DNA from: a virus
Length of the DNA stretch: 64,000 nt
Virus record (IMG/VR): IMGVR_UViG_3300047476_000792
Location: 1 to 64,000 of that record
Direction: 5' to 3' (one strand)
In this document: one piece after another, positions 1 through 64,000 of the stretch
Position numbering within the stretch: the stretch's first letter is position 1
How the letters are laid out: each line of letters begins with the position of its first letter
Notes under the pieces: model-generated
What the model was told of the DNA's origin: nothing
Databases searched by the model: none
The model's input: only the letters and a program-made list of their open reading frames with translations
Made by a program: the position numbers and the translations under genes

Positions 1-155
1 AAAAGTTCATAGACGGTAACACTACTATTTTAGGAAGACTTAAAATTGATACCAAAGATTTTTCTTCAGATGATTACCCCGAAACTATCCTATTCAACGA
101 TGGACAGGGTGGAGAATATACTATATATGAAACATCTTCGAAAGATAAAAAATGA
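1..155 (+). CDS. 3' end of an unrecognised protein (partial)
   Basis: An open frame enters from the left edge (first full codon at base 3) and ends in TGA at 153-155, overlapping the next start codon by the usual ATGA arrangement. About 50 C-terminal residues are visible, ending SSKDKK, with no motif I recognise. The coupling to the next gene shows that the plus-strand operon begins upstream of the window. Confidence 0.6.
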   Translation, partial: KFIDGNTTILGRLKIDTKDFSSDDYPETILFNDGQGGEYTIYETSSKDKK

Positions 156-949
156 GTTATAAACCTACATTACTAATTGAGCCTGATCTTTTCTATGAAG
201 ACGAGATTCAGGATACTAAGTCTATAATGGCTAAATACTTCGAAATCGAGGAGATAGACCCTTCTAGGCTTCAAGTCCCGTCTCTTGTAGGGAAAGAGTT
301 CAGAACGAGCCTTAATATGGCAAGGCGGATGCTTGTGAATACCAAACCGTATGACTGTACTTCATGGGTTCCGCATCTTCGGGAATTTATGATTTTTCCT
401 CACACTCTTCAATTTAATGAATTGGGATTCTTCGATAAGTTTTTCGAAAGTCATGAATATCCTATATTCATTCGCCCTAACAATGGATATAAAACATTTA
501 GTGGACAAGTGTTCTATGCTAAACACGAATTCGATAAAGAATATAAATGGTTAAAACAACAAAACGTAGGAGATGATCTTCTTTGTATGTACAATACAAA
601 TCCTGAAATTATTGCTGACGAGTATCGGTGTGTTTTTATTGATCATAAGTTGGTTGATATGTCCCGTTATATGCAATACGGAGAGAAGAATGTTCTGCAC
701 TATTTTGATGAAGAAATCAAAACTTTTGCAGAAAAAGTTCTCGAAAGATTGCAAGATTCGGGATATATTCTAAATATCCCGAATCTTGTGATAGATGTTG
801 CTAATTTCAAACACTGTGTATTCAAACAACCAGCACTAATCGAAATTAATATGTTCGAAACCGCAAGTTTCTATGCATGTGATTTGGATAAAATATACTC
901 TGCATGGCAACAACAGATTTTTAAATCTAATGAAAACGATACCAACTAA
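152..949 (+). CDS. ATP-grasp protein, R2K-like
   Basis: A 265-aa protein resembling the R2K/DUF4343 group of ATP-grasp enzymes, which are predicted ATP-dependent carboxylate-amine ligases often found in phages and conflict loci. Visible family marks are a central IFIRPNNGYKTFSG segment (nucleotide-binding beta strand), IADEYRCVFIDHKLVDMSRY, and the C-terminal metal-site region PALIEINMFETASFYACD. The start overlaps the preceding stop (ATGA) and the end overlaps the NADAR gene by 20 nt, so the two are probably co-translated. The substrate cannot be told from sequence. Family call fairly sure, exact reaction unknown. Confidence 0.7.
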   Translation: MSYKPTLLIEPDLFYEDEIQDTKSIMAKYFEIEEIDPSRLQVPSLVGKEFRTSLNMARRMLVNTKPYDCTSWVPHLREFMIFPHTLQFNELGFFDKFFESHEYPIFIRPNNGYKTFSGQVFYAKHEFDKEYKWLKQQNVGDDLLCMYNTNPEIIADEYRCVFIDHKLVDMSRYMQYGEKNVLHYFDEEIKTFAEKVLERLQDSGYILNIPNLVIDVANFKHCVFKQPALIEINMFETASFYACDLDKIYSAWQQQIFKSNENDTN

Positions 950-1571
950 TATAAACGACAACCCTTGGGGTTACGTATTAAAAAATAATATTCTAGCCTT
1001 TTATACCGGACCATTCTCACAGTGGTTTGGATCATTTAAGAATCAGTCCGCACCATTCACTATTAACTTGGATCAATGTGTAGCTGTATATCCATTCGAA
1101 ACTGATTATTATTTTATTGATACTCAAAGATTCTTTGACTATTATGATACCCCCGACAAACCATATGAATTGAAATTTAATACTGCTGAACAAGCAATGA
1201 TGTTTGGCAAGGCTATCTTGTTTCACGATTACGAAACGGCAGACCAGATCTTATTAACCTCTGATGCCAAAACACAAAAAGAATTAGGACGACAAGTTAA
1301 GAATTATAATGATGAATTATGGCCAAAACGTCGTCTTAAATGGGTCACAAAAGTCAATTATCAAAAGTTCAAGCAAAACCCAGAATTAAAGGATTTCTTG
1401 GTTAATACTTGTAAAAATTATATATTGGTAGAAGCGAGCCCGTATGATAGAATATGGGGTATAGGAACTTCTACAAAAGACGAAGATACATTCAACGTTG
1501 ACGCTTGGAATGGTCAAAATCTTTTAGGAAAAGCGTTGATGCGCGTTAGAGACATGTTAGAAAATGAGTAA
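930..1571 (+). CDS. NADAR-family N-glycosidase/ADP-ribose hydrolase
   Basis: A 213-aa NADAR (YbiA-like) protein. Family motifs are FNTAEQAMMFGKA (residues about 90-105), ELGRQVKNY, LVEASPYDRIWGIG and the C-terminal WNGQNLLGKALMRVR, covering the whole expected fold. Characterised NADAR proteins hydrolyse N-glycosidic bonds, including removal of ADP-ribose from guanine bases in DNA, so a phage copy could undo host DNA ADP-ribosylation of the DarT type; that role is inference. The ATG at 930 is preferred over an upstream in-frame codon because the encoded protein then begins at the NADAR domain and overlaps the ATP-grasp stop by only 20 nt. A second NADAR gene lies at 21331. Confidence 0.82.
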   Translation: MKTIPTNINDNPWGYVLKNNILAFYTGPFSQWFGSFKNQSAPFTINLDQCVAVYPFETDYYFIDTQRFFDYYDTPDKPYELKFNTAEQAMMFGKAILFHDYETADQILLTSDAKTQKELGRQVKNYNDELWPKRRLKWVTKVNYQKFKQNPELKDFLVNTCKNYILVEASPYDRIWGIGTSTKDEDTFNVDAWNGQNLLGKALMRVRDMLENE

Positions 1572-1574
1572 AAT

Positions 1575-1739
1575 ATGAAATTATTAGAAATTATCTGCAA
1601 TTTAATAACGGTGCCCATTAAAATTATTATCGCTCCGCCATTAACGATAATTGCTCTGGTAGGCTTACTCACAGGTTACGAGGAGCCCGCATATATCATG
1701 GGGAAAGTTTTGTTTGAAAGATGGTTCGATTTCGAATGA
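1575..1739 (+). CDS. small membrane protein, 54 aa
   Basis: A short frame in the gap between NADAR and SLOG genes starts in the typical local context (AAAATATG) three bases after the previous stop and ends one base before the next ATG. Residues about 7-34 (ITVPIKIIIAPPLTIIALVG) form one hydrophobic, probably membrane-spanning segment; the C-terminus is charged. No homologue recognised. Tight packing on both sides is the main reason to believe it is a gene. Confidence 0.55.
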   Translation: MKLLEIICNLITVPIKIIIAPPLTIIALVGLLTGYEEPAYIMGKVLFERWFDFE

Positions 1740-1740
1740 T

Positions 1741-2262
1741 ATGAACAAGATTTATGCCGGAATTGGAAGTCGCGCCTGCCCTCCTGAAAAACTCCATGAA
1801 TGTATGCTATATGCAATGAAGTTAGCTATTCTAGGCTATACCCTCCGTTCGGGTGGTGCAGAGGGATGCGATCAAGGATTTGAGGTCGGTTGTACTCTAA
1901 ATTATGGTCAAAAAGAAATATATCTGCCTTGGAAAGATTTTAATAAAAATAAATCCCCTTTATATGATGTATGTGATGATGCATTAAAAATGGCGGAGCG
2001 GTTTCACCCTAATTGGAAAAGATTAACGGAACCTGTTCGAAAACTCATGGCACGTAATTGTTATCAAGTTATGGGAAAAGATTTAAAAACTCCTGTCGAT
2101 TTTATTGTCTGTTGGACTGAAAATGCAGAAGTGAAGGGTGGTACTGCACAAGCCCTCCGTATAGCTCAAGAGTATAATATAAGAGTATATAATATTGCCG
2201 ATCCTAGGCAACAGAATGGGCTTGACAGTTTTATATTATGGAGTAGTGTAGAAAATGAATAA
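1741..2262 (+). CDS. SLOG-family (DprA/TIR-associated-like) nucleotide-binding protein
   Basis: A 173-aa protein with the SLOG Rossmann-like signature: YAGIGSRACP at the N-terminus, LRSGGAEGCDQGFE (phosphate-binding glycines with the acidic residue), and VKGGTAQALRIA near the C-terminus. SLOG proteins bind nucleotides or nucleotide-derived signals; phage members are usually annotated DprA-like. ATG at 1741 is chosen because the family fold starts at once after it (MNKIYAGIGSR); an in-frame upstream start would add nine residues overlapping the preceding small gene. The end overlaps the HNH-ligase gene by 8 nt. Confidence 0.75.
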   Translation: MNKIYAGIGSRACPPEKLHECMLYAMKLAILGYTLRSGGAEGCDQGFEVGCTLNYGQKEIYLPWKDFNKNKSPLYDVCDDALKMAERFHPNWKRLTEPVRKLMARNCYQVMGKDLKTPVDFIVCWTENAEVKGGTAQALRIAQEYNIRVYNIADPRQQNGLDSFILWSSVENE

Positions 2263-3289
2263 TTTATTATTAACCCGTGACGATTTTAGAGAAGGTGTCT
2301 TTCGTAGGGATGATCATACCTGTGTGATGTGCGGCAATCCAGCCCAAGATGCCCACCATATTTTGGAGCGAAGACTTTTTCCTGATGGCGGTTACTACAT
2401 CGACAATGGCGCTTCATTATGTGCTAATTGTCACCTGAAAGCAGAAACAACAGAAATTTCTGTGGAAGAAATTCGTGAAAAATTAGGAATCAAAAAGAAA
2501 GTTCTTCCCCCTCATTTTTATACTGATGTAGTATATACTAAATGGGGTGATACTATTATGTCTAATGGGAGACGTACTCCGGGTGAATTATTTCATGATG
2601 AAAGCGTTCAAAAGATTTTAAAAGCAGGTAACATGCTGGACCGATATACCCAATATGTTAAGTACCCAAGGACGTACCACGTTCCTTGGAGTGGTTACAT
2701 GGGCGAAGATGACCGTATCCAACGTGATATGTCTATTTTCAACAATGAAATAGTCGTCACATCCAAATTAGATGGTGAGAATACTACAATGTATAATGAT
2801 TATATTCATGCTCGTAGTGTGGACGGAAATAGCCATTGGACTCAATCTTGGGTAAAACAATTACATTCTACTATTGCATTTGACATCCCACCTCATTGGC
2901 GAATCTGCGGTGAAAATATGTTCGCAAAACATTCTATAAAATATGATAATCTTAAATCGTATTTTTATGTGTTCAGTATCTGGAATGAGAAGAATATTTG
3001 TCTGTCTTGGGATGACACCCTTGAATGGGCCGAATTATTAGGTTTACAAACAGTTCCGGTTCTTTACCGAGGGACATGGAAAGATAAACCTGAAAAACTT
3101 CATGAGCATATATGGGAGAAAAAGATTGACGAAAGCAAGAATGAAGGCTATGTTATACGAAACGCAGGAGAATTCTCTTATGGTCAATTCCGAACAAATA
3201 CAATGAAGTATGTTCGTAAAAACCATGTAACAACTTCCTCACATTGGAAATTTGAAAAAATAGAACAGAACGAACTAAATTATGAGTGA
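2255..3289 (+). CDS. HNH endonuclease-RNA ligase fusion
   Basis: A 344-aa two-domain protein. Residues about 14-65 are an HNH nuclease: CVMC (C23, C26), AHHI (H34, H35), N51 and CANCH (C56, C59). Residues about 135-335 are an Rnl2-type RNA ligase: nucleotidyl-acceptor motif I TSKLDGEN with K171, motif III FYVFSIW, motif IV EGYVIRN (E297) and motif V MKYVRK (K318). A stand-alone ligase would begin near residue 100, so the HNH is a true N-terminal addition in the same frame. With the P-loop kinase at 4463 and HAD protein at 9542 it could form an RNA-repair set resembling T4 Pnkp/Rnl. What the nuclease domain cuts is unknown. Confidence 0.85.
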   Translation: MNNLLLTRDDFREGVFRRDDHTCVMCGNPAQDAHHILERRLFPDGGYYIDNGASLCANCHLKAETTEISVEEIREKLGIKKKVLPPHFYTDVVYTKWGDTIMSNGRRTPGELFHDESVQKILKAGNMLDRYTQYVKYPRTYHVPWSGYMGEDDRIQRDMSIFNNEIVVTSKLDGENTTMYNDYIHARSVDGNSHWTQSWVKQLHSTIAFDIPPHWRICGENMFAKHSIKYDNLKSYFYVFSIWNEKNICLSWDDTLEWAELLGLQTVPVLYRGTWKDKPEKLHEHIWEKKIDESKNEGYVIRNAGEFSYGQFRTNTMKYVRKNHVTTSSHWKFEKIEQNELNYE

Positions 3290-3572
3290 AGTAATATATG
3301 TGTGTCAGTACTGTGAGAATTCTTGGCCTAGCACTGATAAATGGTACTGTCAATTTTGTGGGACTCCTTATCGAGTAACAAAAACTATTGAAAATAAAGA
3401 TAATATGAATAAAGAATTAAACGGAACCTGGAAACAATTCAAATCATCCATTAACGATGAACAAACAATTGCTCTCTTAAAAAAAATAGACGAAAAAGCT
3501 ACAGAAAATTTAAACAATGCATCTAGAAACTCAACCGTAAAAATTATGAAAAAGAATAAACTAATTCCGTAA
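3282..3572 (+). CDS. zinc-ribbon protein
   Basis: A 96-aa protein with a small N-terminal zinc ribbon (CQYCENSW then CQFCGTPY, two CxxC pairs 14 residues apart) and a charged, probably helical C-terminal half. It overlaps the ligase gene by 8 nt at its start and the minus-strand homing endonuclease by 12 nt at its end. Possibly a nucleic-acid-binding partner of its neighbour; no function can be assigned. Confidence 0.7.
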   Translation: MSEVIYVCQYCENSWPSTDKWYCQFCGTPYRVTKTIENKDNMNKELNGTWKQFKSSINDEQTIALLKKIDEKATENLNNASRNSTVKIMKKNKLIP

Positions 3573-4445
3573 TAATTTATTTCTAAATTCTACAACAACA
3601 TCATTAGCCTCCTCTTCAGTATTAAATCGTCCCAGAAAATGACTTTTTTTAGAAACCTGAACGATTGCAACCCACTTATTTTGAGAAGTGTCAAAACTCA
3701 CTCCTCTATATTTTGAAGTCTTTTTAATGGTTGATTTAGCCCTAGCATCTAATATACAATATATATCATATTTTCTCTCAAGCCTTATTCCCTCAGAATT
3801 ATTATATAAATAATCGCCTAATATTTTAATATCATGGCAATTTCGTATAGTCAATGCGGAATATCCGCTATTTTCTTTATCCACATAGACTGTTCGTATC
3901 TTATATCCAACTATGCCAAGACGAACCATCAGAGCCTCTATATCACACCAATCATATCCCCTACTAGCAGTTATACTAAAAAAGCTGACGCTTTTCCCCT
4001 TTATCGAGAAACACCCATCAGCATCAACCAGTCCTCTCCAAAAGTGTGAATGGTATTGTTCTGGGATATTTGACAGAACCATACTGGGTGATATTCGACT
4101 TTTATCAAGATAACCTAAATTAAATAGCCAATTACCTATTGACTTATCAAACATAATGGCATATAGTGCTGGCCCATCACGAATAACTCTTCCATATTTA
4201 TTTGTATGTGTTTTAGGCTTTATTTCGTGACATATCCACGGTTTTTCAATAGAAAAATTCTTCATTAATTCGAAAAAGTAATAAAAATCCTCTGCATTAT
4301 TATTAAAATATGGATAATATATTTTATGAAATTTCATCTTATGCGCTTTTAAACACCCGTCGCCCCATAAAAAACCCAAACAATATGCTATAATCTCAGG
4401 ATTAGAGAAAGAATTAAAAGTAATATTTGTATTAGCCTTGACCAT
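3561..4445 (-). CDS. LAGLIDADG homing endonuclease with C-terminal AP2 domain
   Basis: A 294-aa protein with two LAGLIDADG helices, AYCLGFLWGDGCL (residues about 20-32) and HFWRGLVDADGCF (about 138-150), enough for a monomeric DNA endonuclease, followed by a C-terminal AP2-type DNA-binding module (STIKKTSKYRGVSFD, W-IVQVSKKSHFLGRFNTEEEA). It lies antisense between two plus-strand genes, as free-standing phage homing endonucleases do. A late-type promoter (TGTAAATA, 6 nt before the ATG) precedes it. AP2 domains are more usual on HNH endonucleases, so the combination with LAGLIDADG deserves notice. Confidence 0.88.
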   Translation of the reverse strand: MVKANTNITFNSFSNPEIIAYCLGFLWGDGCLKAHKMKFHKIYYPYFNNNAEDFYYFFELMKNFSIEKPWICHEIKPKTHTNKYGRVIRDGPALYAIMFDKSIGNWLFNLGYLDKSRISPSMVLSNIPEQYHSHFWRGLVDADGCFSIKGKSVSFFSITASRGYDWCDIEALMVRLGIVGYKIRTVYVDKENSGYSALTIRNCHDIKILGDYLYNNSEGIRLERKYDIYCILDARAKSTIKKTSKYRGVSFDTSQNKWVAIVQVSKKSHFLGRFNTEEEANDVVVEFRNKLLRN

Positions 4446-4459
4446 AGTAAGTATTTACA
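4446..4459 (-). promoter_or_regulatory. late-type promoter, leaderless, for homing endonuclease
   Basis: On the minus strand TGTAAATA is followed by six bases (CTTACT) and the ATG at 4445. It resembles the T4 late core TATAAATA recognised with gp55, and recurs at the same distance before six other minus-strand genes here. Confidence 0.5.
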
Positions 4460-4462
4460 TAA

Positions 4463-4942
4463 ATGAACAACAAAACAGAAAAAAAATTATATATCCTACA
4501 AGGAATAACAGGGAGTGGTAAAACAACCAAAGCTCATACCTTAACAGATTCCGCGTATATATGCGAAGCGGACCAATATTGGTTAAATTGCGCGGGGGAT
4601 TATTTATTCGTTCCCTCAAAATTAGGCTGCGCACATAAATGGTGTCAAGATAAAGTGCGTCGTTTTATGTCCGAAGATATAAAAACTATCGTATGTTCAA
4701 ATACCAATCTTACGCCTAAAGAACGTAAACCGTATATCGACCTTGCAAAGGAGTATGATTATGATGTAGAACTTGTTCTGCCTGATTCTCCTTGGTTCCT
4801 GGATGTTCTTCCCCGTCTTCGTAATAAAACATTTACTGATGATGATGTATGGACGTTTGTACGGAAAAATACTCACGGGGTTCCTTTCGATTCTGTTAAG
4901 AAAATGATGGAACGCTGGGATGAAACTTTTAATATAGAATGA
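4463..4942 (+). CDS. P-loop kinase, polynucleotide-kinase-like
   Basis: A 159-aa P-loop protein of the AAA_33 / zeta-toxin / Pnk-like group. Walker A is GITGSGKTT (residues about 14-22); ICEADQYW resembles the conserved acidic substrate-site strand; IVCSNTNLTPKERKPYIDLA is the phosphoryl-transfer and lid region typical of NEDD4BP2-like nucleotide or polynucleotide kinases. It stands next to an RNA ligase, supporting a 5'-end-healing role, but substrate (RNA 5'-OH or nucleotide) is inferred. No phosphatase domain is attached; the HAD protein at 9542 may provide it. Confidence 0.72.
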   Translation: MNNKTEKKLYILQGITGSGKTTKAHTLTDSAYICEADQYWLNCAGDYLFVPSKLGCAHKWCQDKVRRFMSEDIKTIVCSNTNLTPKERKPYIDLAKEYDYDVELVLPDSPWFLDVLPRLRNKTFTDDDVWTFVRKNTHGVPFDSVKKMMERWDETFNIE

Positions 4943-5115
4943 AATATCAACCCCCTTTCAACCTAGAGATTTATGAACTAGGTGGGTGGCATAGCATAGA
5001 TGTTATACAAGAATTAGAGGATGCACTTTATATTGCATCCTCTTTTTGTAATAGTCTTGAAGGTTTACCAGAAGAAAGGGTTCGACTAATAGATAACAAT
5101 AATAAAGTTATCTAA
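4939..5115 (+). CDS. small hypothetical protein, 58 aa (possible)
   Basis: The frame starts by a perfect ATGA overlap with the preceding kinase gene and ends four bases into the convergent minus-strand gene. It encodes an acidic 58-aa protein with no recognised motif (begins MKYQPPFNLEIYEL). A strong terminator-like hairpin lies within it, which would cut its message about two thirds of the way through. Either a small gene with an internal attenuator, or a chance frame over the operon's 3' end. Confidence 0.4.
   Translation: MKYQPPFNLEIYELGGWHSIDVIQELEDALYIASSFCNSLEGLPEERVRLIDNNNKVI
5016..5047 (+). terminator. probable rho-independent terminator
   Basis: Perfect 10-bp stem AGAGGATGCA / TGCATCCTCT with an 8-nt loop, followed by a short T run, just where the plus-strand operon meets the convergent minus-strand operon. 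It overlaps the 58-aa frame at 4939. Confidence 0.6.
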
Positions 5116-5654
5116 ACAGTCCAAATCACTTTCTCAGAGTAGGGATTGGAAAATATAAATTTATTAGAAGTAAAGGATTTTCCGATTAAATCGGTTTCCA
5201 GATTTGTATAATATTTTCCAGTTCCTTTTTTTGCATAAAAAATTGTCGTATGTGGTTGGTAGTTCGGATAGGAGTTTCCAGGACAATCTAGTTCGGTTTT
5301 CACTTCTTGATGTAAATCGTGCAAATCCTTAGAAAGTATATCAAACTTCACAACATCAAATTTCTCATTTTCGAATAAAGAGATACCCTTAAATTTAAAT
5401 CTGCAAGGTCGTAAATTTATTGCATTATAGACATCATGCGGTTTATAACTCGGATCGATACCGTAGATCACAGTTCCATGTGTTTCCAATTCGATACCGT
5501 GTCCTGGTTCGTCGTCATATACATCACACGGACATATGGCTTCGTGAAGCTCTGTCATCTCTTCCGATAAGAAAGACATGTCTAGCATGAGGCATGACCA
5601 ACTTCTTATTGCAGAACCCTCTTCTATTATTTTATATAGTTCATCTAATTTCAT
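5112..5654 (-). CDS. 2H phosphoesterase (Acb1-like) with capsid-targeting-like N-terminus
   Basis: A 180-aa protein with the two HxT motifs of the 2H phosphoesterase fold: ETHGTVIYGI (H59, T61) and QPHTTIFYAK (H135, T137). Spacing and length resemble phage Acb1 (T4 57B), which hydrolyses cyclic nucleotide signals of CBASS immunity; LigT/CPDase-type RNA end processing is an alternative. Residues 1-13 (MKLDELYKIIEEG) match the N-terminal peptide of the next three genes and carry an (I)xE site suited to the T4-type prohead protease. It overlaps the neighbouring ART-like gene by four bases. Fold call strong; cyclic-nucleotide substrate inferred. Confidence 0.78.
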   Translation of the reverse strand: MKLDELYKIIEEGSAIRSWSCLMLDMSFLSEEMTELHEAICPCDVYDDEPGHGIELETHGTVIYGIDPSYKPHDVYNAINLRPCRFKFKGISLFENEKFDVVKFDILSKDLHDLHQEVKTELDCPGNSYPNYQPHTTIFYAKKGTGKYYTNLETDLIGKSFTSNKFIFSNPYSEKVIWTV

Positions 5655-6874
5655 TGTATAATTCTTTTCATTTCTATAACATCTTCGGGTGGTATGCGAA
5701 TTTCCCGCTCGGCTACGAGGAATTCGGAAGCATTCGTAGTTTTTATACGAGCTTCTACAATTCCTATATCACTGTAATCTATCTTAGAAAGCTTTTCAAC
5801 CCACTTATCTCCTTGTGTGTCCATAAACACAGGGTTTCGATAGACTGGAGAATCCATATACCACAGTGCAGTTAAATAAAACTCAATAGCATCTGCGGAA
5901 CTTTTCGGAGGAAACTCGCTACCCTTACGCCTTTTATACTGTTTTACAGTATTCTCAAAATTCGACGTTTCAGTGTTAGCAGAATACTTTTTAATATAAT
6001 CTATGAGTTTATCCATTCTATATTTTCCATTCGCAATAAGCCACATATGCTTCAGTGCAATCATTATCGATTGGCAAATATGTAAAGACAGAGAGAAGCT
6101 TATATCTCCTTTATAAGATGCTCCACCCAAGCCTCCTTTATCCGTTTTTGTATATTCTTTTTGAAAACCATTTTGAAATATATTTTTTATATCTATAGAT
6201 GCATGGTAGGCAATTTCTTCTTCTTGTAGATCTTCGGGGCGGAAGTTTCTTGAATCGTAATATTCACCTCTATTCCATTTGGTTAGAGTATTTATACGTT
6301 CTACGAATTCCTTAACCTCTTCTGTTTTATTTACTACTTCCTTTATTATAGCGAATATAGGAAGGAGACGATCCAATTCTTCAGCAGTAAATCCATAACC
6401 AACAGCACGATTCTCAAATTCAGTTATATTGTTTATTATATTTCTTAATGAATAGTTACTTTTTTCTTTGTCCAATACATCTATTATATCTCTTAGGATA
6501 TTCGGTATATATTCCGATATAAGCCTATATCTAAAATTTCCATCAGTAGATTCTCTAGCCATCTTTAGATAATTATCATAGTTAGCAAGCTCTTTACTGA
6601 ATACCGTTCTATATATATTATCTTCGAACATTCTGTTATGAAGTTCCTTGACAGACTTTATAAAATATGAATCAATATCCAATGCATCGATATCATTAGA
6701 AATAAAATCTTCTTCTTGGAGAATCTTCTGTATGAATTGTTGAGTCAATGCGCCTATCTCTTTAAGCTTCTTACTAATAATATTAAATCCATTTTCATAT
6801 GATTCAGCCGGAAGTTTGGCCTCTTTTATGATATCCAAACGAATCAATGATTGTAATAATTCTTGTAGTTTCAT
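5651..6874 (-). CDS. ADP-ribosyltransferase-like protein with capsid-targeting-like N-terminus
   Basis: A 407-aa protein. The first 19 residues (MKLQELLQSLIRLDIIKEA) look like a capsid-targeting peptide with a gp21-type site IKE|A. Residues about 25-220 are helical with no recognised family. The C-terminal half resembles an ART fold: IAYHASIDIKNIFQNGF, GGLGGASYKGDISFSLS, and VAEREIRIPPEDVI, which could supply the H/R, S-x-S and E positions. T4 Alt is a packaged ADP-ribosyltransferase with such a tag, so a similar injected enzyme is plausible. ART assignment rests on motif reading alone. Confidence 0.55.
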   Translation of the reverse strand: MKLQELLQSLIRLDIIKEAKLPAESYENGFNIISKKLKEIGALTQQFIQKILQEEDFISNDIDALDIDSYFIKSVKELHNRMFEDNIYRTVFSKELANYDNYLKMARESTDGNFRYRLISEYIPNILRDIIDVLDKEKSNYSLRNIINNITEFENRAVGYGFTAEELDRLLPIFAIIKEVVNKTEEVKEFVERINTLTKWNRGEYYDSRNFRPEDLQEEEIAYHASIDIKNIFQNGFQKEYTKTDKGGLGGASYKGDISFSLSLHICQSIMIALKHMWLIANGKYRMDKLIDYIKKYSANTETSNFENTVKQYKRRKGSEFPPKSSADAIEFYLTALWYMDSPVYRNPVFMDTQGDKWVEKLSKIDYSDIGIVEARIKTTNASEFLVAEREIRIPPEDVIEMKRIIQ

Positions 6875-7263
6875 AAAATCTCTTCTTCTACGGATATATA
6901 CTCTGGTGGTATGGCTTTGAATGCTACATAACTAAATCCATCGAATACTATATTATATATATTCATACTATTCACAGGAATAGCCACCTTTAACATAGTT
7001 AGCGACTCATCTTCATCATATTCATCTCCTAACCAGTTCATAAGTGCATCCTCTGCCGTATCTTTATCCTCGAAAAGATATATAGCATCTCGGTCTTCTC
7101 CTATTTTGTTGGAACGCTCCCCTATTGCTGGAACCAGCCCCTTTCTCATAATACTTGGAAGATTTTCATGTCTAGTTATATGAAAAAACTCCATTTTATC
7201 TATGGTTTCTTCCTTTATAGTTATCGGTATATTGATTAAATCAAACAGTTCTTGTAGTTTCAT
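6871..7263 (-). CDS. small ART-fold protein with capsid-targeting-like N-terminus
   Basis: A 130-aa protein starting MKLQELFDLINIPITIKEE, whose first seven residues are nearly identical to the neighbour and whose IKE site falls at the same residue (18). The rest reads like a compact ART-fold domain: FFHITRHENLPSIMRKGLVP (His plus the typical helix after strand 1), AIYLFEDKDTAED (Tyr region) and KAIPPEYISVEEE (final strand and Glu). This pattern recalls DarT/KptA-like H-Y-E ARTs. It overlaps the larger ART-like gene by four bases. Target (DNA, RNA or protein) unknown. Confidence 0.6.
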   Translation of the reverse strand: MKLQELFDLINIPITIKEETIDKMEFFHITRHENLPSIMRKGLVPAIGERSNKIGEDRDAIYLFEDKDTAEDALMNWLGDEYDEDESLTMLKVAIPVNSMNIYNIVFDGFSYVAFKAIPPEYISVEEEIL

Positions 7264-7265
7264 AA

Positions 7266-8099
7266 TTATCCCCCACTTGCAAATATTCTTGCATTATTTT
7301 CCATACGGGATGCAACTCCGCTTTTAGCTTTTTTAGCTTTTTCGTATTCCTTATTCGCAAGGTATTCTTTTGCTGCCTCTGGGAATTTACGACTCTTTAG
7401 CAAGAGTCGTGCCTTCGGAGAACCTGATAAATCCCCTCGGAAATAACCATCAAGAATAGCTATTTTCATATTTTTAGAAAATTTATTAAAATCTGCACCG
7501 AAATGTCTCTGGATAAGTGCTAATTTATTCTTTATATCGACCCTAAATATATCTTCTATTTCAGAATCAGTTAAGGTTTTTCCTTCAAACTTCTCCACTT
7601 CTTCAGGCTTTACGAGATGGCCAATGCCTATAGTTAAATTACCATATATATCTTTGTACATGGTATTATAGACACCTTCATGCTTCTTTATATATTTAAA
7701 GGCATCGCTGATAAAATCATCCGTTTTTATTTTTTCTGGATATTTTATAGTAGATAAATCTTGAATAAATTTATCTGTCAAAGGTGTTTCTTGTTTGGTT
7801 GCCGCTTTTGGAAACTCTATTTTACTAATTTGTTTAATAAGAGCATCCACCAATGGCGTAGCCATCTTCTTCGGAACCTCTTGTTGAATCGCTTGTAAGG
7901 TCTGTGGAGGAGTCTCTTTAGCCTTCTGTGTTACTATCTCTCGGAGCTTCGGTATTGTATAGTTATAATGCGTCACACCTAGCAAAAGAGCCATTGCAAT
8001 AAGACTTCTAGGATTCTGTAGATAACTTAAAACCGACTCTTCTATAATATCTGAATCACTCATATCAGTTAGTATATTATAAAGCTCATTAAATTTCAT
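7266..8099 (-). CDS. T4-type lysozyme (GH24) with tag and hydrophobic N-terminal segment
   Basis: A 277-aa protein. The C-terminal domain is a T4-type lysozyme: KKHEG, MYKDIYG and LTIGIGHL give E141, D150 and T156, the same spacing as T4 E11-D20-T26. It hydrolyses peptidoglycan. Ahead of it are a capsid-targeting-like peptide (MKFNELYNIL, with DIIEES at 17-22), a hydrophobic stretch at about 32-50 (SLIAMALLLG) and a linker. ATG at 8099 is preferred over one nine codons upstream because a late-type promoter (TGTAAATA, 5 nt, ATG) sits directly before it and its N-terminus aligns with the three downstream genes. It may be a virion-borne lysozyme rather than a free endolysin. Confidence 0.85.
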   Translation of the reverse strand: MKFNELYNILTDMSDSDIIEESVLSYLQNPRSLIAMALLLGVTHYNYTIPKLREIVTQKAKETPPQTLQAIQQEVPKKMATPLVDALIKQISKIEFPKAATKQETPLTDKFIQDLSTIKYPEKIKTDDFISDAFKYIKKHEGVYNTMYKDIYGNLTIGIGHLVKPEEVEKFEGKTLTDSEIEDIFRVDIKNKLALIQRHFGADFNKFSKNMKIAILDGYFRGDLSGSPKARLLLKSRKFPEAAKEYLANKEYEKAKKAKSGVASRMENNARIFASGG

Positions 8100-8112
8100 A
8101 ATACTATTTACA
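8100..8112 (-). promoter_or_regulatory. late-type leaderless promoter for the tagged lysozyme operon
   Basis: Minus-strand TGTAAATA (8112-8105) is followed by GTATT and the ATG at 8099. The same bases read on the other strand supply TTTACA, the -35 element of the divergent plus-strand promoter. Confidence 0.5.
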
Positions 8113-8152
8113 AACAAAAAAGACATAACTAAATAACATAGTTATGTCTTTT
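8107..8152 (+). promoter_or_regulatory. sigma70-like promoter with palindrome across the -10 box
   Basis: TTTACA (8107-8112), a 17-nt spacer, TAAATA (8130-8135), then 8 nt to ATG 8144. A perfect 14-bp inverted repeat (arms 8118-8131 and 8139-8152, 7-nt loop) is centred on the -10 and includes the start codon in its right arm. It could be an operator; read on either strand as RNA it also resembles a terminator hairpin with a T run. Confidence 0.5.
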
Positions 8153-8365
8153 CTACCTCGTTCTGTTCTTTATTTCAGTCTAGCAATTGTCGCATCTGTA
8201 TGGATACATGGCTGTTGGTCTGTTGTAAATCATTCCATTGATAAATATCCCCTAGAAGTTAAACCAAAATCTAATCCTGGTCTTTTTCTATTTCCATCAA
8301 CTCCGAATCTTCTACCACAGCAGAATTTTCAAAAGAACTTATCCTACTCAGTGGATCGGGAGTAA
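8144..8365 (+). CDS. small membrane protein or lipoprotein (possible), 73 aa
   Basis: A lone plus-strand frame inside a minus-strand region. The first 25 residues form a hydrophobic segment with Leu/Val/Ala (SVLYFSLAIVASVWIHGC), possibly a signal anchor or a lipoprotein signal ending at Cys. It is supported by a promoter with the same geometry as other genes here. Against it, its last 95 bases lie antisense over the end of the phosphoesterase gene. Being beside a lysozyme, a spanin-like role can be imagined but nothing proves it. Confidence 0.4.
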   Translation: MSFLPRSVLYFSLAIVASVWIHGCWSVVNHSIDKYPLEVKPKSNPGLFLFPSTPNLLPQQNFQKNLSYSVDRE

Positions 8366-9068
8366 CATCCACAAGTTCATTGATGTCGAAACATCTGAAC
8401 CATGTTCCGTTGATGTATGTAGATGTAGATACGTGAAAGTGTCCGTGCCATAAAATAGATGGATTTATATGGTTATATAGAAGACTTATATTTTTCCGCT
8501 CTTTTATTAAATCTTCTCTCAATGCAGGATCATTCTTCAGATACCATGCAATATTAGAGAATCCGTCATTTGGTGGTGCTTCAGTTGGGCAGGAATGTGT
8601 TACAAGTATATCAGCTTGTGGTAGTGTTTCATAGTCATCTCGAAGAATGAACGTTTCGTCCACCCAATAATCCTGATTTACATCCCGCCGAGTCCTGTCA
8701 ATAGAAGTAGCACCTCCGACAAATAATACAACCTTACCATTTATTTCATAGTAGGTGTAATCGGGAACAAATGTAATTCTTTTGTATTTCGCAGTCCAAT
8801 GATTTGGTTTATAAAAAGATGGATTAGAATGATTCCCTCTTACTATTAAAATATCTCCATCGTTCTCTTCACAGTATTTCTCTAAACAATCTAGATCAAA
8901 TTCATCTATAAATCGCTGATTAAATCCTTCTCCCGCATCACCACAATGAATAAGAACAAAATCTTTTAAATTATAATGCTTTATCAAACTCTCGAAATCG
9001 AGAGAATGGGTGTCTCCGAGAGCGTAAACATTCTTTTTGTTATACTGTTTGATATTATTTAAATGCAT
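8271..9068 (-). CDS. calcineurin-like metallophosphoesterase
   Basis: A 265-aa metallophosphoesterase with all metal-ligand motifs in order: LGDTHS (D-x-H), HCGDAGEG (GD), VRGNHSN (GNH), VTHSCP (H) and WHGHFH (GHxH). It should coordinate two metal ions and hydrolyse a phosphoester; substrate unknown (nucleotides or nucleic acid are common for phage members). It starts overlapping the preceding gene by 14 nt. Confidence 0.85.
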   Translation of the reverse strand: MHLNNIKQYNKKNVYALGDTHSLDFESLIKHYNLKDFVLIHCGDAGEGFNQRFIDEFDLDCLEKYCEENDGDILIVRGNHSNPSFYKPNHWTAKYKRITFVPDYTYYEINGKVVLFVGGATSIDRTRRDVNQDYWVDETFILRDDYETLPQADILVTHSCPTEAPPNDGFSNIAWYLKNDPALREDLIKERKNISLLYNHINPSILWHGHFHVSTSTYINGTWFRCFDINELVDVTPDPLSRISSFENSAVVEDSELMEIEKDQD

Positions 9069-9540
9069 CTTTCTGCCTTTTAACTGTCTCTTCCTCAGAC
9101 TCCCATATATGTAACGGCGAGTTCTGATAGAACTTTACATCGGCTTCTTTTTTCTGCAACACCTTTTTTAAAAAGTCTTGCATATTCTGCCCCTTTTCGG
9201 TGATCATCGGAGTATTAATGATAAGTTCTTGAAGAACTTCGTAAATATTATAACGTTTCCAAAACATGTCATGAAAACGCTCATTAGTTTCTTTTTCAGT
9301 AACTATTGCCTTCTTCTCTTTGACAATATCTATTAGTCTTCCGGTGTCATAATCACCTTCCCATTTAAAACGAGTCAGATTAATTTCATCATCATCAAAT
9401 CCTAAATCTTTAAGTTTAAACTCTTTAATCAAAAGACTCTTACGTATTTGTTCGGGAATTTGAGATACATCCGTCATGAATGCGGTCATCTGCTTTGATA
9501 CTTTATTGAAAAGTATATAAATTTTATAGTCCTCTTCCAT
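9055..9540 (-). CDS. hypothetical protein, 161 aa
   Basis: Not recognised. A charged 161-aa soluble protein, lysine/glutamate-rich in its second half (MQDFLKKVLQKKEADVKFY), tightly packed between the HAD protein and the metallophosphoesterase (one-base gap and 14-nt overlap). Likely translated with both. Confidence 0.65.
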   Translation of the reverse strand: MEEDYKIYILFNKVSKQMTAFMTDVSQIPEQIRKSLLIKEFKLKDLGFDDDEINLTRFKWEGDYDTGRLIDIVKEKKAIVTEKETNERFHDMFWKRYNIYEVLQELIINTPMITEKGQNMQDFLKKVLQKKEADVKFYQNSPLHIWESEEETVKRQKDAFK

Positions 9541-9541
9541 A

Positions 9542-9895
9542 TTATGTTAATCTCTTTCCGGTATTAGGCTCTACCGCAACCGCTCTATCGTCCCAAAATT
9601 CATACATTGCAGAATATTTTATACAAGTAACTTCAAGTTCTTGGCCTAAGTGTTTCTTACACCACATTTTAATAGCTTGCTCTGCTTCAACTTGTTCATT
9701 TATAGGATGATCTGGTGCGACTCTTGCAGTGAAAATCTTAACGAGCTTGCCCTCAGATAACCACTTCTTAACACGTTCCACCATTTCAGGAATAGGTTCC
9801 CCTAATGTAGAAGGGGAAACCCATTTTTCATATGTAGCAAGAGTTTTATCAAAATCTACACCTATATATCCCTTTTGTTTATATCTTCTCGCCAT
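9542..9895 (-). CDS. HAD-like phosphatase
   Basis: A 117-aa HAD-superfamily protein: GVDFDKTLA (DxDxT nucleophile motif), VKIFTAR (motif II Thr) and YEFWDDRAVAV (acidic motif). At this size it lacks a large cap domain, like phage HAD proteins related to the 3'-phosphatase part of polynucleotide kinase. A DNA/RNA 3'-phosphatase working with the kinase and ligase at 2.3-4.9 kb is a reasonable inference, not shown. One base separates its start from the stop of the upstream 36-aa gene. Confidence 0.75.
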   Translation of the reverse strand: MARRYKQKGYIGVDFDKTLATYEKWVSPSTLGEPIPEMVERVKKWLSEGKLVKIFTARVAPDHPINEQVEAEQAIKMWCKKHLGQELEVTCIKYSAMYEFWDDRAVAVEPNTGKRLT

Positions 9896-9896
9896 T

Positions 9897-10007
9897 TTAT
9901 TTCATCAACTCATCTATCAACTCATCTATCAACTCTAAAATTATTTCAACTATATACCACATACAGAATGCTACAACTGCAATGGATATATAATTGATAA
10001 TATTCAT
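9897..10007 (-). CDS. 36-aa membrane protein with tandem ELID repeats
   Basis: A very short frame begins by ATGA overlap with the upstream gene and ends one base before the HAD start, so it is coupled on both sides. Residues about 4-24 (INYISIAVVAFCMWYIVEII) form one transmembrane helix; the tail is LELIDELIDELMK, encoded by a 12-base unit repeated in tandem. A single-pass micropeptide; function unknown. Confidence 0.55.
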   Translation of the reverse strand: MNIINYISIAVVAFCMWYIVEIILELIDELIDELMK

Positions 10008-10255
10008 AAAACTTCGACATTCTTCTCATCAGTTATATCGAATATATAACAATCAAAGTCACGCGAATCTAGTATTTGACCGACTATATATTCTGCCATG
10101 TCCATGTACGAAATTCCATCTGGAAAATCGTCCACACTCCAACCAAAACAATTCTTCTCATTTGAGAGAATACTTGCAACAGCTTCAACTTCATTCTCTG
10201 CCGTTATTATTCGGCACCAGTTATCAGTCAAATCAAATAAAAAATATTTTCTCAT
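10004..10255 (-). CDS. hypothetical protein, 83 aa
   Basis: Not recognised. An acidic 83-aa soluble protein (begins MRKYFLFDLTDNWCRIITAE) with alternating strand-like and helical stretches. It overlaps the 36-aa gene by four bases and follows the DUF5662 gene by three bases. Confidence 0.65.
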   Translation of the reverse strand: MRKYFLFDLTDNWCRIITAENEVEAVASILSNEKNCFGWSVDDFPDGISYMDMAEYIVGQILDSRDFDCYIFDITDEKNVEVL

Positions 10256-10258
10256 AAA

Positions 10259-10717
10259 TTAGAAGTATTCCTTTACAGTATTTTCGAAAATCTTCACTAG
10301 TTGTGGTGACATATTAAATCTCTCCGCATTTATCTCGATAGATTTTCTGATGTTACCGTTTTTATTCCGCGAAGTTGCAGCTTTCCAATCTGCCAGCATT
10401 TCTAACAAATCCACTAAATTCATATCATCTATTCCGTTTTTATGAAATTCTGGATGATGTCGATTGTTGGCATAGTGGTGGTCAATTGCAGGTTTGACTC
10501 GTTCTAATAATTTCTTATATTCATCAGAACCATACTCTACCTTTGCAAGTTCTTCGTGGGTTTCCCCGAAAATCTCTTGCTCTGGTGATTCCAGTTTAGA
10601 CTGGTCGTGCTCTCTTGCTCGTTTATCTAACTCAGAGATAAACTTGTAAATATTTCCCCTAACAACATGGATATGCTTAATAGTATCCATGTTACTTTTT
10701 ATCACTCCATCATTCAT
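10259..10717 (-). CDS. DUF5662-like phage protein
   Basis: A 152-aa protein resembling the DUF5662 family found in many phages. Recognisable segments are DTIKHIHVVRGNIYKFISEL, REHDQSKLESPE, AIDHHYANNRHHPEFH and LVDLLEMLADWKAAT. The conserved His/Asp pattern suggests a metal-binding helical fold; the family has no known reaction that I can state. It lies three bases downstream of the VWA gene. Confidence 0.72.
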   Translation of the reverse strand: MNDGVIKSNMDTIKHIHVVRGNIYKFISELDKRAREHDQSKLESPEQEIFGETHEELAKVEYGSDEYKKLLERVKPAIDHHYANNRHHPEFHKNGIDDMNLVDLLEMLADWKAATSRNKNGNIRKSIEINAERFNMSPQLVKIFENTVKEYF

Positions 10718-10720
10718 AAA

Positions 10721-12739
10721 TTATAGATATTCTTTAGTTTCCTTGGTATTGATTACAAGACCATCATACTCAAAACTATCAGATTTCTCTACATCAGAGA
10801 ACCATGAATTGGTAATAATAAGGAAGAACTTCATTGATGAAACTTTCTGAGAAAGTAGGTCAACGGTATCTTCAATACCTTCGAGAGTCTTCTGACAGTA
10901 TTCGACAAACGTCTCAGTGCCAAGGGATTTGAGCATCTCATTATATTTCTCGAAAAGAGGCCAACAAATATTATCACCAACATTAGGCTTGCCTTTCTTT
11001 TCAAACTTTTCATATGACTTGCTCGCAGAAATAGTTGCAGCGCCTTTTAGCTGTGCAGTAAGTTCCAAGAAAGGAACAAAGTCTGCATTCTCATCCTTTG
11101 GTTTATATTCTGATTTCGGCTTAAATCTCATCAACGAATCAAGCCCCATTTCATCAAGAAGTTTTGCACCTTCTTCTCCATAATTCTGGACACGAAGATC
11201 GACAAGATTCTTCTGCTTAGAATTAGCCTTAATATAGAAACGGAGAACACTCGCATGTGCTTTTTCTGCAATAAGAGTTTTATAGACAGATGCAAAATCT
11301 TTAATACTGACAGTTTTTTGATTTTCATCAAAAAGATCAATCGCTTCAGCAGGTTTGATAGTATAACCTCCTCCATTTGAGGGGTCGTCAAATTCTAAAC
11401 TAATAGTATCATAGTTGAAATCACCATTAGCAACAAACATATAATTTCTAAAGGTAGGCGCTTCGATAGGGAATGTAATTGGATTTGTTGCAGTTTTATT
11501 ATAATCTTCTACCCTCTGTGCAAGGTCCAAATCATTAATACCTTCAAGGTTTCCATTACGAACCGTTAGGAATGAAATATTCGCACGGTCTTCATTTCCG
11601 GTAATACCTACAATCTTTGCATGGGTATCAATAGTTTTGAACACTACCTTACTAGCATCGGTTCCTGCGCGTGTAACGGCTTTGTATGGGGAATATGCGA
11701 GGTTAATAGCGACCTTCCCAAGATTATCCTTAATGGATTTTACAAAGGATTCGAGAGAAACCGTATTTCCAACTTCAGATTTAGTAATCACACCGCCCAC
11801 AAGCGCAAGATCTTTAAGTTTATTTTCGGCATTACCTTTCTGAGCAACTGTAAAAGATTTCTGAAGCATCTTAGAATTAGGAAGATCGCCCGCAGTTCTA
11901 AGAACCTTCACACCAAGACTTGCCTTAGTTTTCTGACTAAGAATATATGCAAGAGAGTAGACAAATTTACCATCAGTGAGTTGTTCAGCCGGAAGATTAT
12001 CAAGTTCATCATAATCAATCGCAAAAAGTTCACCTTCTTTGTCAGTCTCTTGAACTTCTACAGTCTTATCCTTGCGAACAAGTGGAATAATTTCTGAATC
12101 CGTGACTTGCCAAATAACATCGTAGCACTTCTCAAGCTGAACAACTTTGGTAGTTTTCTTAGACTTGACTAAAGTTTCACCACTCTGTTTAAGTTGGGTA
12201 TAATCTGAAATATGATTGAAAACACCGTTGAGGGATTCGGTCATATCAAGCAGAAGACGACGGTTATAGTTACTTCCATAACCTACCACCGTCTTAGAGG
12301 AGAACTTAGTAGAAAGAGCCTTACAAAGTTTCAGAGTATCGGATTCGTTATTGTAATGATTTGCATAACCATCGCTAAGGAAATAAAATACAGAATTCGT
12401 GTTTCCTGATGTAAGTTTAACATCATCGAAAATACGAGTGTTTAATTCTCCAAGAGAATCATTAAAATTAGTCATTCCTCGGGAAGAAATCTTAGTATTG
12501 ACAAGTGCAAGGATATTTTGGGACTTTTTAAGTCCCCTTACAAAGAAGTCGAAGTCATTATGACTTGAGAAAGTTGCAACCGTAATTGTGTCGGTTTCGT
12601 GCATGTTTTCTACGACTGCTTTAACCGTTTCCTTTAAAGCCGAAACCGAGTTCCAAATGGAACCACTATTGTCAATTAGGAGGAAATAATCTGTCGATTT
12701 TACTGATGCTTCTGAGTTTTTTGGAATATTAATTTTCAT
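10721..12739 (-). CDS. von Willebrand factor A-domain protein, 672 aa
   Basis: A large protein whose N-terminal 200 residues form a VWA domain with an intact MIDAS: FLLIDNSGSIW (DxSxS, residues about 20-30), SRGMTNFNDS (Thr) and FYFLSDGYAN (Asp). VWA domains bind ligands through a metal ion. The remaining 470 residues are not recognised and look like several alpha/beta domains. A sigma70-like promoter (TGGACA, 17 nt, TATATT) precedes it. It may be an adaptor in an AAA/VWA-type assembly, but no partner is evident nearby. Confidence 0.78.
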   Translation of the reverse strand: MKINIPKNSEASVKSTDYFLLIDNSGSIWNSVSALKETVKAVVENMHETDTITVATFSSHNDFDFFVRGLKKSQNILALVNTKISSRGMTNFNDSLGELNTRIFDDVKLTSGNTNSVFYFLSDGYANHYNNESDTLKLCKALSTKFSSKTVVGYGSNYNRRLLLDMTESLNGVFNHISDYTQLKQSGETLVKSKKTTKVVQLEKCYDVIWQVTDSEIIPLVRKDKTVEVQETDKEGELFAIDYDELDNLPAEQLTDGKFVYSLAYILSQKTKASLGVKVLRTAGDLPNSKMLQKSFTVAQKGNAENKLKDLALVGGVITKSEVGNTVSLESFVKSIKDNLGKVAINLAYSPYKAVTRAGTDASKVVFKTIDTHAKIVGITGNEDRANISFLTVRNGNLEGINDLDLAQRVEDYNKTATNPITFPIEAPTFRNYMFVANGDFNYDTISLEFDDPSNGGGYTIKPAEAIDLFDENQKTVSIKDFASVYKTLIAEKAHASVLRFYIKANSKQKNLVDLRVQNYGEEGAKLLDEMGLDSLMRFKPKSEYKPKDENADFVPFLELTAQLKGAATISASKSYEKFEKKGKPNVGDNICWPLFEKYNEMLKSLGTETFVEYCQKTLEGIEDTVDLLSQKVSSMKFFLIITNSWFSDVEKSDSFEYDGLVINTKETKEYL

Positions 12740-12753
12740 ATAAATGAGGCTTT

Positions 12754-12782
12754 AATATAGCACACTTGTTAGGCATTGTCCA
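12754..12782 (-). promoter_or_regulatory. sigma70-like promoter for VWA gene
   Basis: Minus strand: TGGACA (12782-12777), 17 nt, TATATT (12759-12754), then 14 nt to ATG 12739. Its leader, about 7 nt, is a little longer than for other promoters here. Confidence 0.45.
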
Positions 12783-12783
12783 G

Positions 12784-13017
12784 TCAATTTTTCAACAAAA
12801 AACTCTCCTGTAAACTAGCAATGACCAAACTTTCGACATTTTTAGTATCATACGAATCTACTTCAAATAATCTAAACTCTCTACCAATTCGCATCAATCT
12901 TTCTTGGAATAAACTATCCTCCCATTTCGGAGTTTTGAACTTTTCTGAAAAATTACTATTATGGTGTGCTATGCGTTTTGCACAATGTTTAATATACTCT
13001 CTTCCTAAATCATTCAT
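12784..13017 (-). CDS. hypothetical protein, 77 aa
   Basis: Not recognised. A helical, charged 77-aa protein (begins MNDLGREYIKHCAKRIAHHN). It ends in the gap before the VWA promoter and is one base from the following upstream gene. Last gene of its operon. Confidence 0.6.
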   Translation of the reverse strand: MNDLGREYIKHCAKRIAHHNSNFSEKFKTPKWEDSLFQERLMRIGREFRLFEVDSYDTKNVESLVIASLQESFLLKN

Positions 13018-13018
13018 C

Positions 13019-13282
13019 CTAAGTATTCAAATTCTCCGCTGTCAATTTCCAACATTCCGCCTTCAACTTTAAATAAATTAATAGAACATCTTCATCAGAT
13101 TCTCTATGGGATCTTTCACTAATACACTCCGCACAAGCATATATGATAGAATCTGTATATTCTTCTGTATCAAGATATAAAGAATCTCTTGACATCCATG
13201 ACATAACAGCGGGCTCGGAAATATCATATTCATCAAGAATACGTTTTATTTCGGGAAGTGTTTGAATTCTTCGAGCGAGCAT
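13019..13282 (-). CDS. hypothetical protein, 87 aa
   Basis: Not recognised. An 87-aa helical protein with several Cys (YACAECISERSH, KAECWKL). ATG at 13282 is chosen over an in-frame TTG two codons upstream; it lies 2 nt after the stop of the upstream gene. Confidence 0.6.
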   Translation of the reverse strand: MLARRIQTLPEIKRILDEYDISEPAVMSWMSRDSLYLDTEEYTDSIIYACAECISERSHRESDEDVLLIYLKLKAECWKLTAENLNT

Positions 13283-13284
13283 AA

Positions 13285-13509
13285 TCAATAAATCAATTTT
13301 TTATCGGTCATAACCTCTTCTAATTCACGACACATTTCTTGAATTTGTTTGTTCTTAGAATCTAGATATAACCGTAATCCGCCAAATTTTATTTTGATCT
13401 GTAATATTTTAAAATTAGGATCAATTTCCTTGACATACTCCAAAAATTGATCAAGAACAGTATACCAAACACTCGGCGTAGGATTTCCTAATCCCCCCAC
13501 CCATACCAT
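13285..13509 (-). CDS. small phage protein, 74 aa
   Basis: A 74-aa protein with the segment IKIKFGGLRLYLDS and a C-terminal charged helix ending CRELEEVMTDKK. The 'kFGgLR' arrangement occurs in small conserved phage proteins of unknown function; that similarity is from memory only. It overlaps its upstream neighbour by 22 nt. Confidence 0.6.
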   Translation of the reverse strand: MVWVGGLGNPTPSVWYTVLDQFLEYVKEIDPNFKILQIKIKFGGLRLYLDSKNKQIQEMCRELEEVMTDKKLIY

Positions 13510-13691
13510 TTTTCAGGAACACAGTCTTTCCATTTTTCTTTAGCTTCTTTGTATAGCCTTTCCTGCTCCTCCAAAGTCTTATCCATATCAGTAGATTTTC
13601 CTGTCCGAAAATCATAAGGATTTACATCCTCAGGATAATAGGAATCGGGTGCTAATTTAAATGTTTTGATCAATTCTTGTGCTTTGTTCAT
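13488..13691 (-). CDS. hypothetical protein, 67 aa
   Basis: Not recognised. A hydrophilic 67-aa protein with a Lys/Glu-rich helix (LEEQERLYKEAKEKWKD) and aromatic C-terminus (WYGWGD). The last seven codons overlap the next gene in another frame. Confidence 0.55.
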   Translation of the reverse strand: MNKAQELIKTFKLAPDSYYPEDVNPYDFRTGKSTDMDKTLEEQERLYKEAKEKWKDCVPEKWYGWGD

Positions 13692-13692
13692 A

Positions 13693-14169
13693 TTATTCTG
13701 CTATTACAATACTATACCGTAAATGTTTCACGGGATCAACCCAATGTACTGCATCATACGGAAAATCTATATATTGGCCCGATTTATCATAGAGTTTTTC
13801 TATTCCCCCATTAATTTCACACACTAAACCATCACAATCACTATCCGTCAATGTAATTAAATGAAGTTTCCTAATTGAATATGCATCACGATGGGGAGCG
13901 ATGAAATCAGTAGGTTCATATCGCTGAACCTGTATAAAATCATACATATATTTCAAATCAGGATCAAAATCGGCATCAGCAAAAACAGCATCCTTCATCT
14001 CCTGTGTCATATCGCAACATTTTAAAGTTGTAAACCTTGAACAAACACCGGGAATTAATGATTCGTGCGCATCATCGCCTTCACGGGGTTTGAATAAATG
14101 TAAATGGTTATTAATATGTTCCATAATCTCTGGAACATTTCTAATGAAATTTGGAATCGTTTTGATCAT
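13693..14169 (-). CDS. 2OG-Fe(II) oxygenase
   Basis: A 158-aa dioxygenase of the prolyl-4-hydroxylase-like type. PHRDAY gives the HxD iron ligands, VHWVDPV the distal His, and LRYSIV the Arg that binds 2-oxoglutarate; QVQRYEPTDFIAPHRD is the usual run-in. Phage members are thought to hydroxylate proteins or nucleic acids; substrate not evident. ATG at 14169 is preferred because upstream in-frame residues overlap the neighbouring gene and do not look like the family. Confidence 0.82.
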   Translation of the reverse strand: MIKTIPNFIRNVPEIMEHINNHLHLFKPREGDDAHESLIPGVCSRFTTLKCCDMTQEMKDAVFADADFDPDLKYMYDFIQVQRYEPTDFIAPHRDAYSIRKLHLITLTDSDCDGLVCEINGGIEKLYDKSGQYIDFPYDAVHWVDPVKHLRYSIVIAE

Positions 14170-14557
14170 AACTATGTTTAATATGTAATAATAGTCTAAA
14201 CTCTCGGTCACATAGAGGAAACCAGAAAGAATTTTGCAACTCTTTTTTACCAATGATAAAAGTCTCATCTTCTAACATCTGCTCGAACAATTGAGAAATA
14301 CGTTCGCGTAACAATTTTTTATCATATCGCTCTTCACGAAAACCTACATCTCTTAAAATACTGGTTATAGATTCTAAAAAATCAGGAGAAATTAATTTAT
14401 CATTAAATTCAAAGGTTATTCTATCGTCCTCAAACCGATTGATAATGCCTGCTAGATCATTCTTAATAAAGTTAAAGATTTTCCTCTCGAAGGGATCAGA
14501 TTTTATTGCTTCTGTTGCGCCTATTCCACTTCTCCACAGTTCTTCGGCATAATTCAT
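14141..14557 (-). CDS. hypothetical protein, 138 aa
   Basis: Not recognised. A 138-aa helical, charged protein (begins MNYAEELWRSGIGATEA) overlapping the methyltransferase by four bases and the oxygenase by 29. Overlap on both sides suggests co-translation with these two enzymes. Confidence 0.6.
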   Translation of the reverse strand: MNYAEELWRSGIGATEAIKSDPFERKIFNFIKNDLAGIINRFEDDRITFEFNDKLISPDFLESITSILRDVGFREERYDKKLLRERISQLFEQMLEDETFIIGKKELQNSFWFPLCDREFRLLLHIKHSYDQNDSKFH

Positions 14558-15057
14558 TTTGTTGTCCAGTCTATAACCTTTATATCGCCTTCATTCTTAT
14601 TCACAAGAATAGCAGAAAGGGCGAATCCTGATTGTGGAAATTCTTTAGGAGTATCCACATATAATAATTCTCTAACATAAAATCCCATCTGTCTAATGTC
14701 TCTCATTCGTGCTTTTAGTGCCAGAACATGATTAACCGTCACCAATGTAACAATATTATCAGAGATTTCCATCGAATGTTTCATGAAATCCCGATGCAAA
14801 GACCAAGGGAAATTAGATATAATCCAATCCACCTTTTCGTGATAATCAAAAAAATCTCGTCCTTCATCAATCTCACACCAATCGGGATTTATACCATATT
14901 TCTCAAATGCTCTCACGAATGCACCAGTTCCTTTGCACGGATCAAGACACTTTTTACCAAAAGGATTGAAGTGACCTACGATTCTTTCCGCAAGATCGTC
15001 AGGCGTGTATACTCGATCATTAGTTTTACTATCAGTAGGTATTAAAGACTTTCCCAT
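14554..15057 (-). CDS. DNA adenine-type methyltransferase
   Basis: A 167-aa class I methyltransferase. RVYTPDDLAERIVGHF resembles motif X, LDPCKGTGAFVRAF is the SAM-binding motif I, WCEIDEGRDFFDY motif II/III, and WIISNFPWSLH occupies the catalytic (N/D)PP(Y/F/W) position as NFPW. The substitution of the first Pro by Phe is tolerated in some phage enzymes but leaves activity uncertain. It is short and has no obvious target-recognition domain. Likely role: self-methylation against restriction, or nucleic-acid modification. Confidence 0.75.
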   Translation of the reverse strand: MGKSLIPTDSKTNDRVYTPDDLAERIVGHFNPFGKKCLDPCKGTGAFVRAFEKYGINPDWCEIDEGRDFFDYHEKVDWIISNFPWSLHRDFMKHSMEISDNIVTLVTVNHVLALKARMRDIRQMGFYVRELLYVDTPKEFPQSGFALSAILVNKNEGDIKVIDWTTK

Positions 15058-15392
15058 AATTCTTTATTTTCATTTTTATTACCAATCAATTCGTATGAAG
15101 AATCGGGATAAAATATAACCGGAAAATATATACACTTATGGAGATATTCTTTTCCAACCCCCTTTATACGCACCAAATCATTTATATATAATAAATTATC
15201 ACTATTATCCCGTTGACCAATTGAATACTCTATCTCGTATTGTTCCGAAACATCTTTAGGATTCATCCAACAGCCATGAACGGTAATATCTACCTCAAAA
15301 GGTTTCCCATTATGATCAACCCAAACATAAGTTTCCCATTCCCCCTGTTTAAAATATTTATTATTTTTCTTATCCCAAACTCTATATTTCAT
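15042..15392 (-). CDS. YopX-like protein
   Basis: A 116-aa protein with the YopX layout: KYRVWDKKNNKY at the N-terminus, SIGQRDNSDNLLYINDLVRI in the middle (the 'tGl.D.ngk.IyegDiv' region) and a beta-rich end. YopX proteins are common in phages of Firmicutes and others; function unknown. A second member is at 42979. The start overlaps the upstream stop as ATGA. Confidence 0.7.
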   Translation of the reverse strand: MKYRVWDKKNNKYFKQGEWETYVWVDHNGKPFEVDITVHGCWMNPKDVSEQYEIEYSIGQRDNSDNLLYINDLVRIKGVGKEYLHKCIYFPVIFYPDSSYELIGNKNENKELWESL

Positions 15393-15919
15393 AACTTCTT
15401 AACATTCTTTGCTTCAATTTCAAATAATTCATCAGTTAAATATATTGTCCATGCACTCTTGAGTGTAAGATTATTTAAATTTTCACTAAGTTTTAGTATA
15501 ACATGCGATCCTGCACTTTTAAAGGATGGACTTTCACCTTCATTATAGTAAGAATAATACCAACCATTTATTCTTGTTCCTGTTTGGACGGTCCTCTTTT
15601 CAACTACCTTATAAGTTTTACCTACTAATGACAAGTCTTTCTCTGTATAAATATTCCTATTATTTCCTCCCCATCCTAGATCTTGTAGTTTATAGCGGGC
15701 AATTGCGGTAACGATTTTATCATAGAGGATATTATATTCTTTTCCATGACCATTAATACCCATTCCATCCAAAAGATTATCTATATTCTTTACATCATCC
15801 TTTGTCATATGATTTCGGATGACCAGTTCTGTATTAAGTGGATATCCACATCTTAAAAATTTCTCAGGATTAGTAATCTCTACAATATCACCAACTCTTA
15901 TAATATTTCTTTTACTCAT
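15389..15919 (-). CDS. hypothetical protein, 176 aa, SH3-like N-terminus
   Basis: Not firmly recognised. The N-terminal 30 residues (IIRVGDIVEITNPEKFLRCG) read like a small beta-barrel SH3/KOW-type module, and a second IYLTDELFEIEAK strand pair closes the protein. Lies between YopX and the metallophosphatase genes. Confidence 0.6.
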   Translation of the reverse strand: MSKRNIIRVGDIVEITNPEKFLRCGYPLNTELVIRNHMTKDDVKNIDNLLDGMGINGHGKEYNILYDKIVTAIARYKLQDLGWGGNNRNIYTEKDLSLVGKTYKVVEKRTVQTGTRINGWYYSYYNEGESPSFKSAGSHVILKLSENLNNLTLKSAWTIYLTDELFEIEAKNVKKL

Positions 15920-15921
15920 AA

Positions 15922-17220
15922 TTAATCGAAATAGAAGTGTAAAAATTCGTTAACGCCTTCCTCCCCGACGACCAAACACGACTGTCTCGGACGTGATCTA
16001 TATCCTGAATTATCAGAATGTCTACAACCACCGACTAGTGTTGAGAACATATACATTTCGACATTAGTCAGTTCAGCACTCTCCATATGGTGTTGATCAC
16101 CTGAACAGTAGTATAACCGCTTCGCATTTCTCATTTGCTCTGGTTTTGCCATAAAGAGGCTGTTTAAATAATTCTCTCTTCCTGCTCCAGGGGCGGGTAA
16201 TCTACTTCTGGAAGTAGGAGCATATCCGTGATCAAGTAAGAATAAATTCGATCCTATTTCGAAAGTTAAAAATCTTTTGGATGTTATTTCGAACGTAAGT
16301 CTCTTATCGTCTTTAAAATAAATCGAAAGCATTTTAAGAAGGAAATAATCACCAAAACTTGAATGATTTCCAGGTACAGCAACGATACGAATATTACCTA
16401 TGACACTTAGTAGTGTTTGTATAAAGCATAAGACAGAATTGTATGCTTCCTCTAATTGGTCCTCTTTTAAGGGATGGGCTTCTAACTTAGTACCTTTATC
16501 AGTAAAACCATCAAGCCCGTGAAGGATGTCCCCTAAAAATGCAAGTGTTACTCGTTTGTAGGGATGTCCTCGTTCAACGATATGAGATACTAATTTTTCT
16601 GCATATCTTTCGACTGATTCCTTAGTTTTCTCTATATTCCATTCTTTTTGGTTATACAAGTATCGTTCACTTGCTACTAAACCATAGTGCCAATCAGAAC
16701 AACCAATTACCAATTCCTTATCACCAGTCGGTTTGTATTCAACCTTTGTCGGAACGTATTTAGGAGGATTCCAACTTTTTAAAGTATTATCAAATACCTC
16801 TTTATAATTATGATTGAAAAGTCTCCAATTCTCTGCATCCGCAATAGTCTGTTTCCAATCTCGTCTTTCAAACTTTTGCTCAATGTTTGCCCTTTTTTCA
16901 AGGAGCAAATCTGATACCAAACTCTCTGGCTCAGACTCCTTAATTTTTTCATCAGTATAAGGAATAGAACTATGATTAATTCCTAGCTTTCTAATTACAT
17001 ATTCGATAACCTTTTTGGGCGTGCTTGTTCGTTGTGCAATCTCGCCCGCAGTAAATGGTGCTTTATCGAAATTAGAATAAAGTTTTAAAATTGTATCTAT
17101 TTTTGATTCGTCTAAGACATAATTTCTTCCTACTAATTCTTCAGTATGAAAAACATATTTCCGATCAGTGTAGTTAAATGTATAACCGCTATCTTTGAGT
17201 GTTTCTTTTGTTGAACTCAT
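15922..17220 (-). CDS. metallophosphoesterase with N-terminal winged-helix region
   Basis: A 432-aa protein. Residues about 35-80 resemble a helix-turn-helix module (TAGEIAQRTSTPKKVIEYVI), followed by a linker and a calcineurin-like domain from about residue 165: IGCSDWHYG (DxH), LGDILHGLDG (GD), VPGNHSSFGD (GNH) and YCSGDQHHME (GDxH). Similar phage proteins are annotated as DNA-repair exonuclease or metallophosphatase. ATG at 17220 is chosen over two upstream Met codons because they would lie inside a palindrome and the -10 region of the gene's own promoter. Confidence 0.82.
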   Translation of the reverse strand: MSSTKETLKDSGYTFNYTDRKYVFHTEELVGRNYVLDESKIDTILKLYSNFDKAPFTAGEIAQRTSTPKKVIEYVIRKLGINHSSIPYTDEKIKESEPESLVSDLLLEKRANIEQKFERRDWKQTIADAENWRLFNHNYKEVFDNTLKSWNPPKYVPTKVEYKPTGDKELVIGCSDWHYGLVASERYLYNQKEWNIEKTKESVERYAEKLVSHIVERGHPYKRVTLAFLGDILHGLDGFTDKGTKLEAHPLKEDQLEEAYNSVLCFIQTLLSVIGNIRIVAVPGNHSSFGDYFLLKMLSIYFKDDKRLTFEITSKRFLTFEIGSNLFLLDHGYAPTSRSRLPAPGAGRENYLNSLFMAKPEQMRNAKRLYYCSGDQHHMESAELTNVEMYMFSTLVGGCRHSDNSGYRSRPRQSCLVVGEEGVNEFLHFYFD

Positions 17221-17257
17221 GTGTGTTGTACTTAACATACAACACACATGATATCAA
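17217..17257 (-). promoter_or_regulatory. sigma70-like promoter with palindrome across the -10 box
   Basis: Minus strand: TTGATA (17257-17252), 17 nt, TAAGTA (17234-17229), 8 nt, ATG 17220. A perfect 14-bp inverted repeat (17217-17230 and 17238-17251, 7-nt loop) brackets the -10 and contains the start codon in one arm. Same design as at 8107, 53985 and 60710. Confidence 0.6.
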
Positions 17258-17264
17258 TAGCAAG

Positions 17265-17966
17265 TTAAAAAACTCCTGGACCTTCTAAATTGTTTTCTAC
17301 AGAAGGGCTGACTAAACCTCTAGTATCTCTACCAAAGTGTTGTTTCAATAATCTAAACACTTCTACAATATTTTGATCATTAACATCTGCAATATTTATG
17401 TTCATACTGGGTGAGCCGTATAACAGCGCATTTATAATTATACGCACCCAATATACTCGCTTGCCGTTATCCAGACGTTCTTCTTCAGGAAGAGAATTAA
17501 AATATTTAATTTTATCTTTTATAGACTTTCCTTTGATTTTAGGCTGTTCTGTCCATTTACTAGCAAGTCCTTCATATTTATCCATCACCCATTCGACAAA
17601 GCCTAAAATAGGTAAAATCTTTTTAGTCTTTTCGAAATAATCTGCAATCATTTCAAATGGTATCTCTCTTTTATCTACACGAAGTTTGAGATTATGAACA
17701 TCTTTAGAATCTTTATTGAAATATAATGCACGAATAGCCAATTTAGCAAGTTCCATCTCCTCTGGGAATACAGGCTTTTCTGGCATGGTAGGCATTGGTT
17801 CTTCTATATCCCCGGAGAGATCGTCAGGATTATCCCCAGGAGAGTCCATAGGCCCAGCAGAAGACTCTTCAGGCGAGCCAGTTTGTTCTTCATCATCTGT
17901 AGGAGGTTTTGGTGGACCTGCCTCTATGATAAGATTATATATATATTTGTCGAATTCTGAGATCAT
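17265..17966 (-). CDS. tagged protein with proline-rich disordered region
   Basis: A 233-aa protein starting MISEFDKYIYNLIIEAG, a capsid-targeting-like peptide with an IIE|A site at residue 15. Residues 17-75 are acidic, Pro/Ser/Gly-rich and probably disordered (PPKPPTDDEEQ). Residues about 75-230 look globular and helical and are not recognised. It lies one base downstream of another tagged gene, suggesting both are late head-associated products. Confidence 0.65.
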   Translation of the reverse strand: MISEFDKYIYNLIIEAGPPKPPTDDEEQTGSPEESSAGPMDSPGDNPDDLSGDIEEPMPTMPEKPVFPEEMELAKLAIRALYFNKDSKDVHNLKLRVDKREIPFEMIADYFEKTKKILPILGFVEWVMDKYEGLASKWTEQPKIKGKSIKDKIKYFNSLPEEERLDNGKRVYWVRIIINALLYGSPSMNINIADVNDQNIVEVFRLLKQHFGRDTRGLVSPSVENNLEGPGVF

Positions 17967-17967
17967 A

Positions 17968-20490
17968 TTATTGTTGTGGAGATGCTAATAATTGTGCAAC
18001 CGTTGTCCATGCCTTCGGATCTTTGATAGATTGTTCAAGATTTTTAAAATTTTTAGGATCTGCCATATGTTGCCTAAATCCTTCTATATTGTTAGGGTCG
18101 GATTGAAATAACTCGAATGCAGTCGGATCATTTAAAATAGCCCCGTAATCGAGAGGTTGACTAGAAGTTCCAGTAGGAGTTTTGGATGCGGTCGGTCCTT
18201 TAGAGAATTGCATTTGCACACCTCCTGCGACCTTTTTAGGTGCCGTAGAAGATGAATTTGCTGAAGGTGAAGTTCCTGCACCTCCTCGTTGAGAGAGGCC
18301 CCCTTGTCCCATATTGCCCAATCCTTCTTGGAATATCTTCTTAATAAATGCATCAAACTTAGTTGTCATATCTCTATTTATACTAGATAAATCCAATTCC
18401 ATTTGACCTTGTTTTTTTAAATCTTCATAATCAGAAGGCGGTATCAACTTATTCAATATATCTTCTAAATCAAATATAGTTTTGACACCTTCTAGATATT
18501 CGTGTTCGAATTGATCACGTAAATCGATGAGTGCCTTAGTAGAAGATGATATTATTCCATGATCTATTATATAATCTAAAGTTTCTTGATTTATTGAAAT
18601 ATCTATTTTTAATACAGGCTTTCTGCTTTTTGTACTCTCATTTCTAAACCAGAAACCGCCAACACCTGCCGTCCCTCCAAATTTTCGAGGAGTCATTTGC
18701 TCAGGCACACATATAGAAAGAGAAAATAAATCAAAAGAAATATCATCTGGTAGCTCGTATTTCTTTTCTACGAATCTACCTAGCTTATCGTAAATTTCAT
18801 AAGTTAGAGAAACTATGTTATTGATTTGTTCCATAGGACCGACCAATTCTCTAACATATCCGCCATATCCAGCTTCTATCTGTGGAACAAACGAAGGAAT
18901 AATGAATTGTCCTAATTCATCTTCTGTATTTCCTTTTTTCTCAACAAATGTCTGTAAATCTTCGACTTCTTCTTGTGCGGCCTTTTCGTATTCCACATCA
19001 TAAAAATCACAGATAGTCTTATTCATAAGCATTCGAAGCTCTGTAAATCCGACTTCTTCATCCATATAAGCCTCCCCTACAAAATTAGTCAATATTTTAA
19101 CAAAATAATCTTGTACATCACTTCGTAATTTCTCGTCACGAAAATGTCCACCATCTTCTGGACCATAATATTCACCATAATCGTGAGCACTAAAGTGTTT
19201 ATCAATAACAAAGTGGAGTTTATCATCTTCTCCTATGCTAGCATATAATGTGTCTTCTCTTTCCCAGCCATATCTAGTAGGTAACGATTTTTTAATTTCC
19301 ACAGACCCCCACTTTGGAGAGCTTTTTATTTTTTCTAAAATATTACCTGGAATGATATATGCTAATTTTAAATCCGATCCGTTAATATCGTATTCTATAT
19401 CAAAGTAATCCCCAAAAGAATCTAAACCAAATACGTATTCATAGATAGGATCAGGATTGAACTCATCCCGCTGTTCATCCCACCAATGTTCTTCTTGTTG
19501 TTCATAACTTCCCCTTACATCGTCTTCCCAATCACTCTCATCTTCTTTGTTATGTTCGTATGATATATCTTTACCCCAAATATCCTTAATGGTTTTATCT
19601 ATTTCAGTACCCCAATCCTCGTACGAACCTCCCCGAAGAGTTAAAGTATTTTCCCAATCTATATTTGAGGTGTCTTGGCGCTTCGCCCAATCTATGACTT
19701 GGGTTTTAAAATCTTCAGCCATTGTAAATTTATTATTTTTATAAACCTTCAATGACGGAACTGCTAAAGAGTTTCCATCTTCATCATAAACACTTCTTAT
19801 TCTTATACGAGCTTGTGGAATTATACCGTCTATACCTCTGGCAGAATCTTTAAAAATTTCATCTTTTTGTAAATCATCGATTTTTTGTAAATCTTCCTCT
19901 GTTACTACATATGCAATTCCAGCATTTAAACTAGCATCTGCAAGAGCACAGTAAAAATAATCATTTCCTTCTGAATGGCACGAAGTCCATTGATGGTCAC
20001 TCATTCGTACAACATCTATAGGCATTCTGGAATATATAACATAATATGAACTCTTTTGTGCATCCAAATATGCTTGTTGTAAATTCGTAACTTTCAACAA
20101 TTTATCAATATTTCCTAACTGATTCTGGAAACCTAAAATGGTATAATTGTCTATTTCGGATTTATTCGTAGCATCTTTAATATATCTCTCTATAGCCTGC
20201 TTTCTCTGACTTAGTAACTTTCCAATTCGTATTGGGTTTTTCTTATCCTTATCAGTTATTTTATATCCTATCCATTTTTCAAAATCCAATTCATAATCCT
20301 CTATTATGCTATTGCGTATTTTATCATGATATTCGGATACCTTTTTCATAGGTTCAACTATACGTTTTTTATCACCAAATATATGATCAAACGGTGCCAC
20401 GCCTTGCAAAAAAGCAGGAATTTTATTTGCCACATTATAAGACACCTCCTGTAAAACTAATTTATTTTTAACAAAATCTTTGAAATTCAT
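17968..20490 (-). CDS. large tagged protein of unknown function, 840 aa
   Basis: Begins MNFKDFVKNKLVLQEVS, a capsid-targeting-like peptide with an LQE|V site. Residues about 145-215 contain a segment with conserved-looking RMPIDVVRMSDHQWTSCHS and YVVTEEDL; I cannot name the family. Later parts include an acidic middle and a Gly/Ser/Thr-rich linker near residues 735-790 before a helical C-terminus. ATG at 20490 is preferred over upstream Met codons because GATAAATA stands 5 nt before it and this start aligns the tag with the other tagged proteins; an ATG at 20514 has an AAGGA eight bases upstream and remains possible. Confidence 0.7.
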   Translation of the reverse strand: MNFKDFVKNKLVLQEVSYNVANKIPAFLQGVAPFDHIFGDKKRIVEPMKKVSEYHDKIRNSIIEDYELDFEKWIGYKITDKDKKNPIRIGKLLSQRKQAIERYIKDATNKSEIDNYTILGFQNQLGNIDKLLKVTNLQQAYLDAQKSSYYVIYSRMPIDVVRMSDHQWTSCHSEGNDYFYCALADASLNAGIAYVVTEEDLQKIDDLQKDEIFKDSARGIDGIIPQARIRIRSVYDEDGNSLAVPSLKVYKNNKFTMAEDFKTQVIDWAKRQDTSNIDWENTLTLRGGSYEDWGTEIDKTIKDIWGKDISYEHNKEDESDWEDDVRGSYEQQEEHWWDEQRDEFNPDPIYEYVFGLDSFGDYFDIEYDINGSDLKLAYIIPGNILEKIKSSPKWGSVEIKKSLPTRYGWEREDTLYASIGEDDKLHFVIDKHFSAHDYGEYYGPEDGGHFRDEKLRSDVQDYFVKILTNFVGEAYMDEEVGFTELRMLMNKTICDFYDVEYEKAAQEEVEDLQTFVEKKGNTEDELGQFIIPSFVPQIEAGYGGYVRELVGPMEQINNIVSLTYEIYDKLGRFVEKKYELPDDISFDLFSLSICVPEQMTPRKFGGTAGVGGFWFRNESTKSRKPVLKIDISINQETLDYIIDHGIISSSTKALIDLRDQFEHEYLEGVKTIFDLEDILNKLIPPSDYEDLKKQGQMELDLSSINRDMTTKFDAFIKKIFQEGLGNMGQGGLSQRGGAGTSPSANSSSTAPKKVAGGVQMQFSKGPTASKTPTGTSSQPLDYGAILNDPTAFELFQSDPNNIEGFRQHMADPKNFKNLEQSIKDPKAWTTVAQLLASPQQ

Positions 20491-20503
20491 TAAAATATTT
20501 ATC
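20491..20503 (-). promoter_or_regulatory. late-type leaderless promoter
   Basis: Minus-strand GATAAATA (20503-20496) followed by TTTTA and ATG 20490, matching the T4 late core TATAAATA in seven of eight positions. It would drive the long minus-strand operon toward 17 kb. Confidence 0.45.
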
Positions 20504-20526
20504 GAATTCACTTGCATTGTAAACAT

Positions 20527-20835
20527 CCTTTGTTTAAACTAGTTATAGCATACTATCATAAATCAGTTCCGCGTCCGACTTTAAGGGGTTCCTGGACAGG
20601 GTAAGAGAAATAGTTCAAAGTGTCTTTGGCTGTCTTTTGTATGCGGACTATTTCTCAGGGCGAAAGATAACAAGGTTCAAGCTGAATTTGTTTTTCCCTT
20701 TTACTAAAGGCACTTCTCCAACAGGTTTTAAAAAATAAAACAGTCGTTAGGGGAAGGGGTTCCTTTTGGTAAAAAGGACTCAGAAAAACAGGTTCAACAA
20801 ACCTAATATTAAATAATTTTAAAGTTCAATTTTGA
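20527..20835. other. non-coding divergent region with several perfect hairpins
   Basis: About 310 bases with no convincing frame between divergent operons, less AT-rich than other gaps. It holds a 10-bp stem (20605-20614 with 20647-20656) whose 32-nt loop contains a nested CAAAG/CTTTG stem (20616-20628); a 7-bp stem TCCTTTT/AAAAGGA (20761-20778); a 5-bp stem AGGTT/AACCT (20790-20804); a 6-bp stem TTCAAT/ATTGAA (20825-20840) that runs into the RNase HI promoter; and an exact 11-base repeat AAGGGGTTCCT at 20583 and 20754. It may be a structured RNA or a replication-origin-like element beside the RNase HI gene. It does not fold as a tRNA. Confidence 0.4.
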
Positions 20836-20864
20836 TTGAAAATGTGTTGATTTAGTAGTATTGT
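20836..20864 (+). promoter_or_regulatory. sigma70-like leaderless promoter for RNase HI operon
   Basis: TTGAAA (20836-20841), 17 nt, TATTGT (20859-20864), 5 nt, ATG 20870. Confidence 0.6.
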
Positions 20865-20869
20865 GGTCT

Positions 20870-21334
20870 ATGTACACAATTTTTACAGATGGATCATGCA
20901 ACATAAATTATAGAGGGGCCAAAAATATAGGCGGCTATGCATATGTGATTATCAATGAACATGGAGTAAAAACCCATGAATATGTTGGTAAAGAAGAAAA
21001 TACCACAAACAATAGAATGGAACTTATGGCAGTTATAACTGCACTGAAACAAGTTAATAAACTCGGGGAACAGGCTATTATAAATTCTGATAGTCAATAT
21101 GTGGTAAATGCAGTTAATCAGGGGTGGCTACAAAATTGGAAAAGAATGGATTTCAAAAAAGGTAAATTTAAAAAAGAAATACCCAATGCAGATTTATGGA
21201 AAATACTTGATGAACAACTATCATCAAAAATAAAGCTAAAGTGGGTAAAAGGACATACTAACACCAATTCCTGGAACGACTATGTGGATGGGCTTGCGAA
21301 CAAAGTATTTGAAAAGAATTTTAGAGTAATATGA
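20870..21334 (+). CDS. rnhA: ribonuclease HI
   Basis: A 154-aa RNase HI, the usual length. Catalytic acids are visible as FTDGSC (D7), NRMELMA (E51), NSDSQYV (D74) and the C-terminal VDGLANKVF Asp, with KGHTNTNSWND carrying the flexible-loop His. It degrades RNA in RNA-DNA hybrids, for example primers and R-loops. T4 uses an unrelated 5'-nuclease (Rnh) for this step, so a cellular-type RNase HI is an alternative solution. Start at the ATG 5 nt after the -10 box; an in-frame TTG nine bases upstream is less likely. Confidence 0.93.
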   Translation: MYTIFTDGSCNINYRGAKNIGGYAYVIINEHGVKTHEYVGKEENTTNNRMELMAVITALKQVNKLGEQAIINSDSQYVVNAVNQGWLQNWKRMDFKKGKFKKEIPNADLWKILDEQLSSKIKLKWVKGHTNTNSWNDYVDGLANKVFEKNFRVI

Positions 21335-21780
21335 AAGAATGGCACAAAAATTGGTTCAGTAATATGATACCGTTTGATGATCCTCTAAAATACGAGGATA
21401 TAGTTTACTATGCACCAGAGAATTTCTATCAAGCAATGAAATTACCTCATGACGATTATATATCCCGTTTGTATATCTCTGAACTTGAACCGAGAAAAGC
21501 AAAAACAAAAATACGTAAATTTATAAATATTATACGGGAAGATTGGGACGAAGAAGAAAAACTTCGTATTATGGAAATAGCACTCAGACATAAATTTCGT
21601 TTGGATACTGAACAGGGACAAAAGTTGTTAGCCACAAATGATGAAGAAATTGTTGAATGGAATAATTGGAATGATTTATGGTGGGGGTGTGATATAGAAA
21701 CCGGGGAAGGTCGTAATGAACTCGGTAAACTTTTAATGAAAATAAGGAACAGTTTAAAATTTGAACAATTATTGAAATGA
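21331..21780 (+). CDS. second NADAR/YbiA-like protein
   Basis: A 149-aa compact NADAR-like protein: WFSNMIPFDDPLKYED at the N-terminus (the 'fSNf-p' motif), APENFYQAMKLP (helix with E-x-x-YQA-K), a basic helix KAKTKIRKF, KLRIMEIALRHKF, and WWGCDIETGEGRNELGKLLM at the C-terminus. Predicted N-glycosidase acting on ADP-ribosylated or ribosylated bases or metabolites. It differs clearly from the copy at 930, so the phage carries two NADAR types. Overlaps RNase HI by four bases. Confidence 0.75.
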   Translation: MKEWHKNWFSNMIPFDDPLKYEDIVYYAPENFYQAMKLPHDDYISRLYISELEPRKAKTKIRKFINIIREDWDEEEKLRIMEIALRHKFRLDTEQGQKLLATNDEEIVEWNNWNDLWWGCDIETGEGRNELGKLLMKIRNSLKFEQLLK

Positions 21781-22073
21781 AAATTAGAAATGTTAAGAAA
21801 CATCCTTATAATTCTTCCACTGGTTTGTATATAGGAAGAGAAAATAAAACATATAATTTTCATTGTTCAAAATGGCATAACCCATTTGTGATAACAACTG
21901 ATACTGAATGGGATAGGGAAAATGTTTTGTTAGCCTATGAAGCCTATATACGAAATACTCCTGAATTATGGGATAGTTTAGAAGAATTGGACGGTCTTGA
22001 TCTATTTTGTTGGTGCAGCCCGAAGCCATGCCACGGGGAAATTTTAATCAAATTATTGAACGAAAAGAAATAA
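21777..22073 (+). CDS. DUF4326 protein
   Basis: A 98-aa protein with the DUF4326 signature: YIGRE followed by CSKWHNPFVI, DRENVLLAYEAYI, LDGLDLFCWCSPKPCHGEILIKLL. The Cys/His cluster (CWC...CHG) suggests a metal site. The family is common in phages and often neighbours NADAR genes, but its reaction is not known to me. ATGA overlap with NADAR. Confidence 0.75.
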   Translation: MKIRNVKKHPYNSSTGLYIGRENKTYNFHCSKWHNPFVITTDTEWDRENVLLAYEAYIRNTPELWDSLEELDGLDLFCWCSPKPCHGEILIKLLNEKK

Positions 22074-22074
22074 A

Positions 22075-22311
22075 ATGAATGCTTTTGAAAATAATATAGA
22101 AGGTAGTGAAATACTGAAGCCGTGTCCAGGATGCGGAAATTCTAAAGCATATATTTTTAGACACGGAAAACGACAAAAGAATATGGAAACAGGTATTTGG
22201 AAAGATGTTTCTGAGTATTCTGTAATATGTGGGAAATGTTCATTCAGAACAGGTCCACTGGTTATGGATAGAGATAAAGTTATAGTTGATTGGAATAAAA
22301 GAGTTGAATAA
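22075..22311 (+). CDS. Lar-like restriction alleviation zinc protein
   Basis: A 78-aa protein with LKPCPGCGNSKAYIF, SVICGKCSFRTGP and the terminal DWNKRVE, the layout of Lar-family proteins (two CxxC knuckles followed by W-N-x-R). Rac-prophage Lar modulates type I restriction and enhances methylation, so an anti-restriction role is likely by analogy. Placed in an operon with NADAR and Nudix genes. Confidence 0.72.
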   Translation: MNAFENNIEGSEILKPCPGCGNSKAYIFRHGKRQKNMETGIWKDVSEYSVICGKCSFRTGPLVMDRDKVIVDWNKRVE

Positions 22312-22314
22312 AAT

Positions 22315-22812
22315 ATGAAAAATGATTATTTTGATATAAAGAGTGTTCCATATATAGGAATGAACTGGATATATGTTGATGCAAAAAAGACCTTACTTAT
22401 TATTGCGGGAAAAATAGAAAATACCGACGATATTGTTTGTATTAAACAATATCGTCCTCCGTTGAACAAATGGGTTGTTTCATTTCCCATGGGAGCATTT
22501 CCTATTGAAGGAGAATCTGACGAATATATTAAAAATATAACAAAGGGCGAGGGGGAAGCAGAAACTGGATATAAAATAAATCATATAGAATATCTTTGCA
22601 AGTTCGCCAGAAGTCCCGGATTAACAAATGAAATAGCTATTGTGTTTAAAGCAATATACTCACCAGATACATTGCCTCAAGTTTTACATAAAGAGGAAGA
22701 AATAGTTCCTCTTATAATTAATAAGGATAATATACGCGATATTTTAGAAAACGATGATTATATTATAGATTCTTCGTTGTTATTAGTATTGGGCAATTAT
22801 TATAAGATTTAA
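22315..22812 (+). CDS. Nudix hydrolase, ADP-ribose-pyrophosphatase-like
   Basis: A 165-aa Nudix protein. IKQYRPPLNKWVVSFPMGAF matches the run-in of ADP-ribose or NADH-type pyrophosphatases, and GEGEAETGYKINHI is the Nudix helix (E-x-x-E-x-x-GY), with the usual Arg of REUxEE replaced. SPGLTNE fits the substrate loop of ADP-ribose pyrophosphatases. It would split ADP-ribose or a related dinucleotide, logically downstream of the NADAR enzyme in the same operon; substrate is inferred. Confidence 0.72.
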   Translation: MKNDYFDIKSVPYIGMNWIYVDAKKTLLIIAGKIENTDDIVCIKQYRPPLNKWVVSFPMGAFPIEGESDEYIKNITKGEGEAETGYKINHIEYLCKFARSPGLTNEIAIVFKAIYSPDTLPQVLHKEEEIVPLIINKDNIRDILENDDYIIDSSLLLVLGNYYKI

Positions 22813-22813
22813 T

Positions 22814-22843
22814 TTGAATTCTCTTATATAATAAAATTAATAG
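22814..22843 (+). promoter_or_regulatory. sigma70-like leaderless promoter for dTDP-sugar genes
   Basis: TTGAAT (22814-22819), 18 nt, TAATAG (22838-22843), 5 nt, GTG 22849. Spacer one base longer than most. Confidence 0.45.
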
Positions 22844-22848
22844 TCTAT

Positions 22849-23772
22849 GTGATATTAATTTTAGGAAAAAACGGATATATTAGTAAAAGATTTCAAGCAT
22901 TCTTTGATTATAAGGGAATTAAATACGAAGCAGTATCTTTTCGTCCAAGTTTCGGCACGGACACTAGAACATTTCACACAGTAATTAAATCCGAACCATA
23001 TAGATTAATCATCAACTGTATAGGTTATACCGGGAGTCCAAACGTAGACGCATGTGAGGATAATAAAGAGGAAGCATTGTATGCTAATACGTTATTAGCA
23101 GAGCATGTAGCGGAAATGTGTAAGAGAATAAAGGTTCCTATGATACATGTCTCTAGTGGATGTATATATGAAAGTGCTTATTTCATACCTTCTATTGGTC
23201 CTGCATTTAAGAAAACATTATGGGGAACGCCCTTTGATGAAGAGTACGAGCCTAATTTTTCATTTAAGCAAAAAAATTGTTCTTGGTATTCTGGTACAAA
23301 AGCTCTTGGAGAAACTCTTGTAAGAAAAACATGGGATAAACATTATATATGCCGTTTAAGAATGCCATTTAATCATATAGACGAAGAAAAGAATTATATC
23401 AGTAAACTTCTAAAATATCCTAAAGTTTGGTCGATTACAAATTCATTAACTAATACAGATGAATTTGTTCAATCTTGTTATAATTTATATAATTATGGTG
23501 CAGAATATGGAACATATAATATGACTAACCCCGGACCTATAGATGCAGAAGATGTTCTTAATCTTGCAGCAGAATATGGAATTAAAAAGGATGTGTATGA
23601 GTATTTTGAATCACAAGAAGAATTCGATAAAGTTATTAAAACTCCGAGAAGTAATTGCGTATTGATTTCTGACAAATTAGCAAAAGCAGGTTGTGGTATG
23701 TTACCCGTTAGAGAGTCGTTAAGAAAATGTTTCGAATCATGGAACAAAAAAGAAGAGAAGTTATTCTGGTAA
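22849..23772 (+). CDS. RmlD-like sugar reductase/epimerase (SDR)
   Basis: A 307-aa short-chain dehydrogenase close to dTDP-4-dehydrorhamnose reductase. N-terminal MILILGKNGYISKRF is the Rossmann glycine motif, INCIGYTGSPNVDACE and HVSSGCIYES follow, and WYSGTKALGE gives the catalytic Tyr-x-x-x-Lys. Starts at GTG; the ATG two bases earlier is out of frame. With the next two sugar genes it probably makes a deoxy-sugar nucleotide for glycan decoration. The exact product is uncertain because no RmlC epimerase is seen. Confidence 0.75.
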   Translation: MILILGKNGYISKRFQAFFDYKGIKYEAVSFRPSFGTDTRTFHTVIKSEPYRLIINCIGYTGSPNVDACEDNKEEALYANTLLAEHVAEMCKRIKVPMIHVSSGCIYESAYFIPSIGPAFKKTLWGTPFDEEYEPNFSFKQKNCSWYSGTKALGETLVRKTWDKHYICRLRMPFNHIDEEKNYISKLLKYPKVWSITNSLTNTDEFVQSCYNLYNYGAEYGTYNMTNPGPIDAEDVLNLAAEYGIKKDVYEYFESQEEFDKVIKTPRSNCVLISDKLAKAGCGMLPVRESLRKCFESWNKKEEKLFW

Positions 23773-23775
23773 AAT

Positions 23776-23964
23776 ATGAAATTTACAATATCAAAAGAAA
23801 GATGTATAGAATTAGCTAAATTAGGCGAAGAGTATAATATACAAGCGGGTGCTCCTAGTTTCGGGTGGTTTTGTCGTAGATGTCAATCGGATGTAATTGA
23901 TAAGAAGTGTAATTGTACTACAAGTCCGAGTCCATGGGAACCTAAACAATATGAAAAAATATAA
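23776..23964 (+). CDS. small zinc-binding protein, 62 aa
   Basis: Short protein with a CRRCQSD...CNC cysteine set (residues about 33-48), probably a single zinc knuckle. It lies three bases after the RmlD-like gene and overlaps the start of the RmlB gene by 14 bases. Function unknown. Confidence 0.6.
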   Translation: MKFTISKERCIELAKLGEEYNIQAGAPSFGWFCRRCQSDVIDKKCNCTTSPSPWEPKQYEKI

Positions 23965-24937
23965 TATTTTGGTAACAGGTGGATGTGGTTTCATTGGATG
24001 GAACTTCATTCGTCGTTTATATGAAAATCAGGATAAGATAGGATTTAATAAAATAATAAATCTTGATAATCTTTCGTATTCTGCAATAAATCCCCGAAAT
24101 ATGCCCTATTATGACAATAGGTATCACTTCATAAAACGTGATATCAATAAAATACACAGTTTATTTGAAATGTATGGCATAGATTTGGTAGTAAACTTTG
24201 CTGCACAAACACATGTCGATAATTCCATAGAATCAAGTAAAGTATTCGTAGAAACTAATACCCTTGGTGCATTTAACTTAATGGATGAAGCTCGAAAGTA
24301 TTGGACGAAAAATTCTATAGATGGAAAGTTTATTCAAATTTCGACTGACGAAGTATTTGGTTCTGTGGAAGATAATAATGGACAGCCATTTACTGAAATC
24401 ATACCATATCATCCAAACAACCCATATTCTGCCAGCAAAGCCTCCGCAGAATTGATGGTCAAATCATTTATTCATACCTACGGCTTTCCTGCAATCGTTA
24501 CTAATTGCTCAAATAACTACGGTCCAGGTCAGCATAAGGAGAAACTAATACCAAAGTCCATAGAGTGTTATAAACATGGCTTAGATGTGCCTATATACGG
24601 CGACGGGAAGCAGTCTAGGGATTGGATATATGTGGATGATCATTGTGACGGGATTATTGATGCAATAACCAAAGGAAAGGTAGGAGAAAGTTATCTATTC
24701 GGAACAAATAAAACTGTATATAATATTGATCTGGTTACTAATATTCTGAAGAAGTGTTATGATTTCTGTCCATCTTTTACTGGTATAAAATACGTTAAGG
24801 ATCGTCCTGGACATGATAGAACATATCGAATAGATTATAGTAAAGCAGAAAGAGAACTAGGATGGACACCTAGAACTGACCTAGATAAAGGACTTGCATA
24901 TACTGTTGATTGGTATATAAATAAGTCTAATGAATAA
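23951..24937 (+). CDS. rmlB: dTDP-glucose 4,6-dehydratase
   Basis: A 328-aa extended SDR with NILVTGGCGFIGWNFI (NAD site), FAAQTHVDNSIESS, ISTDEVFGSV (Thr-Asp-Glu of the dehydratase) and YSASKASAELM (Tyr-x-x-x-Lys), plus GPGQHKEKLIPKSI. This is the full RmlB pattern, converting dTDP-glucose to dTDP-4-keto-6-deoxyglucose. Start at 23951 because the Rossmann strand begins directly after it. It overlaps RmlA by eight bases. Confidence 0.93.
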   Translation: MKKYNILVTGGCGFIGWNFIRRLYENQDKIGFNKIINLDNLSYSAINPRNMPYYDNRYHFIKRDINKIHSLFEMYGIDLVVNFAAQTHVDNSIESSKVFVETNTLGAFNLMDEARKYWTKNSIDGKFIQISTDEVFGSVEDNNGQPFTEIIPYHPNNPYSASKASAELMVKSFIHTYGFPAIVTNCSNNYGPGQHKEKLIPKSIECYKHGLDVPIYGDGKQSRDWIYVDDHCDGIIDAITKGKVGESYLFGTNKTVYNIDLVTNILKKCYDFCPSFTGIKYVKDRPGHDRTYRIDYSKAERELGWTPRTDLDKGLAYTVDWYINKSNE

Positions 24938-25688
24938 AAAGTATGGAATTTTGTTGGCGGGAGGAAAGGCTACTAGACTATTTCCAATAACACAATTTGG
25001 TATATCTAAGCAACTTTTACCAGTGTTTAATAAACCTATGATAGAATTTCCTCTCCGTACTTTACAAGATATGGGGGTTACTGATATTTTAATCATAAAC
25101 GCCGATAAAGATCAACAGAAGATGTTTAAGGATTATCTAGGTGATGGCTCTCAATATGGATTTAATTTAGAATATACTATTCAAGAGAAACCTAATGGAA
25201 TTGCGGAGGCATTTATTATTGCAGAAGAATTCCTCAAAGATGCTAAAGATGTAATTCTTATATTAGGGGACAATTCATTCATAGGAATTGATGATTTCTC
25301 TGATACAAAACCTAATACTATATTCACATATAGAGTTAAGAATCCATCTGCATATGGGGTGGTAGAAGTCGATGAGCTAAGTAGATTAGTTAGAATTGTA
25401 GAGAAGCCTAAAGAATATGTCAGCGAAAATGCAGTAGTAGGACTATATCATTTGTCTACAGAAGCCATAAATATTGCAAAAAATTTAAAACCTTCTACAA
25501 GAGGAGAGCTTGAAATTGTAGATGTCATCCGAGAATTGCACAACAGAGATGGGATTAAAATACAAGAAATCGATTCTGGATTTTGGTTTGATTGTGGAAC
25601 CCATGAGGATCTTTTAGACTGTGCAAATCTTATTAGAACGATAGAACATAGAACCCATAAAACGACAGGGTTAAGGAAAATAGCTTGA
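24930..25688 (+). CDS. rmlA: glucose-1-phosphate thymidylyltransferase
   Basis: A 252-aa RmlA: ILLAGGKATRLFPITQFGISKQLLPV is the full nucleotide-binding signature region (here seen at residues 7-31), ILILGDNSF carries the metal-binding Asp, and RIVEKP and GFWFDCGTHEDL complete the family. It joins glucose-1-phosphate to dTTP. About 40 residues shorter than bacterial RmlA at the C-terminus, lacking the allosteric-site helices, so perhaps free of feedback inhibition by dTDP-rhamnose; that last point is inference. Confidence 0.92.
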   Translation: MNKKYGILLAGGKATRLFPITQFGISKQLLPVFNKPMIEFPLRTLQDMGVTDILIINADKDQQKMFKDYLGDGSQYGFNLEYTIQEKPNGIAEAFIIAEEFLKDAKDVILILGDNSFIGIDDFSDTKPNTIFTYRVKNPSAYGVVEVDELSRLVRIVEKPKEYVSENAVVGLYHLSTEAINIAKNLKPSTRGELEIVDVIRELHNRDGIKIQEIDSGFWFDCGTHEDLLDCANLIRTIEHRTHKTTGLRKIA

Positions 25689-25718
25689 ACGAGCATTCAT
25701 TAGCATGTATCGTAGAAC

Positions 25719-26003
25719 ATGGATTTACGGATCTTTCAAAAAGAATTACATGCATGGCAGTTAAAAACATTTCCTGGTTCGACCCATCTTTCTAAGTTGG
25801 CTCATATAAAAAAGGAGATTAAAGAATTGGAAGAGTGCCCCACTGATGCATCAGAAATAGCAGATATTATGTTGTTATGTATCGGAATGGGTGCAATTCA
25901 AGGCTACGATATGGCCGACGAAATAATTAAAAAATTTGAAATTAATAAAAAAAGAACATGGGGAGCACCTGACGAAGATGGTGTAGTTCGTCACATCAAA
26001 TAA
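25719..26003 (+). CDS. MazG-like / DUF550 nucleotide pyrophosphohydrolase
   Basis: A 94-aa all-alpha NTP-PPase-like protein. KKEIKELEECPTDASEIADIMLL is the E-x-x-E...E-x-x-D metal site and NKKRTWGAPDEDGVVRHIK is the C-terminal tail typical of the DUF550 group, which includes dATP/dGTP diphosphohydrolases (MazZ). It could shape dNTP pools or lower ppGpp signals. No PurZ-like gene is in the window, so a 2-aminoadenine genome cannot be claimed. Confidence 0.8.
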   Translation: MDLRIFQKELHAWQLKTFPGSTHLSKLAHIKKEIKELEECPTDASEIADIMLLCIGMGAIQGYDMADEIIKKFEINKKRTWGAPDEDGVVRHIK

Positions 26004-26010
26004 AATAAAT

Positions 26011-27342
26011 ATGGAATTGAACGAAGAACAGAAGATTGCATTTGAAAAACTTAAAGAGTTTGCAAATGGAAACAAATCACATATGTGCCTACTGTCCGGC
26101 TTTGCAGGTGTAGGAAAGACATTTATGATGTCCCACTTTGTCAAGTGGATGATGGATAACAGCATGTTCTTTAATATTGCAATTGCATGTCCTACTAACA
26201 AAGGATTGCGAGTAATTAAAGAATCTACAGAAGAGGAAATTCGTAACAAAATCACCTATTGTACGCTTCATTCATTATTAGGGATGAAGCATGAGATTAC
26301 CAAAGATGGAAAAGAGATTTTCGTCAAGGATAAAAAAATTATGTCAAAGTTTCCTAATTTTGACATGGTTATTGTGGACGAAGCTAGTATGATTTCCGAC
26401 CAACTCTTTTTAGAGATGGAAAATCAGAACTTTAGAAATATTAAGGTTCTGTTCGTTGGAGATCCGCACCAAATCAATCCAGTGAACCATACTATGGCAA
26501 TTCCGATGCTAGAGACCCGCCGAGTAGAGTATAATATAGAACATGTAAAACTTGATAAGATTGTTCGACAAGCCGAAGGAAATCCTATTATTGCTCTTTC
26601 ACAAAAGGTCATTAAAGATAGTTTTGAATATCTTCCCGGAACTAAAGAAATTCAAGGTGATTCAGGAGTAGTAATTATATCAAATAGTCAAACAAAAATT
26701 CTTGCAGATCTTATAAAATATTATTTCGGATCGACTGCATTCGATTATGACCAGAATTTTTGCAAAATAATCGCATGGAGAAATTCTACTGTAGATTACT
26801 ATAACAAATTTGTTCGGGCATTTAAATATGGCAATAAAGCCGCAAAGATTGTTCTCGATGAAAAATTAATAGTTGGACGACCTATTTGGTCTGATGATGG
26901 AACGGAAACTCGATTTGTCACTAATGAAGATTTAGTTGTTAAACAGATTGAAGTTAAAGAGAAAACGACTATAGGTGGATATAAATGGAAATATTATGAC
27001 TGCCTTGTTCAAGGATTTGAGAATGTTGATAATATTCATATTTTACATGAATCCGAAGAAGTTGCCTTTGCAAAGACTCTGAAGAATATGGCAGATAATG
27101 CCTCATCAGAAGCAGATATCTCTAAGAGAATTAAGAAATGGAAAGATTTCTATAATTTTAAAGAGAACTTTGCAGAAGTTAAGTATGCATATTCAAATAC
27201 TATTCATAATGCACAAGGAAGTACTTATGATAATACATTTGTAATGTATAGTGATATTATGCTTAATAAGAATGAGGAGGAGCGCAAAAGAATATTATAT
27301 ACTGCAATGACTCGGCCTAAAAAAATGTTATATATCGTTTAA
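26011..27342 (+). CDS. dda: Dda-like SF1B DNA helicase
   Basis: A 443-aa helicase, nearly the length of T4 Dda. GFAGVGKTFMM is Walker A, MVIVDEASMIS motif II, VLFVGDPHQINPV motif III, and AYSNTIHNAQGSTYDNTFV plus YTAMTRPKK are motifs V and VI. Dda moves 5' to 3' on single-stranded DNA and helps replication initiation and displacement of bound proteins. Follows the MazG-like gene by seven bases. Confidence 0.92.
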   Translation: MELNEEQKIAFEKLKEFANGNKSHMCLLSGFAGVGKTFMMSHFVKWMMDNSMFFNIAIACPTNKGLRVIKESTEEEIRNKITYCTLHSLLGMKHEITKDGKEIFVKDKKIMSKFPNFDMVIVDEASMISDQLFLEMENQNFRNIKVLFVGDPHQINPVNHTMAIPMLETRRVEYNIEHVKLDKIVRQAEGNPIIALSQKVIKDSFEYLPGTKEIQGDSGVVIISNSQTKILADLIKYYFGSTAFDYDQNFCKIIAWRNSTVDYYNKFVRAFKYGNKAAKIVLDEKLIVGRPIWSDDGTETRFVTNEDLVVKQIEVKEKTTIGGYKWKYYDCLVQGFENVDNIHILHESEEVAFAKTLKNMADNASSEADISKRIKKWKDFYNFKENFAEVKYAYSNTIHNAQGSTYDNTFVMYSDIMLNKNEEERKRILYTAMTRPKKMLYIV

Positions 27343-27347
27343 TTCTG

Positions 27348-27376
27348 TTGAATATATGATAGCCATGTACTAAAAT
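27348..27376 (+). promoter_or_regulatory. sigma70-like leaderless promoter
   Basis: TTGAAT (27348-27353), 17 nt, TAAAAT (27371-27376), 7 nt, ATG 27384. The expected transcription start falls on or within a base or two of the start codon. Confidence 0.6.
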
Positions 27377-27383
27377 AGTGTAT

Positions 27384-27551
27384 ATGCAAGTTAAAGACTA
27401 TTATATAGGGTTTTTTCGATATGATGACTCTAAGATTTGGAATAAAACAAATCTAAATGAAGATGAGAAAGTACTTAGGGAGTATTTAGAAAACCTCACC
27501 TATGTCGATAAACTTTCTATTAATATCCGAAAAATACAGTTACCAGAATAA
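27384..27551 (+). CDS. small hypothetical protein, 55 aa
   Basis: A 55-aa hydrophilic protein (begins MQVKDYYIGFFRYDDSK) filling the gap after the Dda gene. It has its own well-formed promoter and ends eight bases before the next start. Not recognised, but placement and promoter make it a good candidate for a real early gene. Confidence 0.6.
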   Translation: MQVKDYYIGFFRYDDSKIWNKTNLNEDEKVLREYLENLTYVDKLSINIRKIQLPE

Positions 27552-27559
27552 TATAATAT

Positions 27560-28201
27560 ATGAAACCACAATTTAACAAAGAATACTGGACTAACCAGTT
27601 AAAAATAGAAGCAGGTGTGTCTCATGTACCTGATGAGGATTTGCATAAACATTTTATTTTGTTTGGGACATTTTCTAATGACGATGGAAATAAAGTATCT
27701 GCAAAAGAATATATTGAGAATCAGCTTAAATATCTTGAAGAACAGTATAATTCTGTAGATGCTAACTTGGAAAGTGATATAGCATCATTAATAGCAGATG
27801 TTCCTGAGAAATTTAAAAGTGAATGGGTAGGAGGAGAATCTACAAGTATAGCAAATACAGAGATTAGGCTGTTACCAACCGTTCAACAAACTATAAACCG
27901 TTCAGATATACACTACTATGACGTTGTTGTGGATGGTAATGCATTTACTGTTGCAATAAACGATCATGGCGATGATTTTAGAATCAAGGACCAGATAAAT
28001 CATGTAAAGCATACAACATTCTTCATTGAAGAACGTAATCCGATGAATATCACAGGTTTTGAGAATATTATTTCTTACTATCAATTTGCGAATATGGTGC
28101 AATCAGTTGTTAAGAAAAACTCAACAGACCTATCTGCATACGAAAAAATATCACAGAATATAGATACCGTTTTTGATGGTATTAAATTGGAAGGATTTTA
28201 A
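27560..28201 (+). CDS. hypothetical protein, 213 aa
   Basis: Not recognised. An acidic soluble protein (begins MKPQFNKEYWTNQLKIEAG); the N-terminal half is helical and the second half has a beta-rich stretch (YYDVVVDGNAFTVAINDHGD). Overexpressed-looking leader is absent; it follows the 55-aa gene by eight bases. Confidence 0.65.
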   Translation: MKPQFNKEYWTNQLKIEAGVSHVPDEDLHKHFILFGTFSNDDGNKVSAKEYIENQLKYLEEQYNSVDANLESDIASLIADVPEKFKSEWVGGESTSIANTEIRLLPTVQQTINRSDIHYYDVVVDGNAFTVAINDHGDDFRIKDQINHVKHTTFFIEERNPMNITGFENIISYYQFANMVQSVVKKNSTDLSAYEKISQNIDTVFDGIKLEGF

Positions 28202-28202
28202 T

Positions 28203-28430
28203 ATGATTCAAAGATTTAAAAATAAATTAGCATCTCTCATACTAACATGGGCACTTGATCATAATTTCAGAGTAGATAAATCTGAACCATTATACAAGAC
28301 ACATAACCTATATCAAATAGGTGATGCGAAGTTTGTTGGTCGTTCAGAATACTCTGCAATCGTATTCTCTGTTTTAGAGGGTGATGGAAGCCAACCGAAG
28401 TTTATTGAAGAGGTGGTATTTTATAAATAA
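28203..28430 (+). CDS. hypothetical protein, 75 aa
   Basis: Not recognised. Starts one base after the previous stop in the usual ATATG context. N-terminal amphipathic basic helix (MIQRFKNKLASLILTWAL), C-terminal beta-rich part. Could associate with membrane or DNA; no firm evidence. Confidence 0.6.
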   Translation: MIQRFKNKLASLILTWALDHNFRVDKSEPLYKTHNLYQIGDAKFVGRSEYSAIVFSVLEGDGSQPKFIEEVVFYK

Positions 28431-28467
28431 AACTTGAAAAATAGATATATTTTTATAAGTGTGTTGA

Positions 28468-29262
28468 ATGATTAAATCGTTTCAATTCTTATCTGGATTC
28501 GCTACTGGATTCCCTCATCTTAAAGATCGCAAGTTTCAGTTTAATGATAATCTGAATATTTTATTTGGAAATGTCGGTAGTTGTAAATCGACTATATTGA
28601 AAACTATGGCTGCATATTGCGGTATCCAAGTAGGAGGATGGAGTACGATCTCCGATCCTCCAAAACTTGCATACGATAAGCCTGAACACTTCCCATTATG
28701 TTATAGGAATTATTCCCCTGGACAGTGTGATGCCCGCGTTGAGTGGGATGGAACCCCGTCATTTTATAATGATTCAGAGGCAATGGGTAAGAACGATAAT
28801 ACATGGTTTTTTAGCAATGCTAGCCAGTCAGCAGATGGAATCACATCAGAAGCAGAACAGATGGATATTCTTGCATCTAAACCATCATCAGGACAATATA
28901 GAATTCATAAGATAAACAAGATTATGAAGGTGATTCAATATCCTCCTAATCTTGAAGTGATTCCTCCTAATATTCTTGATCCAAGGATGCGCGAATTGGC
29001 AAAGCTGGAAGTGGCTTATATTCAATCTCTTCCTAGAGATGGAAAAATAACATTGTTATTGGACGAACCAGAAAAGGCATTATCTATTCCTAAACAGATA
29101 GAATTGTTCGACGTTTTGGTTAAGTTATCGGAACATTTTCAACTTATAGTTGCCACCCACAGTCCTTTTATATTAGAATATAAAAAGGTTAATATCCTAG
29201 ATGTCAGCCCTGGTTATGTAAAGGACTGCCGAAACTTGATAAAAGGACTTTCTAAAAAGTAA
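28468..29262 (+). CDS. ABC/OLD-like ATPase with altered Walker A
   Basis: A 264-aa ATPase of the AAA_21/ABC type. NLNILFGNVGSCKSTILK is the P-loop, ITLLLDEPEKALS the Walker B with catalytic Glu, and LIVATHSPFIL the H-loop. The Gly before the P-loop Lys is Cys (GNVGSCKS), unusual for the family. There is no coiled coil or nuclease domain. It may act alone or with the metallopeptidase-like gene that follows ten bases later. Role unknown. Confidence 0.78.
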   Translation: MIKSFQFLSGFATGFPHLKDRKFQFNDNLNILFGNVGSCKSTILKTMAAYCGIQVGGWSTISDPPKLAYDKPEHFPLCYRNYSPGQCDARVEWDGTPSFYNDSEAMGKNDNTWFFSNASQSADGITSEAEQMDILASKPSSGQYRIHKINKIMKVIQYPPNLEVIPPNILDPRMRELAKLEVAYIQSLPRDGKITLLLDEPEKALSIPKQIELFDVLVKLSEHFQLIVATHSPFILEYKKVNILDVSPGYVKDCRNLIKGLSKK

Positions 29263-29271
29263 GTAGGTTCT

Positions 29272-29880
29272 ATGAAAATGGAAACTTTTATCGGAAACGC
29301 AATAAGCAGAATGATTTCCGAAGGAGTATCAGTTGAGTTTACTAAAAGGAAGCGAGTAGGAAAATTCGGTTATAATTTTTTTTATGATGGAACCCATAAA
29401 GATTATGGACCTATTCCGCTTTTCAAGATTCATTTTTATAATGACTCATTAGAGGAGAATTATGGAATATTCGTCCACGAATATTCCCATTTTTTACAAT
29501 GGCAAGAAAAGATTCCTCTATGGAAAATAGCACAGAAATCCAATAAGAGATTTGATGATTGGTTACAACAAAAGACCAATGAAATAGATATAGAGGATAT
29601 TCGAAATATCCAGAGGCTTGAATTAGATTGTGATAAAAGAGCTATTCAATGTATAAAAGACAACAATCTCCTTATTGATATACCGTCATATATAAAGGAA
29701 TCCAATGGATACATTATGTCACATAATATAATGGTTAAATCTAGGACATTCTTCGTATCAGCATCATATAGTGATCCAGAAGTTGTACAATATATTCCTG
29801 AAGAACACTTAACTGAGGATCAATTAGACTACTGCCCTGTAGAGTTTTCGGAGGCATTTCTTAAAAAGTCTCTAGAATAA
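29272..29880 (+). CDS. HExxH metallopeptidase-like protein
   Basis: A 202-aa protein with GIFVHEYSHFLQWQ (HExxH zinc motif, residues about 63-76) and LELDCDKRAIQ about 40 residues later, a likely third-ligand helix. This resembles compact zincin-type peptidases. Its N-terminus (METFIGNAISRMISEG) weakly resembles the capsid-targeting peptides seen elsewhere here, with an ISE|G site, but the gene lies in an early-type plus-strand operon. Substrate unknown. Confidence 0.7.
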   Translation: MKMETFIGNAISRMISEGVSVEFTKRKRVGKFGYNFFYDGTHKDYGPIPLFKIHFYNDSLEENYGIFVHEYSHFLQWQEKIPLWKIAQKSNKRFDDWLQQKTNEIDIEDIRNIQRLELDCDKRAIQCIKDNNLLIDIPSYIKESNGYIMSHNIMVKSRTFFVSASYSDPEVVQYIPEEHLTEDQLDYCPVEFSEAFLKKSLE

Positions 29881-29881
29881 G

Positions 29882-30361
29882 TTAATAAAGTTTTTTAGAA
29901 AGATTTGAGAACATATCTCCTAAATTATTATCATGAAGAAATTCTTTAAGCTTTCTGGGATCGATAGATTCAGAATAATCGGATAATATTAATTCATCAG
30001 CAATACATCCATCCAAGCCATCTATGGAAGATTTAGAAGGAACCTTAATATTATTTTTTATAAAAAACAATTTACCCGTGAGTTTCTTTAGCTTCTGGCA
30101 TATTTTATTAATATGCTTATCCAATTTATCCCGGTCATAATATTTTAACAATTCATGAGAATCGGATAAAACATGGGAGTGGTAGAATCGAACAGAAGAA
30201 TCTTTTATACGGTTATTAAATTCGTGTATAAAAAAATACATGATTATTTTTTTAACATCAGGAGTGAATTTATTCAATAAATGGTAATCATAGAGAAGAT
30301 TTACCACATCTGTTTCTATATTAAAGAGAACTTCATCAATAGATATTAAGGTATATGTCAT
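29882..30361 (-). CDS. hypothetical protein, 159 aa
   Basis: Not recognised. A helical 159-aa protein (begins MTYTLISIDEVLFNIET) that ends convergent with the metallopeptidase gene, one base apart. A -10-like TATATT lies 5 nt before its ATG on the minus strand, with ATGAAT 17 nt further up, a weak match to the leaderless promoter class. Confidence 0.6.
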   Translation of the reverse strand: MTYTLISIDEVLFNIETDVVNLLYDYHLLNKFTPDVKKIIMYFFIHEFNNRIKDSSVRFYHSHVLSDSHELLKYYDRDKLDKHINKICQKLKKLTGKLFFIKNNIKVPSKSSIDGLDGCIADELILSDYSESIDPRKLKEFLHDNNLGDMFSNLSKKLY

Positions 30362-30372
30362 ACCCTAATATA

Positions 30373-31116
30373 CTACTCACCACAGTTGAATTCATACTTA
30401 AAAATCTCTTCTTTGTCCGCACCTAAACCTTGTAACATTCGCTCTTTCCATTTTTCGTCACGATCAGGAACTTGATTCCAAAAGAATTTTTCAACAGTAT
30501 AATTGTAATGGTATTTACCTTCTACGGAATTTTCATACAACCGTAAAATTCCGTAATCATTATCATCCATTTTAGGATTTGGACAACTTGCTATTACAAT
30601 AGAGGAATTAGAAGCCTTAGAAGAAATGAGAGGCATTATTGCGCTTAAAACATCTTTATGTGATATATATGATGCATAGTCATAATCCATTAGATATATG
30701 CGATTCAGCGAACGACCACATACTCCGCGTGTATAATATTCGAAAAATATTATCTCTGAACCATTTAAAAATGCTATTCTATTTTTAGTTTTATGGCATA
30801 AAATTTCTTTTAAGTTTGCAATGTCTATGATTCTTTCTATATTATAATCTGATATTGCTTCTTTAGTGGACACTATACATATACTACAGCCAGAAAAATT
30901 AAGTGCATGATAAATCGCATCAATCAATATCATGGTGGTTGTTCCGACTTGTCTGCTTGCTACCAGTATATTTATTTTATTAGAATTCCAACTAGTTAGT
31001 ATCTCTTTTTGACGTGTGTATAGTTTTATAGGTGCCGATTCTTCATAAAAAGTAGAAACCCTTATATTTTCTTCTGCCCAACGAATTACATCATGATATA
31101 CTATTTCTTCTGACAT
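30373..31116 (-). CDS. terminase-large-subunit-like ATPase domain, probably inactive
   Basis: A 247-aa protein matching the N-terminal ATPase half of T4 gp17-type terminases: IKLYTRQKEILTSW, INILVASRQVGTTTMIL (Walker A region), SICIVSTKEAISDYN, IIFFEYYTRGVCGRSLN and SIVIASCPNPKMDD (coupling motif). The P-loop Lys is Thr (SRQVGTTT) and the Walker B reads YLMDYDYA, lacking the catalytic Glu. No nuclease domain follows. So this is likely a divergent, non-catalytic paralogue rather than the packaging motor. Preceded by a late-type promoter. Confidence 0.75.
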   Translation of the reverse strand: MSEEIVYHDVIRWAEENIRVSTFYEESAPIKLYTRQKEILTSWNSNKINILVASRQVGTTTMILIDAIYHALNFSGCSICIVSTKEAISDYNIERIIDIANLKEILCHKTKNRIAFLNGSEIIFFEYYTRGVCGRSLNRIYLMDYDYASYISHKDVLSAIMPLISSKASNSSIVIASCPNPKMDDNDYGILRLYENSVEGKYHYNYTVEKFFWNQVPDRDEKWKERMLQGLGADKEEIFKYEFNCGE

Positions 31117-31129
31117 ATGGGTATTTATT
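31117..31129 (-). promoter_or_regulatory. late-type leaderless promoter
   Basis: Minus-strand AATAAATA (31129-31122), then CCCAT and ATG 31116. It overlaps the last codons of the upstream nuclease gene. Confidence 0.4.
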
Positions 31130-31592
31130 TTATATCTTTGAAGATCTCTTGGGATATTTTCTTATATTTTTCCCGCAAATCCTTTGGACAATTACCAATA
31201 CGGAAGTGGATTATACCATTAAAGAAACTATCATCGAATAAGACTCCGTGGCGCATTTGTTCCAAGGTTTCCATATACGACATCGTCCATTTAGTTTCAC
31301 AACAATGTAAAATTGTACGTTTAAATATGTCTGGACCGTATTTTTTAAGAATCTCTTTCAAATCGTTTGAACTACCATAGTATTTTTTCCAATCAGATTC
31401 TTTCATTACTCGACGACTACGAGTTTTACCTTTAAGGGGTTTTAACTTAGTATTACTCCAGAATATTTTCTTTCCTAAGTATTTTGTCGGTTTATCTTTA
31501 GGATAATCCTCGGGAATATTTACTATCTCTATAAGATATACAAATCCTAAATAATCATCTATATTTTCTGGAATATTTTCCCATTCGTTCAT
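31125..31592 (-). CDS. GIY-YIG-like nuclease
   Basis: A 155-aa protein with a GIY-YIG-like core: GFVYLIEI (GIY strand), TKYLGKKIFWS (YIG strand), then KKYYGSSNDLKEILKKYG, RTILHCCETK and MSYMETLEQ with the metal-binding Glu, and FFNGIIHFR. This pattern is seen in phage GIY-YIG proteins of unclear role, often near terminase or homing genes. It may be a homing endonuclease or a DNA-processing nuclease. Its start codon sits in one arm of a perfect inverted repeat. Confidence 0.68.
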   Translation of the reverse strand: MNEWENIPENIDDYLGFVYLIEIVNIPEDYPKDKPTKYLGKKIFWSNTKLKPLKGKTRSRRVMKESDWKKYYGSSNDLKEILKKYGPDIFKRTILHCCETKWTMSYMETLEQMRHGVLFDDSFFNGIIHFRIGNCPKDLREKYKKISQEIFKDIK

Positions 31593-31610
31593 AAACTTTA
31601 TTTATGAACG
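31586..31610 (-). promoter_or_regulatory. palindrome containing late-type promoter, a stop and a start codon
   Basis: Perfect 10-bp inverted repeat (31586-31595 and 31601-31610, 5-nt loop). On the minus strand it contains the stop of the upstream gene (TAA), CATAAATA (31606-31599), then 6 nt and ATG 31592. Geometry matches the palindromes centred on -10 boxes elsewhere. On the plus strand it is followed by six T, so it could also stop antisense transcripts. Confidence 0.5.
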
Positions 31611-32222
31611 TTTTTTGCGTTTTCTACGTCTTTTTCCTATAATATAAGGAACCCGTGCATCGGATGTATCATAGAGACCGTCATTTCCCAGAACAGATGC
31701 AACAGATATATCTTCTTTTATGTTCTTCTTTTTCTTAGGTTTCCTCTGAGGTTTAGCTGGATTGTCGAATTCCGCACCTATTGCGGCAAATAGTTGATCA
31801 TAATTGGCATCCCGTGAAAACTTCTCAGGAACTACAGAAATGTCATATAACATTTCTAAATCCCCCAATGCATTTTTCTGTTTATCGGTTAAACTTTGTG
31901 ATGCAGTATATTTTAGTTGTGGTGTATATTGTGTCACATCTTTATTAATCTTAATCCAACCCCTATTAAGGAGATAACCAATCGCTAGAATCATTTCAGA
32001 AGAATGATCTGTCTTGTCTGATATATTCTTTTCATAGAAATCTGTAGTATAATTAACTATGCTTTTTATTATTCTTATTGCATCAGAGCCGTGCTGTTGC
32101 CAGCGAACAGGCCGAACAATGCCAGAAGGACTTACCCAAAATCCATAAGGGCATTCATCAGGAAGTTCAGCAAACGACTCTGCAAGTATTTTTCTTATGA
32201 ATCTATCGAAATTTTCTGTCAT
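31602..32222 (-). CDS. tagged basic protein, 206 aa
   Basis: Starts MTENFDRFIRKILAESF, a capsid-targeting-like peptide with an LAE|S site at residue 15. The middle (residues about 20-140) contains FWVSPSGIVRPV and a helical region; the C-terminus is strongly basic (KPQRKPKKKKNIKE and GKRRRKRKKRS), suiting DNA binding inside a head. ATG at 32222 is chosen because a TAAATA late-type element stands 7 nt before it; earlier in-frame Met codons would fall within the divergent promoter. Confidence 0.65.
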   Translation of the reverse strand: MTENFDRFIRKILAESFAELPDECPYGFWVSPSGIVRPVRWQQHGSDAIRIIKSIVNYTTDFYEKNISDKTDHSSEMILAIGYLLNRGWIKINKDVTQYTPQLKYTASQSLTDKQKNALGDLEMLYDISVVPEKFSRDANYDQLFAAIGAEFDNPAKPQRKPKKKKNIKEDISVASVLGNDGLYDTSDARVPYIIGKRRRKRKKRS

Positions 32223-32237
32223 ACTATAATATTTACT
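32223..32237 (-). promoter_or_regulatory. late-type leaderless promoter
   Basis: Minus-strand AGTAAATA (32237-32230), then 7 nt and ATG 32222. Back to back with the plus-strand promoter of the uvsY operon. Confidence 0.45.
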
Positions 32238-32265
32238 TGAAATCATATATAACATATGATATTTT
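32237..32265 (+). promoter_or_regulatory. sigma70-like leaderless promoter for uvsY operon
   Basis: TTGAAA (32237-32242), 17 nt, TATTTT (32260-32265), 6 nt, ATG 32272. A perfect 7-bp inverted repeat ATCATAT/ATATGAT (32242-32248, 32254-32260) fills the spacer and could be an operator. Confidence 0.6.
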
Positions 32266-32271
32266 TGATAA

Positions 32272-32673
32272 ATGAAAAGTGCAGCAGAAATTCAAGAAGA
32301 ATTTGTAAAAGAATTGGAGATGGATACACAGATGGACTCTACCAATGTGATGGATAAAATGCTATCATCTGCGAATATTAAACAAAAATGGCTTATACGA
32401 AAAATACGAGCACAGAGAAGATTATATGATTTGGTAGCGGTAAAGGACGGATTTGTAAATGATAAACTTAATAATGACAATCCTTTGAAATTGTCAAAGG
32501 CGGTTATGGCAGCAAAAGCAGGAAGCGATCCTACTTATAGAGAGTTACAAAAGGAGATCCAAGATCAAGAACTTCTTGTAGAATATTTAGATGGAACAGT
32601 TAATAAAGTCTTAACTCAGATGAGTTATGAATTTAGAGCGATTGTTGATTTGATGAAGTTGGAACAACTGTAA
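32272..32673 (+). CDS. uvsY: UvsY-like recombination mediator
   Basis: A 133-aa helical protein of the right size for T4 UvsY (137 aa). Residues IKQKWLIRKIRAQRRLYDLV and the C-terminal DQELLVEYLDGTVNKVL read like the UvsY family. UvsY loads UvsX on gp32-covered single-stranded DNA. Sequence similarity alone is modest; position supports it strongly, because in T4 uvsY also lies just upstream of uvsW with small genes between. Confidence 0.72.
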   Translation: MKSAAEIQEEFVKELEMDTQMDSTNVMDKMLSSANIKQKWLIRKIRAQRRLYDLVAVKDGFVNDKLNNDNPLKLSKAVMAAKAGSDPTYRELQKEIQDQELLVEYLDGTVNKVLTQMSYEFRAIVDLMKLEQL

Positions 32674-32674
32674 T

Positions 32675-33247
32675 ATGAGTGGTAGATGTCGGCCTAATAT
32701 AATTTCTCCATCTCCACCGAAAAGGAGATATAGCAACACCAATGATTCGTATTATATAGATGTTGTCAGGAATATGTATAATCACCCACCATCACTAAGT
32801 GCTTGTTATAATACTGAAAATTTGATAGTATCTGGTATATGCGGAGTAGATCAGCTTCTTAATCACTACGAATCTTCTAGTAATTCATCTAATAGATTTA
32901 ATATTTATTACCGTAAATGTGAATATTGTTCCACGATAAACAATATTTCCTATGAAATCGATAATTGTGAATCGTGTGGAGCACAGTTTGGATTGCTCGA
33001 TTTTCTTGATAATGCACGAATAGCGGAATTGTTACAACCTCACTACACCTCACAAGATACTTCATCATATAAAAGACTTGCACTTGAAATAATAGAAAAT
33101 GCATTCAAGAAGCATATTGATTTTCATAAGAATGTTGATGATATTGTTAATTGTTTAATTGGTCTGCCTGAAGAGAAGATTGCTTCTCTTATAGGATATT
33201 TAATAGGTTTTATTAAGCCTGATAAGATGTTCAAAACTAATGAGTGA
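32675..33247 (+). CDS. zinc-ribbon hypothetical protein, 190 aa
   Basis: Contains one zinc ribbon at residues about 87-108 (CEYCSTINN...CESCGAQFG). The N-terminus is Pro/Ser-rich and the C-terminal half helical. It sits between uvsY and uvsW, overlapping uvsW by four bases (GTGA). Possibly linked to recombination or late transcription; not recognised. Confidence 0.65.
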   Translation: MSGRCRPNIISPSPPKRRYSNTNDSYYIDVVRNMYNHPPSLSACYNTENLIVSGICGVDQLLNHYESSSNSSNRFNIYYRKCEYCSTINNISYEIDNCESCGAQFGLLDFLDNARIAELLQPHYTSQDTSSYKRLALEIIENAFKKHIDFHKNVDDIVNCLIGLPEEKIASLIGYLIGFIKPDKMFKTNE

Positions 33248-34671
33248 CTGAAAAGATAAAGGTTGATGTAAAAAATAAGAATAGCACATTACAGTGCTCT
33301 CCAACTATTTTAAAACTTATTAGAGAAAAATTCTCTATAAAAAACCCTAACTATCAATCGCGCAAGTTTGCCGATAGAATATATGCAATAACCCCTTCTG
33401 GCGCATTCCAGACGGGGATTTGGTATGAAATTGAAGGATTTATTCGTGGTTTAAAAATCCCTGTCGAAGTTGAGATATCCGATGAATTCAGGAAACAGTT
33501 TACACCTTCTACTGGCATAACCGAAATATCAAAAATTCCAGGGTTTACTTATTATGATTACCAAGAAGATACTTTAAAAGAGTTTTTAACCACTGGAAGG
33601 GGTATATCTATACTCGCTACAGGGGCAGGAAAATCGGTTTTAATTGGAGGACTGTGTAAAACTTTCCTAGATCATCGACCTGATTATAAAATATTAATCA
33701 GTGTCCCTAATACGTATCTATTAAATCAGTTATATGATTCGTTCATATATGAATTCGGAATTGCCTCTGTTACTAAATGGGGTGATAAAAATGTTCCAGA
33801 TCTTTCCAAGAATATCATCATTGCCAATAATCAGATACTGGTATCTGATATAAAGGCAACACTTTCAATTGTTCAAGATTTTGATGTGGTGGTGGTGGAT
33901 GAGGTTCATCGTATAGGCGATAAAAAAACTCAAATAGGAAAAGTCATACATAATATTCAGACACCGCATAAGTTTGGATTAACGGGAACGCTTCCAGATG
34001 ACATCATGACGATATGGAATGTTCTAGGAAAGATCGGACCTATAGTATATGAGAAAAATTCTTATGATATTCGTAAGAAGGGAGCAATCACTGATATCGA
34101 GGTAAATGTCATCATCTGTAATCACCAAACAAAACCGGTGTTTTCACGAATAACTAACGAACCAACGGAGAAATATAATCAGGAATTAGATTATATTATG
34201 AATCTTTCTTCGCGAAATGAAGTTGTTAAAAAAATAGTTCATAGCCTCTCGGGTAATATACTCGTAATGGTTGATCGTATTGATTACGGCAATACCTTGC
34301 TAGATATTCTTAAAAAAGAAGGAAAGAAAGTGTTCTTCATACAAGGTGACACTCCTATAGAAGAGCGTAATAGAATAACAAATCTCATGGAAAATGAGAC
34401 TGGTATTATCTGTATCGCAATGAGTACCATATTCTCCACAGGTGTATCGGTCAAGAATCTACATTATGCCGTGTTTACATATATAGGAAAATCTACAGTG
34501 AAAATAGTACAATCAATCGGACGAACAGTTCGAAAACACGAAACAAAAAATAAGGCTATTATCTTCGATATAGCCGATAATTTACCATATTCCTTCAAAC
34601 ATCTTAAAGAGAGATTAGGAATATATAAAGATCAAAGAATAGAATATAAAACAACAACAATAAAAATATGA
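33244..34671 (+). CDS. uvsW: UvsW-like SF2 helicase
   Basis: A 475-aa SF2 helicase. YYDYQEDTLKEFL is the Q-like motif, LATGAGKSVLIGG Walker A, VVVDEVHRIG the DExH box, KFGLTGTLPDD motif III, ISTGVSVKNL and QSIGRTVRKHE motifs V and VI. T4 UvsW (about 500 aa) unwinds branched DNA and R-loops and turns off origin replication. Uses GTG as start, overlapping the previous stop. The N-terminal 100 residues match the UvsW accessory domain region by position. Confidence 0.9.
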   Translation: MTEKIKVDVKNKNSTLQCSPTILKLIREKFSIKNPNYQSRKFADRIYAITPSGAFQTGIWYEIEGFIRGLKIPVEVEISDEFRKQFTPSTGITEISKIPGFTYYDYQEDTLKEFLTTGRGISILATGAGKSVLIGGLCKTFLDHRPDYKILISVPNTYLLNQLYDSFIYEFGIASVTKWGDKNVPDLSKNIIIANNQILVSDIKATLSIVQDFDVVVVDEVHRIGDKKTQIGKVIHNIQTPHKFGLTGTLPDDIMTIWNVLGKIGPIVYEKNSYDIRKKGAITDIEVNVIICNHQTKPVFSRITNEPTEKYNQELDYIMNLSSRNEVVKKIVHSLSGNILVMVDRIDYGNTLLDILKKEGKKVFFIQGDTPIEERNRITNLMENETGIICIAMSTIFSTGVSVKNLHYAVFTYIGKSTVKIVQSIGRTVRKHETKNKAIIFDIADNLPYSFKHLKERLGIYKDQRIEYKTTTIKI

Positions 34672-35240
34672 ACAACAATAATTCAACAGAATGTTTCTAT
34701 ATTACAGGAATGTGCCCAGTATCATCGCTAAATTATTCGGATGATAATTGGACGATCACGACATCTGGTAAAAAATATGAATATGATAATCCTATTTCAG
34801 AAGAACCCCCTGAAAAAGAGTTAAGTAAAAGTAAACTTCCACAATCCTTTGATGCACGGGATTGGGTTAATGAATGGCGAGAAACATTAAAAACTGCTCC
34901 TACAATATCCTGGGATAATGATACTATGTTGACATGGTTTAGTAATGCATTAATGGCTGGATTTGATGAAGCTCATAGACGAGAACAAGGCAAAGAAAAA
35001 TATGTTTATATTCTGCGGTCATCACAACATTCTGGAGTTATTGCGACATATTCTGAACTACCTTCGAAAGAGGTGTGTGATAGAGATTATTCTTTATACC
35101 TGGGAAAAGATTTGTCATGTATCGGAGGCTCAGATATACCAATCGCAGGTCAAGGATCAGATTGGAACTGTGTTTTAGAAAAATGGAAATTGGATTCTAC
35201 AAATAGAATACATGAAAATGTGAAGATTGAGTACAAATAA
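34668..35240 (+). CDS. hypothetical protein, 190 aa
   Basis: Not recognised. A soluble protein with a central helix WFSNALMAGFDEAHRREQG and aromatic-rich flanks. It is coupled to uvsW (ATGA) and lies three bases before the gp55 gene. Confidence 0.65.
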   Translation: MNNNNSTECFYITGMCPVSSLNYSDDNWTITTSGKKYEYDNPISEEPPEKELSKSKLPQSFDARDWVNEWRETLKTAPTISWDNDTMLTWFSNALMAGFDEAHRREQGKEKYVYILRSSQHSGVIATYSELPSKEVCDRDYSLYLGKDLSCIGGSDIPIAGQGSDWNCVLEKWKLDSTNRIHENVKIEYK

Positions 35241-35243
35241 TTT

Positions 35244-35978
35244 ATGTGGGACGAAATTGAAGAAGATGGAATAATATTAGATGAGCGTGAGGAACTTGAA
35301 ATAGTTCTTGATGATATTCCTAAAAAACGTACTCGCCGTAAGAAGAATGAAGGTTCTCCTAACGAAGATTATGTTAATAAAGATGAGATGTGGCAGGAGT
35401 TGTACAATTATTACAAATCTTTAGGATCTTCGTATGATTGGGATCTACAAAAGATTAATGATAGACATAGCTTTCCTAAAATATCAGATAGATTAACTAC
35501 TATTATAAATGATATTGCAACAAAAATGGGATATCGTGCTAATTTTTGTAGGTATTCTTGGTTGGATGAGATGATTGGCGATGCGATATTAAAAATGATC
35601 AAAGCTGTTCGAGATTGCTCATTTAAATGTTATACTACAGCAGAAGTTATTGCAGTTGATAATTTCAACAACACTGTGACCTTTTATGATAAAAAGGGAC
35701 AAGTTCAGAATAAACCATTCGAAGATACTGATACTTATTTCAAGGGAGATGATCATAAGGATTATATAAAGTTCAAAGCCAATCCTTTTGGATATTTTTC
35801 ACGAATAACGAGTCATTCTTATCTTAATCGAATAAAGAAAGAGAAGGATGCAGAGAAGACCAAGCGGGCGTTTCAAGAAGAAACGTGGGAACGTCTATAT
35901 TCTAATGAGAATTTTAGAAATGTCCGTAGGCAGAAAATCATTGATTCTGATGAGAATGAGGCTATATTTGATGAATGA
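35244..35978 (+). CDS. 55: late-transcription sigma factor, gp55-like
   Basis: A 244-aa protein matching T4 gp55: KISDRLTTIINDIATKMGYR and FCRYSWLDEMIGDAILKMIK (sigma region 2-like helices), then NPFGYFSRITSHSYLNRIKKEKD. T4 gp55 is 185 aa; here the N-terminal extension is longer and about 50 residues are inserted between the two conserved blocks (around YTTAEVIAVDNF to GDDHKDYIKF). It should guide host RNA polymerase to late promoters of TATAAATA type, fitting the TAAATA elements found before minus-strand genes. Confidence 0.85.
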   Translation: MWDEIEEDGIILDEREELEIVLDDIPKKRTRRKKNEGSPNEDYVNKDEMWQELYNYYKSLGSSYDWDLQKINDRHSFPKISDRLTTIINDIATKMGYRANFCRYSWLDEMIGDAILKMIKAVRDCSFKCYTTAEVIAVDNFNNTVTFYDKKGQVQNKPFEDTDTYFKGDDHKDYIKFKANPFGYFSRITSHSYLNRIKKEKDAEKTKRAFQEETWERLYSNENFRNVRRQKIIDSDENEAIFDE

Positions 35979-36262
35979 GAAAATGGTTAGCAGATGAGAT
36001 ATTCTCTTGGTATTATGGCGATACAAAGCTATGCGAGGAAAGACTGAACGTCTTTACCAGACATCTTCCTTCGTGGTATTTAAGATTCTTAGTGTGGAGT
36101 TTACGAGATATTAGGTTTGATCCTAATTACGGATTTTTATATTATTGGTCCAAGAATGTCAAACAAACGTATCCTGAATTGCTCCCTCATGAAATTGTTG
36201 GGGTTGAACCGCTGAGTGGCCCAGTAGGTATTGTATTTGCCCTTAAATATTATTATGAATAA
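35975..36262 (+). CDS. hypothetical protein, 95 aa
   Basis: Not recognised. Aromatic-rich 95-aa protein (LPSWYLRFLVWSLRDIRF) overlapping gp55 by four bases and gp47 by eight. Sits in the position where T4 has small genes between 55 and 47. Confidence 0.6.
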   Translation: MRKWLADEIFSWYYGDTKLCEERLNVFTRHLPSWYLRFLVWSLRDIRFDPNYGFLYYWSKNVKQTYPELLPHEIVGVEPLSGPVGIVFALKYYYE

Positions 36263-37250
36263 GAAAGTTATGGTCCTTGGCGACCTACACTTAGGCGTTT
36301 CTAAATCTGATGCAAAGTTTTTTGATACTGCATTGAAATATGCAGAATGGGTTAAAAAACTTTGCAATGAACAAGGTATCACTCAAATAATTCATTTAGG
36401 TGATATTTTTCATCATCAGTATGTTCTTTGTGTCGGAACATTAAATGCTGCATATAAATTCTTTGATATTCTTAAAGAATTTGATATTCATATAGTCCTA
36501 GGGAATCACGATGTTCCAACTAAGCACTCTGTGGAAAACCATTCTCTTAAACTTTTATCAGAGTGGCCTAATATAACAGTTCATGATAAAGTTACGACTA
36601 TTGATGATATAACTTTTTGTGGATGGGGGACGAAGCTTGAAGATATTCCTGAGAAGCAAAAGATTATATTTGGACACTTTGATATTAAAGGGTTTGATAT
36701 GAGCGCAAGTAAAGTAGCAGAACATGGATTTACTGCGAGTGAACTGATGGAACGTTGTGAAATGTTGATGTCGGGGCATTATCACAAACCCCAGAGAAGA
36801 TTTTATAAAAATAAATTGCTCACTTATGCAGGTTCTTGTTACCAATTGAATTGGGGAGAATCTGGTGAAGAAAAATATGCCTATGTTTTAGACACCGAAA
36901 CTCTTTCATATGAGGCGATTCCCAATAATATATCCCCAAGATTTGAATATATTAGAAGCGAAAAAGACTACCATAAAATAGCAAATAATTTTGTTGCTAT
37001 CGAAGTTTCTATGGAGGAACATGCAGAAAAGGTGATGCAGATGTTAGCCAATAATGCATTAGATGTCAAGACTATCAATAGAACGACTAAAGTAATAGAA
37101 GTGGGTGATTTGAAAAGTGTCGAAGAATTTAAAGGAGTTAGCATATCAGATATCATACAAGAATATACTGAGTTAATTGAAGATGTTACGGAAGAAGAGA
37201 AAATTTACCTTGCAAAGAAAGCCAATCAACTCTATAATGAGTGTATATGA
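36255..37250 (+). CDS. 47: recombination endonuclease subunit gp47 (SbcD/Mre11-like)
   Basis: A 331-aa Mre11-type phosphoesterase: VLGDLHLG (DxH), HLGDIFHH (GD), VLGNHDVP (GNH), FGHFDI and SGHYHKPQ (GHxH). With gp46 it resects DNA ends for recombination-dependent replication. Start at 36255 because the first beta strand (KKVMVLGDLH) follows at once. Unlike T4, gene 46 is not adjacent but about 15 kb away at 52237. Confidence 0.93.
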   Translation: MNKKVMVLGDLHLGVSKSDAKFFDTALKYAEWVKKLCNEQGITQIIHLGDIFHHQYVLCVGTLNAAYKFFDILKEFDIHIVLGNHDVPTKHSVENHSLKLLSEWPNITVHDKVTTIDDITFCGWGTKLEDIPEKQKIIFGHFDIKGFDMSASKVAEHGFTASELMERCEMLMSGHYHKPQRRFYKNKLLTYAGSCYQLNWGESGEEKYAYVLDTETLSYEAIPNNISPRFEYIRSEKDYHKIANNFVAIEVSMEEHAEKVMQMLANNALDVKTINRTTKVIEVGDLKSVEEFKGVSISDIIQEYTELIEDVTEEEKIYLAKKANQLYNECI

Positions 37251-37564
37251 GTGAAGAGAGGGATTTTTCTAAAGTTACACGATATGATTGGGTTACTAGA
37301 ACTTGGTTCGAAGAAACCTATGAATGTATTGGTGAAGATACTACTGGTAACTATGTCTTATTCAAAGATTATAAAGATCTTCTAGATGCCAAAACGCCTA
37401 AGAGACAAGCATCTTTCTCTGAATTAAAAGATCTAATTAAAAAAGAGATTTTTGAAAAGAAAGATAGTATAAATTATGGGGTAGCTGTTCATAGATATGA
37501 TGAAGCAAGGCAGTTACAAAAAGCACTTTATAAAATTGAACAATTAACAGATGGAACTATATGA
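37247..37564 (+). CDS. hypothetical protein, 105 aa
   Basis: Not recognised. Charged 105-aa protein (begins MSEERDFSKVTRYDW), coupled by four-base overlaps to gp47 upstream and the M23-like gene downstream. Confidence 0.65.
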   Translation: MSEERDFSKVTRYDWVTRTWFEETYECIGEDTTGNYVLFKDYKDLLDAKTPKRQASFSELKDLIKKEIFEKKDSINYGVAVHRYDEARQLQKALYKIEQLTDGTI

Positions 37565-38133
37565 GTCTAGAAGGAAGTATACCAAAAATATATAGATGGT
37601 TTCCTATAAATCTTGAAAAATTTAGAGGATTGCCGATCAACACACATCCAGGTGCATTTGGTGTTGCACGTAAATATAACTTTCATGAAGGGGTTGATCT
37701 TTATGGGAATCCGGGCGATTGGGTATTTGCGATTAGAGATGGCGAAGTAATTTCGAATGCACGGTTTACGGGCGCATCAGAAGGTCATCCTTGGTGGCTA
37801 GAAACCGATGCATTACTCATACGCGATGATGAAGGTTACTATGTGTATGGAGAGCTTAAATCTGATTTAAAAGCCGGAGATAAAGTCACATATGGTCAGA
37901 AAATAGGAGAGCTTACACCTGTATTGACCCCTAATAAATTCCGTCCAGATATTCCGGGACACGGCGTTACCATGCTTCATTTAGAACGATGGGACAATTC
38001 TTACGATCCTAATACCGGTTGGTCCGCATGGCAAACCCGTGAATCCCGTCCTAGTTATTTAAAAGACCCCACTGCTGAACTTGTTCGTATTTTAAACCAT
38101 CGAAAAGTTCCGATCAAATTTTTAACAATGTAA
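37561..38133 (+). CDS. M23-like peptidase fold, catalytic His replaced
   Basis: A 190-aa protein with the LytM/M23 fold pattern: NFHEGVDLYGNPGDWVFAI (HxxxD zinc ligands), DGEVISNA, YYVYGELKSDLKAGDKVTYGQKIG and GVTMLHLERWD. In active M23 enzymes the last segment is HxH; here the first His is Met, while the second, zinc-binding His is kept. The fold should still bind zinc but peptidoglycan cleavage is doubtful. Located in a recombination operon, far from the lysozyme. Confidence 0.72.
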   Translation: MSLEGSIPKIYRWFPINLEKFRGLPINTHPGAFGVARKYNFHEGVDLYGNPGDWVFAIRDGEVISNARFTGASEGHPWWLETDALLIRDDEGYYVYGELKSDLKAGDKVTYGQKIGELTPVLTPNKFRPDIPGHGVTMLHLERWDNSYDPNTGWSAWQTRESRPSYLKDPTAELVRILNHRKVPIKFLTM

Positions 38134-38136
38134 TCT

Positions 38137-38823
38137 ATGAACACAGAACAAATTCCCGTTTTTCAGCCCCCGGAAACCAAAATACCAATCGAGTACAGAT
38201 GGTGGAGTTGGAATGAGACTAATACTAAATGGTGCCAGAGTTGTTGGAAGGCTGATAATATACTTGATGCTATTAAAAAGTTTTATACTCCTAATGCATG
38301 TGAGATATCGCATTATCATTCTAAATTGATAAAGTATGATGGTGAAACATATGAAGATATTCTAACCATTCCGAAAAATGACTTAAAAAGTTATACAGAA
38401 TACCGATTGACGGAGGAATTGACGAGACGAAAAAATATCAGAGATGCGGAAGAATTGAAGAAATTTACTAAAACATGTGATAAATGTAAGACACATAATC
38501 ATCTATCTGAATGGTTTAAATTAAGAACATATACTTTCACAGATGATGTATATACTCAGAACTATACTATAAACGATGATTTTGCTGTAGTATGTCCGAG
38601 TTGCTCCCTTCACCATTGGGCTAAAAAAGAGTATAAATATGACTCCCCTTCTGAAGAAACCCAAAGAGATTTAGATTTATATAAATTCTGTAAGGATTTT
38701 GAAAGGTTTGGTAAATTTAAGCAAGAATATCACAGGCATGATAAGAATGGGTGGGAATTTAAATATACTATTAAAAATGACACGGGTAAAGAAATCCAAG
38801 TAAAAGATCCTTTTAAAAAATGA
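38137..38823 (+). CDS. zinc-binding hypothetical protein, 228 aa
   Basis: Contains a zinc ribbon with long insertion: TCDKCKTHNH (residues about 109-117) and VVCPSCSLHHW (about 151-161). The N-terminal third has several Trp and Cys. Its end overlaps the CoaB-like gene by four bases. Not recognised further. Confidence 0.65.
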   Translation: MNTEQIPVFQPPETKIPIEYRWWSWNETNTKWCQSCWKADNILDAIKKFYTPNACEISHYHSKLIKYDGETYEDILTIPKNDLKSYTEYRLTEELTRRKNIRDAEELKKFTKTCDKCKTHNHLSEWFKLRTYTFTDDVYTQNYTINDDFAVVCPSCSLHHWAKKEYKYDSPSEETQRDLDLYKFCKDFERFGKFKQEYHRHDKNGWEFKYTIKNDTGKEIQVKDPFKK

Positions 38824-39485
38824 AAATATTAATAACAAGTGGCGGAACAGATGTTCCCATAGACAGTGTGAGAAAAATCACCAATATGTCAACTGGACGT
38901 TTTGGTTCAGAAATTGCTGAAGAGTTTGATAAGTTGGACCATGATGTGATTTTTTGGCACAGTAAGGGAAGTTCTATTCCACAAGGATTGCAGACGGCGG
39001 TATACAATGGTCGCATTGATTCTAGTATAATGGCGTACAGAGATTATTATGCATACTTAGATATCATCGGAATCGCTGGAATGACCGCACCTGATATCAT
39101 TATCAGTGCGGCGGCTGTTTCAGATTATATTCTCGATAAAACCGAAGGAAAGATTTCAAGTTCAGAAGATGAGTTGGTTATTCGTCTTAAAAAAGCCAAG
39201 AAGGTTCTACCAGAATTTAGGAAAGTATCGCCAAAGTCCATGGTGGTAGGTTTCAAGTTGTTGGTAAGCCCGACCTATCAAGAAGTATATAACGCCGTTC
39301 AGAAGGTTTTAAATAATGGTTCGGATTATGTTGTTTATAATGATCTGACAGAAATTCGTAATGGAAATTCATCTCGTCTCGTATTTAATAAAAATATGAA
39401 CTTTCGAGAAGTTAAAGATGCAAAAGAACTAGTAGATTATATTATAAATGAGTACACAAATTCAGAAAATAGCAATGGGTTGTAA
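38820..39485 (+). CDS. coaB: phosphopantothenoylcysteine synthetase-like (CoaB)
   Basis: A 221-aa protein matching the CoaB (DFP C-terminal) domain: ILITSGGTDVPIDSVRKITN and STGRFGSEIA (nucleotide site), IIISAAAVSDYI, the KI...LKKAKKVLPEFR substrate segment, MVVGFKLL, and DYVVYNDLTEI. It would join cysteine to 4'-phosphopantothenate using CTP. In bacteria CoaB is usually fused behind CoaC; here the two are separate genes in swapped order with one small gene between. Unusual cargo for a phage. Confidence 0.82.
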   Translation: MKILITSGGTDVPIDSVRKITNMSTGRFGSEIAEEFDKLDHDVIFWHSKGSSIPQGLQTAVYNGRIDSSIMAYRDYYAYLDIIGIAGMTAPDIIISAAAVSDYILDKTEGKISSSEDELVIRLKKAKKVLPEFRKVSPKSMVVGFKLLVSPTYQEVYNAVQKVLNNGSDYVVYNDLTEIRNGNSSRLVFNKNMNFREVKDAKELVDYIINEYTNSENSNGL

Positions 39486-39735
39486 ACCCGATCCATATAA
39501 ATTCACAATTTTAGAGAGATATGTGATAAACACACATACTATAATTTTAGCTCGATATGATGGATGTCTATCTTTTGGAGGTAATAAGCTTATGTTGTGT
39601 AGGGGTATTATTCCGTCTGATATTGAAACCCTTGATCCGCATTTTATAGAGGGACACCATGTTATAGCACGTTTTGAACCCACGCCAGGAGGAATGAGAT
39701 TAGCGCGAATTTGTGCAGCTTGTTTATTATCATGA
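39448..39735 (+). CDS. hypothetical protein, 95 aa
   Basis: Not recognised. Lies between the CoaB and CoaC genes, overlapping CoaB by 38 bases if started at 39448 or 11 bases if started at an in-frame ATG at 39475. Beta-rich with conserved-looking YDGCLSFGGNKLMLCRG and a C-terminal Cys pair. Might be a regulator or partner of the two enzymes. Confidence 0.6.
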   Translation: MSTQIQKIAMGCKPDPYKFTILERYVINTHTIILARYDGCLSFGGNKLMLCRGIIPSDIETLDPHFIEGHHVIARFEPTPGGMRLARICAACLLS

Positions 39736-40292
39736 ATATATTACATGGCCTGACAGGTAGTGTGGCATCTACCATCGTATGTAAATTCCAAAAGCACTAT
39801 GAAGAGGATTCTGTTAAATTTGTATTAACAGAATCCTCTAAAAAGTTCAACCCGCCATATTATATGGTATCGTCCTTTGATCTAAAATTAGAAGGACAAT
39901 TAAGATATGGACAGTTTGATGACGATGATGAATGGGTTATGTATGAAAAAGGGAGTAAGGTTCTTCATATTGAACTAGTAAAATGGGCAGATGTTTTTGT
40001 TATCGCACCATGTTCGGCAAACACTATTGCAAAGATTGCTAATGGTGTTTGTGATAATTTACTGACATGTGTTGCCCGTGCATGGGATTTCGAAAAGAAA
40101 TTCATTATTGCACCTTCGATGAATGTGAAAATGTGGGAGCATCCGATAACTAAGGAACATATAGATAAGATAAAATCTTGGGGAATAACCGTTGTTGATC
40201 CTATTGAAAAGAAATTATTTTGTGGCGATTATGGAATGGGTGCAATGGCGAATATAGAAGATATTGTTAAACAGATTAAAAATGAGGAATAA
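39732..40292 (+). CDS. coaC: phosphopantothenoylcysteine decarboxylase-like flavoprotein (CoaC)
   Basis: A 186-aa HFCD flavoprotein. HGLTGSVAST is the FMN phosphate loop, LHIELVKWAD holds the catalytic His, APCSANTIAKIANGVCDNLLT is the PASANT-type FMN motif, APSMNVKMWEHP the PxMNxxMW motif and CGDYGMGAMA the substrate-clamp Cys motif. All catalytic features are present, so it probably makes 4'-phosphopantetheine from the CoaB product. ATGA overlap with the gene before it. Confidence 0.85.
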   Translation: MNILHGLTGSVASTIVCKFQKHYEEDSVKFVLTESSKKFNPPYYMVSSFDLKLEGQLRYGQFDDDDEWVMYEKGSKVLHIELVKWADVFVIAPCSANTIAKIANGVCDNLLTCVARAWDFEKKFIIAPSMNVKMWEHPITKEHIDKIKSWGITVVDPIEKKLFCGDYGMGAMANIEDIVKQIKNEE

Positions 40293-40578
40293 ACAATTAC
40301 TACAGGAATGGGTAGAAAAATCAGCATCAGCAGATTATAAAAATGCACAAAGATTGCGATTAACTACTAAAAATAGATGGGAAGAAGGAATAGATCACCA
40401 TCCTATATCGGAAAGACTTATGAAATTTCTATGTGATCATGATTTTATAGATTATGATGATTATTTTTGTTGGAAGATAGGCGGTGATGGTGATAATGGC
40501 GAAACCTTAATGTATCAGATGGATGCATTTTTTGAATTGTTAGAGTATGAAAAAGCTATCAACACAGCAAGGTCATAA
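40282..40578 (+). CDS. hypothetical protein, 98 aa
   Basis: Not recognised. Acidic 98-aa protein (begins MRNKQLLQEWVEKSASADYK). Overlaps CoaC by 11 bases and the next gene by 32, so expression is tied to both. Confidence 0.6.
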   Translation: MRNKQLLQEWVEKSASADYKNAQRLRLTTKNRWEEGIDHHPISERLMKFLCDHDFIDYDDYFCWKIGGDGDNGETLMYQMDAFFELLEYEKAINTARS

Positions 40579-40975
40579 AGGTGGACAAGACTACCGTCCA
40601 AACTATTACTGTCCAACATGTCATGCATATAATAGGATTCCCCATGAAAAGGGGTGTGTGGATGTGAAAGTGAGTATATGTGGAACCGCTCGACTCCCCT
40701 CTAAAAATGCAGATAAAAAAGTATGGCAAGATTTCTATGAGAAGTTTGTATTAAAAAACGATATAAAATATATACAGACCTTGAAAAAATCAAAAAAATC
40801 TAAATCATATAGGGAATCTAGTAGGTACGAGATTCTTCAAGAAGATGAAAGATACTTGAAAATGTCTTTGGACGAATTACTTAAAAGAGAAAAATTCTTG
40901 AAAATGACTAAGCAAACTGATAAATTAAAGAAATGTCAGAAATTCTTAACCGCTTTAAAGAGAAAACAGCATTAG
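40547..40975 (+). CDS. zinc-knuckle, lysine-rich protein
   Basis: A 142-aa protein with one CPTC...CVD(V)..C cysteine set near the N-terminus (YYCPTCHAYNRIPHEKGC) and a lysine-rich helical C-terminal half. It overlaps the next glycosyltransferase by 43 bases, more than usual. Possibly nucleic-acid binding. Confidence 0.6.
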   Translation: MKKLSTQQGHKGGQDYRPNYYCPTCHAYNRIPHEKGCVDVKVSICGTARLPSKNADKKVWQDFYEKFVLKNDIKYIQTLKKSKKSKSYRESSRYEILQEDERYLKMSLDELLKREKFLKMTKQTDKLKKCQKFLTALKRKQH

Positions 40976-41778
40976 CAATAATAACCTGCAACAGAGAACA
41001 TGTATTTAAAAAATGTATCGACAGCATTGACCGTAATGCTGTCGGACAGATTTATGTCATTAATGCTGGGGATAGATATAAGGAATATCCTAAGGATGTA
41101 ATAGTCATTCAGCCTAAAAGAAATCCATCGCCAGTCGGAATTAATAAAAACATAGCCCTTCGTGAAATGAAGAATGCGGGTTATGAATTTTTATTTTTGA
41201 TGGAGGACGATGTAAAGATTAAAGATAATAAAGCCTTTGAAGTATATATCGAAACTGCAATGGATTCTGGTATATGGGGAGGACAACTGGCATTTGGATT
41301 ACATGGGGGATTTGCTGCGGGTAATATAAACGAAGATGGAACACCTAAGAAAAAGCTTACGGCCCAATATACTAAACATAAGGTAGATTTTTATAAACAC
41401 GGTCCACATGCATTTGCAATATATCATGCAAATGTGTTGGCACATATTGGATATTTCGATGAACGATATATCAATTCTGCTGAACATTTGGATCAATATC
41501 TTATGACATATTATAAGAATCTTGGTATGCCGTTTTGGTGGTTCCCGGATGTTTATGATTCATTCAATTATCTAGAAGATGTCGATGAAAATTTGAATGA
41601 AAGTGTTATCCGTAAACAGGAAGACTTCCCGAAGAATTTCTCGTATAGTTGGGGACTATTCAAAGAAAAGCATAGATTCTTCCCACACGAAGTTCCTTCA
41701 TCCAGTCCTGAAGAGGCACATGAACGGATGGAATTCTTAGAAAAGAACTATTCGCAAAAACATTTACTAAATTCATAG
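40933..41778 (+). CDS. GT-A glycosyltransferase (family 2-like)
   Basis: A 281-aa glycosyltransferase. TALAIITCNREHVFKKCIDS is the N-terminal nucleotide-binding strand and helix, PVGINKNIALREM follows, and FLFLMEDDVKI holds the DxD-type metal site; YFDERYINSAEHLDQYLM fits the catalytic-base region. It likely transfers a sugar from a nucleotide donor. First of several transferases in this island; the acceptor is unknown. Confidence 0.8.
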   Translation: MSEILNRFKEKTALAIITCNREHVFKKCIDSIDRNAVGQIYVINAGDRYKEYPKDVIVIQPKRNPSPVGINKNIALREMKNAGYEFLFLMEDDVKIKDNKAFEVYIETAMDSGIWGGQLAFGLHGGFAAGNINEDGTPKKKLTAQYTKHKVDFYKHGPHAFAIYHANVLAHIGYFDERYINSAEHLDQYLMTYYKNLGMPFWWFPDVYDSFNYLEDVDENLNESVIRKQEDFPKNFSYSWGLFKEKHRFFPHEVPSSSPEEAHERMEFLEKNYSQKHLLNS

Positions 41779-41806
41779 TTGCATATTACTCTTAGCTGCT
41801 TATATT
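41779..41806 (+). promoter_or_regulatory. sigma70-like leaderless promoter
   Basis: TTGCAT (41779-41784), 16 nt, TATATT (41801-41806), 6 nt, ATG 41813. Confidence 0.6.
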
Positions 41807-41812
41807 AAGTGT

Positions 41813-42982
41813 ATGAGTTTTATTGATAATATCAAAGAATTAGAATTCGAGGTTGATACGTCCCTCTTAGCAGAGGACTATATTAAACAGTTTGTTCCCC
41901 AAAAGGATATGGGGTCGTATATAGATTATTGCTATGTTATAAAATATAATAGACTTCCATCAAGAGCAAGTATGGACTATAAGGTTTCGGATTTCATAAA
42001 CATCCTGAAAGTCCTTAAAGATAAAGGATTTAAACTATTAAGTATTAATTCCTCTTTTATGAGAAATATATCCCATGGATATGTATTTTCTCATTCATCA
42101 GGAACGTTTGTAGAAATAGGTAATTTTGGAAATATACCGACTGCAATTTCAGCAGATGATGGATCGCTCACATCCGTTCCAAAGGTAAAAGCAAGTACTC
42201 TTGTAGTATATTATGATATTGCTAAATCGTATGATTTAATAGATACTCTTAAAGATAATTTTTCGTATGTAGAAGAATTGGATTCTAAGGGTAAAATTCT
42301 TCTTTTTGAAAAGAATGAATATAATGAAATGGTATTGACACCGTACCCTATTAAGGGATACGACTTAGATATTAATGATAATTATAACGATGATTTTGCG
42401 CAAGTACATGAGCGTCTCCAAAACTGGATTCCTGATTTTAAATCACAGAACAATAAATTAGTATTGTTTAATGGGCAACCAGGAACAGGAAAGACTAATT
42501 ATCTTAAGTATCTCTTAAACAATACCCCTGATGTAAAGAAGATTTATATTCCCCCATATTTTGTTCAGTCTATTTCAGATCCTGCATTCTTTCCCATTAT
42601 TCGTAGAGAAAAAGAATCCCTTCTTATCATTGAGGATGCAGAAAAGATTCTAGTTAATCGTGAAGATCAAGCAGATAACAGCACCATTTCAATACTCTTG
42701 AATCTCTGTGATGGTATCATGGCCGATGTTCTCAATTTCAAGATTATTGCAACGTTTAATACTGATGAAAGTAAGATTGATGAAGCATTGAAACGCAAAG
42801 GTAGAATGTTTATGCATTATAAGTTTGACAAACTTGTGAACCATAAGGCTGCAAATCTTTATAAAAAGGTACATGGTATCGAACTTGATAGTGATGACGA
42901 TATGACTCTTGCTGACATTTATAATGATGAAAATCAATTCGGTAAGAAAAAGGCAGAGAGAAAGATAGGATTTGGGGTATGA
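41813..42982 (+). CDS. AAA+ ATPase
   Basis: A 389-aa AAA+ protein. LVLFNGQPGTGKTNYLKYL is Walker A (residues about 219-235), SLLIIEDAEKIL Walker B, FKIIATFNTDES sensor 1, and LKRKGRMFMHYKFD the arginine-finger region, in the style of Bcs1-like ATPases. The N-terminal 200 residues are not recognised. It could remodel a protein complex; it is not the clamp loader. Has its own promoter and is followed by a YopX-like gene (ATGA overlap). Confidence 0.82.
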   Translation: MSFIDNIKELEFEVDTSLLAEDYIKQFVPQKDMGSYIDYCYVIKYNRLPSRASMDYKVSDFINILKVLKDKGFKLLSINSSFMRNISHGYVFSHSSGTFVEIGNFGNIPTAISADDGSLTSVPKVKASTLVVYYDIAKSYDLIDTLKDNFSYVEELDSKGKILLFEKNEYNEMVLTPYPIKGYDLDINDNYNDDFAQVHERLQNWIPDFKSQNNKLVLFNGQPGTGKTNYLKYLLNNTPDVKKIYIPPYFVQSISDPAFFPIIRREKESLLIIEDAEKILVNREDQADNSTISILLNLCDGIMADVLNFKIIATFNTDESKIDEALKRKGRMFMHYKFDKLVNHKAANLYKKVHGIELDSDDDMTLADIYNDENQFGKKKAERKIGFGV

Positions 42983-43377
42983 AAAATCGAATATCTAAGT
43001 TCAGAGGGTGGGATATATCCCAAAAAGAGTGGATAAATCCTGCGAGGATAGAGATATATTCTTCCGATGGCATCCTTCAGGATTTATACGATCCCGAAGG
43101 AACAGATGTAATAATACAACAATTTACAGGGCTTACTGATTTGACTAATAAGGAAATTTTTGAGGGAGATATATGTAATCTCTACATATATAGTCGGCGT
43201 ATAAGCGGTGTTCGACCTGTAATAGAATTGGGTGATATTAGGTTTCATAAACACGGATTTTGTTTTTTCAGCAAAGAAACCGATGGTGAATATATTGGTT
43301 CCCTTATTAGTGGTGTTCGTGACGGTTTTGAAATAGTGGGTAATATCCTAGAAAATCCAGAATTATTAAAGAAATGA
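42979..43377 (+). CDS. YopX-like protein
   Basis: A 132-aa YopX-family protein: SKFRGWDISQKEWIN, IIQQFTGLTDLTNKEIFEGDIC and FEIVGNILENPELL are the three family blocks, better preserved than in the copy at 15042. Function unknown. Coupled by four-base overlaps on both sides. Confidence 0.82.
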   Translation: MKNRISKFRGWDISQKEWINPARIEIYSSDGILQDLYDPEGTDVIIQQFTGLTDLTNKEIFEGDICNLYIYSRRISGVRPVIELGDIRFHKHGFCFFSKETDGEYIGSLISGVRDGFEIVGNILENPELLKK

Positions 43378-44135
43378 TTGGAGTTGGTATAGTAACATAT
43401 AATCGTCCAGAGCGATTTAAGGAGGCGTTTGATGCAATTCAGAACCCCCTCATAGATAGATATTATCATGTCAAGGATGGTGGAAGCCCAAAATATAATA
43501 ATTATAAAGATTTGCACCAACTACCTGAAAATAAAGGAGTCGGAGTTTGTAAAAATATAATTATAGACAATCTTATAAACCAAGGATGTGAACATATTTT
43601 TGTGTTAGAAGATGATTGCCTTATAACTAATGAGGGGGTTTGGCGGTATTGTATAGATTTTTCCAAACACACAGGTTTATTACATTTTAATTGGAATAAT
43701 TATCGAGAAGAAGATAAAAACCATGTAAAAGTGATGTTTCCCGAGTTTGAGGCATTGATTTCATATAATGTAGAAGCTAACTTCTCATATTTTCACCGAG
43801 ATTTTCTAAAAGAGATTCGATTTGATGAAACCTATGTTAATGCATGGGAGCATGTTGATTTAGAATACCAAGGTGTTTTAAAGGGGTTTTCTCCCGCCTT
43901 TCGTATGTTCGTATCCCCGTTTCATTTAAGTCAGTTTATGAGGGTTAACGATGCTGGTAAATCGTCTATCGTAGGGTATCCTCTGCATAAAGAACGCATA
44001 GTAGAGGGATATAACTATTGGCTGACTAAATGGGGAAATCGAGTCACTGATATAGGACCGATTCCAATAGATAAATTTAAAGGCAAGATGCAAGAGATTA
44101 CAAAAAAATATGCAAAACGAAATAACCCCTATTGA
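43374..44135 (+). CDS. GT-A glycosyltransferase
   Basis: A 253-aa glycosyltransferase: VGIVTYNRPERFKEAFDAI, NKGVGVCKNIIIDNLI and IFVLEDDCLIT (DxD-like). Similar build to the gene at 40933. Ends overlapping a small gene by 26 bases. Donor and acceptor unknown. Confidence 0.78.
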   Translation: MIGVGIVTYNRPERFKEAFDAIQNPLIDRYYHVKDGGSPKYNNYKDLHQLPENKGVGVCKNIIIDNLINQGCEHIFVLEDDCLITNEGVWRYCIDFSKHTGLLHFNWNNYREEDKNHVKVMFPEFEALISYNVEANFSYFHRDFLKEIRFDETYVNAWEHVDLEYQGVLKGFSPAFRMFVSPFHLSQFMRVNDAGKSSIVGYPLHKERIVEGYNYWLTKWGNRVTDIGPIPIDKFKGKMQEITKKYAKRNNPY

Positions 44136-44493
44136 TATAAAAATGATCATTAAAAATACTGTCAGGAATAATGGTATGATCGTTTCGTGGAACGATATGT
44201 CCCATCCTGTTTGTCTATATCTTGATCATAATTTTAAAATGACAGTAGGAGAGGCGGAGTGCTTCCTTTGGAAAGTCAGGGACCAATCAATTCCCACACA
44301 ATATCATCTATTAGAATGCGACCATGTATCTGAATTTATAGATAATTTAGATGTTATAGTTAAACGTAAATTATCAGAGGGGTATACTACATTTAAATAT
44401 TATTCATATGCTGATAATATGATCAGGGGATGTTTTTTTAAAGAACCTGAAATTCCAAAACAAATTATACAAGATATTAAAGCGTTCTACTAA
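44110..44493 (+). CDS. hypothetical protein, 127 aa
   Basis: Not recognised. Soluble 127-aa protein with HPVCLYLDHNFKMTVGEAEC and LLECDHVSEF segments. Lies between two glycosyltransferases. An internal Met at residue 12 could be the true start, which would reduce the overlap with the previous gene. Confidence 0.6.
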   Translation: MQNEITPIDIKMIIKNTVRNNGMIVSWNDMSHPVCLYLDHNFKMTVGEAECFLWKVRDQSIPTQYHLLECDHVSEFIDNLDVIVKRKLSEGYTTFKYYSYADNMIRGCFFKEPEIPKQIIQDIKAFY

Positions 44494-44503
44494 TATAGAA
44501 AAT

Positions 44504-45385
44504 ATGCAAAACGATAACACTCGTATCGAACTTGTTACAAATACCTTCGGAAAATATCATCGCCAAGATATTGCTGTGGATTCTTGGCGTCATTTAAAGA
44601 AGTTATTTCCTGGTAATATTAATTTAAACAACTTCCAATTTGAGGATGAACGCAATACCTTTGTAGATCACTATGATGATGTGGATACATCGTTTAGATT
44701 AAAGAATTCTAGTAAATCTTTGGTGAAGGGTTCCACTAAAAAGTTGCCACTAGTATCAGAAATAATATTTTCTGGTTTTAAATACGATCCTGATTATGTG
44801 TTATTTACAAATAGCGATGTTATTTTAATGCCACATCTTATTGAATATATTTTAAAGGAACAACCCGATTGTATGGCAATATCTCGAATGGATATTGAAC
44901 ATATTGAATCGTTTGATAATATTTTACGTCAAGATGTTAAACCTGTGAGATATGAGATTGGCGGTTATGACGTTTTCGTTATGAAGAGGGGGTGGTTCCA
45001 ACTTAATAAAAAATATTTCTGGAGTAACTTCTTGTTAGGTGCCCCTGCATTTGATCCTGTTTTTGCTGGACTGATGGTGATGTTTGGAGATAAGTTTGAA
45101 ATGGGTAATGGGTTCCCACCATACGCTTTCCATATCTGGCACGGAACCGCATCAGTCGATACTCCTTCCCCTGAACGAGACTATAATTACAAGGTCTTTA
45201 ATAAAAATCCTCTATTTAAGATAGCGAATAATATAATATTTCATAATATCCAGTATAATTTATGTAAGAGAAAACCGTGGGGTAGATTCCTTATTCCCGA
45301 TGAACAGGAACAGAACAGACAGAAGAAGTTCTTTAATGAGATGAATCTAAAGGACATGAATCAAATAAGATATATCACTGACTGA
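44504..45385 (+). CDS. glycosyltransferase-like protein, 293 aa
   Basis: GT-A-like: RIELVTNTFGKYHRQDIAV at the N-terminus, DPDYVLFTNSDVILMPHLIEYI contains the DxD site, and PPYAFHIWHGTASVDT near the end fits an acceptor or metal region. It ends base to base against the antisense homing endonuclease at 45386. Probably part of the glycan pathway. Confidence 0.68.
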   Translation: MQNDNTRIELVTNTFGKYHRQDIAVDSWRHLKKLFPGNINLNNFQFEDERNTFVDHYDDVDTSFRLKNSSKSLVKGSTKKLPLVSEIIFSGFKYDPDYVLFTNSDVILMPHLIEYILKEQPDCMAISRMDIEHIESFDNILRQDVKPVRYEIGGYDVFVMKRGWFQLNKKYFWSNFLLGAPAFDPVFAGLMVMFGDKFEMGNGFPPYAFHIWHGTASVDTPSPERDYNYKVFNKNPLFKIANNIIFHNIQYNLCKRKPWGRFLIPDEQEQNRQKKFFNEMNLKDMNQIRYITD

Positions 45386-46309
45386 TCACAATTCATTGAA
45401 AGAATATTTGGATTCTTTAATGGATTGGTGGTATCGTGATACTTTAGATTTGTATTGATTGTGTTTTCTTGTAAAACCTATAGACCTATTGTGTTGATAT
45501 ATGTAGTCGTATAATGCCGTGACATGACCATTTTTATTTATTTCTATAACGGATGAATGACTATTATCTCTGTCTTTATTTTTATGTGTTCGATTAAATA
45601 TTCTATATGATATTTTCAAAGAACCGAATAATTTTTCCACAGAAGACCAATCTTGATTTATATTAGAGCTTATTGAGAATTTACTTTTTCCACAGTGCGC
45701 ATCTCCGTCGAAGTATCCTCTCCAAAACATATAATGCAAATTTTCTGGTATATGGTTTAATATTTTTGATTGAGGCGCAGTAGATTTAATATGGTAATCA
45801 TTTTCTTTTAAGAAGTTAATAATATCTATATTAGAGGTTCTTATAGTTAAGAGCTGTTTTCGACTACGAGCAGTCATAGGTGTTTTAGTCACAGACCAAT
45901 CGCCAATACTCATAAAAACTGGAACAACTTCTTTAAGATCGTCCTCCGCCACTGATACAGATACTGTCCACCTATTTATAGTACCGTCGGCATATATCAG
46001 CCCTAGTATATATGCAACATTTTCATTTACATTTTTTATGTTTTCTATAGGAACTTTTATACCACCTCTCCCATTCATCATGGTATCTCTTGCCCTCTTT
46101 GCCTTTATGATGGGGCTTATAGACAATCCGAGATTTGCAGCATACCATGACACTAATTTTTGTGATATACCTAGAGCATCGGCACAGGGTCTAATTCCTA
46201 GCGATATATAATTATTTTTTAAAAATTCTCTAATTTCGTTTCTTCTTATTTTTGTATTTCTTTTTCGTATATTAGGTTCACTATTTATGTGCATAGCACT
46301 ACTTATCAT
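45386..46309 (-). CDS. LAGLIDADG homing endonuclease with N-terminal HTH
   Basis: A 307-aa protein. The N-terminal 60 residues contain a helix-turn-helix-like stretch (CADALGISQKLVSWYAANLG), followed by two LAGLIDADG motifs, YILGLIYADGTI (residues about 98-109) and MFWRGYFDGDAH (about 195-206). Free-standing antisense gene between plus-strand glycan genes, ending exactly at the stop of one of them. Only partly alike to the enzyme at 3561, which has AP2 instead of HTH. Confidence 0.87.
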   Translation of the reverse strand: MISSAMHINSEPNIRKRNTKIRRNEIREFLKNNYISLGIRPCADALGISQKLVSWYAANLGLSISPIIKAKRARDTMMNGRGGIKVPIENIKNVNENVAYILGLIYADGTINRWTVSVSVAEDDLKEVVPVFMSIGDWSVTKTPMTARSRKQLLTIRTSNIDIINFLKENDYHIKSTAPQSKILNHIPENLHYMFWRGYFDGDAHCGKSKFSISSNINQDWSSVEKLFGSLKISYRIFNRTHKNKDRDNSHSSVIEINKNGHVTALYDYIYQHNRSIGFTRKHNQYKSKVSRYHQSIKESKYSFNEL

Positions 46310-46374
46310 TTTTTCGAAGATTCAAGAAGATTTCTTTAGAGAAATGAATATATGTGAGTTAAATAAGATTCAAT

Positions 46375-46611
46375 ATGTCGAATAATACAGAAGAATTATC
46401 CACAATCGATTTATCGTTGGTCGAGTATTTTCTTAAAAAATTTACTTTAAATTGTAAAAAGGGATTTTCAAGAGAAATATTAGAAAAAGATATTAAACAA
46501 TTACAGATGATTATAGATTCATTTATAATATATAATTTAATTCGAAATGGACAGATACAGGAGTTAAATGATCAAAATTCGGATGAAATATTGAAATATT
46601 TCGGTGATTGA
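46375..46611 (+). CDS. hypothetical protein, 78 aa
   Basis: Not recognised. Acidic helical 78-aa protein (begins MSNNTEELSTIDLSLVEYF). First plus-strand gene after the homing endonuclease. GTTAAATAAG lies 9 nt upstream of its ATG, a possible late-type element, but no -35 was found. Confidence 0.6.
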   Translation: MSNNTEELSTIDLSLVEYFLKKFTLNCKKGFSREILEKDIKQLQMIIDSFIIYNLIRNGQIQELNDQNSDEILKYFGD

Positions 46612-46616
46612 TTGAC

Positions 46617-47336
46617 ATGAAGAGATTAGGAATAATTCAACCAGGAAAGATAGGAGACATAATCATATGTCTCCCCATTGCTAAATGGTATTATGATCGT
46701 GGTTATGAAATTATATGGCCCGTTGATCGGAATATTATAGATAATTTTGTCGATTATATAGAATATGTTACATTCATACCCATCGATTTCGACTGTAGAG
46801 TGGCTAATCAAGTATGCTTTAATAACATGTGTAATAAAATACTTGATTTATCATTTACCATACCCGGAGCCAGCACATACAATTCTGATAATTATTTAAA
46901 ACAGGACATCTATTCATTTGACGAATATAAATATTTTCTTGCAGATGTTCCTTTTGAGGAAAAATGGAATCTAAATCTTAAAAGGAATATGGATAAAGAA
47001 CTTTCATTGCAAAAAAAGTTGAATATTCGAGAGCAGTATGTGATCATTCAGGAAAATTCTTCAGATTACGTTAGAAAAGTACAGTGGGAAAATGATCAGT
47101 TCAGAAGAATCGATTTCTCTATTCTGTCTACTAGTGTTTTTGATTGGCTTTCGGTATTAGAGAAAGCCTCCCAGCATATCTTAATTGAAAGCTGTCTAGT
47201 TAATTTGGTTGACCAATTGAATATTACAGTCGATAAACATACTCTGTTGCTAAAACATGGGTATTACGGAAGACCATTAGTTGATGAAAGACTTAGAGGT
47301 ATACCAGTTTTTAGAAAAGAGTGGGTAAGAATATGA
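46617..47336 (+). CDS. GT-B (heptosyltransferase-like) glycosyltransferase
   Basis: A 239-aa protein starting KRLGIIQPGKIGDIIICLPIAKW, the opening of GT9/ADP-heptose-type transferases (glycine-rich loop with D and a following helix). The second half is short for a full GT-B enzyme, so it may be truncated or divergent. ATG at 46617 is preferred over an in-frame TTG at 46608. Confidence 0.6.
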   Translation: MKRLGIIQPGKIGDIIICLPIAKWYYDRGYEIIWPVDRNIIDNFVDYIEYVTFIPIDFDCRVANQVCFNNMCNKILDLSFTIPGASTYNSDNYLKQDIYSFDEYKYFLADVPFEEKWNLNLKRNMDKELSLQKKLNIREQYVIIQENSSDYVRKVQWENDQFRRIDFSILSTSVFDWLSVLEKASQHILIESCLVNLVDQLNITVDKHTLLLKHGYYGRPLVDERLRGIPVFRKEWVRI

Positions 47337-48136
47337 AAAAAATAGCATTTACGATTGTTCTGAATGGTATGCCGTTTATTCCGCTACAAGGGGATATAAT
47401 ACCCGAGATATTTGATGAATGGCATATTATTGAAGGTGTAGTTCTCCCTATAAAAGATACTAAATGGTGTAAATTAGTAGATCCGAAATTCTTTGTTAAT
47501 CAGGATGGTGATTATTTTGGCTGTTCTATTGACGGAACGTCGGGTGTAATAGATAATCTAAAAGCTAGATATCCAGAAAAAATATTTGTTCATAGAAAGA
47601 AGACTTTTTGGAATGGAAAATTGGACATGTGCCAATGTATAGAGGATAGATTGCAAGATGCTATTCTGATGCAGATAGATGTTGATGAGATATGGAATAA
47701 AGATAAACTTCGTGAGGTTCTTGAATTTGCTGAAAATAATGAAGGATTTGACGGTATGATTTTTAAATGTAACTTTTATGTTGGGCCTAAACTTGTTATA
47801 TTTGATGAAGATACCCATCCGAATAAAACTGATACATGGACGAGGTTGTGGGTAATCAGAGATAGATCAAAATGGGTATCACATGAACCCCCCGTTCTGG
47901 AAAATTTAAAAACAGATAGTTTTTTGAATAAAGAATTCACATCACAAAAAGGTTGGATCTTTGACCATTTTGCATATTTATTTGAATCTCAATTAGAGTT
48001 TAAAGAGAATTTTTATGGATACGAAGGTGCTAAACGATCATGGCAAATAATGCAAAAATGTCCAGATAAAAAGTTCAGGCTGAATAGATTTTTTACTTGG
48101 GTTGATAATTATGATATGGTAAGTAGGATTAAATGA
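47333..48136 (+). CDS. glycosyltransferase-like protein, 267 aa
   Basis: GT-A-like: KIAFTIVLNGMPFIPLQ, HIIEGVVLPIKDT, and ILMQIDVDEIWNKDKL with a clear DxD, then WTRLWVIRDRSKWVSHEPP. This resembles GT17/GT2-type transferases seen in phage and bacterial glycan clusters. Coupled by ATGA overlap on both sides. Confidence 0.72.
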   Translation: MKKIAFTIVLNGMPFIPLQGDIIPEIFDEWHIIEGVVLPIKDTKWCKLVDPKFFVNQDGDYFGCSIDGTSGVIDNLKARYPEKIFVHRKKTFWNGKLDMCQCIEDRLQDAILMQIDVDEIWNKDKLREVLEFAENNEGFDGMIFKCNFYVGPKLVIFDEDTHPNKTDTWTRLWVIRDRSKWVSHEPPVLENLKTDSFLNKEFTSQKGWIFDHFAYLFESQLEFKENFYGYEGAKRSWQIMQKCPDKKFRLNRFFTWVDNYDMVSRIK

Positions 48137-48798
48137 GTGAAAATTTTATATATACTGGATTTGTAAAGGATGTTGATCCTGGAAAATATGCAAATCTAAA
48201 TGCCGAAGATTTTTTCTCTATATGGATCGCGAATACACAGAGATTTGCACCTAATACACAAATTCGTATATTAGGTCCAGATGTTCCAAATAATATAGCC
48301 AAGTATGATAATGTAAAGAGTATCGCAGAATATCCTAATCTAGGACATGTGCATGATTATTTAGACGGGAAAAGAGATGGAATATGGTGTGGTTGGACAG
48401 CAGGAATCGTTCTAGGAATGGTAGATGCATATGTCAATGGAAAGGATTTCATATATAAAGAACAGGATTGTTTAGCATTTGGTGATTTTGTGAGCCGTAT
48501 GAAGAAAGAAAATGATAATTATGATATTACATACGGCTCATGTAGACTTATGGGACCGGCACAATCGTTGTTCATTGTCAGAAATTATATTATTCCTGTT
48601 GTTATTGGATGTTTAGCACAATATAAAGATAAAGATATGTTACCAGAATACAAATTTAAAAATTTACAAGTTCGTCAAAATCGATTATCATTTGGATATG
48701 ACCGAGATCGCCCATTCAATATGAAGGATGAAGTCTTTTACATTCAACAACTATCAGATAATGATATGAATATACTGATTAATAACAATTTAATATAA
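48133..48798 (+). CDS. putative glycosyltransferase-related protein, 221 aa
   Basis: Not firmly recognised. IYKEQDCLAFGDFVSRM could hold a DxD-like acidic site and FFSIWIANTQRFAPNTQIRILG resembles an N-terminal transferase strand. Position in the island supports a sugar-related role. Overlaps the previous gene by four bases and the radical SAM gene by one. Confidence 0.55.
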   Translation: MSENFIYTGFVKDVDPGKYANLNAEDFFSIWIANTQRFAPNTQIRILGPDVPNNIAKYDNVKSIAEYPNLGHVHDYLDGKRDGIWCGWTAGIVLGMVDAYVNGKDFIYKEQDCLAFGDFVSRMKKENDNYDITYGSCRLMGPAQSLFIVRNYIIPVVIGCLAQYKDKDMLPEYKFKNLQVRQNRLSFGYDRDRPFNMKDEVFYIQQLSDNDMNILINNNLI

Positions 48799-49565
48799 TG
48801 CACGGCCATCTAGAAATAACAACTCGTATAGGATGCAGATTGGCATGTGCCTTCTGTCCACAGAAAACTTTGAATACTGCTTATGAGGATAAAAAACATG
48901 TTTCAATGACATTATCCGATTTCGAGAAGATAATAGAAACTGTCCCTACGTCCATTGATATACATTTTTCAGGTTTTGCCGAGCCTTTCCTCAATAAGGA
49001 GGCTCCTTTTATGTTAAAATATGCTGTCGAAAAAGGACATAAAGTTCATGTATATAGTACTTTAATAGGATTAATGCCTGAGGGGGCGGAGATATTAAAA
49101 AGTTATAAACCAGCATTTTTCAGAATACATGTAGCGGATCAAAAGGCTATGAAGGTTCAAGATGATAAATGGATAGAAGCGCATGAGTTATTCTTAACTA
49201 CTAGAATAGTCGGCTCGTATATGGCAATGGGTAATGTGACTGATCAGATAGATAAATATCTACGTTCTAAACATATTTCATACGAGATTCCTACTATGTT
49301 AAGTAGGGGAGGAAATTTAGATATAGGGGTGCATTACTTGGAAGGTAATATCGCATGTGGAATGAATAGGTGGCATCAAAATGTCGTTCTTCCGAACGGG
49401 GATGTTTACATATGTTGTATGGATTATGGTTTAACTATGCCTAGTGGAAATTTACTAAAAGACCCCTATACTGTTATATGGGATAAAGCAGAAAAATATA
49501 AAAATAATATAAACCCTCCTAAAGATTCTATTTGTCGGAGGTGCGAGTGGGCTGTAAGAATATAA
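48798..49565 (+). CDS. radical SAM/SPASM protein
   Basis: A 255-aa radical SAM enzyme. RIGCRLACAFCPQ gives the CxxxCxxC iron-sulfur motif (residues about 12-20), IDIHFSGFAEPFLN is the second conserved strand (GE/GFAEP motif), and the C-terminal NVVLPNGDVYICCMDYG with CRRCEW forms a SPASM-like auxiliary cluster site. Found in a glycan island, it may act on a sugar or peptide substrate, for example an epimerisation or dehydrogenation; substrate unknown. Confidence 0.85.
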   Translation: MHGHLEITTRIGCRLACAFCPQKTLNTAYEDKKHVSMTLSDFEKIIETVPTSIDIHFSGFAEPFLNKEAPFMLKYAVEKGHKVHVYSTLIGLMPEGAEILKSYKPAFFRIHVADQKAMKVQDDKWIEAHELFLTTRIVGSYMAMGNVTDQIDKYLRSKHISYEIPTMLSRGGNLDIGVHYLEGNIACGMNRWHQNVVLPNGDVYICCMDYGLTMPSGNLLKDPYTVIWDKAEKYKNNINPPKDSICRRCEWAVRI

Positions 49566-49569
49566 AAAT

Positions 49570-50082
49570 ATGAGACGAGTACAATTTGGTTGTGGTGGTA
49601 ATAGAATTCCCGGATGGGAAAATTATGATTGGGAAGTAGATATAACAAAGCCTCTACCCTTTGTTAACAATTCTGTAGATCAAATTCTTGCAGAACATGT
49701 TGTAGAACATGTTTCTATTCATGATGCATGGAATTTCTTCGAAGAGTGTTACCGAATTCTCAATAAAAATGGAATTTTGCGAATAGCTGTTCCGTGCGTG
49801 AGTCGCATTTTCACATTAGCTGATCAAGATTATTTCGACTTTATAGCTAAACATGGGTGGGGTTCGGCGACTAGAAAAGACGCTGTGAAATCTATAATTT
49901 TTAATCATGGGCATTTAACTATTTGGGAAAAAGACTCTCTATCAGCTATTTTACAATGTATGGGGTTTGCTATACTGACCGATCCCCCAGAGGCATGTAC
50001 TAATATATTAAATCATCACCATGTTATTGGCGAGAAAATAAATAATATAGAAACAATTTTCGTGGATTGTGTAAAATTATGA
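49570..50082 (+). CDS. SAM-dependent methyltransferase (type 11-like)
   Basis: A 170-aa class I methyltransferase: RRVQFGCGGNRIPGWENYD (motif I), VDITKPLPFVNNSVDQILAEHVVEH (motifs II/III) and AWNFFEECYRILNKNGILRIAVP. This resembles glycan-associated methyltransferases that modify sugars. Follows the radical SAM gene by four bases. Confidence 0.82.
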   Translation: MRRVQFGCGGNRIPGWENYDWEVDITKPLPFVNNSVDQILAEHVVEHVSIHDAWNFFEECYRILNKNGILRIAVPCVSRIFTLADQDYFDFIAKHGWGSATRKDAVKSIIFNHGHLTIWEKDSLSAILQCMGFAILTDPPEACTNILNHHHVIGEKINNIETIFVDCVKL

Positions 50083-50774
50083 GAACTGCTTTTTGTTTTT
50101 CAGGAGAACTTCGTAGTTTAGATAAAACTTTCCCTTCCATAGATAAAAACATAGTGTCTAAATTTTCAAATGTAGATTTTTTTGTATATACATGGGCCGA
50201 TGATCCTGATCTTCATAAGATGTCAATTTTCGAAAAAGACAAAAGAACTAAACATATTCTTACTGAGGATCGCATAACGTACGATGAAAAAATGTATAAT
50301 GCTAGAAAAAGACCCGAAGTTTTTATACAAGGTATGCTTCGGCAGTTACATTGTTTGAAAAGGTGCAATGACATTAAAAAAGAATACGAGAATAATAATA
50401 ATTTTAAGTATGATTGCGTAGTTAGAATTCGTCCAGATATATTACCCATAAACAGTTCCTCTCTGGAAAATAGTGTCGAGGAATGGGATATGAAAAATTA
50501 TATGTATACCAGCGACCATGATGATTGGTTTGGTTACAATGACAGACTCTATTTTTCAAATTCTTCAAATATGGATTATATATGTTCGCGTATAGAATAT
50601 ATAGATGATTATTTTAACTACGGAGGATTGATGCATTATGAGACATATCTAAAACATTGTATCGAACAATTGAATATAAAAGTATGTAGAAGTCGTTTGG
50701 AATTTGTATTATTACGAAATGATGGAACGTATGCATCAGAACTGACAATGGGTTATAATATCGAAAACCGTTAA
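50079..50774 (+). CDS. glycosyltransferase-like protein, 231 aa
   Basis: Begins RTAFCFSGELRSLDKTFPSI, a strand typical of a family of capsular or surface glycosyltransferases, and contains NFKYDCVVRIRPDILPINSS, where RxRPD resembles an acidic donor site. ATG at 50079 gives ATGA overlap with the methyltransferase. Substrates unknown. Confidence 0.65.
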   Translation: MRTAFCFSGELRSLDKTFPSIDKNIVSKFSNVDFFVYTWADDPDLHKMSIFEKDKRTKHILTEDRITYDEKMYNARKRPEVFIQGMLRQLHCLKRCNDIKKEYENNNNFKYDCVVRIRPDILPINSSSLENSVEEWDMKNYMYTSDHDDWFGYNDRLYFSNSSNMDYICSRIEYIDDYFNYGGLMHYETYLKHCIEQLNIKVCRSRLEFVLLRNDGTYASELTMGYNIENR

Positions 50775-50781
50775 TAAAAAT

Positions 50782-50979
50782 ATGTATCCTAAAAATTACG
50801 AAAAAGAACTGTATAGTGATTATTATGATCAATGTCCTTACACATCCTCGAAGAAATATAGACATATAAACTCTTCGTTTGAATCTGAAAATAACGATAC
50901 TAAATATGAAAATGAACAAACAAAAGACGGCATTGGTGTTGGGGGCTGGCGGCTTCATCGGAAATCATCTAGTAAATAG
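50782..50979 (+). CDS. small hypothetical protein, 65 aa (possible)
   Basis: Occupies the otherwise empty 50775-50905 gap, with a typical AAAAATATG start, but its last 74 bases overlap the epimerase gene in another frame. Tyr-, Lys- and Glu-rich; no motif. Either a real short gene or the remnant of one truncated by the epimerase gene. Confidence 0.35.
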   Translation: MYPKNYEKELYSDYYDQCPYTSSKKYRHINSSFESENNDTKYENEQTKDGIGVGGWRLHRKSSSK

Positions 50980-51970
50980 GCTTAAAGATGAAGGATATTG
51001 GGTTCGTGGAGTAGATTTGAAATATCCTGAATATCAAGAAAAATCAAGAGCAGATGATTTTAAAATAGCCGATCTATCAAAAGATCAATATAAATATACA
51101 TATCATATCGGTGCTTATAATTGGGTAGAAGATCAAGTATCTCCAATACATGAATATATACCATTTGATGAAGTATATCAATTAGCGGCAGACATGGGAG
51201 GAGCTGGCTACATATTTTCTGGTAACAATGATGCAAATGTGATGACAAATTCCGCAAAAATCAATCTTAATTGTTGCAAAATAGTCTTAGATTTAATAGA
51301 GCAACATAAAAAAGGTATAGTTAGAAGTGTAGACACTCCAAACACCAAAGTCTTCTATTCATCTTCCGCATGTATGTATCCCGCACATAACCAAGAAGAC
51401 CCTGATAATCCTAATTGTAGCGAGGATTCGGCGTACCCGGCAGCGCCCGATAGCGAGTATGGGTGGGAGAAGCTTTTCAGTGAGAGATTGTACCTTGCAT
51501 ATCATCGTAACTACGGTTTAGATGTTCGTATTGCACGTTTCCATAATATCTTCGGGCCTTTAGGAACTTGGACAGGTGGAAAAGAGAAGGCACCAGCAGC
51601 AATATGTCGAAAGGTTCTCGAATCTAATGGTGAAATCGAGATTTGGGGAGATGGTGAACAGACAAGAAGCTTTTTATATATTGATGAATGCATTGAAGGT
51701 ATTCGTAGATTGATGGAGTCTGATTTTACCGGTCCTGTTAATATCGGATCATCAGAAATGGTCACTATAAATGAGTTGGTAGATTTGGCATGTTCTTTTG
51801 AAAAGAAGAAACTAACTAAAAAACACATTCCTGGACCTCTAGGAGTTCGTGGAAGAAATTCAGACAATACTCTAATTGAGGAAAAACTTGGTTGGTCCCC
51901 TGATTATCCTCTTATATATGGATTAGAGAAAACTTATTTCTGGATTAAGAAGCAATTAGAAAGTAAATAA
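50906..51970 (+). CDS. GDP-mannose 3,5-epimerase-like SDR
   Basis: A 354-aa extended SDR. ALVLGAGGFIGNHLVNRL is the NAD motif; EVYQLAADMGGAGYIFSG, FYSSSACMYP, SEYGWEKLFSERLY (Tyr-x-x-x-Lys) and ARFHNIFGPLGTW then GGKEKAPAAICRK are close to plant-type GDP-mannose 3,5-epimerases, including the paired Cys/Lys catalytic region. It would convert GDP-D-mannose to GDP-L-galactose or L-gulose for glycan synthesis. Start at 50906; an ATG six bases on is equally good. Confidence 0.88.
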   Translation: MKMNKQKTALVLGAGGFIGNHLVNRLKDEGYWVRGVDLKYPEYQEKSRADDFKIADLSKDQYKYTYHIGAYNWVEDQVSPIHEYIPFDEVYQLAADMGGAGYIFSGNNDANVMTNSAKINLNCCKIVLDLIEQHKKGIVRSVDTPNTKVFYSSSACMYPAHNQEDPDNPNCSEDSAYPAAPDSEYGWEKLFSERLYLAYHRNYGLDVRIARFHNIFGPLGTWTGGKEKAPAAICRKVLESNGEIEIWGDGEQTRSFLYIDECIEGIRRLMESDFTGPVNIGSSEMVTINELVDLACSFEKKKLTKKHIPGPLGVRGRNSDNTLIEEKLGWSPDYPLIYGLEKTYFWIKKQLESK

Positions 51971-51976
51971 TTGTCT

Positions 51977-52210
51977 ATGATGACCACAGGTAAAGTATTC
52001 GGTAACAGTAACATTGCAAATCGCCCAGAATTCGGCGGGATAGATCCGAGGATTGAAGTTCAACAAGAAGCGGTTGCACAAAATCTTGCAGATGAACAAT
52101 TGAGACTAGAACAAAATAAATCAAAACTTCTTCAGGATGCTATTACGAAGTTTCTTGCAAAAGAAATTACTAGAGCAGAACTAGAAGTAGTTCAAGAATC
52201 GTTGAAATAG
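51977..52210 (+). CDS. hypothetical protein, 77 aa, coiled coil
   Basis: Not recognised. The second half is a charged helix likely to form a coiled coil (DEQLRLEQNKSKLLQDAI). Its last few codons overlap the -35 box of the gene 46 promoter. Possibly a small structural or regulatory protein. Confidence 0.6.
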   Translation: MMTTGKVFGNSNIANRPEFGGIDPRIEVQQEAVAQNLADEQLRLEQNKSKLLQDAITKFLAKEITRAELEVVQESLK

Positions 52211-52230
52211 TATTCAGTATGATGTAAAGT
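52202..52230 (+). promoter_or_regulatory. sigma70-like leaderless promoter for gene 46
   Basis: TTGAAA (52202-52207), 17 nt, TAAAGT (52225-52230), 6 nt, ATG 52237. The -35 lies in the last codons of the preceding gene. Confidence 0.6.
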
Positions 52231-52236
52231 ATTCTA

Positions 52237-53988
52237 ATGCATCATCGGAATGTCGAATTTCAAAAAATAAGAATACAAAATTTTCTATCATATGGGAACA
52301 CTCCCATAGAAGTAGAGTTCAAAAATGGTATCACGTTCGTAACGGGATACAATAAGGATGAAGATGATACAAATGGAGTGGGTAAGACCTCTCTAATAGT
52401 TGATTCTTTATCCTTTTTGATTTTTGGGGAGACCTATAGAAAGATAAATCTAAATCTAATCCCAAATAAAAGAACTAGAGGAACTTGTTTCGTTGAAGGA
52501 TGGTTGAAGGTTAACGGCGTTCAATATCATATAACCCGTTCTATCGGGCCTAGTCGTCTTATATTAGAGATAGATGGGGAATGGGAGAAATATACCAAAT
52601 CTATTGCCGAAACAACCAAGGATATTATTGCTGCATTGGGAATATCAAAGACAGTGTTCACTAATACGGTTGTAATGACTAATAAAGATTCTCTATCATT
52701 CTTGAATCAGGGGAAAGACCCTAAAGTTAAGTTCATTGAAGGTATATTAGGCTTGGAGGCATTTGCAGAATTTTTTAAAAAGGCGAAGGATGAATATAAA
52801 ACCGTTGCAGATGAACGCGGGAAGGTGGAATTTCAAGTTAATCAATTGGTAAAAACCTTGGAATCTGATAAACAGTATCTCAATCAGGCAGAAGAGAAGA
52901 ATAAAAAAGATATTCAGCAATTAGAACAGAAGATTCAAGATTGTCGAGATATCCAACCTATTGATAATTCAGCCAAGATTGATGAACTCAATAATCAGAA
53001 AGAAGAGTTGTTGACCGCCATACAAGCTAAGGATGGAAAAATAGGCATTGCACAATCCAAGAGATATGAGCTTAAATTCGCATTAGATGAATTCCAGAAA
53101 AAGCTCAACGATTTTGATAATATAAAATTAGAGTGCCCAACTTGCAAACGTCCATTTGACGAACATAATCCGAAAGTATTAGATGAAGAGAAACAAACGC
53201 TGAAGAAGACTATTACAGAAAAACGTGATTTCATAAATAAACTCGATAAAGGTATAGAATTTGTTAAAAAGGAGAAAGATCTTCTACAGAAGACGTATTC
53301 TGATATAGTAAATTCTATCAACACTTTGACTAAAGAACAATTAAAATTCTCCGAAAGTCAGCGAGAGATTGATAAATTAAATGGTCAATTAGATTCGGTC
53401 AAAGATTTCCAGAATCCGTTCATGAATAAAGTGGTCGAGACATCTGAACAATTAACAAATAAACAGACCGAACTGTTGAAGTGGAATAAGGATGTTCGCC
53501 TTGCTGATATAGTGAAACAGATGGCATCTCCTACTGGTATAAAATCACTTATGGTTAAGAAGGTTATAGAATCCTTCAACGAAAGAATCAACCAATATAT
53601 GGTTCGACTAGGTTCCCCTTATCGAGTTCACTTTGATGAATATTTTGAAGAAACTATTACGCATAAAGACGGAGAAGCCTTTTCCTATGGTTCTTTGAGT
53701 GGTGGTGAAGCTAAACGAGTCGATTTCTCTATGTTATTCGCATTTAGAGATATTCGTAGACTTCAGAGTAATATATCAGTTAATTTGACGGTGATGGACG
53801 AATTGTTCGACTCCGCATTATCTGAAAAAGGAATGTTCAATATTATAGAATTGTTGAAAGAATCTTCTGATGAGTGTTATTTTATTGTAACACACAGGAA
53901 GGAAAATGTTGATGAATCGGGATGCGATGTTATACATCTTATCAAAGAAAACGGAATAACAAGAATAGAAGATAAGAATAATTCTTGA
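52237..53988 (+). CDS. 46: recombination endonuclease subunit gp46 (SbcC/Rad50-like)
   Basis: A 583-aa SMC-like ATPase. N-terminal IRIQNFLSYGNTPIEVEF and NGVGKTSLIVDSL (Walker A), two coiled-coil arms separated by a zinc hook LECPTCKRPF (residues about 298-307), and C-terminal YGSLSGGEAKRVDFSM (ABC signature), LTVMDELFDSAL (Walker B) and YFIVTHR (H-loop). Partner of gp47 at 36255 in DNA end resection. Size close to T4 gp46 (560 aa). Encoded apart from gene 47. Confidence 0.94.
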   Translation: MHHRNVEFQKIRIQNFLSYGNTPIEVEFKNGITFVTGYNKDEDDTNGVGKTSLIVDSLSFLIFGETYRKINLNLIPNKRTRGTCFVEGWLKVNGVQYHITRSIGPSRLILEIDGEWEKYTKSIAETTKDIIAALGISKTVFTNTVVMTNKDSLSFLNQGKDPKVKFIEGILGLEAFAEFFKKAKDEYKTVADERGKVEFQVNQLVKTLESDKQYLNQAEEKNKKDIQQLEQKIQDCRDIQPIDNSAKIDELNNQKEELLTAIQAKDGKIGIAQSKRYELKFALDEFQKKLNDFDNIKLECPTCKRPFDEHNPKVLDEEKQTLKKTITEKRDFINKLDKGIEFVKKEKDLLQKTYSDIVNSINTLTKEQLKFSESQREIDKLNGQLDSVKDFQNPFMNKVVETSEQLTNKQTELLKWNKDVRLADIVKQMASPTGIKSLMVKKVIESFNERINQYMVRLGSPYRVHFDEYFEETITHKDGEAFSYGSLSGGEAKRVDFSMLFAFRDIRRLQSNISVNLTVMDELFDSALSEKGMFNIIELLKESSDECYFIVTHRKENVDESGCDVIHLIKENGITRIEDKNNS

Positions 53989-54028
53989 TAGTGATAAAAG
54001 GCATGTTTAAATAAAATTAAACATGCCT
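53985..54028 (+). promoter_or_regulatory. sigma70-like promoter with palindrome across the -10 box
   Basis: TTGATA (53985-53990), 17 nt, TAAATA (54008-54013), 9 nt, ATG 54023. Perfect 12-bp inverted repeat (53999-54010 and 54017-54028, 6-nt loop) brackets the -10 and embeds the start codon. Confidence 0.6.
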
Positions 54029-55363
54029 ACTATTGTTAAAGAACCTCTTAAACAAGTACCTAATTTAACTCCGTTAGTTAGGAACCCTTCTCAGAATTCG
54101 CAAGAACTTTCTAATTTAAAAAGCCCTTTCCGAGGATATGGGCCTAAGATGTTTGGAGAACTTAATGTAAAACTTCAAGATAGGTCTGAGATAAAACTTC
54201 CGACTCCGGGAGAAGGATTACCAAGGGTTATACATTACTGTGCAGATCAATCAGGTTGTGCATTTTGGCGGCTTCTTTGGCCTTCTGAAGAGCTTCTTGC
54301 ACATAACAAGGCTGTCGTAATGACCTTGTATCAAATGGTCACTATAGGGCAGTTCTATGGCGGTATTGATGCTGTAAGATTACAGAGACAATGTACAGAA
54401 CCACAGATCGAATTCATCAAATTCCTTCGCAAGGTTTCTGATGATCTAAAATCTCAAACTGGTAAAGGTTTTAGAATTATATGGGAATGCGATGATATTG
54501 TATGTCCTGCCGCTGATATACCTGATTATAATGTATGTAAATCTGCATTTACCGACGACTCTATTCTTAGAAATGTTACTGAGGCGATGAAATATGTTGA
54601 TGAGATGACAGTACCATCAGAACATATGCGCCAACATTATAAGAAGCATCTAAATTTCGATAAAATTTCTGTTATTCCAAACTATGCTCCTAAAAACTGG
54701 ATAGATCGTGGCTATGATAAGGAACGAGTCCTCGAAACGTACCGTAAACATAAAGCTAAACCTCGTATCTTATATGCAGGAAGTGGAACTCACTTCGATG
54801 TTGCCAATAAAGTTAATCAGCAAGATGATTTTGGCGGAGTCGTCGATGCAATTGCCCGCGATATTATGGTTGATAAAAAGTATGAATGGGTATTTCTTGG
54901 TGCAATCCCGTTAAAACTTAAACAATTTGTAGGAAAAGGAATAGAATTTCATAACTGGTGTCCGATTACGGAATATCCTGAGATGATTAAGAAATTGAAG
55001 GTCAATGCAAGTATTGCACCCCTTCAAAATAATGCATTTTCTCGTTCCAAAGCAAATATCAAGCTTACTGAAGCAGGTATGCAAGGCATTCCGTGTGTTG
55101 CACAGAATATAGATTGTTATAATTTTGATGGATGGAAATATCTTTTCGATACCAGTGATCAGATGTTTAATATTTTAGATGACATTCTATCATCAGAATT
55201 AAAATACGAAGAAGCTAGTGACTTTGCAAAGAAATATTCTGATGGTTATCTTCTTCAAGATCACTTAGATGAATATGTATTGCTCTACACAACTCCTTAT
55301 GGAGATGATAAACGTAAAGAATGTCAGTCATTCTTGAAGAATAATCCTCAACAATTCAGATAA
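54023..55363 (+). CDS. GT-B glycosyltransferase (family 4-like)
   Basis: A 446-aa GT-B-type transferase. RVIHYCADQSGCAFWRLLWP is the N-domain glycine/acceptor region, FRIIWECDDIV and VDEMTVPSEHM follow, ISVIPNYAP and KPRILYAGSGTHFD begin the C-domain, and IAPLQNNAFSRSKANIKLTEAG gives the E-x7-E donor-site pattern. Likely decorates DNA or virion components. It stands apart from the main glycan island, with its own promoter and terminator. Confidence 0.8.
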   Translation: MPTIVKEPLKQVPNLTPLVRNPSQNSQELSNLKSPFRGYGPKMFGELNVKLQDRSEIKLPTPGEGLPRVIHYCADQSGCAFWRLLWPSEELLAHNKAVVMTLYQMVTIGQFYGGIDAVRLQRQCTEPQIEFIKFLRKVSDDLKSQTGKGFRIIWECDDIVCPAADIPDYNVCKSAFTDDSILRNVTEAMKYVDEMTVPSEHMRQHYKKHLNFDKISVIPNYAPKNWIDRGYDKERVLETYRKHKAKPRILYAGSGTHFDVANKVNQQDDFGGVVDAIARDIMVDKKYEWVFLGAIPLKLKQFVGKGIEFHNWCPITEYPEMIKKLKVNASIAPLQNNAFSRSKANIKLTEAGMQGIPCVAQNIDCYNFDGWKYLFDTSDQMFNILDDILSSELKYEEASDFAKKYSDGYLLQDHLDEYVLLYTTPYGDDKRKECQSFLKNNPQQFR

Positions 55364-55366
55364 AAT

Positions 55367-55398
55367 AAAAAACCCGCTAATTTCTTAGCGGGTTTTTT
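55367..55398. terminator. bidirectional rho-independent terminator
   Basis: Perfect 14-bp stem AAAAAACCCGCTAA / TTAGCGGGTTTTTT with TTTC loop, between convergent genes. T runs on both strands allow termination from either side. Confidence 0.9.
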
Positions 55399-55413
55399 AT
55401 TAGTCGTTTATCT

Positions 55414-55824
55414 TTATGCGGTAGCTTCTTTTAGACCTTTATAATAGAGTTTTTCAACTTCTCCTACGTCTTGAATCTTATTAAAGAGTTCTTCAGCAGC
55501 TTTAATAAACTCTTCTTTCTTCTGTTTTTCCAGCTTTGCCAGTTCTTGTTTCTTTGCTTCAAGAGCCTTTGTCATTTCTGCAAATTGCTTCAGAAGGTTG
55601 CGAAGTTTTTCTTTCGTATCCTTCAATACCACATCCCGCTCCTCGCTGAAAAGTTCCGAGATGACACTTCCTAATTGATCTTTTGGAACCTTATTAGGTA
55701 TCTTTAGGTTTTCTTTACCACCTACCACAGCCACTAAACGGTCCAGTGCTTGTGTGAATTTCTTTTCGACTTTTCCAGTCTGTTCCTGTTCGTTGGGTAC
55801 TTCTTCTGTATTTTGGTTACTCAT
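55414..55824 (-). CDS. coiled-coil protein, 136 aa
   Basis: Highly charged protein, residues about 60-120 forming a long coiled coil (LKDTKEKLRNLLKQFAEMTK, KKQELAKLEKQKKEEFIKAA). No motif recognised. A late-type element (TATAAAATA, ATG 2 nt after it) suggests late expression, so a scaffold or assembly helper is conceivable. Confidence 0.65.
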   Translation of the reverse strand: MSNQNTEEVPNEQEQTGKVEKKFTQALDRLVAVVGGKENLKIPNKVPKDQLGSVISELFSEERDVVLKDTKEKLRNLLKQFAEMTKALEAKKQELAKLEKQKKEEFIKAAEELFNKIQDVGEVEKLYYKGLKEATA

Positions 55825-55836
55825 AGTATTTTATAA
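55825..55836 (-). promoter_or_regulatory. late-type leaderless promoter
   Basis: Minus strand TATAAAATACT directly before ATG 55824 (TATAAA core with 5 nt to ATG). One base longer than the T4 consensus. Confidence 0.4.
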
Positions 55837-55851
55837 TGTTTACAAATTCGG

Positions 55852-56313
55852 TTAGAATTTGATCGACTCAATATCACCTAGATCTAGAGGAATGTCAAGA
55901 GGCTGTGCGATAATCTTCGCATTTTTTTCTTTAAGAATAGTACGCAGTCTTTCGTTTTCTATATATTCTGCATCTATCTCCGATTTTAAATCTTCTATCT
56001 CCGATTTTAAATCTTCTATCTCTCCTCTTAAATAACGCATTTCTCTTTCAAGAGTGTTATACGCCATTTCATACCCTTCTATCTTTTTATTACGTTCGTT
56101 TTGAAGTTCTTTCTTATGTTGTTTTTCTAAGGCATTTACCACATTTTTTAATTTTTCAGTATGGTCGTTATCAATATCATTTAGTATTTGTTTGAGACGT
56201 AGGTCTACGTGTTTAAAAAGTCTAGTTCCTACATCATCTATTGCAACATGATCCCATGCACTTAATATATGCATTTCATCAAAAATATTCTTAAATTCTT
56301 CCTGGGTTATCAT
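55852..56313 (-). CDS. coiled-coil protein with IE-IKF C-terminal tail
   Basis: A 153-aa helical protein; residues about 80-135 are a coiled coil with an exact repeat EIEDLKSEIEDLKSEI. It ends LDLGDIESIKF, a tail shared with the next two genes. Overlaps its upstream neighbour by four bases. Function unknown. Confidence 0.65.
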   Translation of the reverse strand: MITQEEFKNIFDEMHILSAWDHVAIDDVGTRLFKHVDLRLKQILNDIDNDHTEKLKNVVNALEKQHKKELQNERNKKIEGYEMAYNTLEREMRYLRGEIEDLKSEIEDLKSEIDAEYIENERLRTILKEKNAKIIAQPLDIPLDLGDIESIKF

Positions 56314-56501
56314 ATTTTAAATTTTATATTTTCTATACTTCTAAGATTAAAAGTATCTTCTGTCGGATATTCGCCCAGATATTCTTTCAACATTAATTCG
56401 CCATGATAATTTTCGCATAAATTAATCAATGCATCAATATAATCAGTTCCTTGATATGGGAATTCATTTTGAATTTTTTGTATCTCTTTTCGCAAATCCA
56501 T
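56310..56501 (-). CDS. small protein with IE-IKF C-terminal tail, 63 aa
   Basis: Not recognised. 63 aa, N-terminal helix MDLRKEIQKIQNEFPY, C-terminus LRSIENIKFKI matching the shared tail. Begins three bases after the stop of the upstream gene, in context AAAATATG. Confidence 0.6.
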   Translation of the reverse strand: MDLRKEIQKIQNEFPYQGTDYIDALINLCENYHGELMLKEYLGEYPTEDTFNLRSIENIKFKI

Positions 56502-56504
56502 ATT

Positions 56505-56870
56505 TTAAAATTTTATATTTTCTATATCAGAGAAATCCAACTCAGGCATGTTGATAAATTGTCTATAATTAAGATTGCTTAGAATTTCATTCAATGCCGT
56601 AATCCTAGTTTCATTCGGAACCCCCAAATCATCGAATTGTAATTTAGAAATATAATCTCCGAACGGTGAAGCCGATAGAGATATAATCGGCTTCATTTTA
56701 TTAGTATAACGAAATACACTATTACTTCCAAAAAAGTCTCCAAATATATACTTGGCATCAAATCCACGAATAGCACTCATACATACGATTTCTGCCCGTA
56801 ATTCCTTGGATGTGGGAGATTTTAAGTTTAATTTTGAATTTATAAATTTTATAAGATATGGTAAATCCAT
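56505..56870 (-). CDS. hypothetical protein with IE-IKF C-terminal tail, 121 aa
   Basis: Not recognised. Alpha/beta 121-aa protein (begins MDLPYLIKFINSKLNLKSP), ending LDFSDIENIKF. First gene of a three-gene minus-strand operon divergent from DNA polymerase, with its own promoter. Confidence 0.62.
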   Translation of the reverse strand: MDLPYLIKFINSKLNLKSPTSKELRAEIVCMSAIRGFDAKYIFGDFFGSNSVFRYTNKMKPIISLSASPFGDYISKLQFDDLGVPNETRITALNEILSNLNYRQFINMPELDFSDIENIKF

Positions 56871-56875
56871 GACAC

Positions 56876-56903
56876 ACTATATACTCGATCTTTGTTCTTG
56901 CAA
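56876..56903 (-). promoter_or_regulatory. sigma70-like leaderless promoter, -35 shared with polymerase promoter
   Basis: Minus strand: TTGCAA (56903-56898), 16 nt, TATAGT (56881-56876), 5 nt (GTGTC), ATG 56870. TTGCAA is self-complementary and is also the -35 of the polymerase promoter. Confidence 0.55.
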
Positions 56904-56926
56904 GGTCTTTCTTTCACCGCTATCTT
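56898..56926 (+). promoter_or_regulatory. sigma70-like leaderless promoter for gene 43
   Basis: TTGCAA (56898-56903), 17 nt, TATCTT (56921-56926), 6 nt, ATG 56933. Confidence 0.6.
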
Positions 56927-56932
56927 AGTACG

Positions 56933-59515
56933 ATGCTAAGAAATACTTTCTATGACAGAAGACGATCAGTTATTCATCACTGGTTATATGACGAAACCGG
57001 AGAACCTGTATATCGTAAAGAACAATTTAAACCATTTTTATATATTCCATCGGTTGATCCTAAAAAGATCGATGCCTATGGTATTGATGACAAGCCGTTG
57101 ACTAGAAGAGAATTCATCTCTGAATGGGAACGTAATGATTTCCTCAAAACCTATAAAGGTGTTCCGTATTTTAATCTCCCTCCAACACAACAATATCTTT
57201 TAGAAAAATATTATACAAAAGATATTCAGGAATTAACCAGTCAACCTCTAAGAACCTTCTTTTTTGACATCGAGGTTATTGCTGATGAATTTCCCGATCC
57301 GAAAGATGCCAAGTTCCCATTAACATCTATTACAATATATGATACTAAAACCAAAAAGTATTATGTATGGGGAACTAAGCGATATGATCATTATTCATGT
57401 AAAGATCACCTAGAAGGAATAGAACCCGAAGAAATCGTATATACATATTGTATTTCAGAAACCGATCTATTAAAGAAACTTATTAAATTTTGGAGAGCAA
57501 ATTTTCCAGATTTAATAGTTGGGTACAATTCTTATAGTTTCGATATTCCTTACATCATTCATAGAATAGACCAAGTTTTTGAACCAGGAAAAGGTTCGGT
57601 ATTATCGCCCGTGGATTATTTGTATGGTCAAGAGAAAGAGAATAAATTCTCGCAAGTTTATACAGAATATACCATAGGCGGAATTTCTCACCTTGATTAT
57701 ATGGTTTTGTACAAAACATTTACTCCGGGTGAACGCGAAAGTGATTCTTTAGATTATGTTGCAAAAGAAGAAGATATTGGTGGTAAACTTGATTATGGTT
57801 CCATGTCTTTAAACGAATTATGTAACAAAGATTGGAATAAATTCATCAATTATAACATATGGGACGTAAAGATTCTTATGCTCATTGATGAAAAGAGGAA
57901 ATATCTTGATGTTGCACGATTCTCTGCATTCAGCGGATTCTGTAACGTTGATAAAGCACTAGGGAAGGTTGCTATTATCGGTGGTATTATTGCAAAGCAA
58001 GGTTTAATGAATAATCAAATCATAACCACCCAAAGTGGGGGTGAGCAACAGACTATTCCTGGTGGATATGTGAAAGATCCCGAGCCTGGAATGTATGAAA
58101 ATATTGTAGTTATGGATTTAAATTCACTTTATCCGAATACAATTATCACTCTTAATATTTCACCTGAAACAAAGGTAGGACGTGTTATAAAACAGGATGA
58201 TTCTATTGTTAAAGTTGATTTTGTAAAAGCTCGCAAAATTATAGATATACCAAAAGATAAGTTCTTACCTCTTATCGAAGAGAAGGGATGGGCATTATCT
58301 GCCGCTGGAATTCTATTCAGTCAGGATAAGAAAGGGTTATGTGCAGAATTCGCAGACGGTCTTTACCAGAAGCGCAAAAAGGTTAAAAAGGAAATGTTTA
58401 AATGGGAGAATAAATTATCTACTATAGAAAAGGGTAGCGATGAGTATAAATCCATAAAAAAATTGATTTCTCAATTAGATACTGAGCAGTATCTTTATAA
58501 GATTTTGTTAAATTCTACTTATGGTGTTCTTGCAAATCGATTCTTTCCTCTGTACGACCTAGATTGTGCAAAAAGTATCACGCTCACGGGTCAAGCCCTT
58601 ATTAAGCAATCTGATAAAATAGCCAACGAATATGTTCAGAAGGAGTGGAATTTAGAGAAGAAGGACCGTGTGATTGCCGAAGATACCGACTCTGCGATTA
58701 TTTGTATTGATGATATTTTGAAGTTATCAAACTCTACAATCGTCGATAGTAACGGAGATTTAACTCCTGAATTTATTGAAATTGAAAATAAAATAACTGA
58801 AAACCTCAATAAAGGTGTAGTAAAATGGGCAGAAGAAACCCTCAATACTAAGGATTGTAGATTTGAATTTAAACGCGAATCTGCATGTCCAAAAGCTATT
58901 TGGGTAGCTAAAAAGCATTATGTTATGGATATTCGTAATTCCGAAGGTGTGAAAATGAATAAATTCAAATATAAAGGGCTTTCTGTAGTTAAGTCGTCCT
59001 TTTCAGAAAAAACTCGTAATATCACCAAATCTATCGTGAAGGGTATTTTCGATGCACCTGATAAGAAGGTGGCAGATGACCATTTTTTCAAATCCTATGA
59101 TGACTTTTTTACTATGCCCCAGAATGATGTGTCAACCCGCTCATCTATTAAGGTTTTAGATAAATGGGAAGCATCTTCTAATGGTCTTGATACTGGCTCT
59201 GGTTGCCCACAACATGTTAAATTCTCTTTATATTACAATCATTTGGTGAAATTGCTAAATCTTGATAATAAATATCCTTTAATTGAAGGTGGTAAAAAAA
59301 TAAAATTAGCATATGTTAAACCTAATAAATATAATATTGCAGGAATTGCATATCTGGACGAGCTTCCCGAAGAATTTGAATTGGAAATTGACAGAGAGGC
59401 TATGTTTGATAAATGTGTGGTTAAATGTTTAGAACCTATATTTGATGCTCTTAAATGGAATGTACCAAACCCTAAAAAACAACTTGAGTATTCGTTGGAC
59501 GACCTTTTCGGTTGA
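56933..59515 (+). CDS. 43: family B DNA polymerase gp43
   Basis: An 860-aa replicative polymerase (T4 gp43 is 898 aa). The 3'-5' exonuclease is intact: TFFFDIEVI (Exo I, D112 and E114), YNSYSFDIPYI (Exo II) and YNIWDVKIL (Exo III). Polymerase motifs are VVMDLNSLYPNTI (motif A, near residue 395), KILLNSTYGVLANRF (motif B) and AEDTDSAI (motif C, near 583). The C-terminus SLDDLFG fits a sliding-clamp-binding tail. Not interrupted by an intron or intein. Confidence 0.97.
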   Translation: MLRNTFYDRRRSVIHHWLYDETGEPVYRKEQFKPFLYIPSVDPKKIDAYGIDDKPLTRREFISEWERNDFLKTYKGVPYFNLPPTQQYLLEKYYTKDIQELTSQPLRTFFFDIEVIADEFPDPKDAKFPLTSITIYDTKTKKYYVWGTKRYDHYSCKDHLEGIEPEEIVYTYCISETDLLKKLIKFWRANFPDLIVGYNSYSFDIPYIIHRIDQVFEPGKGSVLSPVDYLYGQEKENKFSQVYTEYTIGGISHLDYMVLYKTFTPGERESDSLDYVAKEEDIGGKLDYGSMSLNELCNKDWNKFINYNIWDVKILMLIDEKRKYLDVARFSAFSGFCNVDKALGKVAIIGGIIAKQGLMNNQIITTQSGGEQQTIPGGYVKDPEPGMYENIVVMDLNSLYPNTIITLNISPETKVGRVIKQDDSIVKVDFVKARKIIDIPKDKFLPLIEEKGWALSAAGILFSQDKKGLCAEFADGLYQKRKKVKKEMFKWENKLSTIEKGSDEYKSIKKLISQLDTEQYLYKILLNSTYGVLANRFFPLYDLDCAKSITLTGQALIKQSDKIANEYVQKEWNLEKKDRVIAEDTDSAIICIDDILKLSNSTIVDSNGDLTPEFIEIENKITENLNKGVVKWAEETLNTKDCRFEFKRESACPKAIWVAKKHYVMDIRNSEGVKMNKFKYKGLSVVKSSFSEKTRNITKSIVKGIFDAPDKKVADDHFFKSYDDFFTMPQNDVSTRSSIKVLDKWEASSNGLDTGSGCPQHVKFSLYYNHLVKLLNLDNKYPLIEGGKKIKLAYVKPNKYNIAGIAYLDELPEEFELEIDREAMFDKCVVKCLEPIFDALKWNVPNPKKQLEYSLDDLFG

Positions 59516-59759
59516 ATTTAAACGTAGATGGAATATAATTTTTGAAGAACGATCTATAGAAGATATTCGAAATGATTATTTAAGAGGGTTGTGGATTTCC
59601 AAAGAAGAACTTATGAGATTGAAAGAATGGGAAACGCAAGAGTTTATAAAAGAATATCAACTCTTGCGTGGACAATATCTCGATCTTTTATCAGGATTCA
59701 ATATGAATGCACTTTCAAATTATCATTTATTAGAAAGAAAAAATCAGGGAAAAATGTAA
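59445..59759 (+). CDS. hypothetical protein, about 104 aa
   Basis: The frame runs past the polymerase stop for 244 bases, so it fills a real gap. The start is uncertain: ATG at 59445 or 59460 lies within the polymerase gene; no good ATG follows until 59612. The part after the polymerase stop is charged and helical (EERSIEDIRNDYLRGLWISK). Not recognised. Confidence 0.5.
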   Translation: MLLNGMYQTLKNNLSIRWTTFSVEFKRRWNIIFEERSIEDIRNDYLRGLWISKEELMRLKEWETQEFIKEYQLLRGQYLDLLSGFNMNALSNYHLLERKNQGKM

Positions 59760-59766
59760 AATTTTG

Positions 59767-59796
59767 TTGATTTTTATACAGTCTTTCCATTAATAT
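59767..59796 (+). promoter_or_regulatory. sigma70-like leaderless promoter
   Basis: TTGATT (59767-59772), 18 nt, TAATAT (59791-59796), 4 nt, ATG 59801. ATTAATATTAAT palindrome overlaps the -10. Confidence 0.45.
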
Positions 59797-59800
59797 TAAT

Positions 59801-60178
59801 ATGGAAGAAAAAATCATAGGAATTCTCAAGAGTGTTAGCGAACTATTTGTTGCTACTCTCGTAAACGAAACAGAAACAGAAATTACAGTAAAAGATGCTG
59901 CATTTTTGGGTATAAGTGGACAAAACGGGCAAGTTAATATTAACTTTATCCCCATTGAAATGCTAAGTCTCAATCCACCAGTCAACATCCGCAATTTACT
60001 TGCAGATCCGACCCAAGACCTAACATGGACTTTTGATAAAAAATCATTACTTAAATATGATTTAGTGTTATCCGATAACGTTCTCACTAATTATAAGCAA
60101 TTGGTTAATAGATCGCCTATTATCACTCCTGATAAAAGTATAGTACGTCCTGATGATAATATCGTAAAACTATTTTAA
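59801..60178 (+). CDS. hypothetical phage protein, 125 aa
   Basis: Beta-rich first half (ELFVATLVNETETEITVKDA, FLGISGQNGQVNINFIPIEM) reading like a small Sm-like barrel found in conserved proteins of T4-type phages, followed by a disordered tail ending DDNIVKLF. Fold assignment tentative. It begins a short operon upstream of uvsX. Confidence 0.62.
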   Translation: MEEKIIGILKSVSELFVATLVNETETEITVKDAAFLGISGQNGQVNINFIPIEMLSLNPPVNIRNLLADPTQDLTWTFDKKSLLKYDLVLSDNVLTNYKQLVNRSPIITPDKSIVRPDDNIVKLF

Positions 60179-60182
60179 TAAT

Positions 60183-60434
60183 ATGGAACATAATACACAA
60201 CTAGAAATACTATCTGATATTGAAAAAGAGAGTGTTGAGCTATTTAAATCATACCTCAAAGACCTTCTAAAGTTCAGAACAAAAGGAACAGCATCCGCTG
60301 CTGCCCGAGCACGCAAAAAACTTTCAGAATTATCTCATCTTGCAAAACCTGTAAGAAAAGGAATTCAGAAAGATAAGGTAGCAAAGGTCGCCGAACGCAG
60401 AGCAGCAAAACAGGTAAAAATTACATCTTTATAA
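60183..60434 (+). CDS. small basic histone-like protein
   Basis: An 83-aa strongly basic protein; FRTKGTASAAARARKKLSEL and KVAKVAERRAAKQVK resemble the short basic proteins of T4-like marine phages sometimes likened to histone H1. DNA binding is likely by charge. Between two other small genes. Confidence 0.65.
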   Translation: MEHNTQLEILSDIEKESVELFKSYLKDLLKFRTKGTASAAARARKKLSELSHLAKPVRKGIQKDKVAKVAERRAAKQVKITSL

Positions 60435-60436
60435 TT

Positions 60437-60655
60437 ATGCAACACATGCCTCCACATCAACAGAGAGTTATCAACGAGCTTTTCGAGCTAGAAGAAAAGC
60501 TCAATAACCTCCGCACCTTTATACAAAGTAACCCCATATTTAACACATTGGATGCAACAGAGCAAGGACGTTTAATACAGCAATCAGAGGTAATGGCAAA
60601 ATATTCTCAAATTCTGGACGAGCGTATCAATGCCTTTGTAGCAGATATAATCTAA
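60437..60655 (+). CDS. conserved small phage protein, 72 aa
   Basis: A 72-aa helical protein (PHQQRVINELFELEEKLNNL then EVMAKYSQILDERINAF). This 'HQqRVi-E...FI...Q...M..Y..iL..RI' pattern occurs widely in small phage proteins of unknown role; that is recalled, not searched. Followed by a terminator. Confidence 0.7.
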   Translation: MQHMPPHQQRVINELFELEEKLNNLRTFIQSNPIFNTLDATEQGRLIQQSEVMAKYSQILDERINAFVADII

Positions 60656-60674
60656 TATTAGTATACCTGCACGG

Positions 60675-60708
60675 AAAATGCGAAAGATTGATTTCTTTCG
60701 CATTTTTT
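60675..60708 (+). terminator. rho-independent terminator
   Basis: Perfect 13-bp stem AAAATGCGAAAGA / TCTTTCGCATTTT with 6-nt loop and T run, directly ahead of the uvsX promoter. Confidence 0.88.
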
Positions 60709-60709
60709 A

Positions 60710-60746
60710 TTGAATTGAATGTTCCTATAAGGTATAATATAGGAAC
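60710..60746 (+). promoter_or_regulatory. sigma70 promoter for uvsX with palindrome across the -10 box
   Basis: TTGAAT (60710-60715), 17 nt, TATAAT (60733-60738), 10 nt, ATG 60749. Perfect 9-bp inverted repeat GTTCCTATA / TATAGGAAC (60721-60729 and 60738-60746) has the -10 in its loop. An AGGA lies in the right arm, 4 nt before the ATG, one of the few Shine-Dalgarno-like sites, though transcription may start inside it. Confidence 0.68.
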
Positions 60747-60748
60747 TT

Positions 60749-61822
60749 ATGGCTGATATTAAAAACGCATTACTTGCGAAATTCAAACAGAACTCAACTA
60801 TTAAAGAATCATCAATTCTTTCAAATTCTAAATTTTTCAAAGAGAAAAAGTATATCGATACCGGAATCCCCGCACTAAATGTTGCGCTATCTGGCAGATT
60901 AGATGGTGGTATGAGTTCAGGGCTTACTATGTGGGCAGCACCTTCTCGACACTTTAAAACGGCATTTACCCTAGTTATGACTAGGGCATACTTGGATCAC
61001 TTTAAAGATTCTATTTCTCTGTTCTATGATTCAGAATTTGGAACACCTGAATCTTATTTTGATGCATTTGGCATTGATAAAGAACGTGTGTTACATACCC
61101 CGATCACTAATATCGAAGAATTAAAATTTGATATTATGAAACAATTGGAGGCTATTCAACGTGGTGAGAAGGTTATTGGTGTTATCGACTCTGTTGGAAA
61201 TCTTGCAAGTAAAAAAGAAGTAGAAGATGCCCTAGAAGGGAACTCTGCTGCGGACATGACCCGTGCAAAACAATTAAAATCTCTCTGGAGAATGGTAACT
61301 CCACATCTAACTCTTAAAGATATTCCACTGATAGTTGTAAATCATGTTTATGATGAACAAAAACTTCACGGAAGACAAATCATGGGTGGTGGACAAGGTG
61401 GTATGTTATCATCTGATAACGTGTTCTTCGTTTCTCGTTCACAAGAAAAGGATGGTGATGAATTGATTGGTTACAACTTCAACATCATAGTCGAAAAAAG
61501 CCGATCTGTCAAGGAAAGATCACGAATTCCTATTACTGTCACCTTTGATGGTGGTATTAGTAAATGGAGCGGTTTACTAGATATGGCATTAGAGTCTAAG
61601 CACGTCGTTAAACCAAAAATGGGATGGTATAGTCGTGTTATAAATGGTGTCACCGAAGAAAAGCTCTATCGTATGAAAAATACTTTTTCAGAAGAATTTT
61701 GGGGAGATATTCTGAAAGAAGAATCATTCAAGGAATGGGTAAAAGATACCTATTCTATTAGTCAGGTTGATATGTTATCCGTGGACCGTGATACAGACGA
61801 GGAGGAAGAAACAGAAGATTAA
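60749..61822 (+). CDS. uvsX: RecA-like recombinase UvsX
   Basis: A 357-aa RecA-family recombinase. GIPALNVALSGRLDGGMSSG leads into the P-loop WAAPSRHFKTAFTL (the T4 UvsX-type Walker A), ISLFYDSEFGTPESY, VIGVIDSVGNLASKK (Walker B) and IPLIVVNHVYDEQKLHG complete the core. The acidic C-terminus (DTDEEEETED) matches the family. It catalyses strand exchange with UvsY and gp46/47. Has its own terminator-insulated promoter. Confidence 0.95.
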   Translation: MADIKNALLAKFKQNSTIKESSILSNSKFFKEKKYIDTGIPALNVALSGRLDGGMSSGLTMWAAPSRHFKTAFTLVMTRAYLDHFKDSISLFYDSEFGTPESYFDAFGIDKERVLHTPITNIEELKFDIMKQLEAIQRGEKVIGVIDSVGNLASKKEVEDALEGNSAADMTRAKQLKSLWRMVTPHLTLKDIPLIVVNHVYDEQKLHGRQIMGGGQGGMLSSDNVFFVSRSQEKDGDELIGYNFNIIVEKSRSVKERSRIPITVTFDGGISKWSGLLDMALESKHVVKPKMGWYSRVINGVTEEKLYRMKNTFSEEFWGDILKEESFKEWVKDTYSISQVDMLSVDRDTDEEEETED

Positions 61823-61823
61823 T

Positions 61824-62255
61824 ATGAGTAAATTATTAGAAGAAAATCCGATATTAGAATTATTGTCAAAATACCCTTGGTTAGGAGAAATCCAGCACAA
61901 TATAAGTGATTTCAATGCCCATCTCGAAGGTCTGAATAAGAAATTCAATCAACAATTATATAAACAAATGATATGCTCTGGAGTGTTTTTCAAACTAGAT
62001 ATATTAGATAAATATAAAGATAAGTTTCTGAAAGCGATTCCATTTTCCATAGGTGGAAATGTTGCACAAAATTATATATTTCAGATTGAAAATAATCTTA
62101 TTGTATGTTTTATGATGGGAAAATTGAATGATATTGGTCTAGCAGTAGTTCCAGATTTCCACTCAACGTGTATGTCGATTCCATACAACTTTATCCTTGA
62201 CAATACAGAGTTTATAGTCGAACCTAATAAGAAGCCACTAGGCTTTGGAGGATAA
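61824..62255 (+). CDS. hypothetical protein, 143 aa
   Basis: Not recognised. Alpha/beta 143-aa protein (begins MSKLLEENPILELLSKYPWL). Starts one base after uvsX in context TTAATATG. In T4 the space between uvsX and 41 holds gene 40; no similarity to it is claimed. Confidence 0.62.
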   Translation: MSKLLEENPILELLSKYPWLGEIQHNISDFNAHLEGLNKKFNQQLYKQMICSGVFFKLDILDKYKDKFLKAIPFSIGGNVAQNYIFQIENNLIVCFMMGKLNDIGLAVVPDFHSTCMSIPYNFILDNTEFIVEPNKKPLGFGG

Positions 62256-62259
62256 AAAT

Positions 62260-62448
62260 ATGAATAAACATGAATTAGAAATTATAGTTGATGAATGGAG
62301 TAATGTTGCAAAAGGATCGAAAACAGTACCATTGGTTTCTTTAGGGACTAATGATAATGCCATTAAACAAGAACGTAAAGTTTTTGAATATTGTGCAAAG
62401 GTTCTTAAAGGTATCATAAATAAAAAAGATGATACGAGCAACAGTTAA
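62260..62448 (+). CDS. hypothetical protein, 62 aa
   Basis: Not recognised. Short charged protein (MNKHELEIIVDEWSNVAKGS). A GGAGG eight bases before its ATG is one of the rare Shine-Dalgarno-like sequences, though it also encodes the last Gly codons of the previous gene. Overlaps the next gene by 20 bases. Confidence 0.55.
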   Translation: MNKHELEIIVDEWSNVAKGSKTVPLVSLGTNDNAIKQERKVFEYCAKVLKGIINKKDDTSNS

Positions 62449-62734
62449 GACTGTCGGTGCATTAGTGAATCGTCCTCGAATATCTTTTATAGATGTCGAG
62501 GACGAATCGCATATTGCAATACGACGAAAAAATGAAGATACTAATAAGGTCGAACAATTCACTATTTCTGAATTGTTCGATGTTTATAGTAAAAATTCTT
62601 CTTATGAACAGCGCATGGGAGATAATGAAAATCCTATAACTACTGATCTATGGGAGACATGGTTTATGAACAAATATATACGAGGAACGGGAATAGAAAC
62701 TCGATTAATTTCAATAAGTTATGAGCGTATTTAA
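62429..62734 (+). CDS. hypothetical protein, 101 aa
   Basis: Not recognised. 101 aa; N-terminal beta strands (RATVKTVGALVNRPRISFID) and an acidic middle. Overlaps the gene before by 20 bases and the one after by 14. Confidence 0.6.
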   Translation: MIRATVKTVGALVNRPRISFIDVEDESHIAIRRKNEDTNKVEQFTISELFDVYSKNSSYEQRMGDNENPITTDLWETWFMNKYIRGTGIETRLISISYERI

Positions 62735-63185
62735 CGAAAATAGATCGAAATGTAGATATTGTGATAAGATTAAAATCAGGCACCATGAGCGCAGACTAGA
62801 CCAACACGACAGACAGCCATCGAATGGTTGCCTGCATTTTTCTTGTTCGGCTGTTGAGGAACTTCGAGAGGGGTTTCGTCAATTGGAACTTCGAGCAAAA
62901 GAGCAAGGCGATGATCTCGCTGCCGTGGTAGCCTCGTCACATCATAGGCTTGCAGACAAACTAGTCGTCCGATTGGGTGGCTTGTCGGTGCGTCAGCCGA
63001 ACTATGTAAATCATTGGGATTGGGCTGATAATGAATTACATGATTCAGGAAAGTGTGTTTTGGAGATGGCAGAACTTCTTGAGAGATATAACTCTTATAT
63101 TGAGTGGCTGAACAACTACGAGAAAACAACCAACGGTATTTATGACTATCTTCTTGATTTAGACCACACCCTAGCCGACATTTAA
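62721..63185 (+). CDS. zinc-binding protein in a GC-richer segment, 154 aa
   Basis: N-terminus has a CRYCDKIKIRHHERR...CLHFSC Cys/His set, probably a zinc site, followed by a helical region with an unusual share of Arg, Gln and Glu. From about 62780 to 63000 the DNA is about half G+C, clearly above its surroundings, and codons such as CTG, GCC, CGC and GTC appear; the end of the gene returns to local composition. This suggests a recent insertion or domain swap. Function unknown. Confidence 0.6.
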   Translation: MSVFNENRSKCRYCDKIKIRHHERRLDQHDRQPSNGCLHFSCSAVEELREGFRQLELRAKEQGDDLAAVVASSHHRLADKLVVRLGGLSVRQPNYVNHWDWADNELHDSGKCVLEMAELLERYNSYIEWLNNYEKTTNGIYDYLLDLDHTLADI

Positions 63186-63187
63186 AG

Positions 63188-64000
63188 ATGGCAAAACTAG
63201 ACCTAGACCTGTTCGAAAAAATTATAATTCAACAATGCCTTAAAAAAGATTCCAATTATGTAGCGAATATTATAGATTATTTAGATAAAGACCTCTTCAA
63301 GAACAATGATATTGCAAATATTATCAATATTATAAAAGATTTCTATATAGAACGATCATCAATTCCCACATTAACAGAACTTGCAGCAAGAATCACAACA
63401 AGCTCTCTTAAAGAATCCTTACAGACTGTCGTAGGCTTTATTAAGAAATTGGATAGTGAATATAACGAAGATGAATTAATCGCGAATACTGAAACATTTA
63501 TCAAACAGAGAAAGTTTGGTAAGCTTATGGAAACTACTATTGATAAGAAAGTTTCTGAGAAGGAGTACTCTATTGAAGAGTTTCAGGCGGAATCGGAAAA
63601 AATTCATTCTATATGTTTGATCGATGACTTAGGATTAGATTATTTCGAAGATCAACATAGAATTAAAGAATACCTCCAGAAGAAAGATAACTTATTATCT
63701 ACTGGATATAAAGGATTGGATGAAGCCTTTGGTGGAGGATTCCAAGCAGAAGGAAAGGCTATTTATGATATTGGAGGAGAAACCAATGTAGGAAAATCCA
63801 TTTTCCTTGCTAACATTGTGGTCAATGTTCTTATGCAGAATAAGAAAGTTGTCATTATATCTCCTGAGATGTCGGAAATGCGATATGCAAAGCGTATTTC
63901 TGGTATTTTAACAGGAATTGCTATCAACACACTCGCAGATAATATAGAAAATTTTGATGAAAAGGTCGATGAATTTGTAAAAAAATATGAATCTCGTCTT
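63188..64000 (+). CDS. 41: replicative DNA helicase gp41 (DnaB-like), 5' part
   Basis: 271 codons are visible before the window ends. The N-terminal domain (residues about 1-120) is the DnaB N-like helical region, and the RecA-like core begins near 175: LLSTGYKGLDEAFGGGF, YDIGGETNVGKSIFLANI (Walker A) and KKVVIISPEMSEMRYAKRI (H1a). It unwinds DNA ahead of gp43. Starts three bases after the previous stop. Confidence 0.92.
   Translation, partial: MAKLDLDLFEKIIIQQCLKKDSNYVANIIDYLDKDLFKNNDIANIINIIKDFYIERSSIPTLTELAARITTSSLKESLQTVVGFIKKLDSEYNEDELIANTETFIKQRKFGKLMETTIDKKVSEKEYSIEEFQAESEKIHSICLIDDLGLDYFEDQHRIKEYLQKKDNLLSTGYKGLDEAFGGGFQAEGKAIYDIGGETNVGKSIFLANIVVNVLMQNKKVVIISPEMSEMRYAKRISGILTGIAINTLADNIENFDEKVDEFVKKYESRL

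What the first reader, a model, noticed from the sequence alone, without database searches (positions are those of the whole stretch)
5112..20490. Seven or eight proteins share a capsid-targeting-like N-terminus with a gp21-type (I/L)xE site
Seen: starts at 5654, 6874, 7263, 8099, 17966, 20490 and, outside this span, 32222 (all minus) encode amphipathic peptides such as MKLDEL, MKLQELL, MKLQELF, MKFNEL, MNFKDF, MISEFDKYI and MTENFDRFI, each followed at residues 12-21 by IEE|G, IKE|A, IKE|E, IEE|S, IIE|A, LQE|V or LAE|S. The domains behind them are unrelated. Known: T4 internal proteins and Alt carry a short N-terminal capsid-targeting sequence removed by prohead protease gp21 at (L/I)xE. Inference: this phage packages a set of injected effector proteins. 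A weaker match starts at 29272 (ISE|G).
Basis: partly seen in the sequence, partly recalled or inferred. Interest (0 to 1): 0.9.

Follow-up and report, generated by a model that had tools for sequence, protein, structure and literature searches.

The report
Phage proteins tagged for capsid packaging
A large uncultured T4-like phage puts a short tag at the front of at least 16 unrelated proteins, many of them enzymes, which most likely loads them into the virus head so that they can be injected into the host with the DNA; such tags are known in phage T4, but not at this number or with this cargo.

Summary
All seven main start sites encode an amphipathic N-terminus ending in (I/L)xE, in front of unrelated domains. 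The weak eighth (29272) is rejected. A further contig of the same virus supplies what the window lacked: a gp21-type protease (Peptidase_S77), a gp22-like scaffold and a gp23 capsid protein whose own pro-region ends in L-x-E|A. That contig and the rest of the record add about ten tagged proteins, making about 17 in ~160 kb. Three divergent relatives keep the tag (25/35 orthologue pairs, against 4/222 elsewhere). Operon heads carry the same late-promoter-like octamer as the head and tail genes. The tag is a separable module: a Bacillus phage homologue of the 6871 protein starts exactly where the tag ends. Tagged cargo includes an Acb1-like 2H phosphoesterase, a DarT/KptA-like ADP-ribosyltransferase, lysozyme, GNAT, NUDIX, ART-PolyVal and kinase-like proteins. 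All 52 distinct stand-alone viral relatives of the 2H enzyme have a hydrophobic-x-E site before the domain (shuffles average 23). The concept is known (T4 CTS and internal proteins). New here are the divergent lineage, the size of the set, tags inside fused cargo, and packaging of an Acb1-like enzyme. Virion location and cleavage are not shown.

The parts
5112..5654 (-). Tagged cargo 1: 2H phosphoesterase, Acb1-like (180 aa); tag MKLDELYKIIEE|G encoded at 5654-5619
   Evidence: Two H-x-T motifs invariant in 6 relatives; profile's best PDB match is Acb1 7t26, E 1.4e-4; Pfam 2_5_RNA_ligase2 5.6e-5 and Acb1 0.0017, both below cut-off; tag kept in relatives B and C
5651..6874 (-). Tagged cargo 2: 407-aa protein of unknown family, C-terminal part possibly ADP-ribosyltransferase-like by eye; tag MKLQELLQSLIRLDIIKE|A at 6874-6821
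   Evidence: No family or phage homologue; absent from B and C, so an insertion between lysozyme and 2H genes; single-sequence fold failed, pLDDT 39
6871..7263 (-). Tagged cargo 3: small DarT/KptA-like ADP-ribosyltransferase-fold protein; tag MKLQELFDLINIPITIKE|E at 7263-7210
   Evidence: Bacillus phage homologues match residues 23-124 only, 44-45% identity; SIOphi protein starts at the domain; profile hits DarT1 E 0.001 and KptA E 0.013 in PDB
7266..8099 (-). Tagged cargo 4: phage lysozyme (277 aa), head of a four-gene operon; tag MKFNELYNILTDMSDSDIIEE|S at 8099-8037
   Evidence: Phage_lysozyme 2.1e-7 over cut-off, phrog_7 endolysin 4e-14; orthologues in B and C tagged MKFEELYNLVLE / MKFDELFHLVVE
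8105..8112 (-). Late-promoter-like octamer TGTAAATA, 13 nt upstream of the 8099 start
   Evidence: class statistics
17265..17966 (-). Tagged protein 5: conserved acidic protein (233 aa); tag MISEFDKYIYNLIIE|A at 17966-17922
   Evidence: B MKSEFESYIHRILFE|Q, C MSNFDLYISKLFLE|A; no family
17968..20490 (-). Tagged protein 6: 840 aa, acidic; tag MNFKDFVKNKLVLQE|V at 20490-20446
   Evidence: B MNFKSFINGKKVIE|E; D carries a related domain (residues 154-337) behind another tag, MTDSFKLFLE|A
18325..18369 (-). Second, internal tag inside the 840-aa protein: MTTKFDAFIKKIFQE|G at residues 708-722
   Evidence: In relative C this part is a separate gene starting MTQFDSYVKKIMEE|G
20496..20503 (-). Late-promoter-like octamer GATAAATA, 13 nt upstream of the 20490 start
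31602..32222 (-). Tagged protein 7: basic protein (206 aa, Arg/Lys-rich C-terminus); tag MTENFDRFIRKILAE|S at 32222-32178
   Evidence: Domain shared with tagged B and C proteins; pI of mature part 9.4; B keeps tag plus basic tail only, 61 aa
32230..32237 (-). Late-promoter-like octamer AGTAAATA, 15 nt upstream of the 32222 start

Best explanation
The shared N-termini are capsid-targeting sequences of the T4 type in a divergent, uncultured T4-like phage. Late in infection the tagged proteins are made together with the head genes. The amphipathic tag (hydrophobic residue, two residues, hydrophobic pair) binds the gp22-type core of the prohead. The gp21-type protease then cuts after the hydrophobic-x-E site, the same motif that ends the gp23 pro-region, and the freed cargo is packed with the DNA. 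On infection the cargo enters the host, where enzymes such as the Acb1-like phosphoesterase and the ADP-ribosyltransferase-like proteins most likely blunt immediate defence or modify host proteins, and the lysozyme helps entry. Shown by sequence: tags, their conservation, late-type promoters, protease, scaffold, capsid site, separable domains. Inferred: core binding, cleavage, packaging, injection and cargo targets.
For: Protease, gp23 and scaffold in the same virus. gp23 pro-region ends in hydrophobic-Q-E in five relatives. Motif beyond chance with patterns not fitted to the test set and conserved in orthologues. Tag codons vary at third positions (identity 0.46 and 0.36 against 0.79 and 0.59 at positions 1+2), so selection is on the peptide. 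Higher N-terminal hydrophobic moment, p = 1e-4. Late octamer at 39/69 motif starts, 125/541 other ORFs, 26/1,860 random ATGs. Domain starts exactly after the tag in an untagged homologue. 52/52 distinct stand-alone 2H relatives have the site before the domain, shuffles mean 23, maximum 34. A small protein between the gp21 and gp22 genes shares the MTxxFDK start, and gp22-like scaffolds themselves start MxxELxxIFE. T4: IPII/IPIII are MKTYQEFIAE|A; targeting depends mainly on residues 4 and 7 and processing on 8 and 10 (PMC9026906), the same spacing as here.
Against: No virion proteomics; cleavage never observed. The residue after the site is variable (A, G, S, E, V, Y, N, K, L, D). Relative C's orthologue of the 840-aa protein keeps ..LFSE| but not the usual targeting half. 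The G008 7877 kinase-like tag lacks the second hydrophobic residue of the pair. Internal operon genes lack the octamer, and its definition was set after seeing examples. The sheath protein also passes the regex, so some hits are false.
Confidence: 0.85

Rival explanations
1. The tags target proteins to the prohead core, but for assembly rather than injection: the proteins are additional core or scaffold parts that stay in or leave the head during maturation.
For: Conserved tagged proteins 83109, 85470, 17265 and 24470 are present in most relatives and several are small, basic or acidic like T4 core proteins.
Against: Many tagged proteins are variable between relatives and carry enzyme domains (lysozyme, GNAT, NUDIX, ART-PolyVal, 2H) with no assembly role; inserted genes 5651 and 6871 are dispensable in B and C.
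Confidence: 0.2
2. The N-termini are a signal for another destination (tail or baseplate, membrane) and the (I/L)xE residues are incidental.
For: Some tagged genes lie beside tail genes (83109 beside the tail tube gene); amphipathic helices can bind membranes.
Against: The hydrophobic-x-E end is kept in orthologues and in 52/52 distinct 2H relatives; the same site ends the gp23 pro-region; the spacing matches the T4 CTS.
Confidence: 0.06
3. Gene 5' ends are conserved as DNA (recombination or promoter modules), not as a peptide signal.
For: Neighbouring genes share the first 12 nt (for example ATGAAACTACAA at 6874 and 7263); gene islands are swapped between relatives.
Against: Third codon positions diverge while positions 1 and 2 are kept; 91 of 189 same-residue codon pairs differ synonymously; two tag classes differ in DNA but keep spacing.
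Confidence: 0.04
4. Chance resemblance picked by eye.
Against: Out-of-window, internal-Met, T4-derived and orthologue tests.
Confidence: 0.02

Closest known systems
T4 capsid targeting sequence and internal proteins IPI, IPII, IPIII and Alt
   Same: 10-20-residue N-terminal peptide with hydrophobic spacing and hydrophobic-x-E site, gp21-type protease, gp22 core, unrelated cargo sharing only the leader
   Different: T4 has three Ips plus Alt and at least 10 Ips are reported in related phages (PMC12373910); here about 17 in one genome, up to 1,187-aa tagged proteins in relatives, enzyme-rich cargo, tags also inside fused proteins, lineage only 30-32% identical in gp23 and polymerase to isolates
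P1 Dar system (DarA, DarB, Hdf and others)
   Same: Set of head-packaged anti-defence proteins; N-terminal 30 residues of DarB suffice for packaging (PMC9024508)
   Different: Dar proteins show no common N-terminal consensus; here one is shared
phiKZ/SPN3US inner-body and ejection proteins
   Same: Prohead protease cuts after a glutamate (A-x-E, S-x-E) and many proteins are ejected (PMC5694885)
   Different: Mostly propeptides over 100 residues; different motif and head lineage
Polyvalent proteins (Iyer et al. 2017, PMC5512222)
   Same: Same domain repertoire: ART, GNAT, kinase-like, lysozyme, peptidase
   Different: There several domains in one giant protein; here mostly one domain per tagged protein
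Acb1 anti-CBASS phosphoesterase
   Same: 2H fold signature, two H-x-T motifs, best PDB profile match
   Different: Below Pfam Acb1 cut-off; carries a packaging tag; activity unknown

Membership tests
T4-type CTS internal proteins | Short N-terminal amphipathic peptide with hydrophobic residue, two residues, hydrophobic pair | tested here: met
   7/7 window proteins
T4-type CTS internal proteins | (I/L)xE site ending the peptide, kept in orthologues | tested here: met
T4-type CTS internal proteins | gp21-type prohead protease in the same phage | tested here: met
   G008 15514-16200, Peptidase_S77 E 3.1e-18, over cut-off; contig overlap 100% over 4,594 bp
T4-type CTS internal proteins | Protease specificity matching the tag (gp23 pro-region) | tested here: met
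   LLQE|A, LIQE|T, MVQE|A, VIQE|N, LIQE|T at the expected place; inferred from alignment, not from cleavage data
T4-type CTS internal proteins | Late expression with head genes | tested here: met
   Octamer enrichment, p = 3e-8; sequence only
T4-type CTS internal proteins | Packaged in head, cut, and injected | not testable with these tools
   Needs virion proteomics and infection assays
Acb1 (5112-5654) | Two H-x-T catalytic motifs | tested here: met
Acb1 (5112-5654) | Score above the Acb1 family cut-off | tested here: not met
   18.5 bits against 27; so Acb1-like only
Acb1 (5112-5654) | Cleaves cyclic nucleotide signals | not testable with these tools
   Needs enzyme assay
DarT/KptA-like ADP-ribosyltransferase (6871-7263) | Family-level sequence match | tested here: inconclusive
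   Profile E 0.001 (DarT1) and 0.013 (KptA) over about 30-residue stretches; no Pfam family over cut-off
Polyvalent proteins | Two or more effector domains in one polypeptide | tested here: not met
   Most tagged proteins show at most one known domain; works like them, is not one

The most novel reading that the evidence does not exclude
N-terminal tags ending in hydrophobic-x-E are a general packaging code of large tailed phages: each lineage keeps its own tag dialect matched to its prohead protease, and dozens of enzymes per genome, notably Acb1-like anti-CBASS phosphoesterases across hundreds of phages, are pre-loaded in virions to act before host immune signalling starts.
Probability: 0.5. 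Interest if true: 0.87.

Novelty: new variant of a known kind. Interest (0 to 1): 0.72.

Why it matters
If right, virion-delivered proteins can be read straight from genome sequence, even in uncultured phages, by tag plus matching capsid cleavage site. That would turn many large-phage proteins of unknown function into a ranked list of injected effectors and anti-defence enzymes, and it predicts that an Acb1-like enzyme is delivered with the DNA rather than made after infection. There is a precedent for an injected anti-CBASS/Thoeris protein (Tad1 of phiKZ, PMC13282480).

Tried and rejected
PF03420 (Peptidase_S77) on G000, G001 and G002 gave nothing; the reason is that these fragments lack the capsid region, not absence of the protease. 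Weak eighth match 29272: rejected (no octamer, site not kept). AlphaFold of the 407-aa protein without relatives: pLDDT 39, discarded, no fold search made. ART assignment of 5651 by alignment with ART-PolyVal proteins: not convincing, left as a by-eye hint. Kinase-like reading of G008 7877: glycine-rich loop, lysine and D-x-H-x-G-N shared with relative D, but no Pfam or PDB support. Other regex hits dropped as false or unsupported: 13693, 29882, G008 55455, the sheath protein. Literature searches for packaged Acb1 or tagged huge-phage proteins found no prior report in the open-access library, which is not proof of absence.

Full report
What was checked. The seven main starts are real open frames with the N-termini quoted. 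The window is part of G000, a 90,402-bp IMG/VR virus record. Contigs from the same sample (G001, G002) are 99.996-100% identical over the overlaps and extend it to 98.3 kb. A TerL scan found G008, 100% identical over 4,594 bp at the composite's end, which adds another 62 kb. Relatives used: B (G003 plus G009), C (G006/G004/G014) and D (G010). The phage has a T4-like core, with a polymerase and gp23 only about 30-32% identical to isolates.

Statistics. The (I/L)xE site alone would occur often by chance, so three tests were made. A pattern built only from T4 IPIII and gp24 (hydrophobic at position 3-5, then two residues, then a hydrophobic pair, then hydrophobic-x-E) gave 97/963 start candidates against 66/2,122 internal Mets. 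Among orthologue pairs, a protein with the motif in A keeps it in 25/35 cases against 4/222 otherwise. The last pattern was shaped after looking at the data; the first two were not fitted to the test sets, though start choice was free within the first 35 residues.

Tagged set in this virus. Seven lie in the window, two more in G000 (83109-83546 MTPEFDQFCESLIRE|Y; 85470-86123 MNYNELFRSVLLE|L) and eight in G008: 7877 MNFKELTEHIVVKE|A, 24470 MTEKFDEFVYNLLHE|G, 38203 MTQLFDNFISKIIKE|N, 45533 MTKLFNEYVSNILE|K, 45927 MKFEELYNTLLLE|K, 47915 MKFEELYKIYTLLE|S, 48602 MNFQELYNLIHE|S, 49634 MNFQELYDILINE|D. That makes 17, of which 7877 is the least typical. The cargo is mutually unrelated. Relatives have comparable sets: D has about 17 in 85 kb, and C has a run of about eight mostly MTxxFD genes at G014 45098-49947.

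Head machinery. G008 encodes a gp21-type protease (15514-16200), gp23 (11530-13140) and a gp22-like scaffold (13165-14055). In gp23 of five relatives the conserved pro-region ends LLQE|A, LIQE|T, MVQE|A, VIQE|N, LIQE|T; then comes a hypervariable stretch and the conserved mature part. The protease itself begins with an invariant KLIVE. Scaffolds begin MxxELxxIFE, and a small conserved protein encoded between gp21 and gp22 begins MTxxFDK, so the same kind of helix occurs on core proteins.

Expression. TATAAATA-like octamers sit 13-17 nt before protease, scaffold, tail and fibre genes. The degenerate form precedes 39/69 motif starts, 125/541 other ORFs and 26/1,860 random ATGs. In the window the operon heads 8099, 20490 and 32222 carry it; 7263, 6874 and 5654 follow 8099 with a 2-nt gap and then overlapping stop/start codons. 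The core replication genes examined lack an exact octamer at this place.

The tag is a module. Bacillus phage relatives of 6871-7263 match only residues 23-124, and the SIOphi protein starts MILYHVTTDESL, at the domain boundary. The lysozyme and 2H genes are neighbours in B and C; in A two further tagged genes (6871, 5651) are inserted between them. A domain of the 840-aa protein sits in D behind a different tag, MTDSFKLFLE|A. Inside the 840-aa protein a second tag (residues 708-722) corresponds to a free-standing tagged gene in C, and G008 38203 likewise contains ..SFTNFVNTVLTE|S internally. Cleavage there would release two proteins from one precursor; this is inference.

Cargo. 5112-5654: 2H phosphoesterase, nearest solved structure Acb1, below Pfam cut-off. 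6871-7263: DarT/KptA-like. 7266-8099: lysozyme. Elsewhere: GNAT, NUDIX and a GP88 domain, NUDIX and ART-PolyVal. This repertoire matches that described for injected polyvalent proteins (PMC5512222).

Beyond this clade. At least 425 viral contig stretches encode relatives of the 2H enzyme. Of the best 80, 19 are parts of large proteins and 52 distinct stand-alone copies all have a hydrophobic-x-E site between the start and the domain; shuffled segments give 23 on average, 34 at most. An untagged copy exists in Maribacter phage Molly_1. Two 635-642-kb phages have 28 and 34 sites encoding MK(H/Y)LKK(F/Y)NES-like starts, against one in the reversed control, and their gp23-type proteins carry ..INE|N early in the sequence. 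The tag dialect differs but again appears to match the capsid site; this is suggestive only.

Known or new. T4 CTS and internal proteins are the direct model (PMC9026906, PMC9958956, PMC12373910), and it has been proposed that the CTS lets T4-like phages load various proteins. So the mechanism is not new. New are the divergent lineage, the number and enzyme content of the set, the internal tags, and a packaged Acb1-like enzyme seen with tags across many phages.

Limits. No protein-level evidence. The composite rests on exact overlaps of separate metagenome contigs. The host is unknown.

Noticed in passing
LR745206.1 and LR756502.1 (L094, L095), many sites: Huge phages (635-642 kb) carry 28 and 34 sites encoding the start MK(H/Y)LKK(F/Y)NES, many in tandem gene islands; control 1 each. 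Looks like another packaging-tag dialect.
   Followed up: partly
L120-L199: Acb1-like 2H enzymes in large viral contigs are either tagged (52/52 distinct stand-alone copies) or fused in 600-1,150-aa proteins.
   Followed up: partly
G008, G009, G010, G014 late genes; window 8099 and 20490: The TATAAATA-like octamer lies only 13-17 nt before the start codon, so late mRNAs may be nearly leaderless.
   Followed up: no
30373-31116: A second, short protein resembling the ATPase domain of the large terminase; the full TerL (570 aa) is elsewhere (G002/G008).
   Followed up: no
L023:3784-7281 and G000 83545-85467: Intein-like insertions: TerL of relative C is 1,165 aa against 570, and the primase of this phage is also interrupted.
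   Followed up: no
G008:9368, 15276; G002:2368; G010:61950; G009:291: A third N-terminal class, DLxxIYE|N/S, on proteins near TerL and gp21, conserved between relatives.
   Followed up: partly
10721-12739: von Willebrand-like protein (phrog_2426, unknown function) with similar-looking genes at the same place in relatives B and C.
   Followed up: no
22849-25688 and 46608-55363: Nucleotide-sugar and glycosyltransferase genes, suggesting glycan modification.
   Followed up: no

Follow-up and report, generated by a model that had tools for sequence, protein, structure and literature searches.

A phage 2H phosphoesterase with a T4-type N-terminal tag as a candidate injected counter-defence enzyme

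Introduction

In phage T4, the internal proteins IPI-III and Alt are unrelated proteins that share a short N-terminal tag with aromatic and hydrophobic positions and an L/I-x-E end. The first 10 residues of IPIII, its capsid targeting sequence (CTS), are enough to send cargo into the head, and the gp21 prohead protease cuts after L/I-x-E (PMC9026906). The 2H fold is found in the anti-CBASS enzyme Acb1 (T4 57B and the FBB1 and BCSR5 proteins), as well as in LigT/ThpR, the plant Appr>p CPDase and Usb1. The structure of Acb1 shows an HxT catalytic tetrad, the stacking residues Y12, W74, F107 and W147, an adenine contact by E141 and a C-terminal lid (PMC9117128).

For the 2H domains of injected polyvalent proteins, Iyer 2017 proposes a role as RNases or in the breakdown of defence nucleotides (PMC5512222); for the 2H enzymes of jumbo phages, Iyer 2021 proposes the removal of cyclic phosphates as a step in RNA repair (PMC7824862). 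Thus, an injected 2H counter-defence enzyme is not new in kind. The protein described here resembles those domains in its proposed injection, its proposed signal countering or RNA processing and its occasional fusions to ADP-ribosyltransferase (ART) or other domains. It differs in standing alone in most cases and in its explicit T4-type tag, which a Tad3 family protein shares in relatives, features that the accessible text of both papers does not describe. What is new, as far as the literature searched shows, is the explicit tag and the fact that a Tad3 family protein bears it too. That search found no papers on virion-packaged anti-CBASS proteins or on Tad3 and, among the papers listed for PTm1, a cultured relative, none suitable on its virion proteins.

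Results

The window analysed here is a 64,000-nucleotide stretch of a 90-kb viral record from IMG/VR. On its minus strand, at 5112-5654 with the stop codon included, lies an ATG-initiated gene for a protein of 180 aa. The two HxT motifs reported in the initial annotation are at the residues named there: H59-G-T61 (5472-5480, minus strand) and H135-T-T137 (5244-5252, minus strand), the second inside Y129-P-N-Y-Q-P-H-T-T. An IMG/VR scan using the protein returned 37 relatives, 26 of which (30-55% identical to the query) were taken into an alignment. None of the four catalytic residues varies among these 26 homologues, so the HxT pairs are not chance, and the family signature F94-E-N-E-K-F-D-V-x-K103 (5346-5375, minus strand) is invariant except at x. 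By profile scan, the family has 229 viral relatives in IMG/VR and is absent from 84,980 bacterial and archaeal genomes, which identifies it as a phage-specific 2H lineage.

An AlphaFold2 model built with the family alignment (pLDDT 89, pTM 0.83) leaves residues 1-13 unstructured (pLDDT <50) and otherwise shows the duplicated beta-alpha fold of the 2H superfamily, with Z up to 14.0 over 151 residues. Together with the invariant HxT pair, this fold bears out the original assignment as a 2H phosphoesterase. The best match in the PDB is the Arabidopsis Appr>p CPDase (Z 14.0), followed by human Usb1 (Z 13.5), E. coli LigT (Z 12.9), the FBB1 and BCSR5 Acb1 proteins (Z 12.0-12.1) and the poxvirus cGAMP PDE (Z 12.0). 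Structure prediction had been suggested as a check on likeness to Acb1; Acb1 is indeed matched (Z 12.0), but LigT, Usb1 and CPDase match about equally well (12.9-14.0), and the fold comparison was dropped as a means of separating Acb1 from LigT/CPDase, the Z scores of 12-14 being almost tied. The terminal strand of the model aligns with that of LigT/ThpR, CPDase and Usb1, at equal or slightly higher Z than for Acb1, although sequence identity to these proteins is 6-16% and the window protein has no family-level Pfam match.

Sequence profiles rank Acb1 and archaeal LigT-like proteins about level. The nearest solved structures by profile are Acb1 from BCSR5 (2e-3) and FBB1 (5.5e-3), just before archaeal LigT-like proteins (5.9e-3), and hhalign of the family against Acb1 gives 96.4% (E 1.1e-9), a real profile similarity over the second motif. 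In Pfam, the window protein scores better with 2_5_RNA_ligase2 (5.7e-5) than with Acb1 (PF23474; 1.7e-3), both below cut-offs, the Acb1 score being 18.5 against a required 27 bits. All 26 aligned members match both families, the matches to PF23474 being weak (best 4.4e-9). The LigT/ThpR family (PF02834) has no match in the window protein and is matched by 9/26 homologues, and the CPDase profile (PF07823) is matched weakly by 2/26 (best 0.019).

Alignment of the family with six Acb1 proteins, including T4 57B, divides the Acb1 active site into kept and lost parts. The HxT/HxT tetrad and its [YF]xxYxPHxT context are kept; the W74 position is an invariant F, and the F107 position is Y or F in 25/26. 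By contrast, the Y12 position is L, A or V, W147 is missing and no conserved acidic residue stands in for E141, leaving the base-stacking set only partly kept. The C-terminal lid is missing from both alignment and model, with a predicted terminal beta strand in its place, and the FENEKFDVxK signature is a further difference from Acb1. The original reading as an Acb1-like, anti-CBASS enzyme is therefore sustained in its tetrad and its aromatic W74 and F107 positions and fails at Y12, E141, W147, the lid and the Pfam cut-off. The protein should not be filed as Acb1. It may nevertheless act like Acb1, given the real profile similarity over the second motif, and the anti-CBASS reading is one of two live readings of the enzyme. 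In its full form, an Acb1-like enzyme would be packaged, injected and would cut cyclic di- and trinucleotides 3' of adenosine before phage gene expression. We regard this form as possible but less likely than not: the profile matches and the aromatic positions speak for it, as does a co-tagged Tad3 family protein in relatives, which suggests that anti-signalling proteins travel with the 2H enzyme, whereas the lost residues, the absent lid, the score below the Pfam cut-off and a fold that is at least as close to CPDase, Usb1 and LigT as it is to Acb1 speak against it. No T4 57B-type Acb1 accompanies the 2H gene within the 2H loci examined.

The neighbourhood of the gene holds as much RNA-end-processing as anti-signalling machinery. 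Convergent with the 2H gene lies an untagged P-loop kinase gene of the AAA_33 type (4463-4942, plus strand; PHROG polynucleotide kinase, 1.1e-12), and in the four nearest relatives that were checked (L003-L006) a polynucleotide-kinase-like gene is likewise the convergent neighbour of the 2H gene. An untagged gene with HNH and RNA_ligase domains (2255-3289, plus strand; PF09414, 1.6e-33) lies 1.8 kb from the 2H gene and is a possible RNA-repair partner. An RNA ligase is co-directional with and within 4 kb of the 2H gene in four relatives (L015, L017, L023 and L024), and by hand count lies near it in 5/11 distinct ligase-bearing records. A gene at 3561-4445 (minus strand), between the RNA ligase and kinase genes, and another at 45386-46309 (minus strand) resemble homing endonucleases of the LAGLIDADG type by eye, the first with an AP2-like tail.

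Directly upstream of the 2H gene on the minus strand are three genes whose products carry similar N-terminal tags. The first (5651-6874; tag MKLQELLQSLIRLDIIKE) encodes a 407-aa protein with no family match that is ART-like by eye only; a tagged homologue, 45% identical, lies directly beside the 2H gene of another relative (L121:4427-5623). The second (6871-7263; tag MKLQELFDLINIPITIKE) encodes a 130-aa protein modelled, with modest confidence (pLDDT 73), as an ADP-ribosyltransferase fold. The top match of this model is the NAD-binding lobe of the tRNA 2'-phosphotransferase Tpt1/KptA (Z 10.4), tied with the uncharacterised DUF952 (Z 9.6), with toxins at 8.5 or less. The 130-aa protein has no PF01885 match, and Tpt1 proper (PF01885) is in none of 12 records searched. 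Relatives of the 130-aa protein are fused to a nucleotidyltransferase-like domain, judged by eye, in L114, L115 and L117, and one in L116 is a tagged solo protein (MSFKEFYWIKEQ). The third gene (7266-8099; tag MKFNELYNILTDMSDSDIIEE) is lysozyme-like (PF00959, 2.3e-7), and its homologues adjoin the 2H gene in L003, L005, L006 and L121.

Two relatives also belong on the RNA-end side. L010 has the 2H enzyme, a tRNA_lig_CPD-like protein (a second 2H-like protein), ART-PolyVal and a CCA-adding enzyme as separate tagged genes of one operon (L010:4989-8417). In L032 a single polypeptide combines the 2H domain, an ART-like region and a CCA-adding enzyme (L032:4989-7577); its ART-like region was recognised by eye and scores weakly (PARP E 0.089). 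These arrangements fit the other live reading, in which a CPDase/LigT-like enzyme would heal the RNA ends of tRNAs cut by host nucleases together with the phage kinase, the ligase and the Tpt1-like ART, with packaging as a head start. We give this reading slightly less than an even chance. The top structural match to Appr>p CPDase and that of the co-tagged neighbour to Tpt1 favour it, as do the adjacent kinase and nearby ligases, and an earlier paper proposes the same role for jumbo-phage 2H domains (PMC7824862). However, the lead of CPDase over other 2H folds is less than 1 Z unit, a PF01885 match is missing, and ligase proximity is weak evidence because large T4-like phages commonly have RNA ligases; moreover, domains joined in a polyvalent protein do not have to belong to one pathway. 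The kinase and ligase are also untagged and, in the window clade, on the opposite strand to the 2H gene. By its tag, the 2H enzyme belongs among the proteins presumed to be packaged and apart from these untagged repair enzymes, and those of the window may not work together with it.

The tag of the 2H protein, MKLDELYKIIEE (5619-5654, minus strand), resembles a capsid targeting sequence and ends in a predicted prohead-protease site, I10-E11-E12/G13. MK[LF]xEL[LFY] opens each of four minus-strand genes in a row (5112-8126); this start occurs in 4/131 genes of the 90-kb record, all adjacent, against 0.003 expected from shuffles, and is absent from the other 127. The tag peptide that the initial annotation had pointed out is thus real and common to four adjacent genes. 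In all four, I-x-E follows (IEE/G, IKE/A, IKE/E and IEE/S). Among 60 distinct homologue N-termini, [ILVMF]xE stands just before the enzyme in 58 (shuffles 24.7, maximum 37 in 2000), and [LI]xE occurs in 53 of these extensions (shuffles 16.6). The T4 internal-protein tag, MKTYQEFIAEA, resembles MKHIKLFEEFVNEA of 2H relatives. A strict T4-like regular expression missed longer tags and was dropped; tags were counted instead by scoring proteins against the 2H tag of the same genome, with shuffled controls, and by an exact motif test. Cultured phages of different types (Maribacter Colly_1, Microbacterium Count and Rhodococcus Weasels2) have homologues without such a tag, and the T4 late promoter TATAAATA shows no excess (11 found, 14.5 expected).

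Other CTS-like N-termini were seen in the window phage, at 17265-17966, 17968-20490 and 31602-32222 (all minus strand; MISEFDKYIYNLIIEAG, MNFKDFVKNKLVLQEVS and MTENFDRFIRKILAESF) and at 83109-83546 and 85470-86123 of the record (MTPEFDQFCESLIREY and MNYNELFRSVLLELAQ). They form a second tag style, and the genes at 17265-17966 and 17968-20490 are conserved in G002. In the isolated Klebsiella phage Eowyn, a Tad3-related protein (L200:355-1491) starts with MSYQSYFLSEAKLAG, itself CTS-like.

In relatives, the tag of the 2H protein extends to many other proteins, some of them encoded among the head genes. In the 256-kb genome G021, 24 other, unrelated proteins bear the tag of its 2H protein, MKHIKLFEEFVTE (0.5 expected). 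About 14 tagged genes stand in a row around the 2H gene (G021:C1 193196-200292, covering the L027, L028 and L021 loci), including a Tad3 anti-Thoeris family protein, a GNAT, a zeta-like kinase and the 2H enzyme itself; this run is a candidate packaged counter-defence island. The tagged Tad3 family protein (PF25185, 8e-19) is one gene from the 2H gene, with close homologues in L021, L024 and L028. Another tagged gene of G021 (53445-53837) lies directly upstream of the genes for the S77 prohead protease and the Gp23-type major capsid protein (MCP); T4 has its gp67/gp68 core genes at the position just upstream of protease and MCP. G019 has seven tagged proteins, one of them (265274-266503) encoded between the protease and MCP genes. 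A full-length Gp23 MCP is present in eight relatives, and the S77 protease in 8/8 of these.

The 90-kb record of the window's own phage is a fragment that lacks the prohead protease and a complete MCP, so packaging in this phage is inferred from relatives. This gap, and the lack of a tag on T4 57B, are what favour the view that the tag is not head-targeting: it would be an inherited N-terminal helix or a docking peptide, on an enzyme made after infection like T4 Acb1. We consider this improbable, as the same tag stands on dozens of unrelated proteins in one phage, some encoded inside the head-gene cluster, and obeys the T4 L/I-x-E rule. The claim that the enzyme looks packaged for injection thus appears well supported by comparison, through the tag statistics and the T4 CTS rule.

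Elsewhere in the window, a 95-aa ORF (35975-36262, plus strand) ends in 34 residues that share 53% identity with the conserved N-terminal region of the Gp23 MCP, which corresponds to the EF-Tu/Lit-activating 'Gol' segment in T4. The ORF is solitary among replication and repair genes and is also found in the sister record G001. Judged by eye, Rml-like deoxysugar genes together with an extended series of glycosyltransferase-like and radical-SAM-like ORFs (22849-25688 and 40933-51970, plus strand) make up a large sugar-modification island.

Discussion

Our results support a model in which the 2H enzyme is probably an injected counter-defence protein. From the reading frame, its motifs and fold, the tag statistics and the T4-type head genes of relatives, we infer packaging, cleavage, ejection, catalysis and substrate. 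Packaging of the family in the head and its ejection are likely. The 12-residue N-terminal tag would target a metal-independent 2H phosphoesterase into the phage head, where the prohead protease probably clips the tag after I-E-E. The enzyme would then be ejected into the cell with the DNA, the lysozyme, the Tpt1-like ADP-ribosyltransferase-fold protein and the 407-aa protein, to serve as an immediate counter-defence before phage gene expression. Its two HxT motifs would provide the acid and the base that act on a phosphodiester adjoining the 2'-oxygen of a ribose.

What that phosphodiester belongs to can be ranked. The substrate may well be the 2',3'-cyclic phosphate on host-cut RNA or tRNA, or the ADP-ribose relative Appr>p, a choice that falls slightly short of an even bet and is slightly favoured by the companion with the Tpt1-like fold, the fusion to a CCA-adding enzyme and the neighbourhood of kinase and ligase. 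A CBASS-type nucleotide alarm signal made by the host is possible though less probable; the likeness of the second motif to that of Acb1 and the tag on the Tad3 family protein put it second. Something else altogether is unlikely. Taken as a whole, the proposal of a capsid-delivered enzyme that destroys a host nucleotide alarm signal before phage gene expression, as part of a co-packaged counter-immunity set that includes a tagged Tad3 in relatives, is one that we hold as possible but less likely than not.

The proposed system is analogous to the T4 internal proteins and Alt in its tag, in its tagged ADP-ribosyltransferase-fold companions and in the T4-type capsid and S77 protease of the relatives. 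It differs in its cargo, a 2H phosphoesterase, and in the far larger number of tagged proteins in relatives, such as the 24 others in G021. T4 Acb1 also differs, being untagged, whereas the window protein bears a head-type tag.

If this model is correct, the injected proteins of uncultured T4-like phages could be listed from sequence by their N-terminal address tag. The tagged set would comprise the 2H phosphoesterase, ADP-ribosyltransferase-fold proteins, GNATs, lysozymes, a CCA-adding enzyme and a Tad3 family protein. For many phage proteins whose function is unknown, this would yield a prediction that can be tested, and counter-defence in these phages would shift to the first moments of infection.
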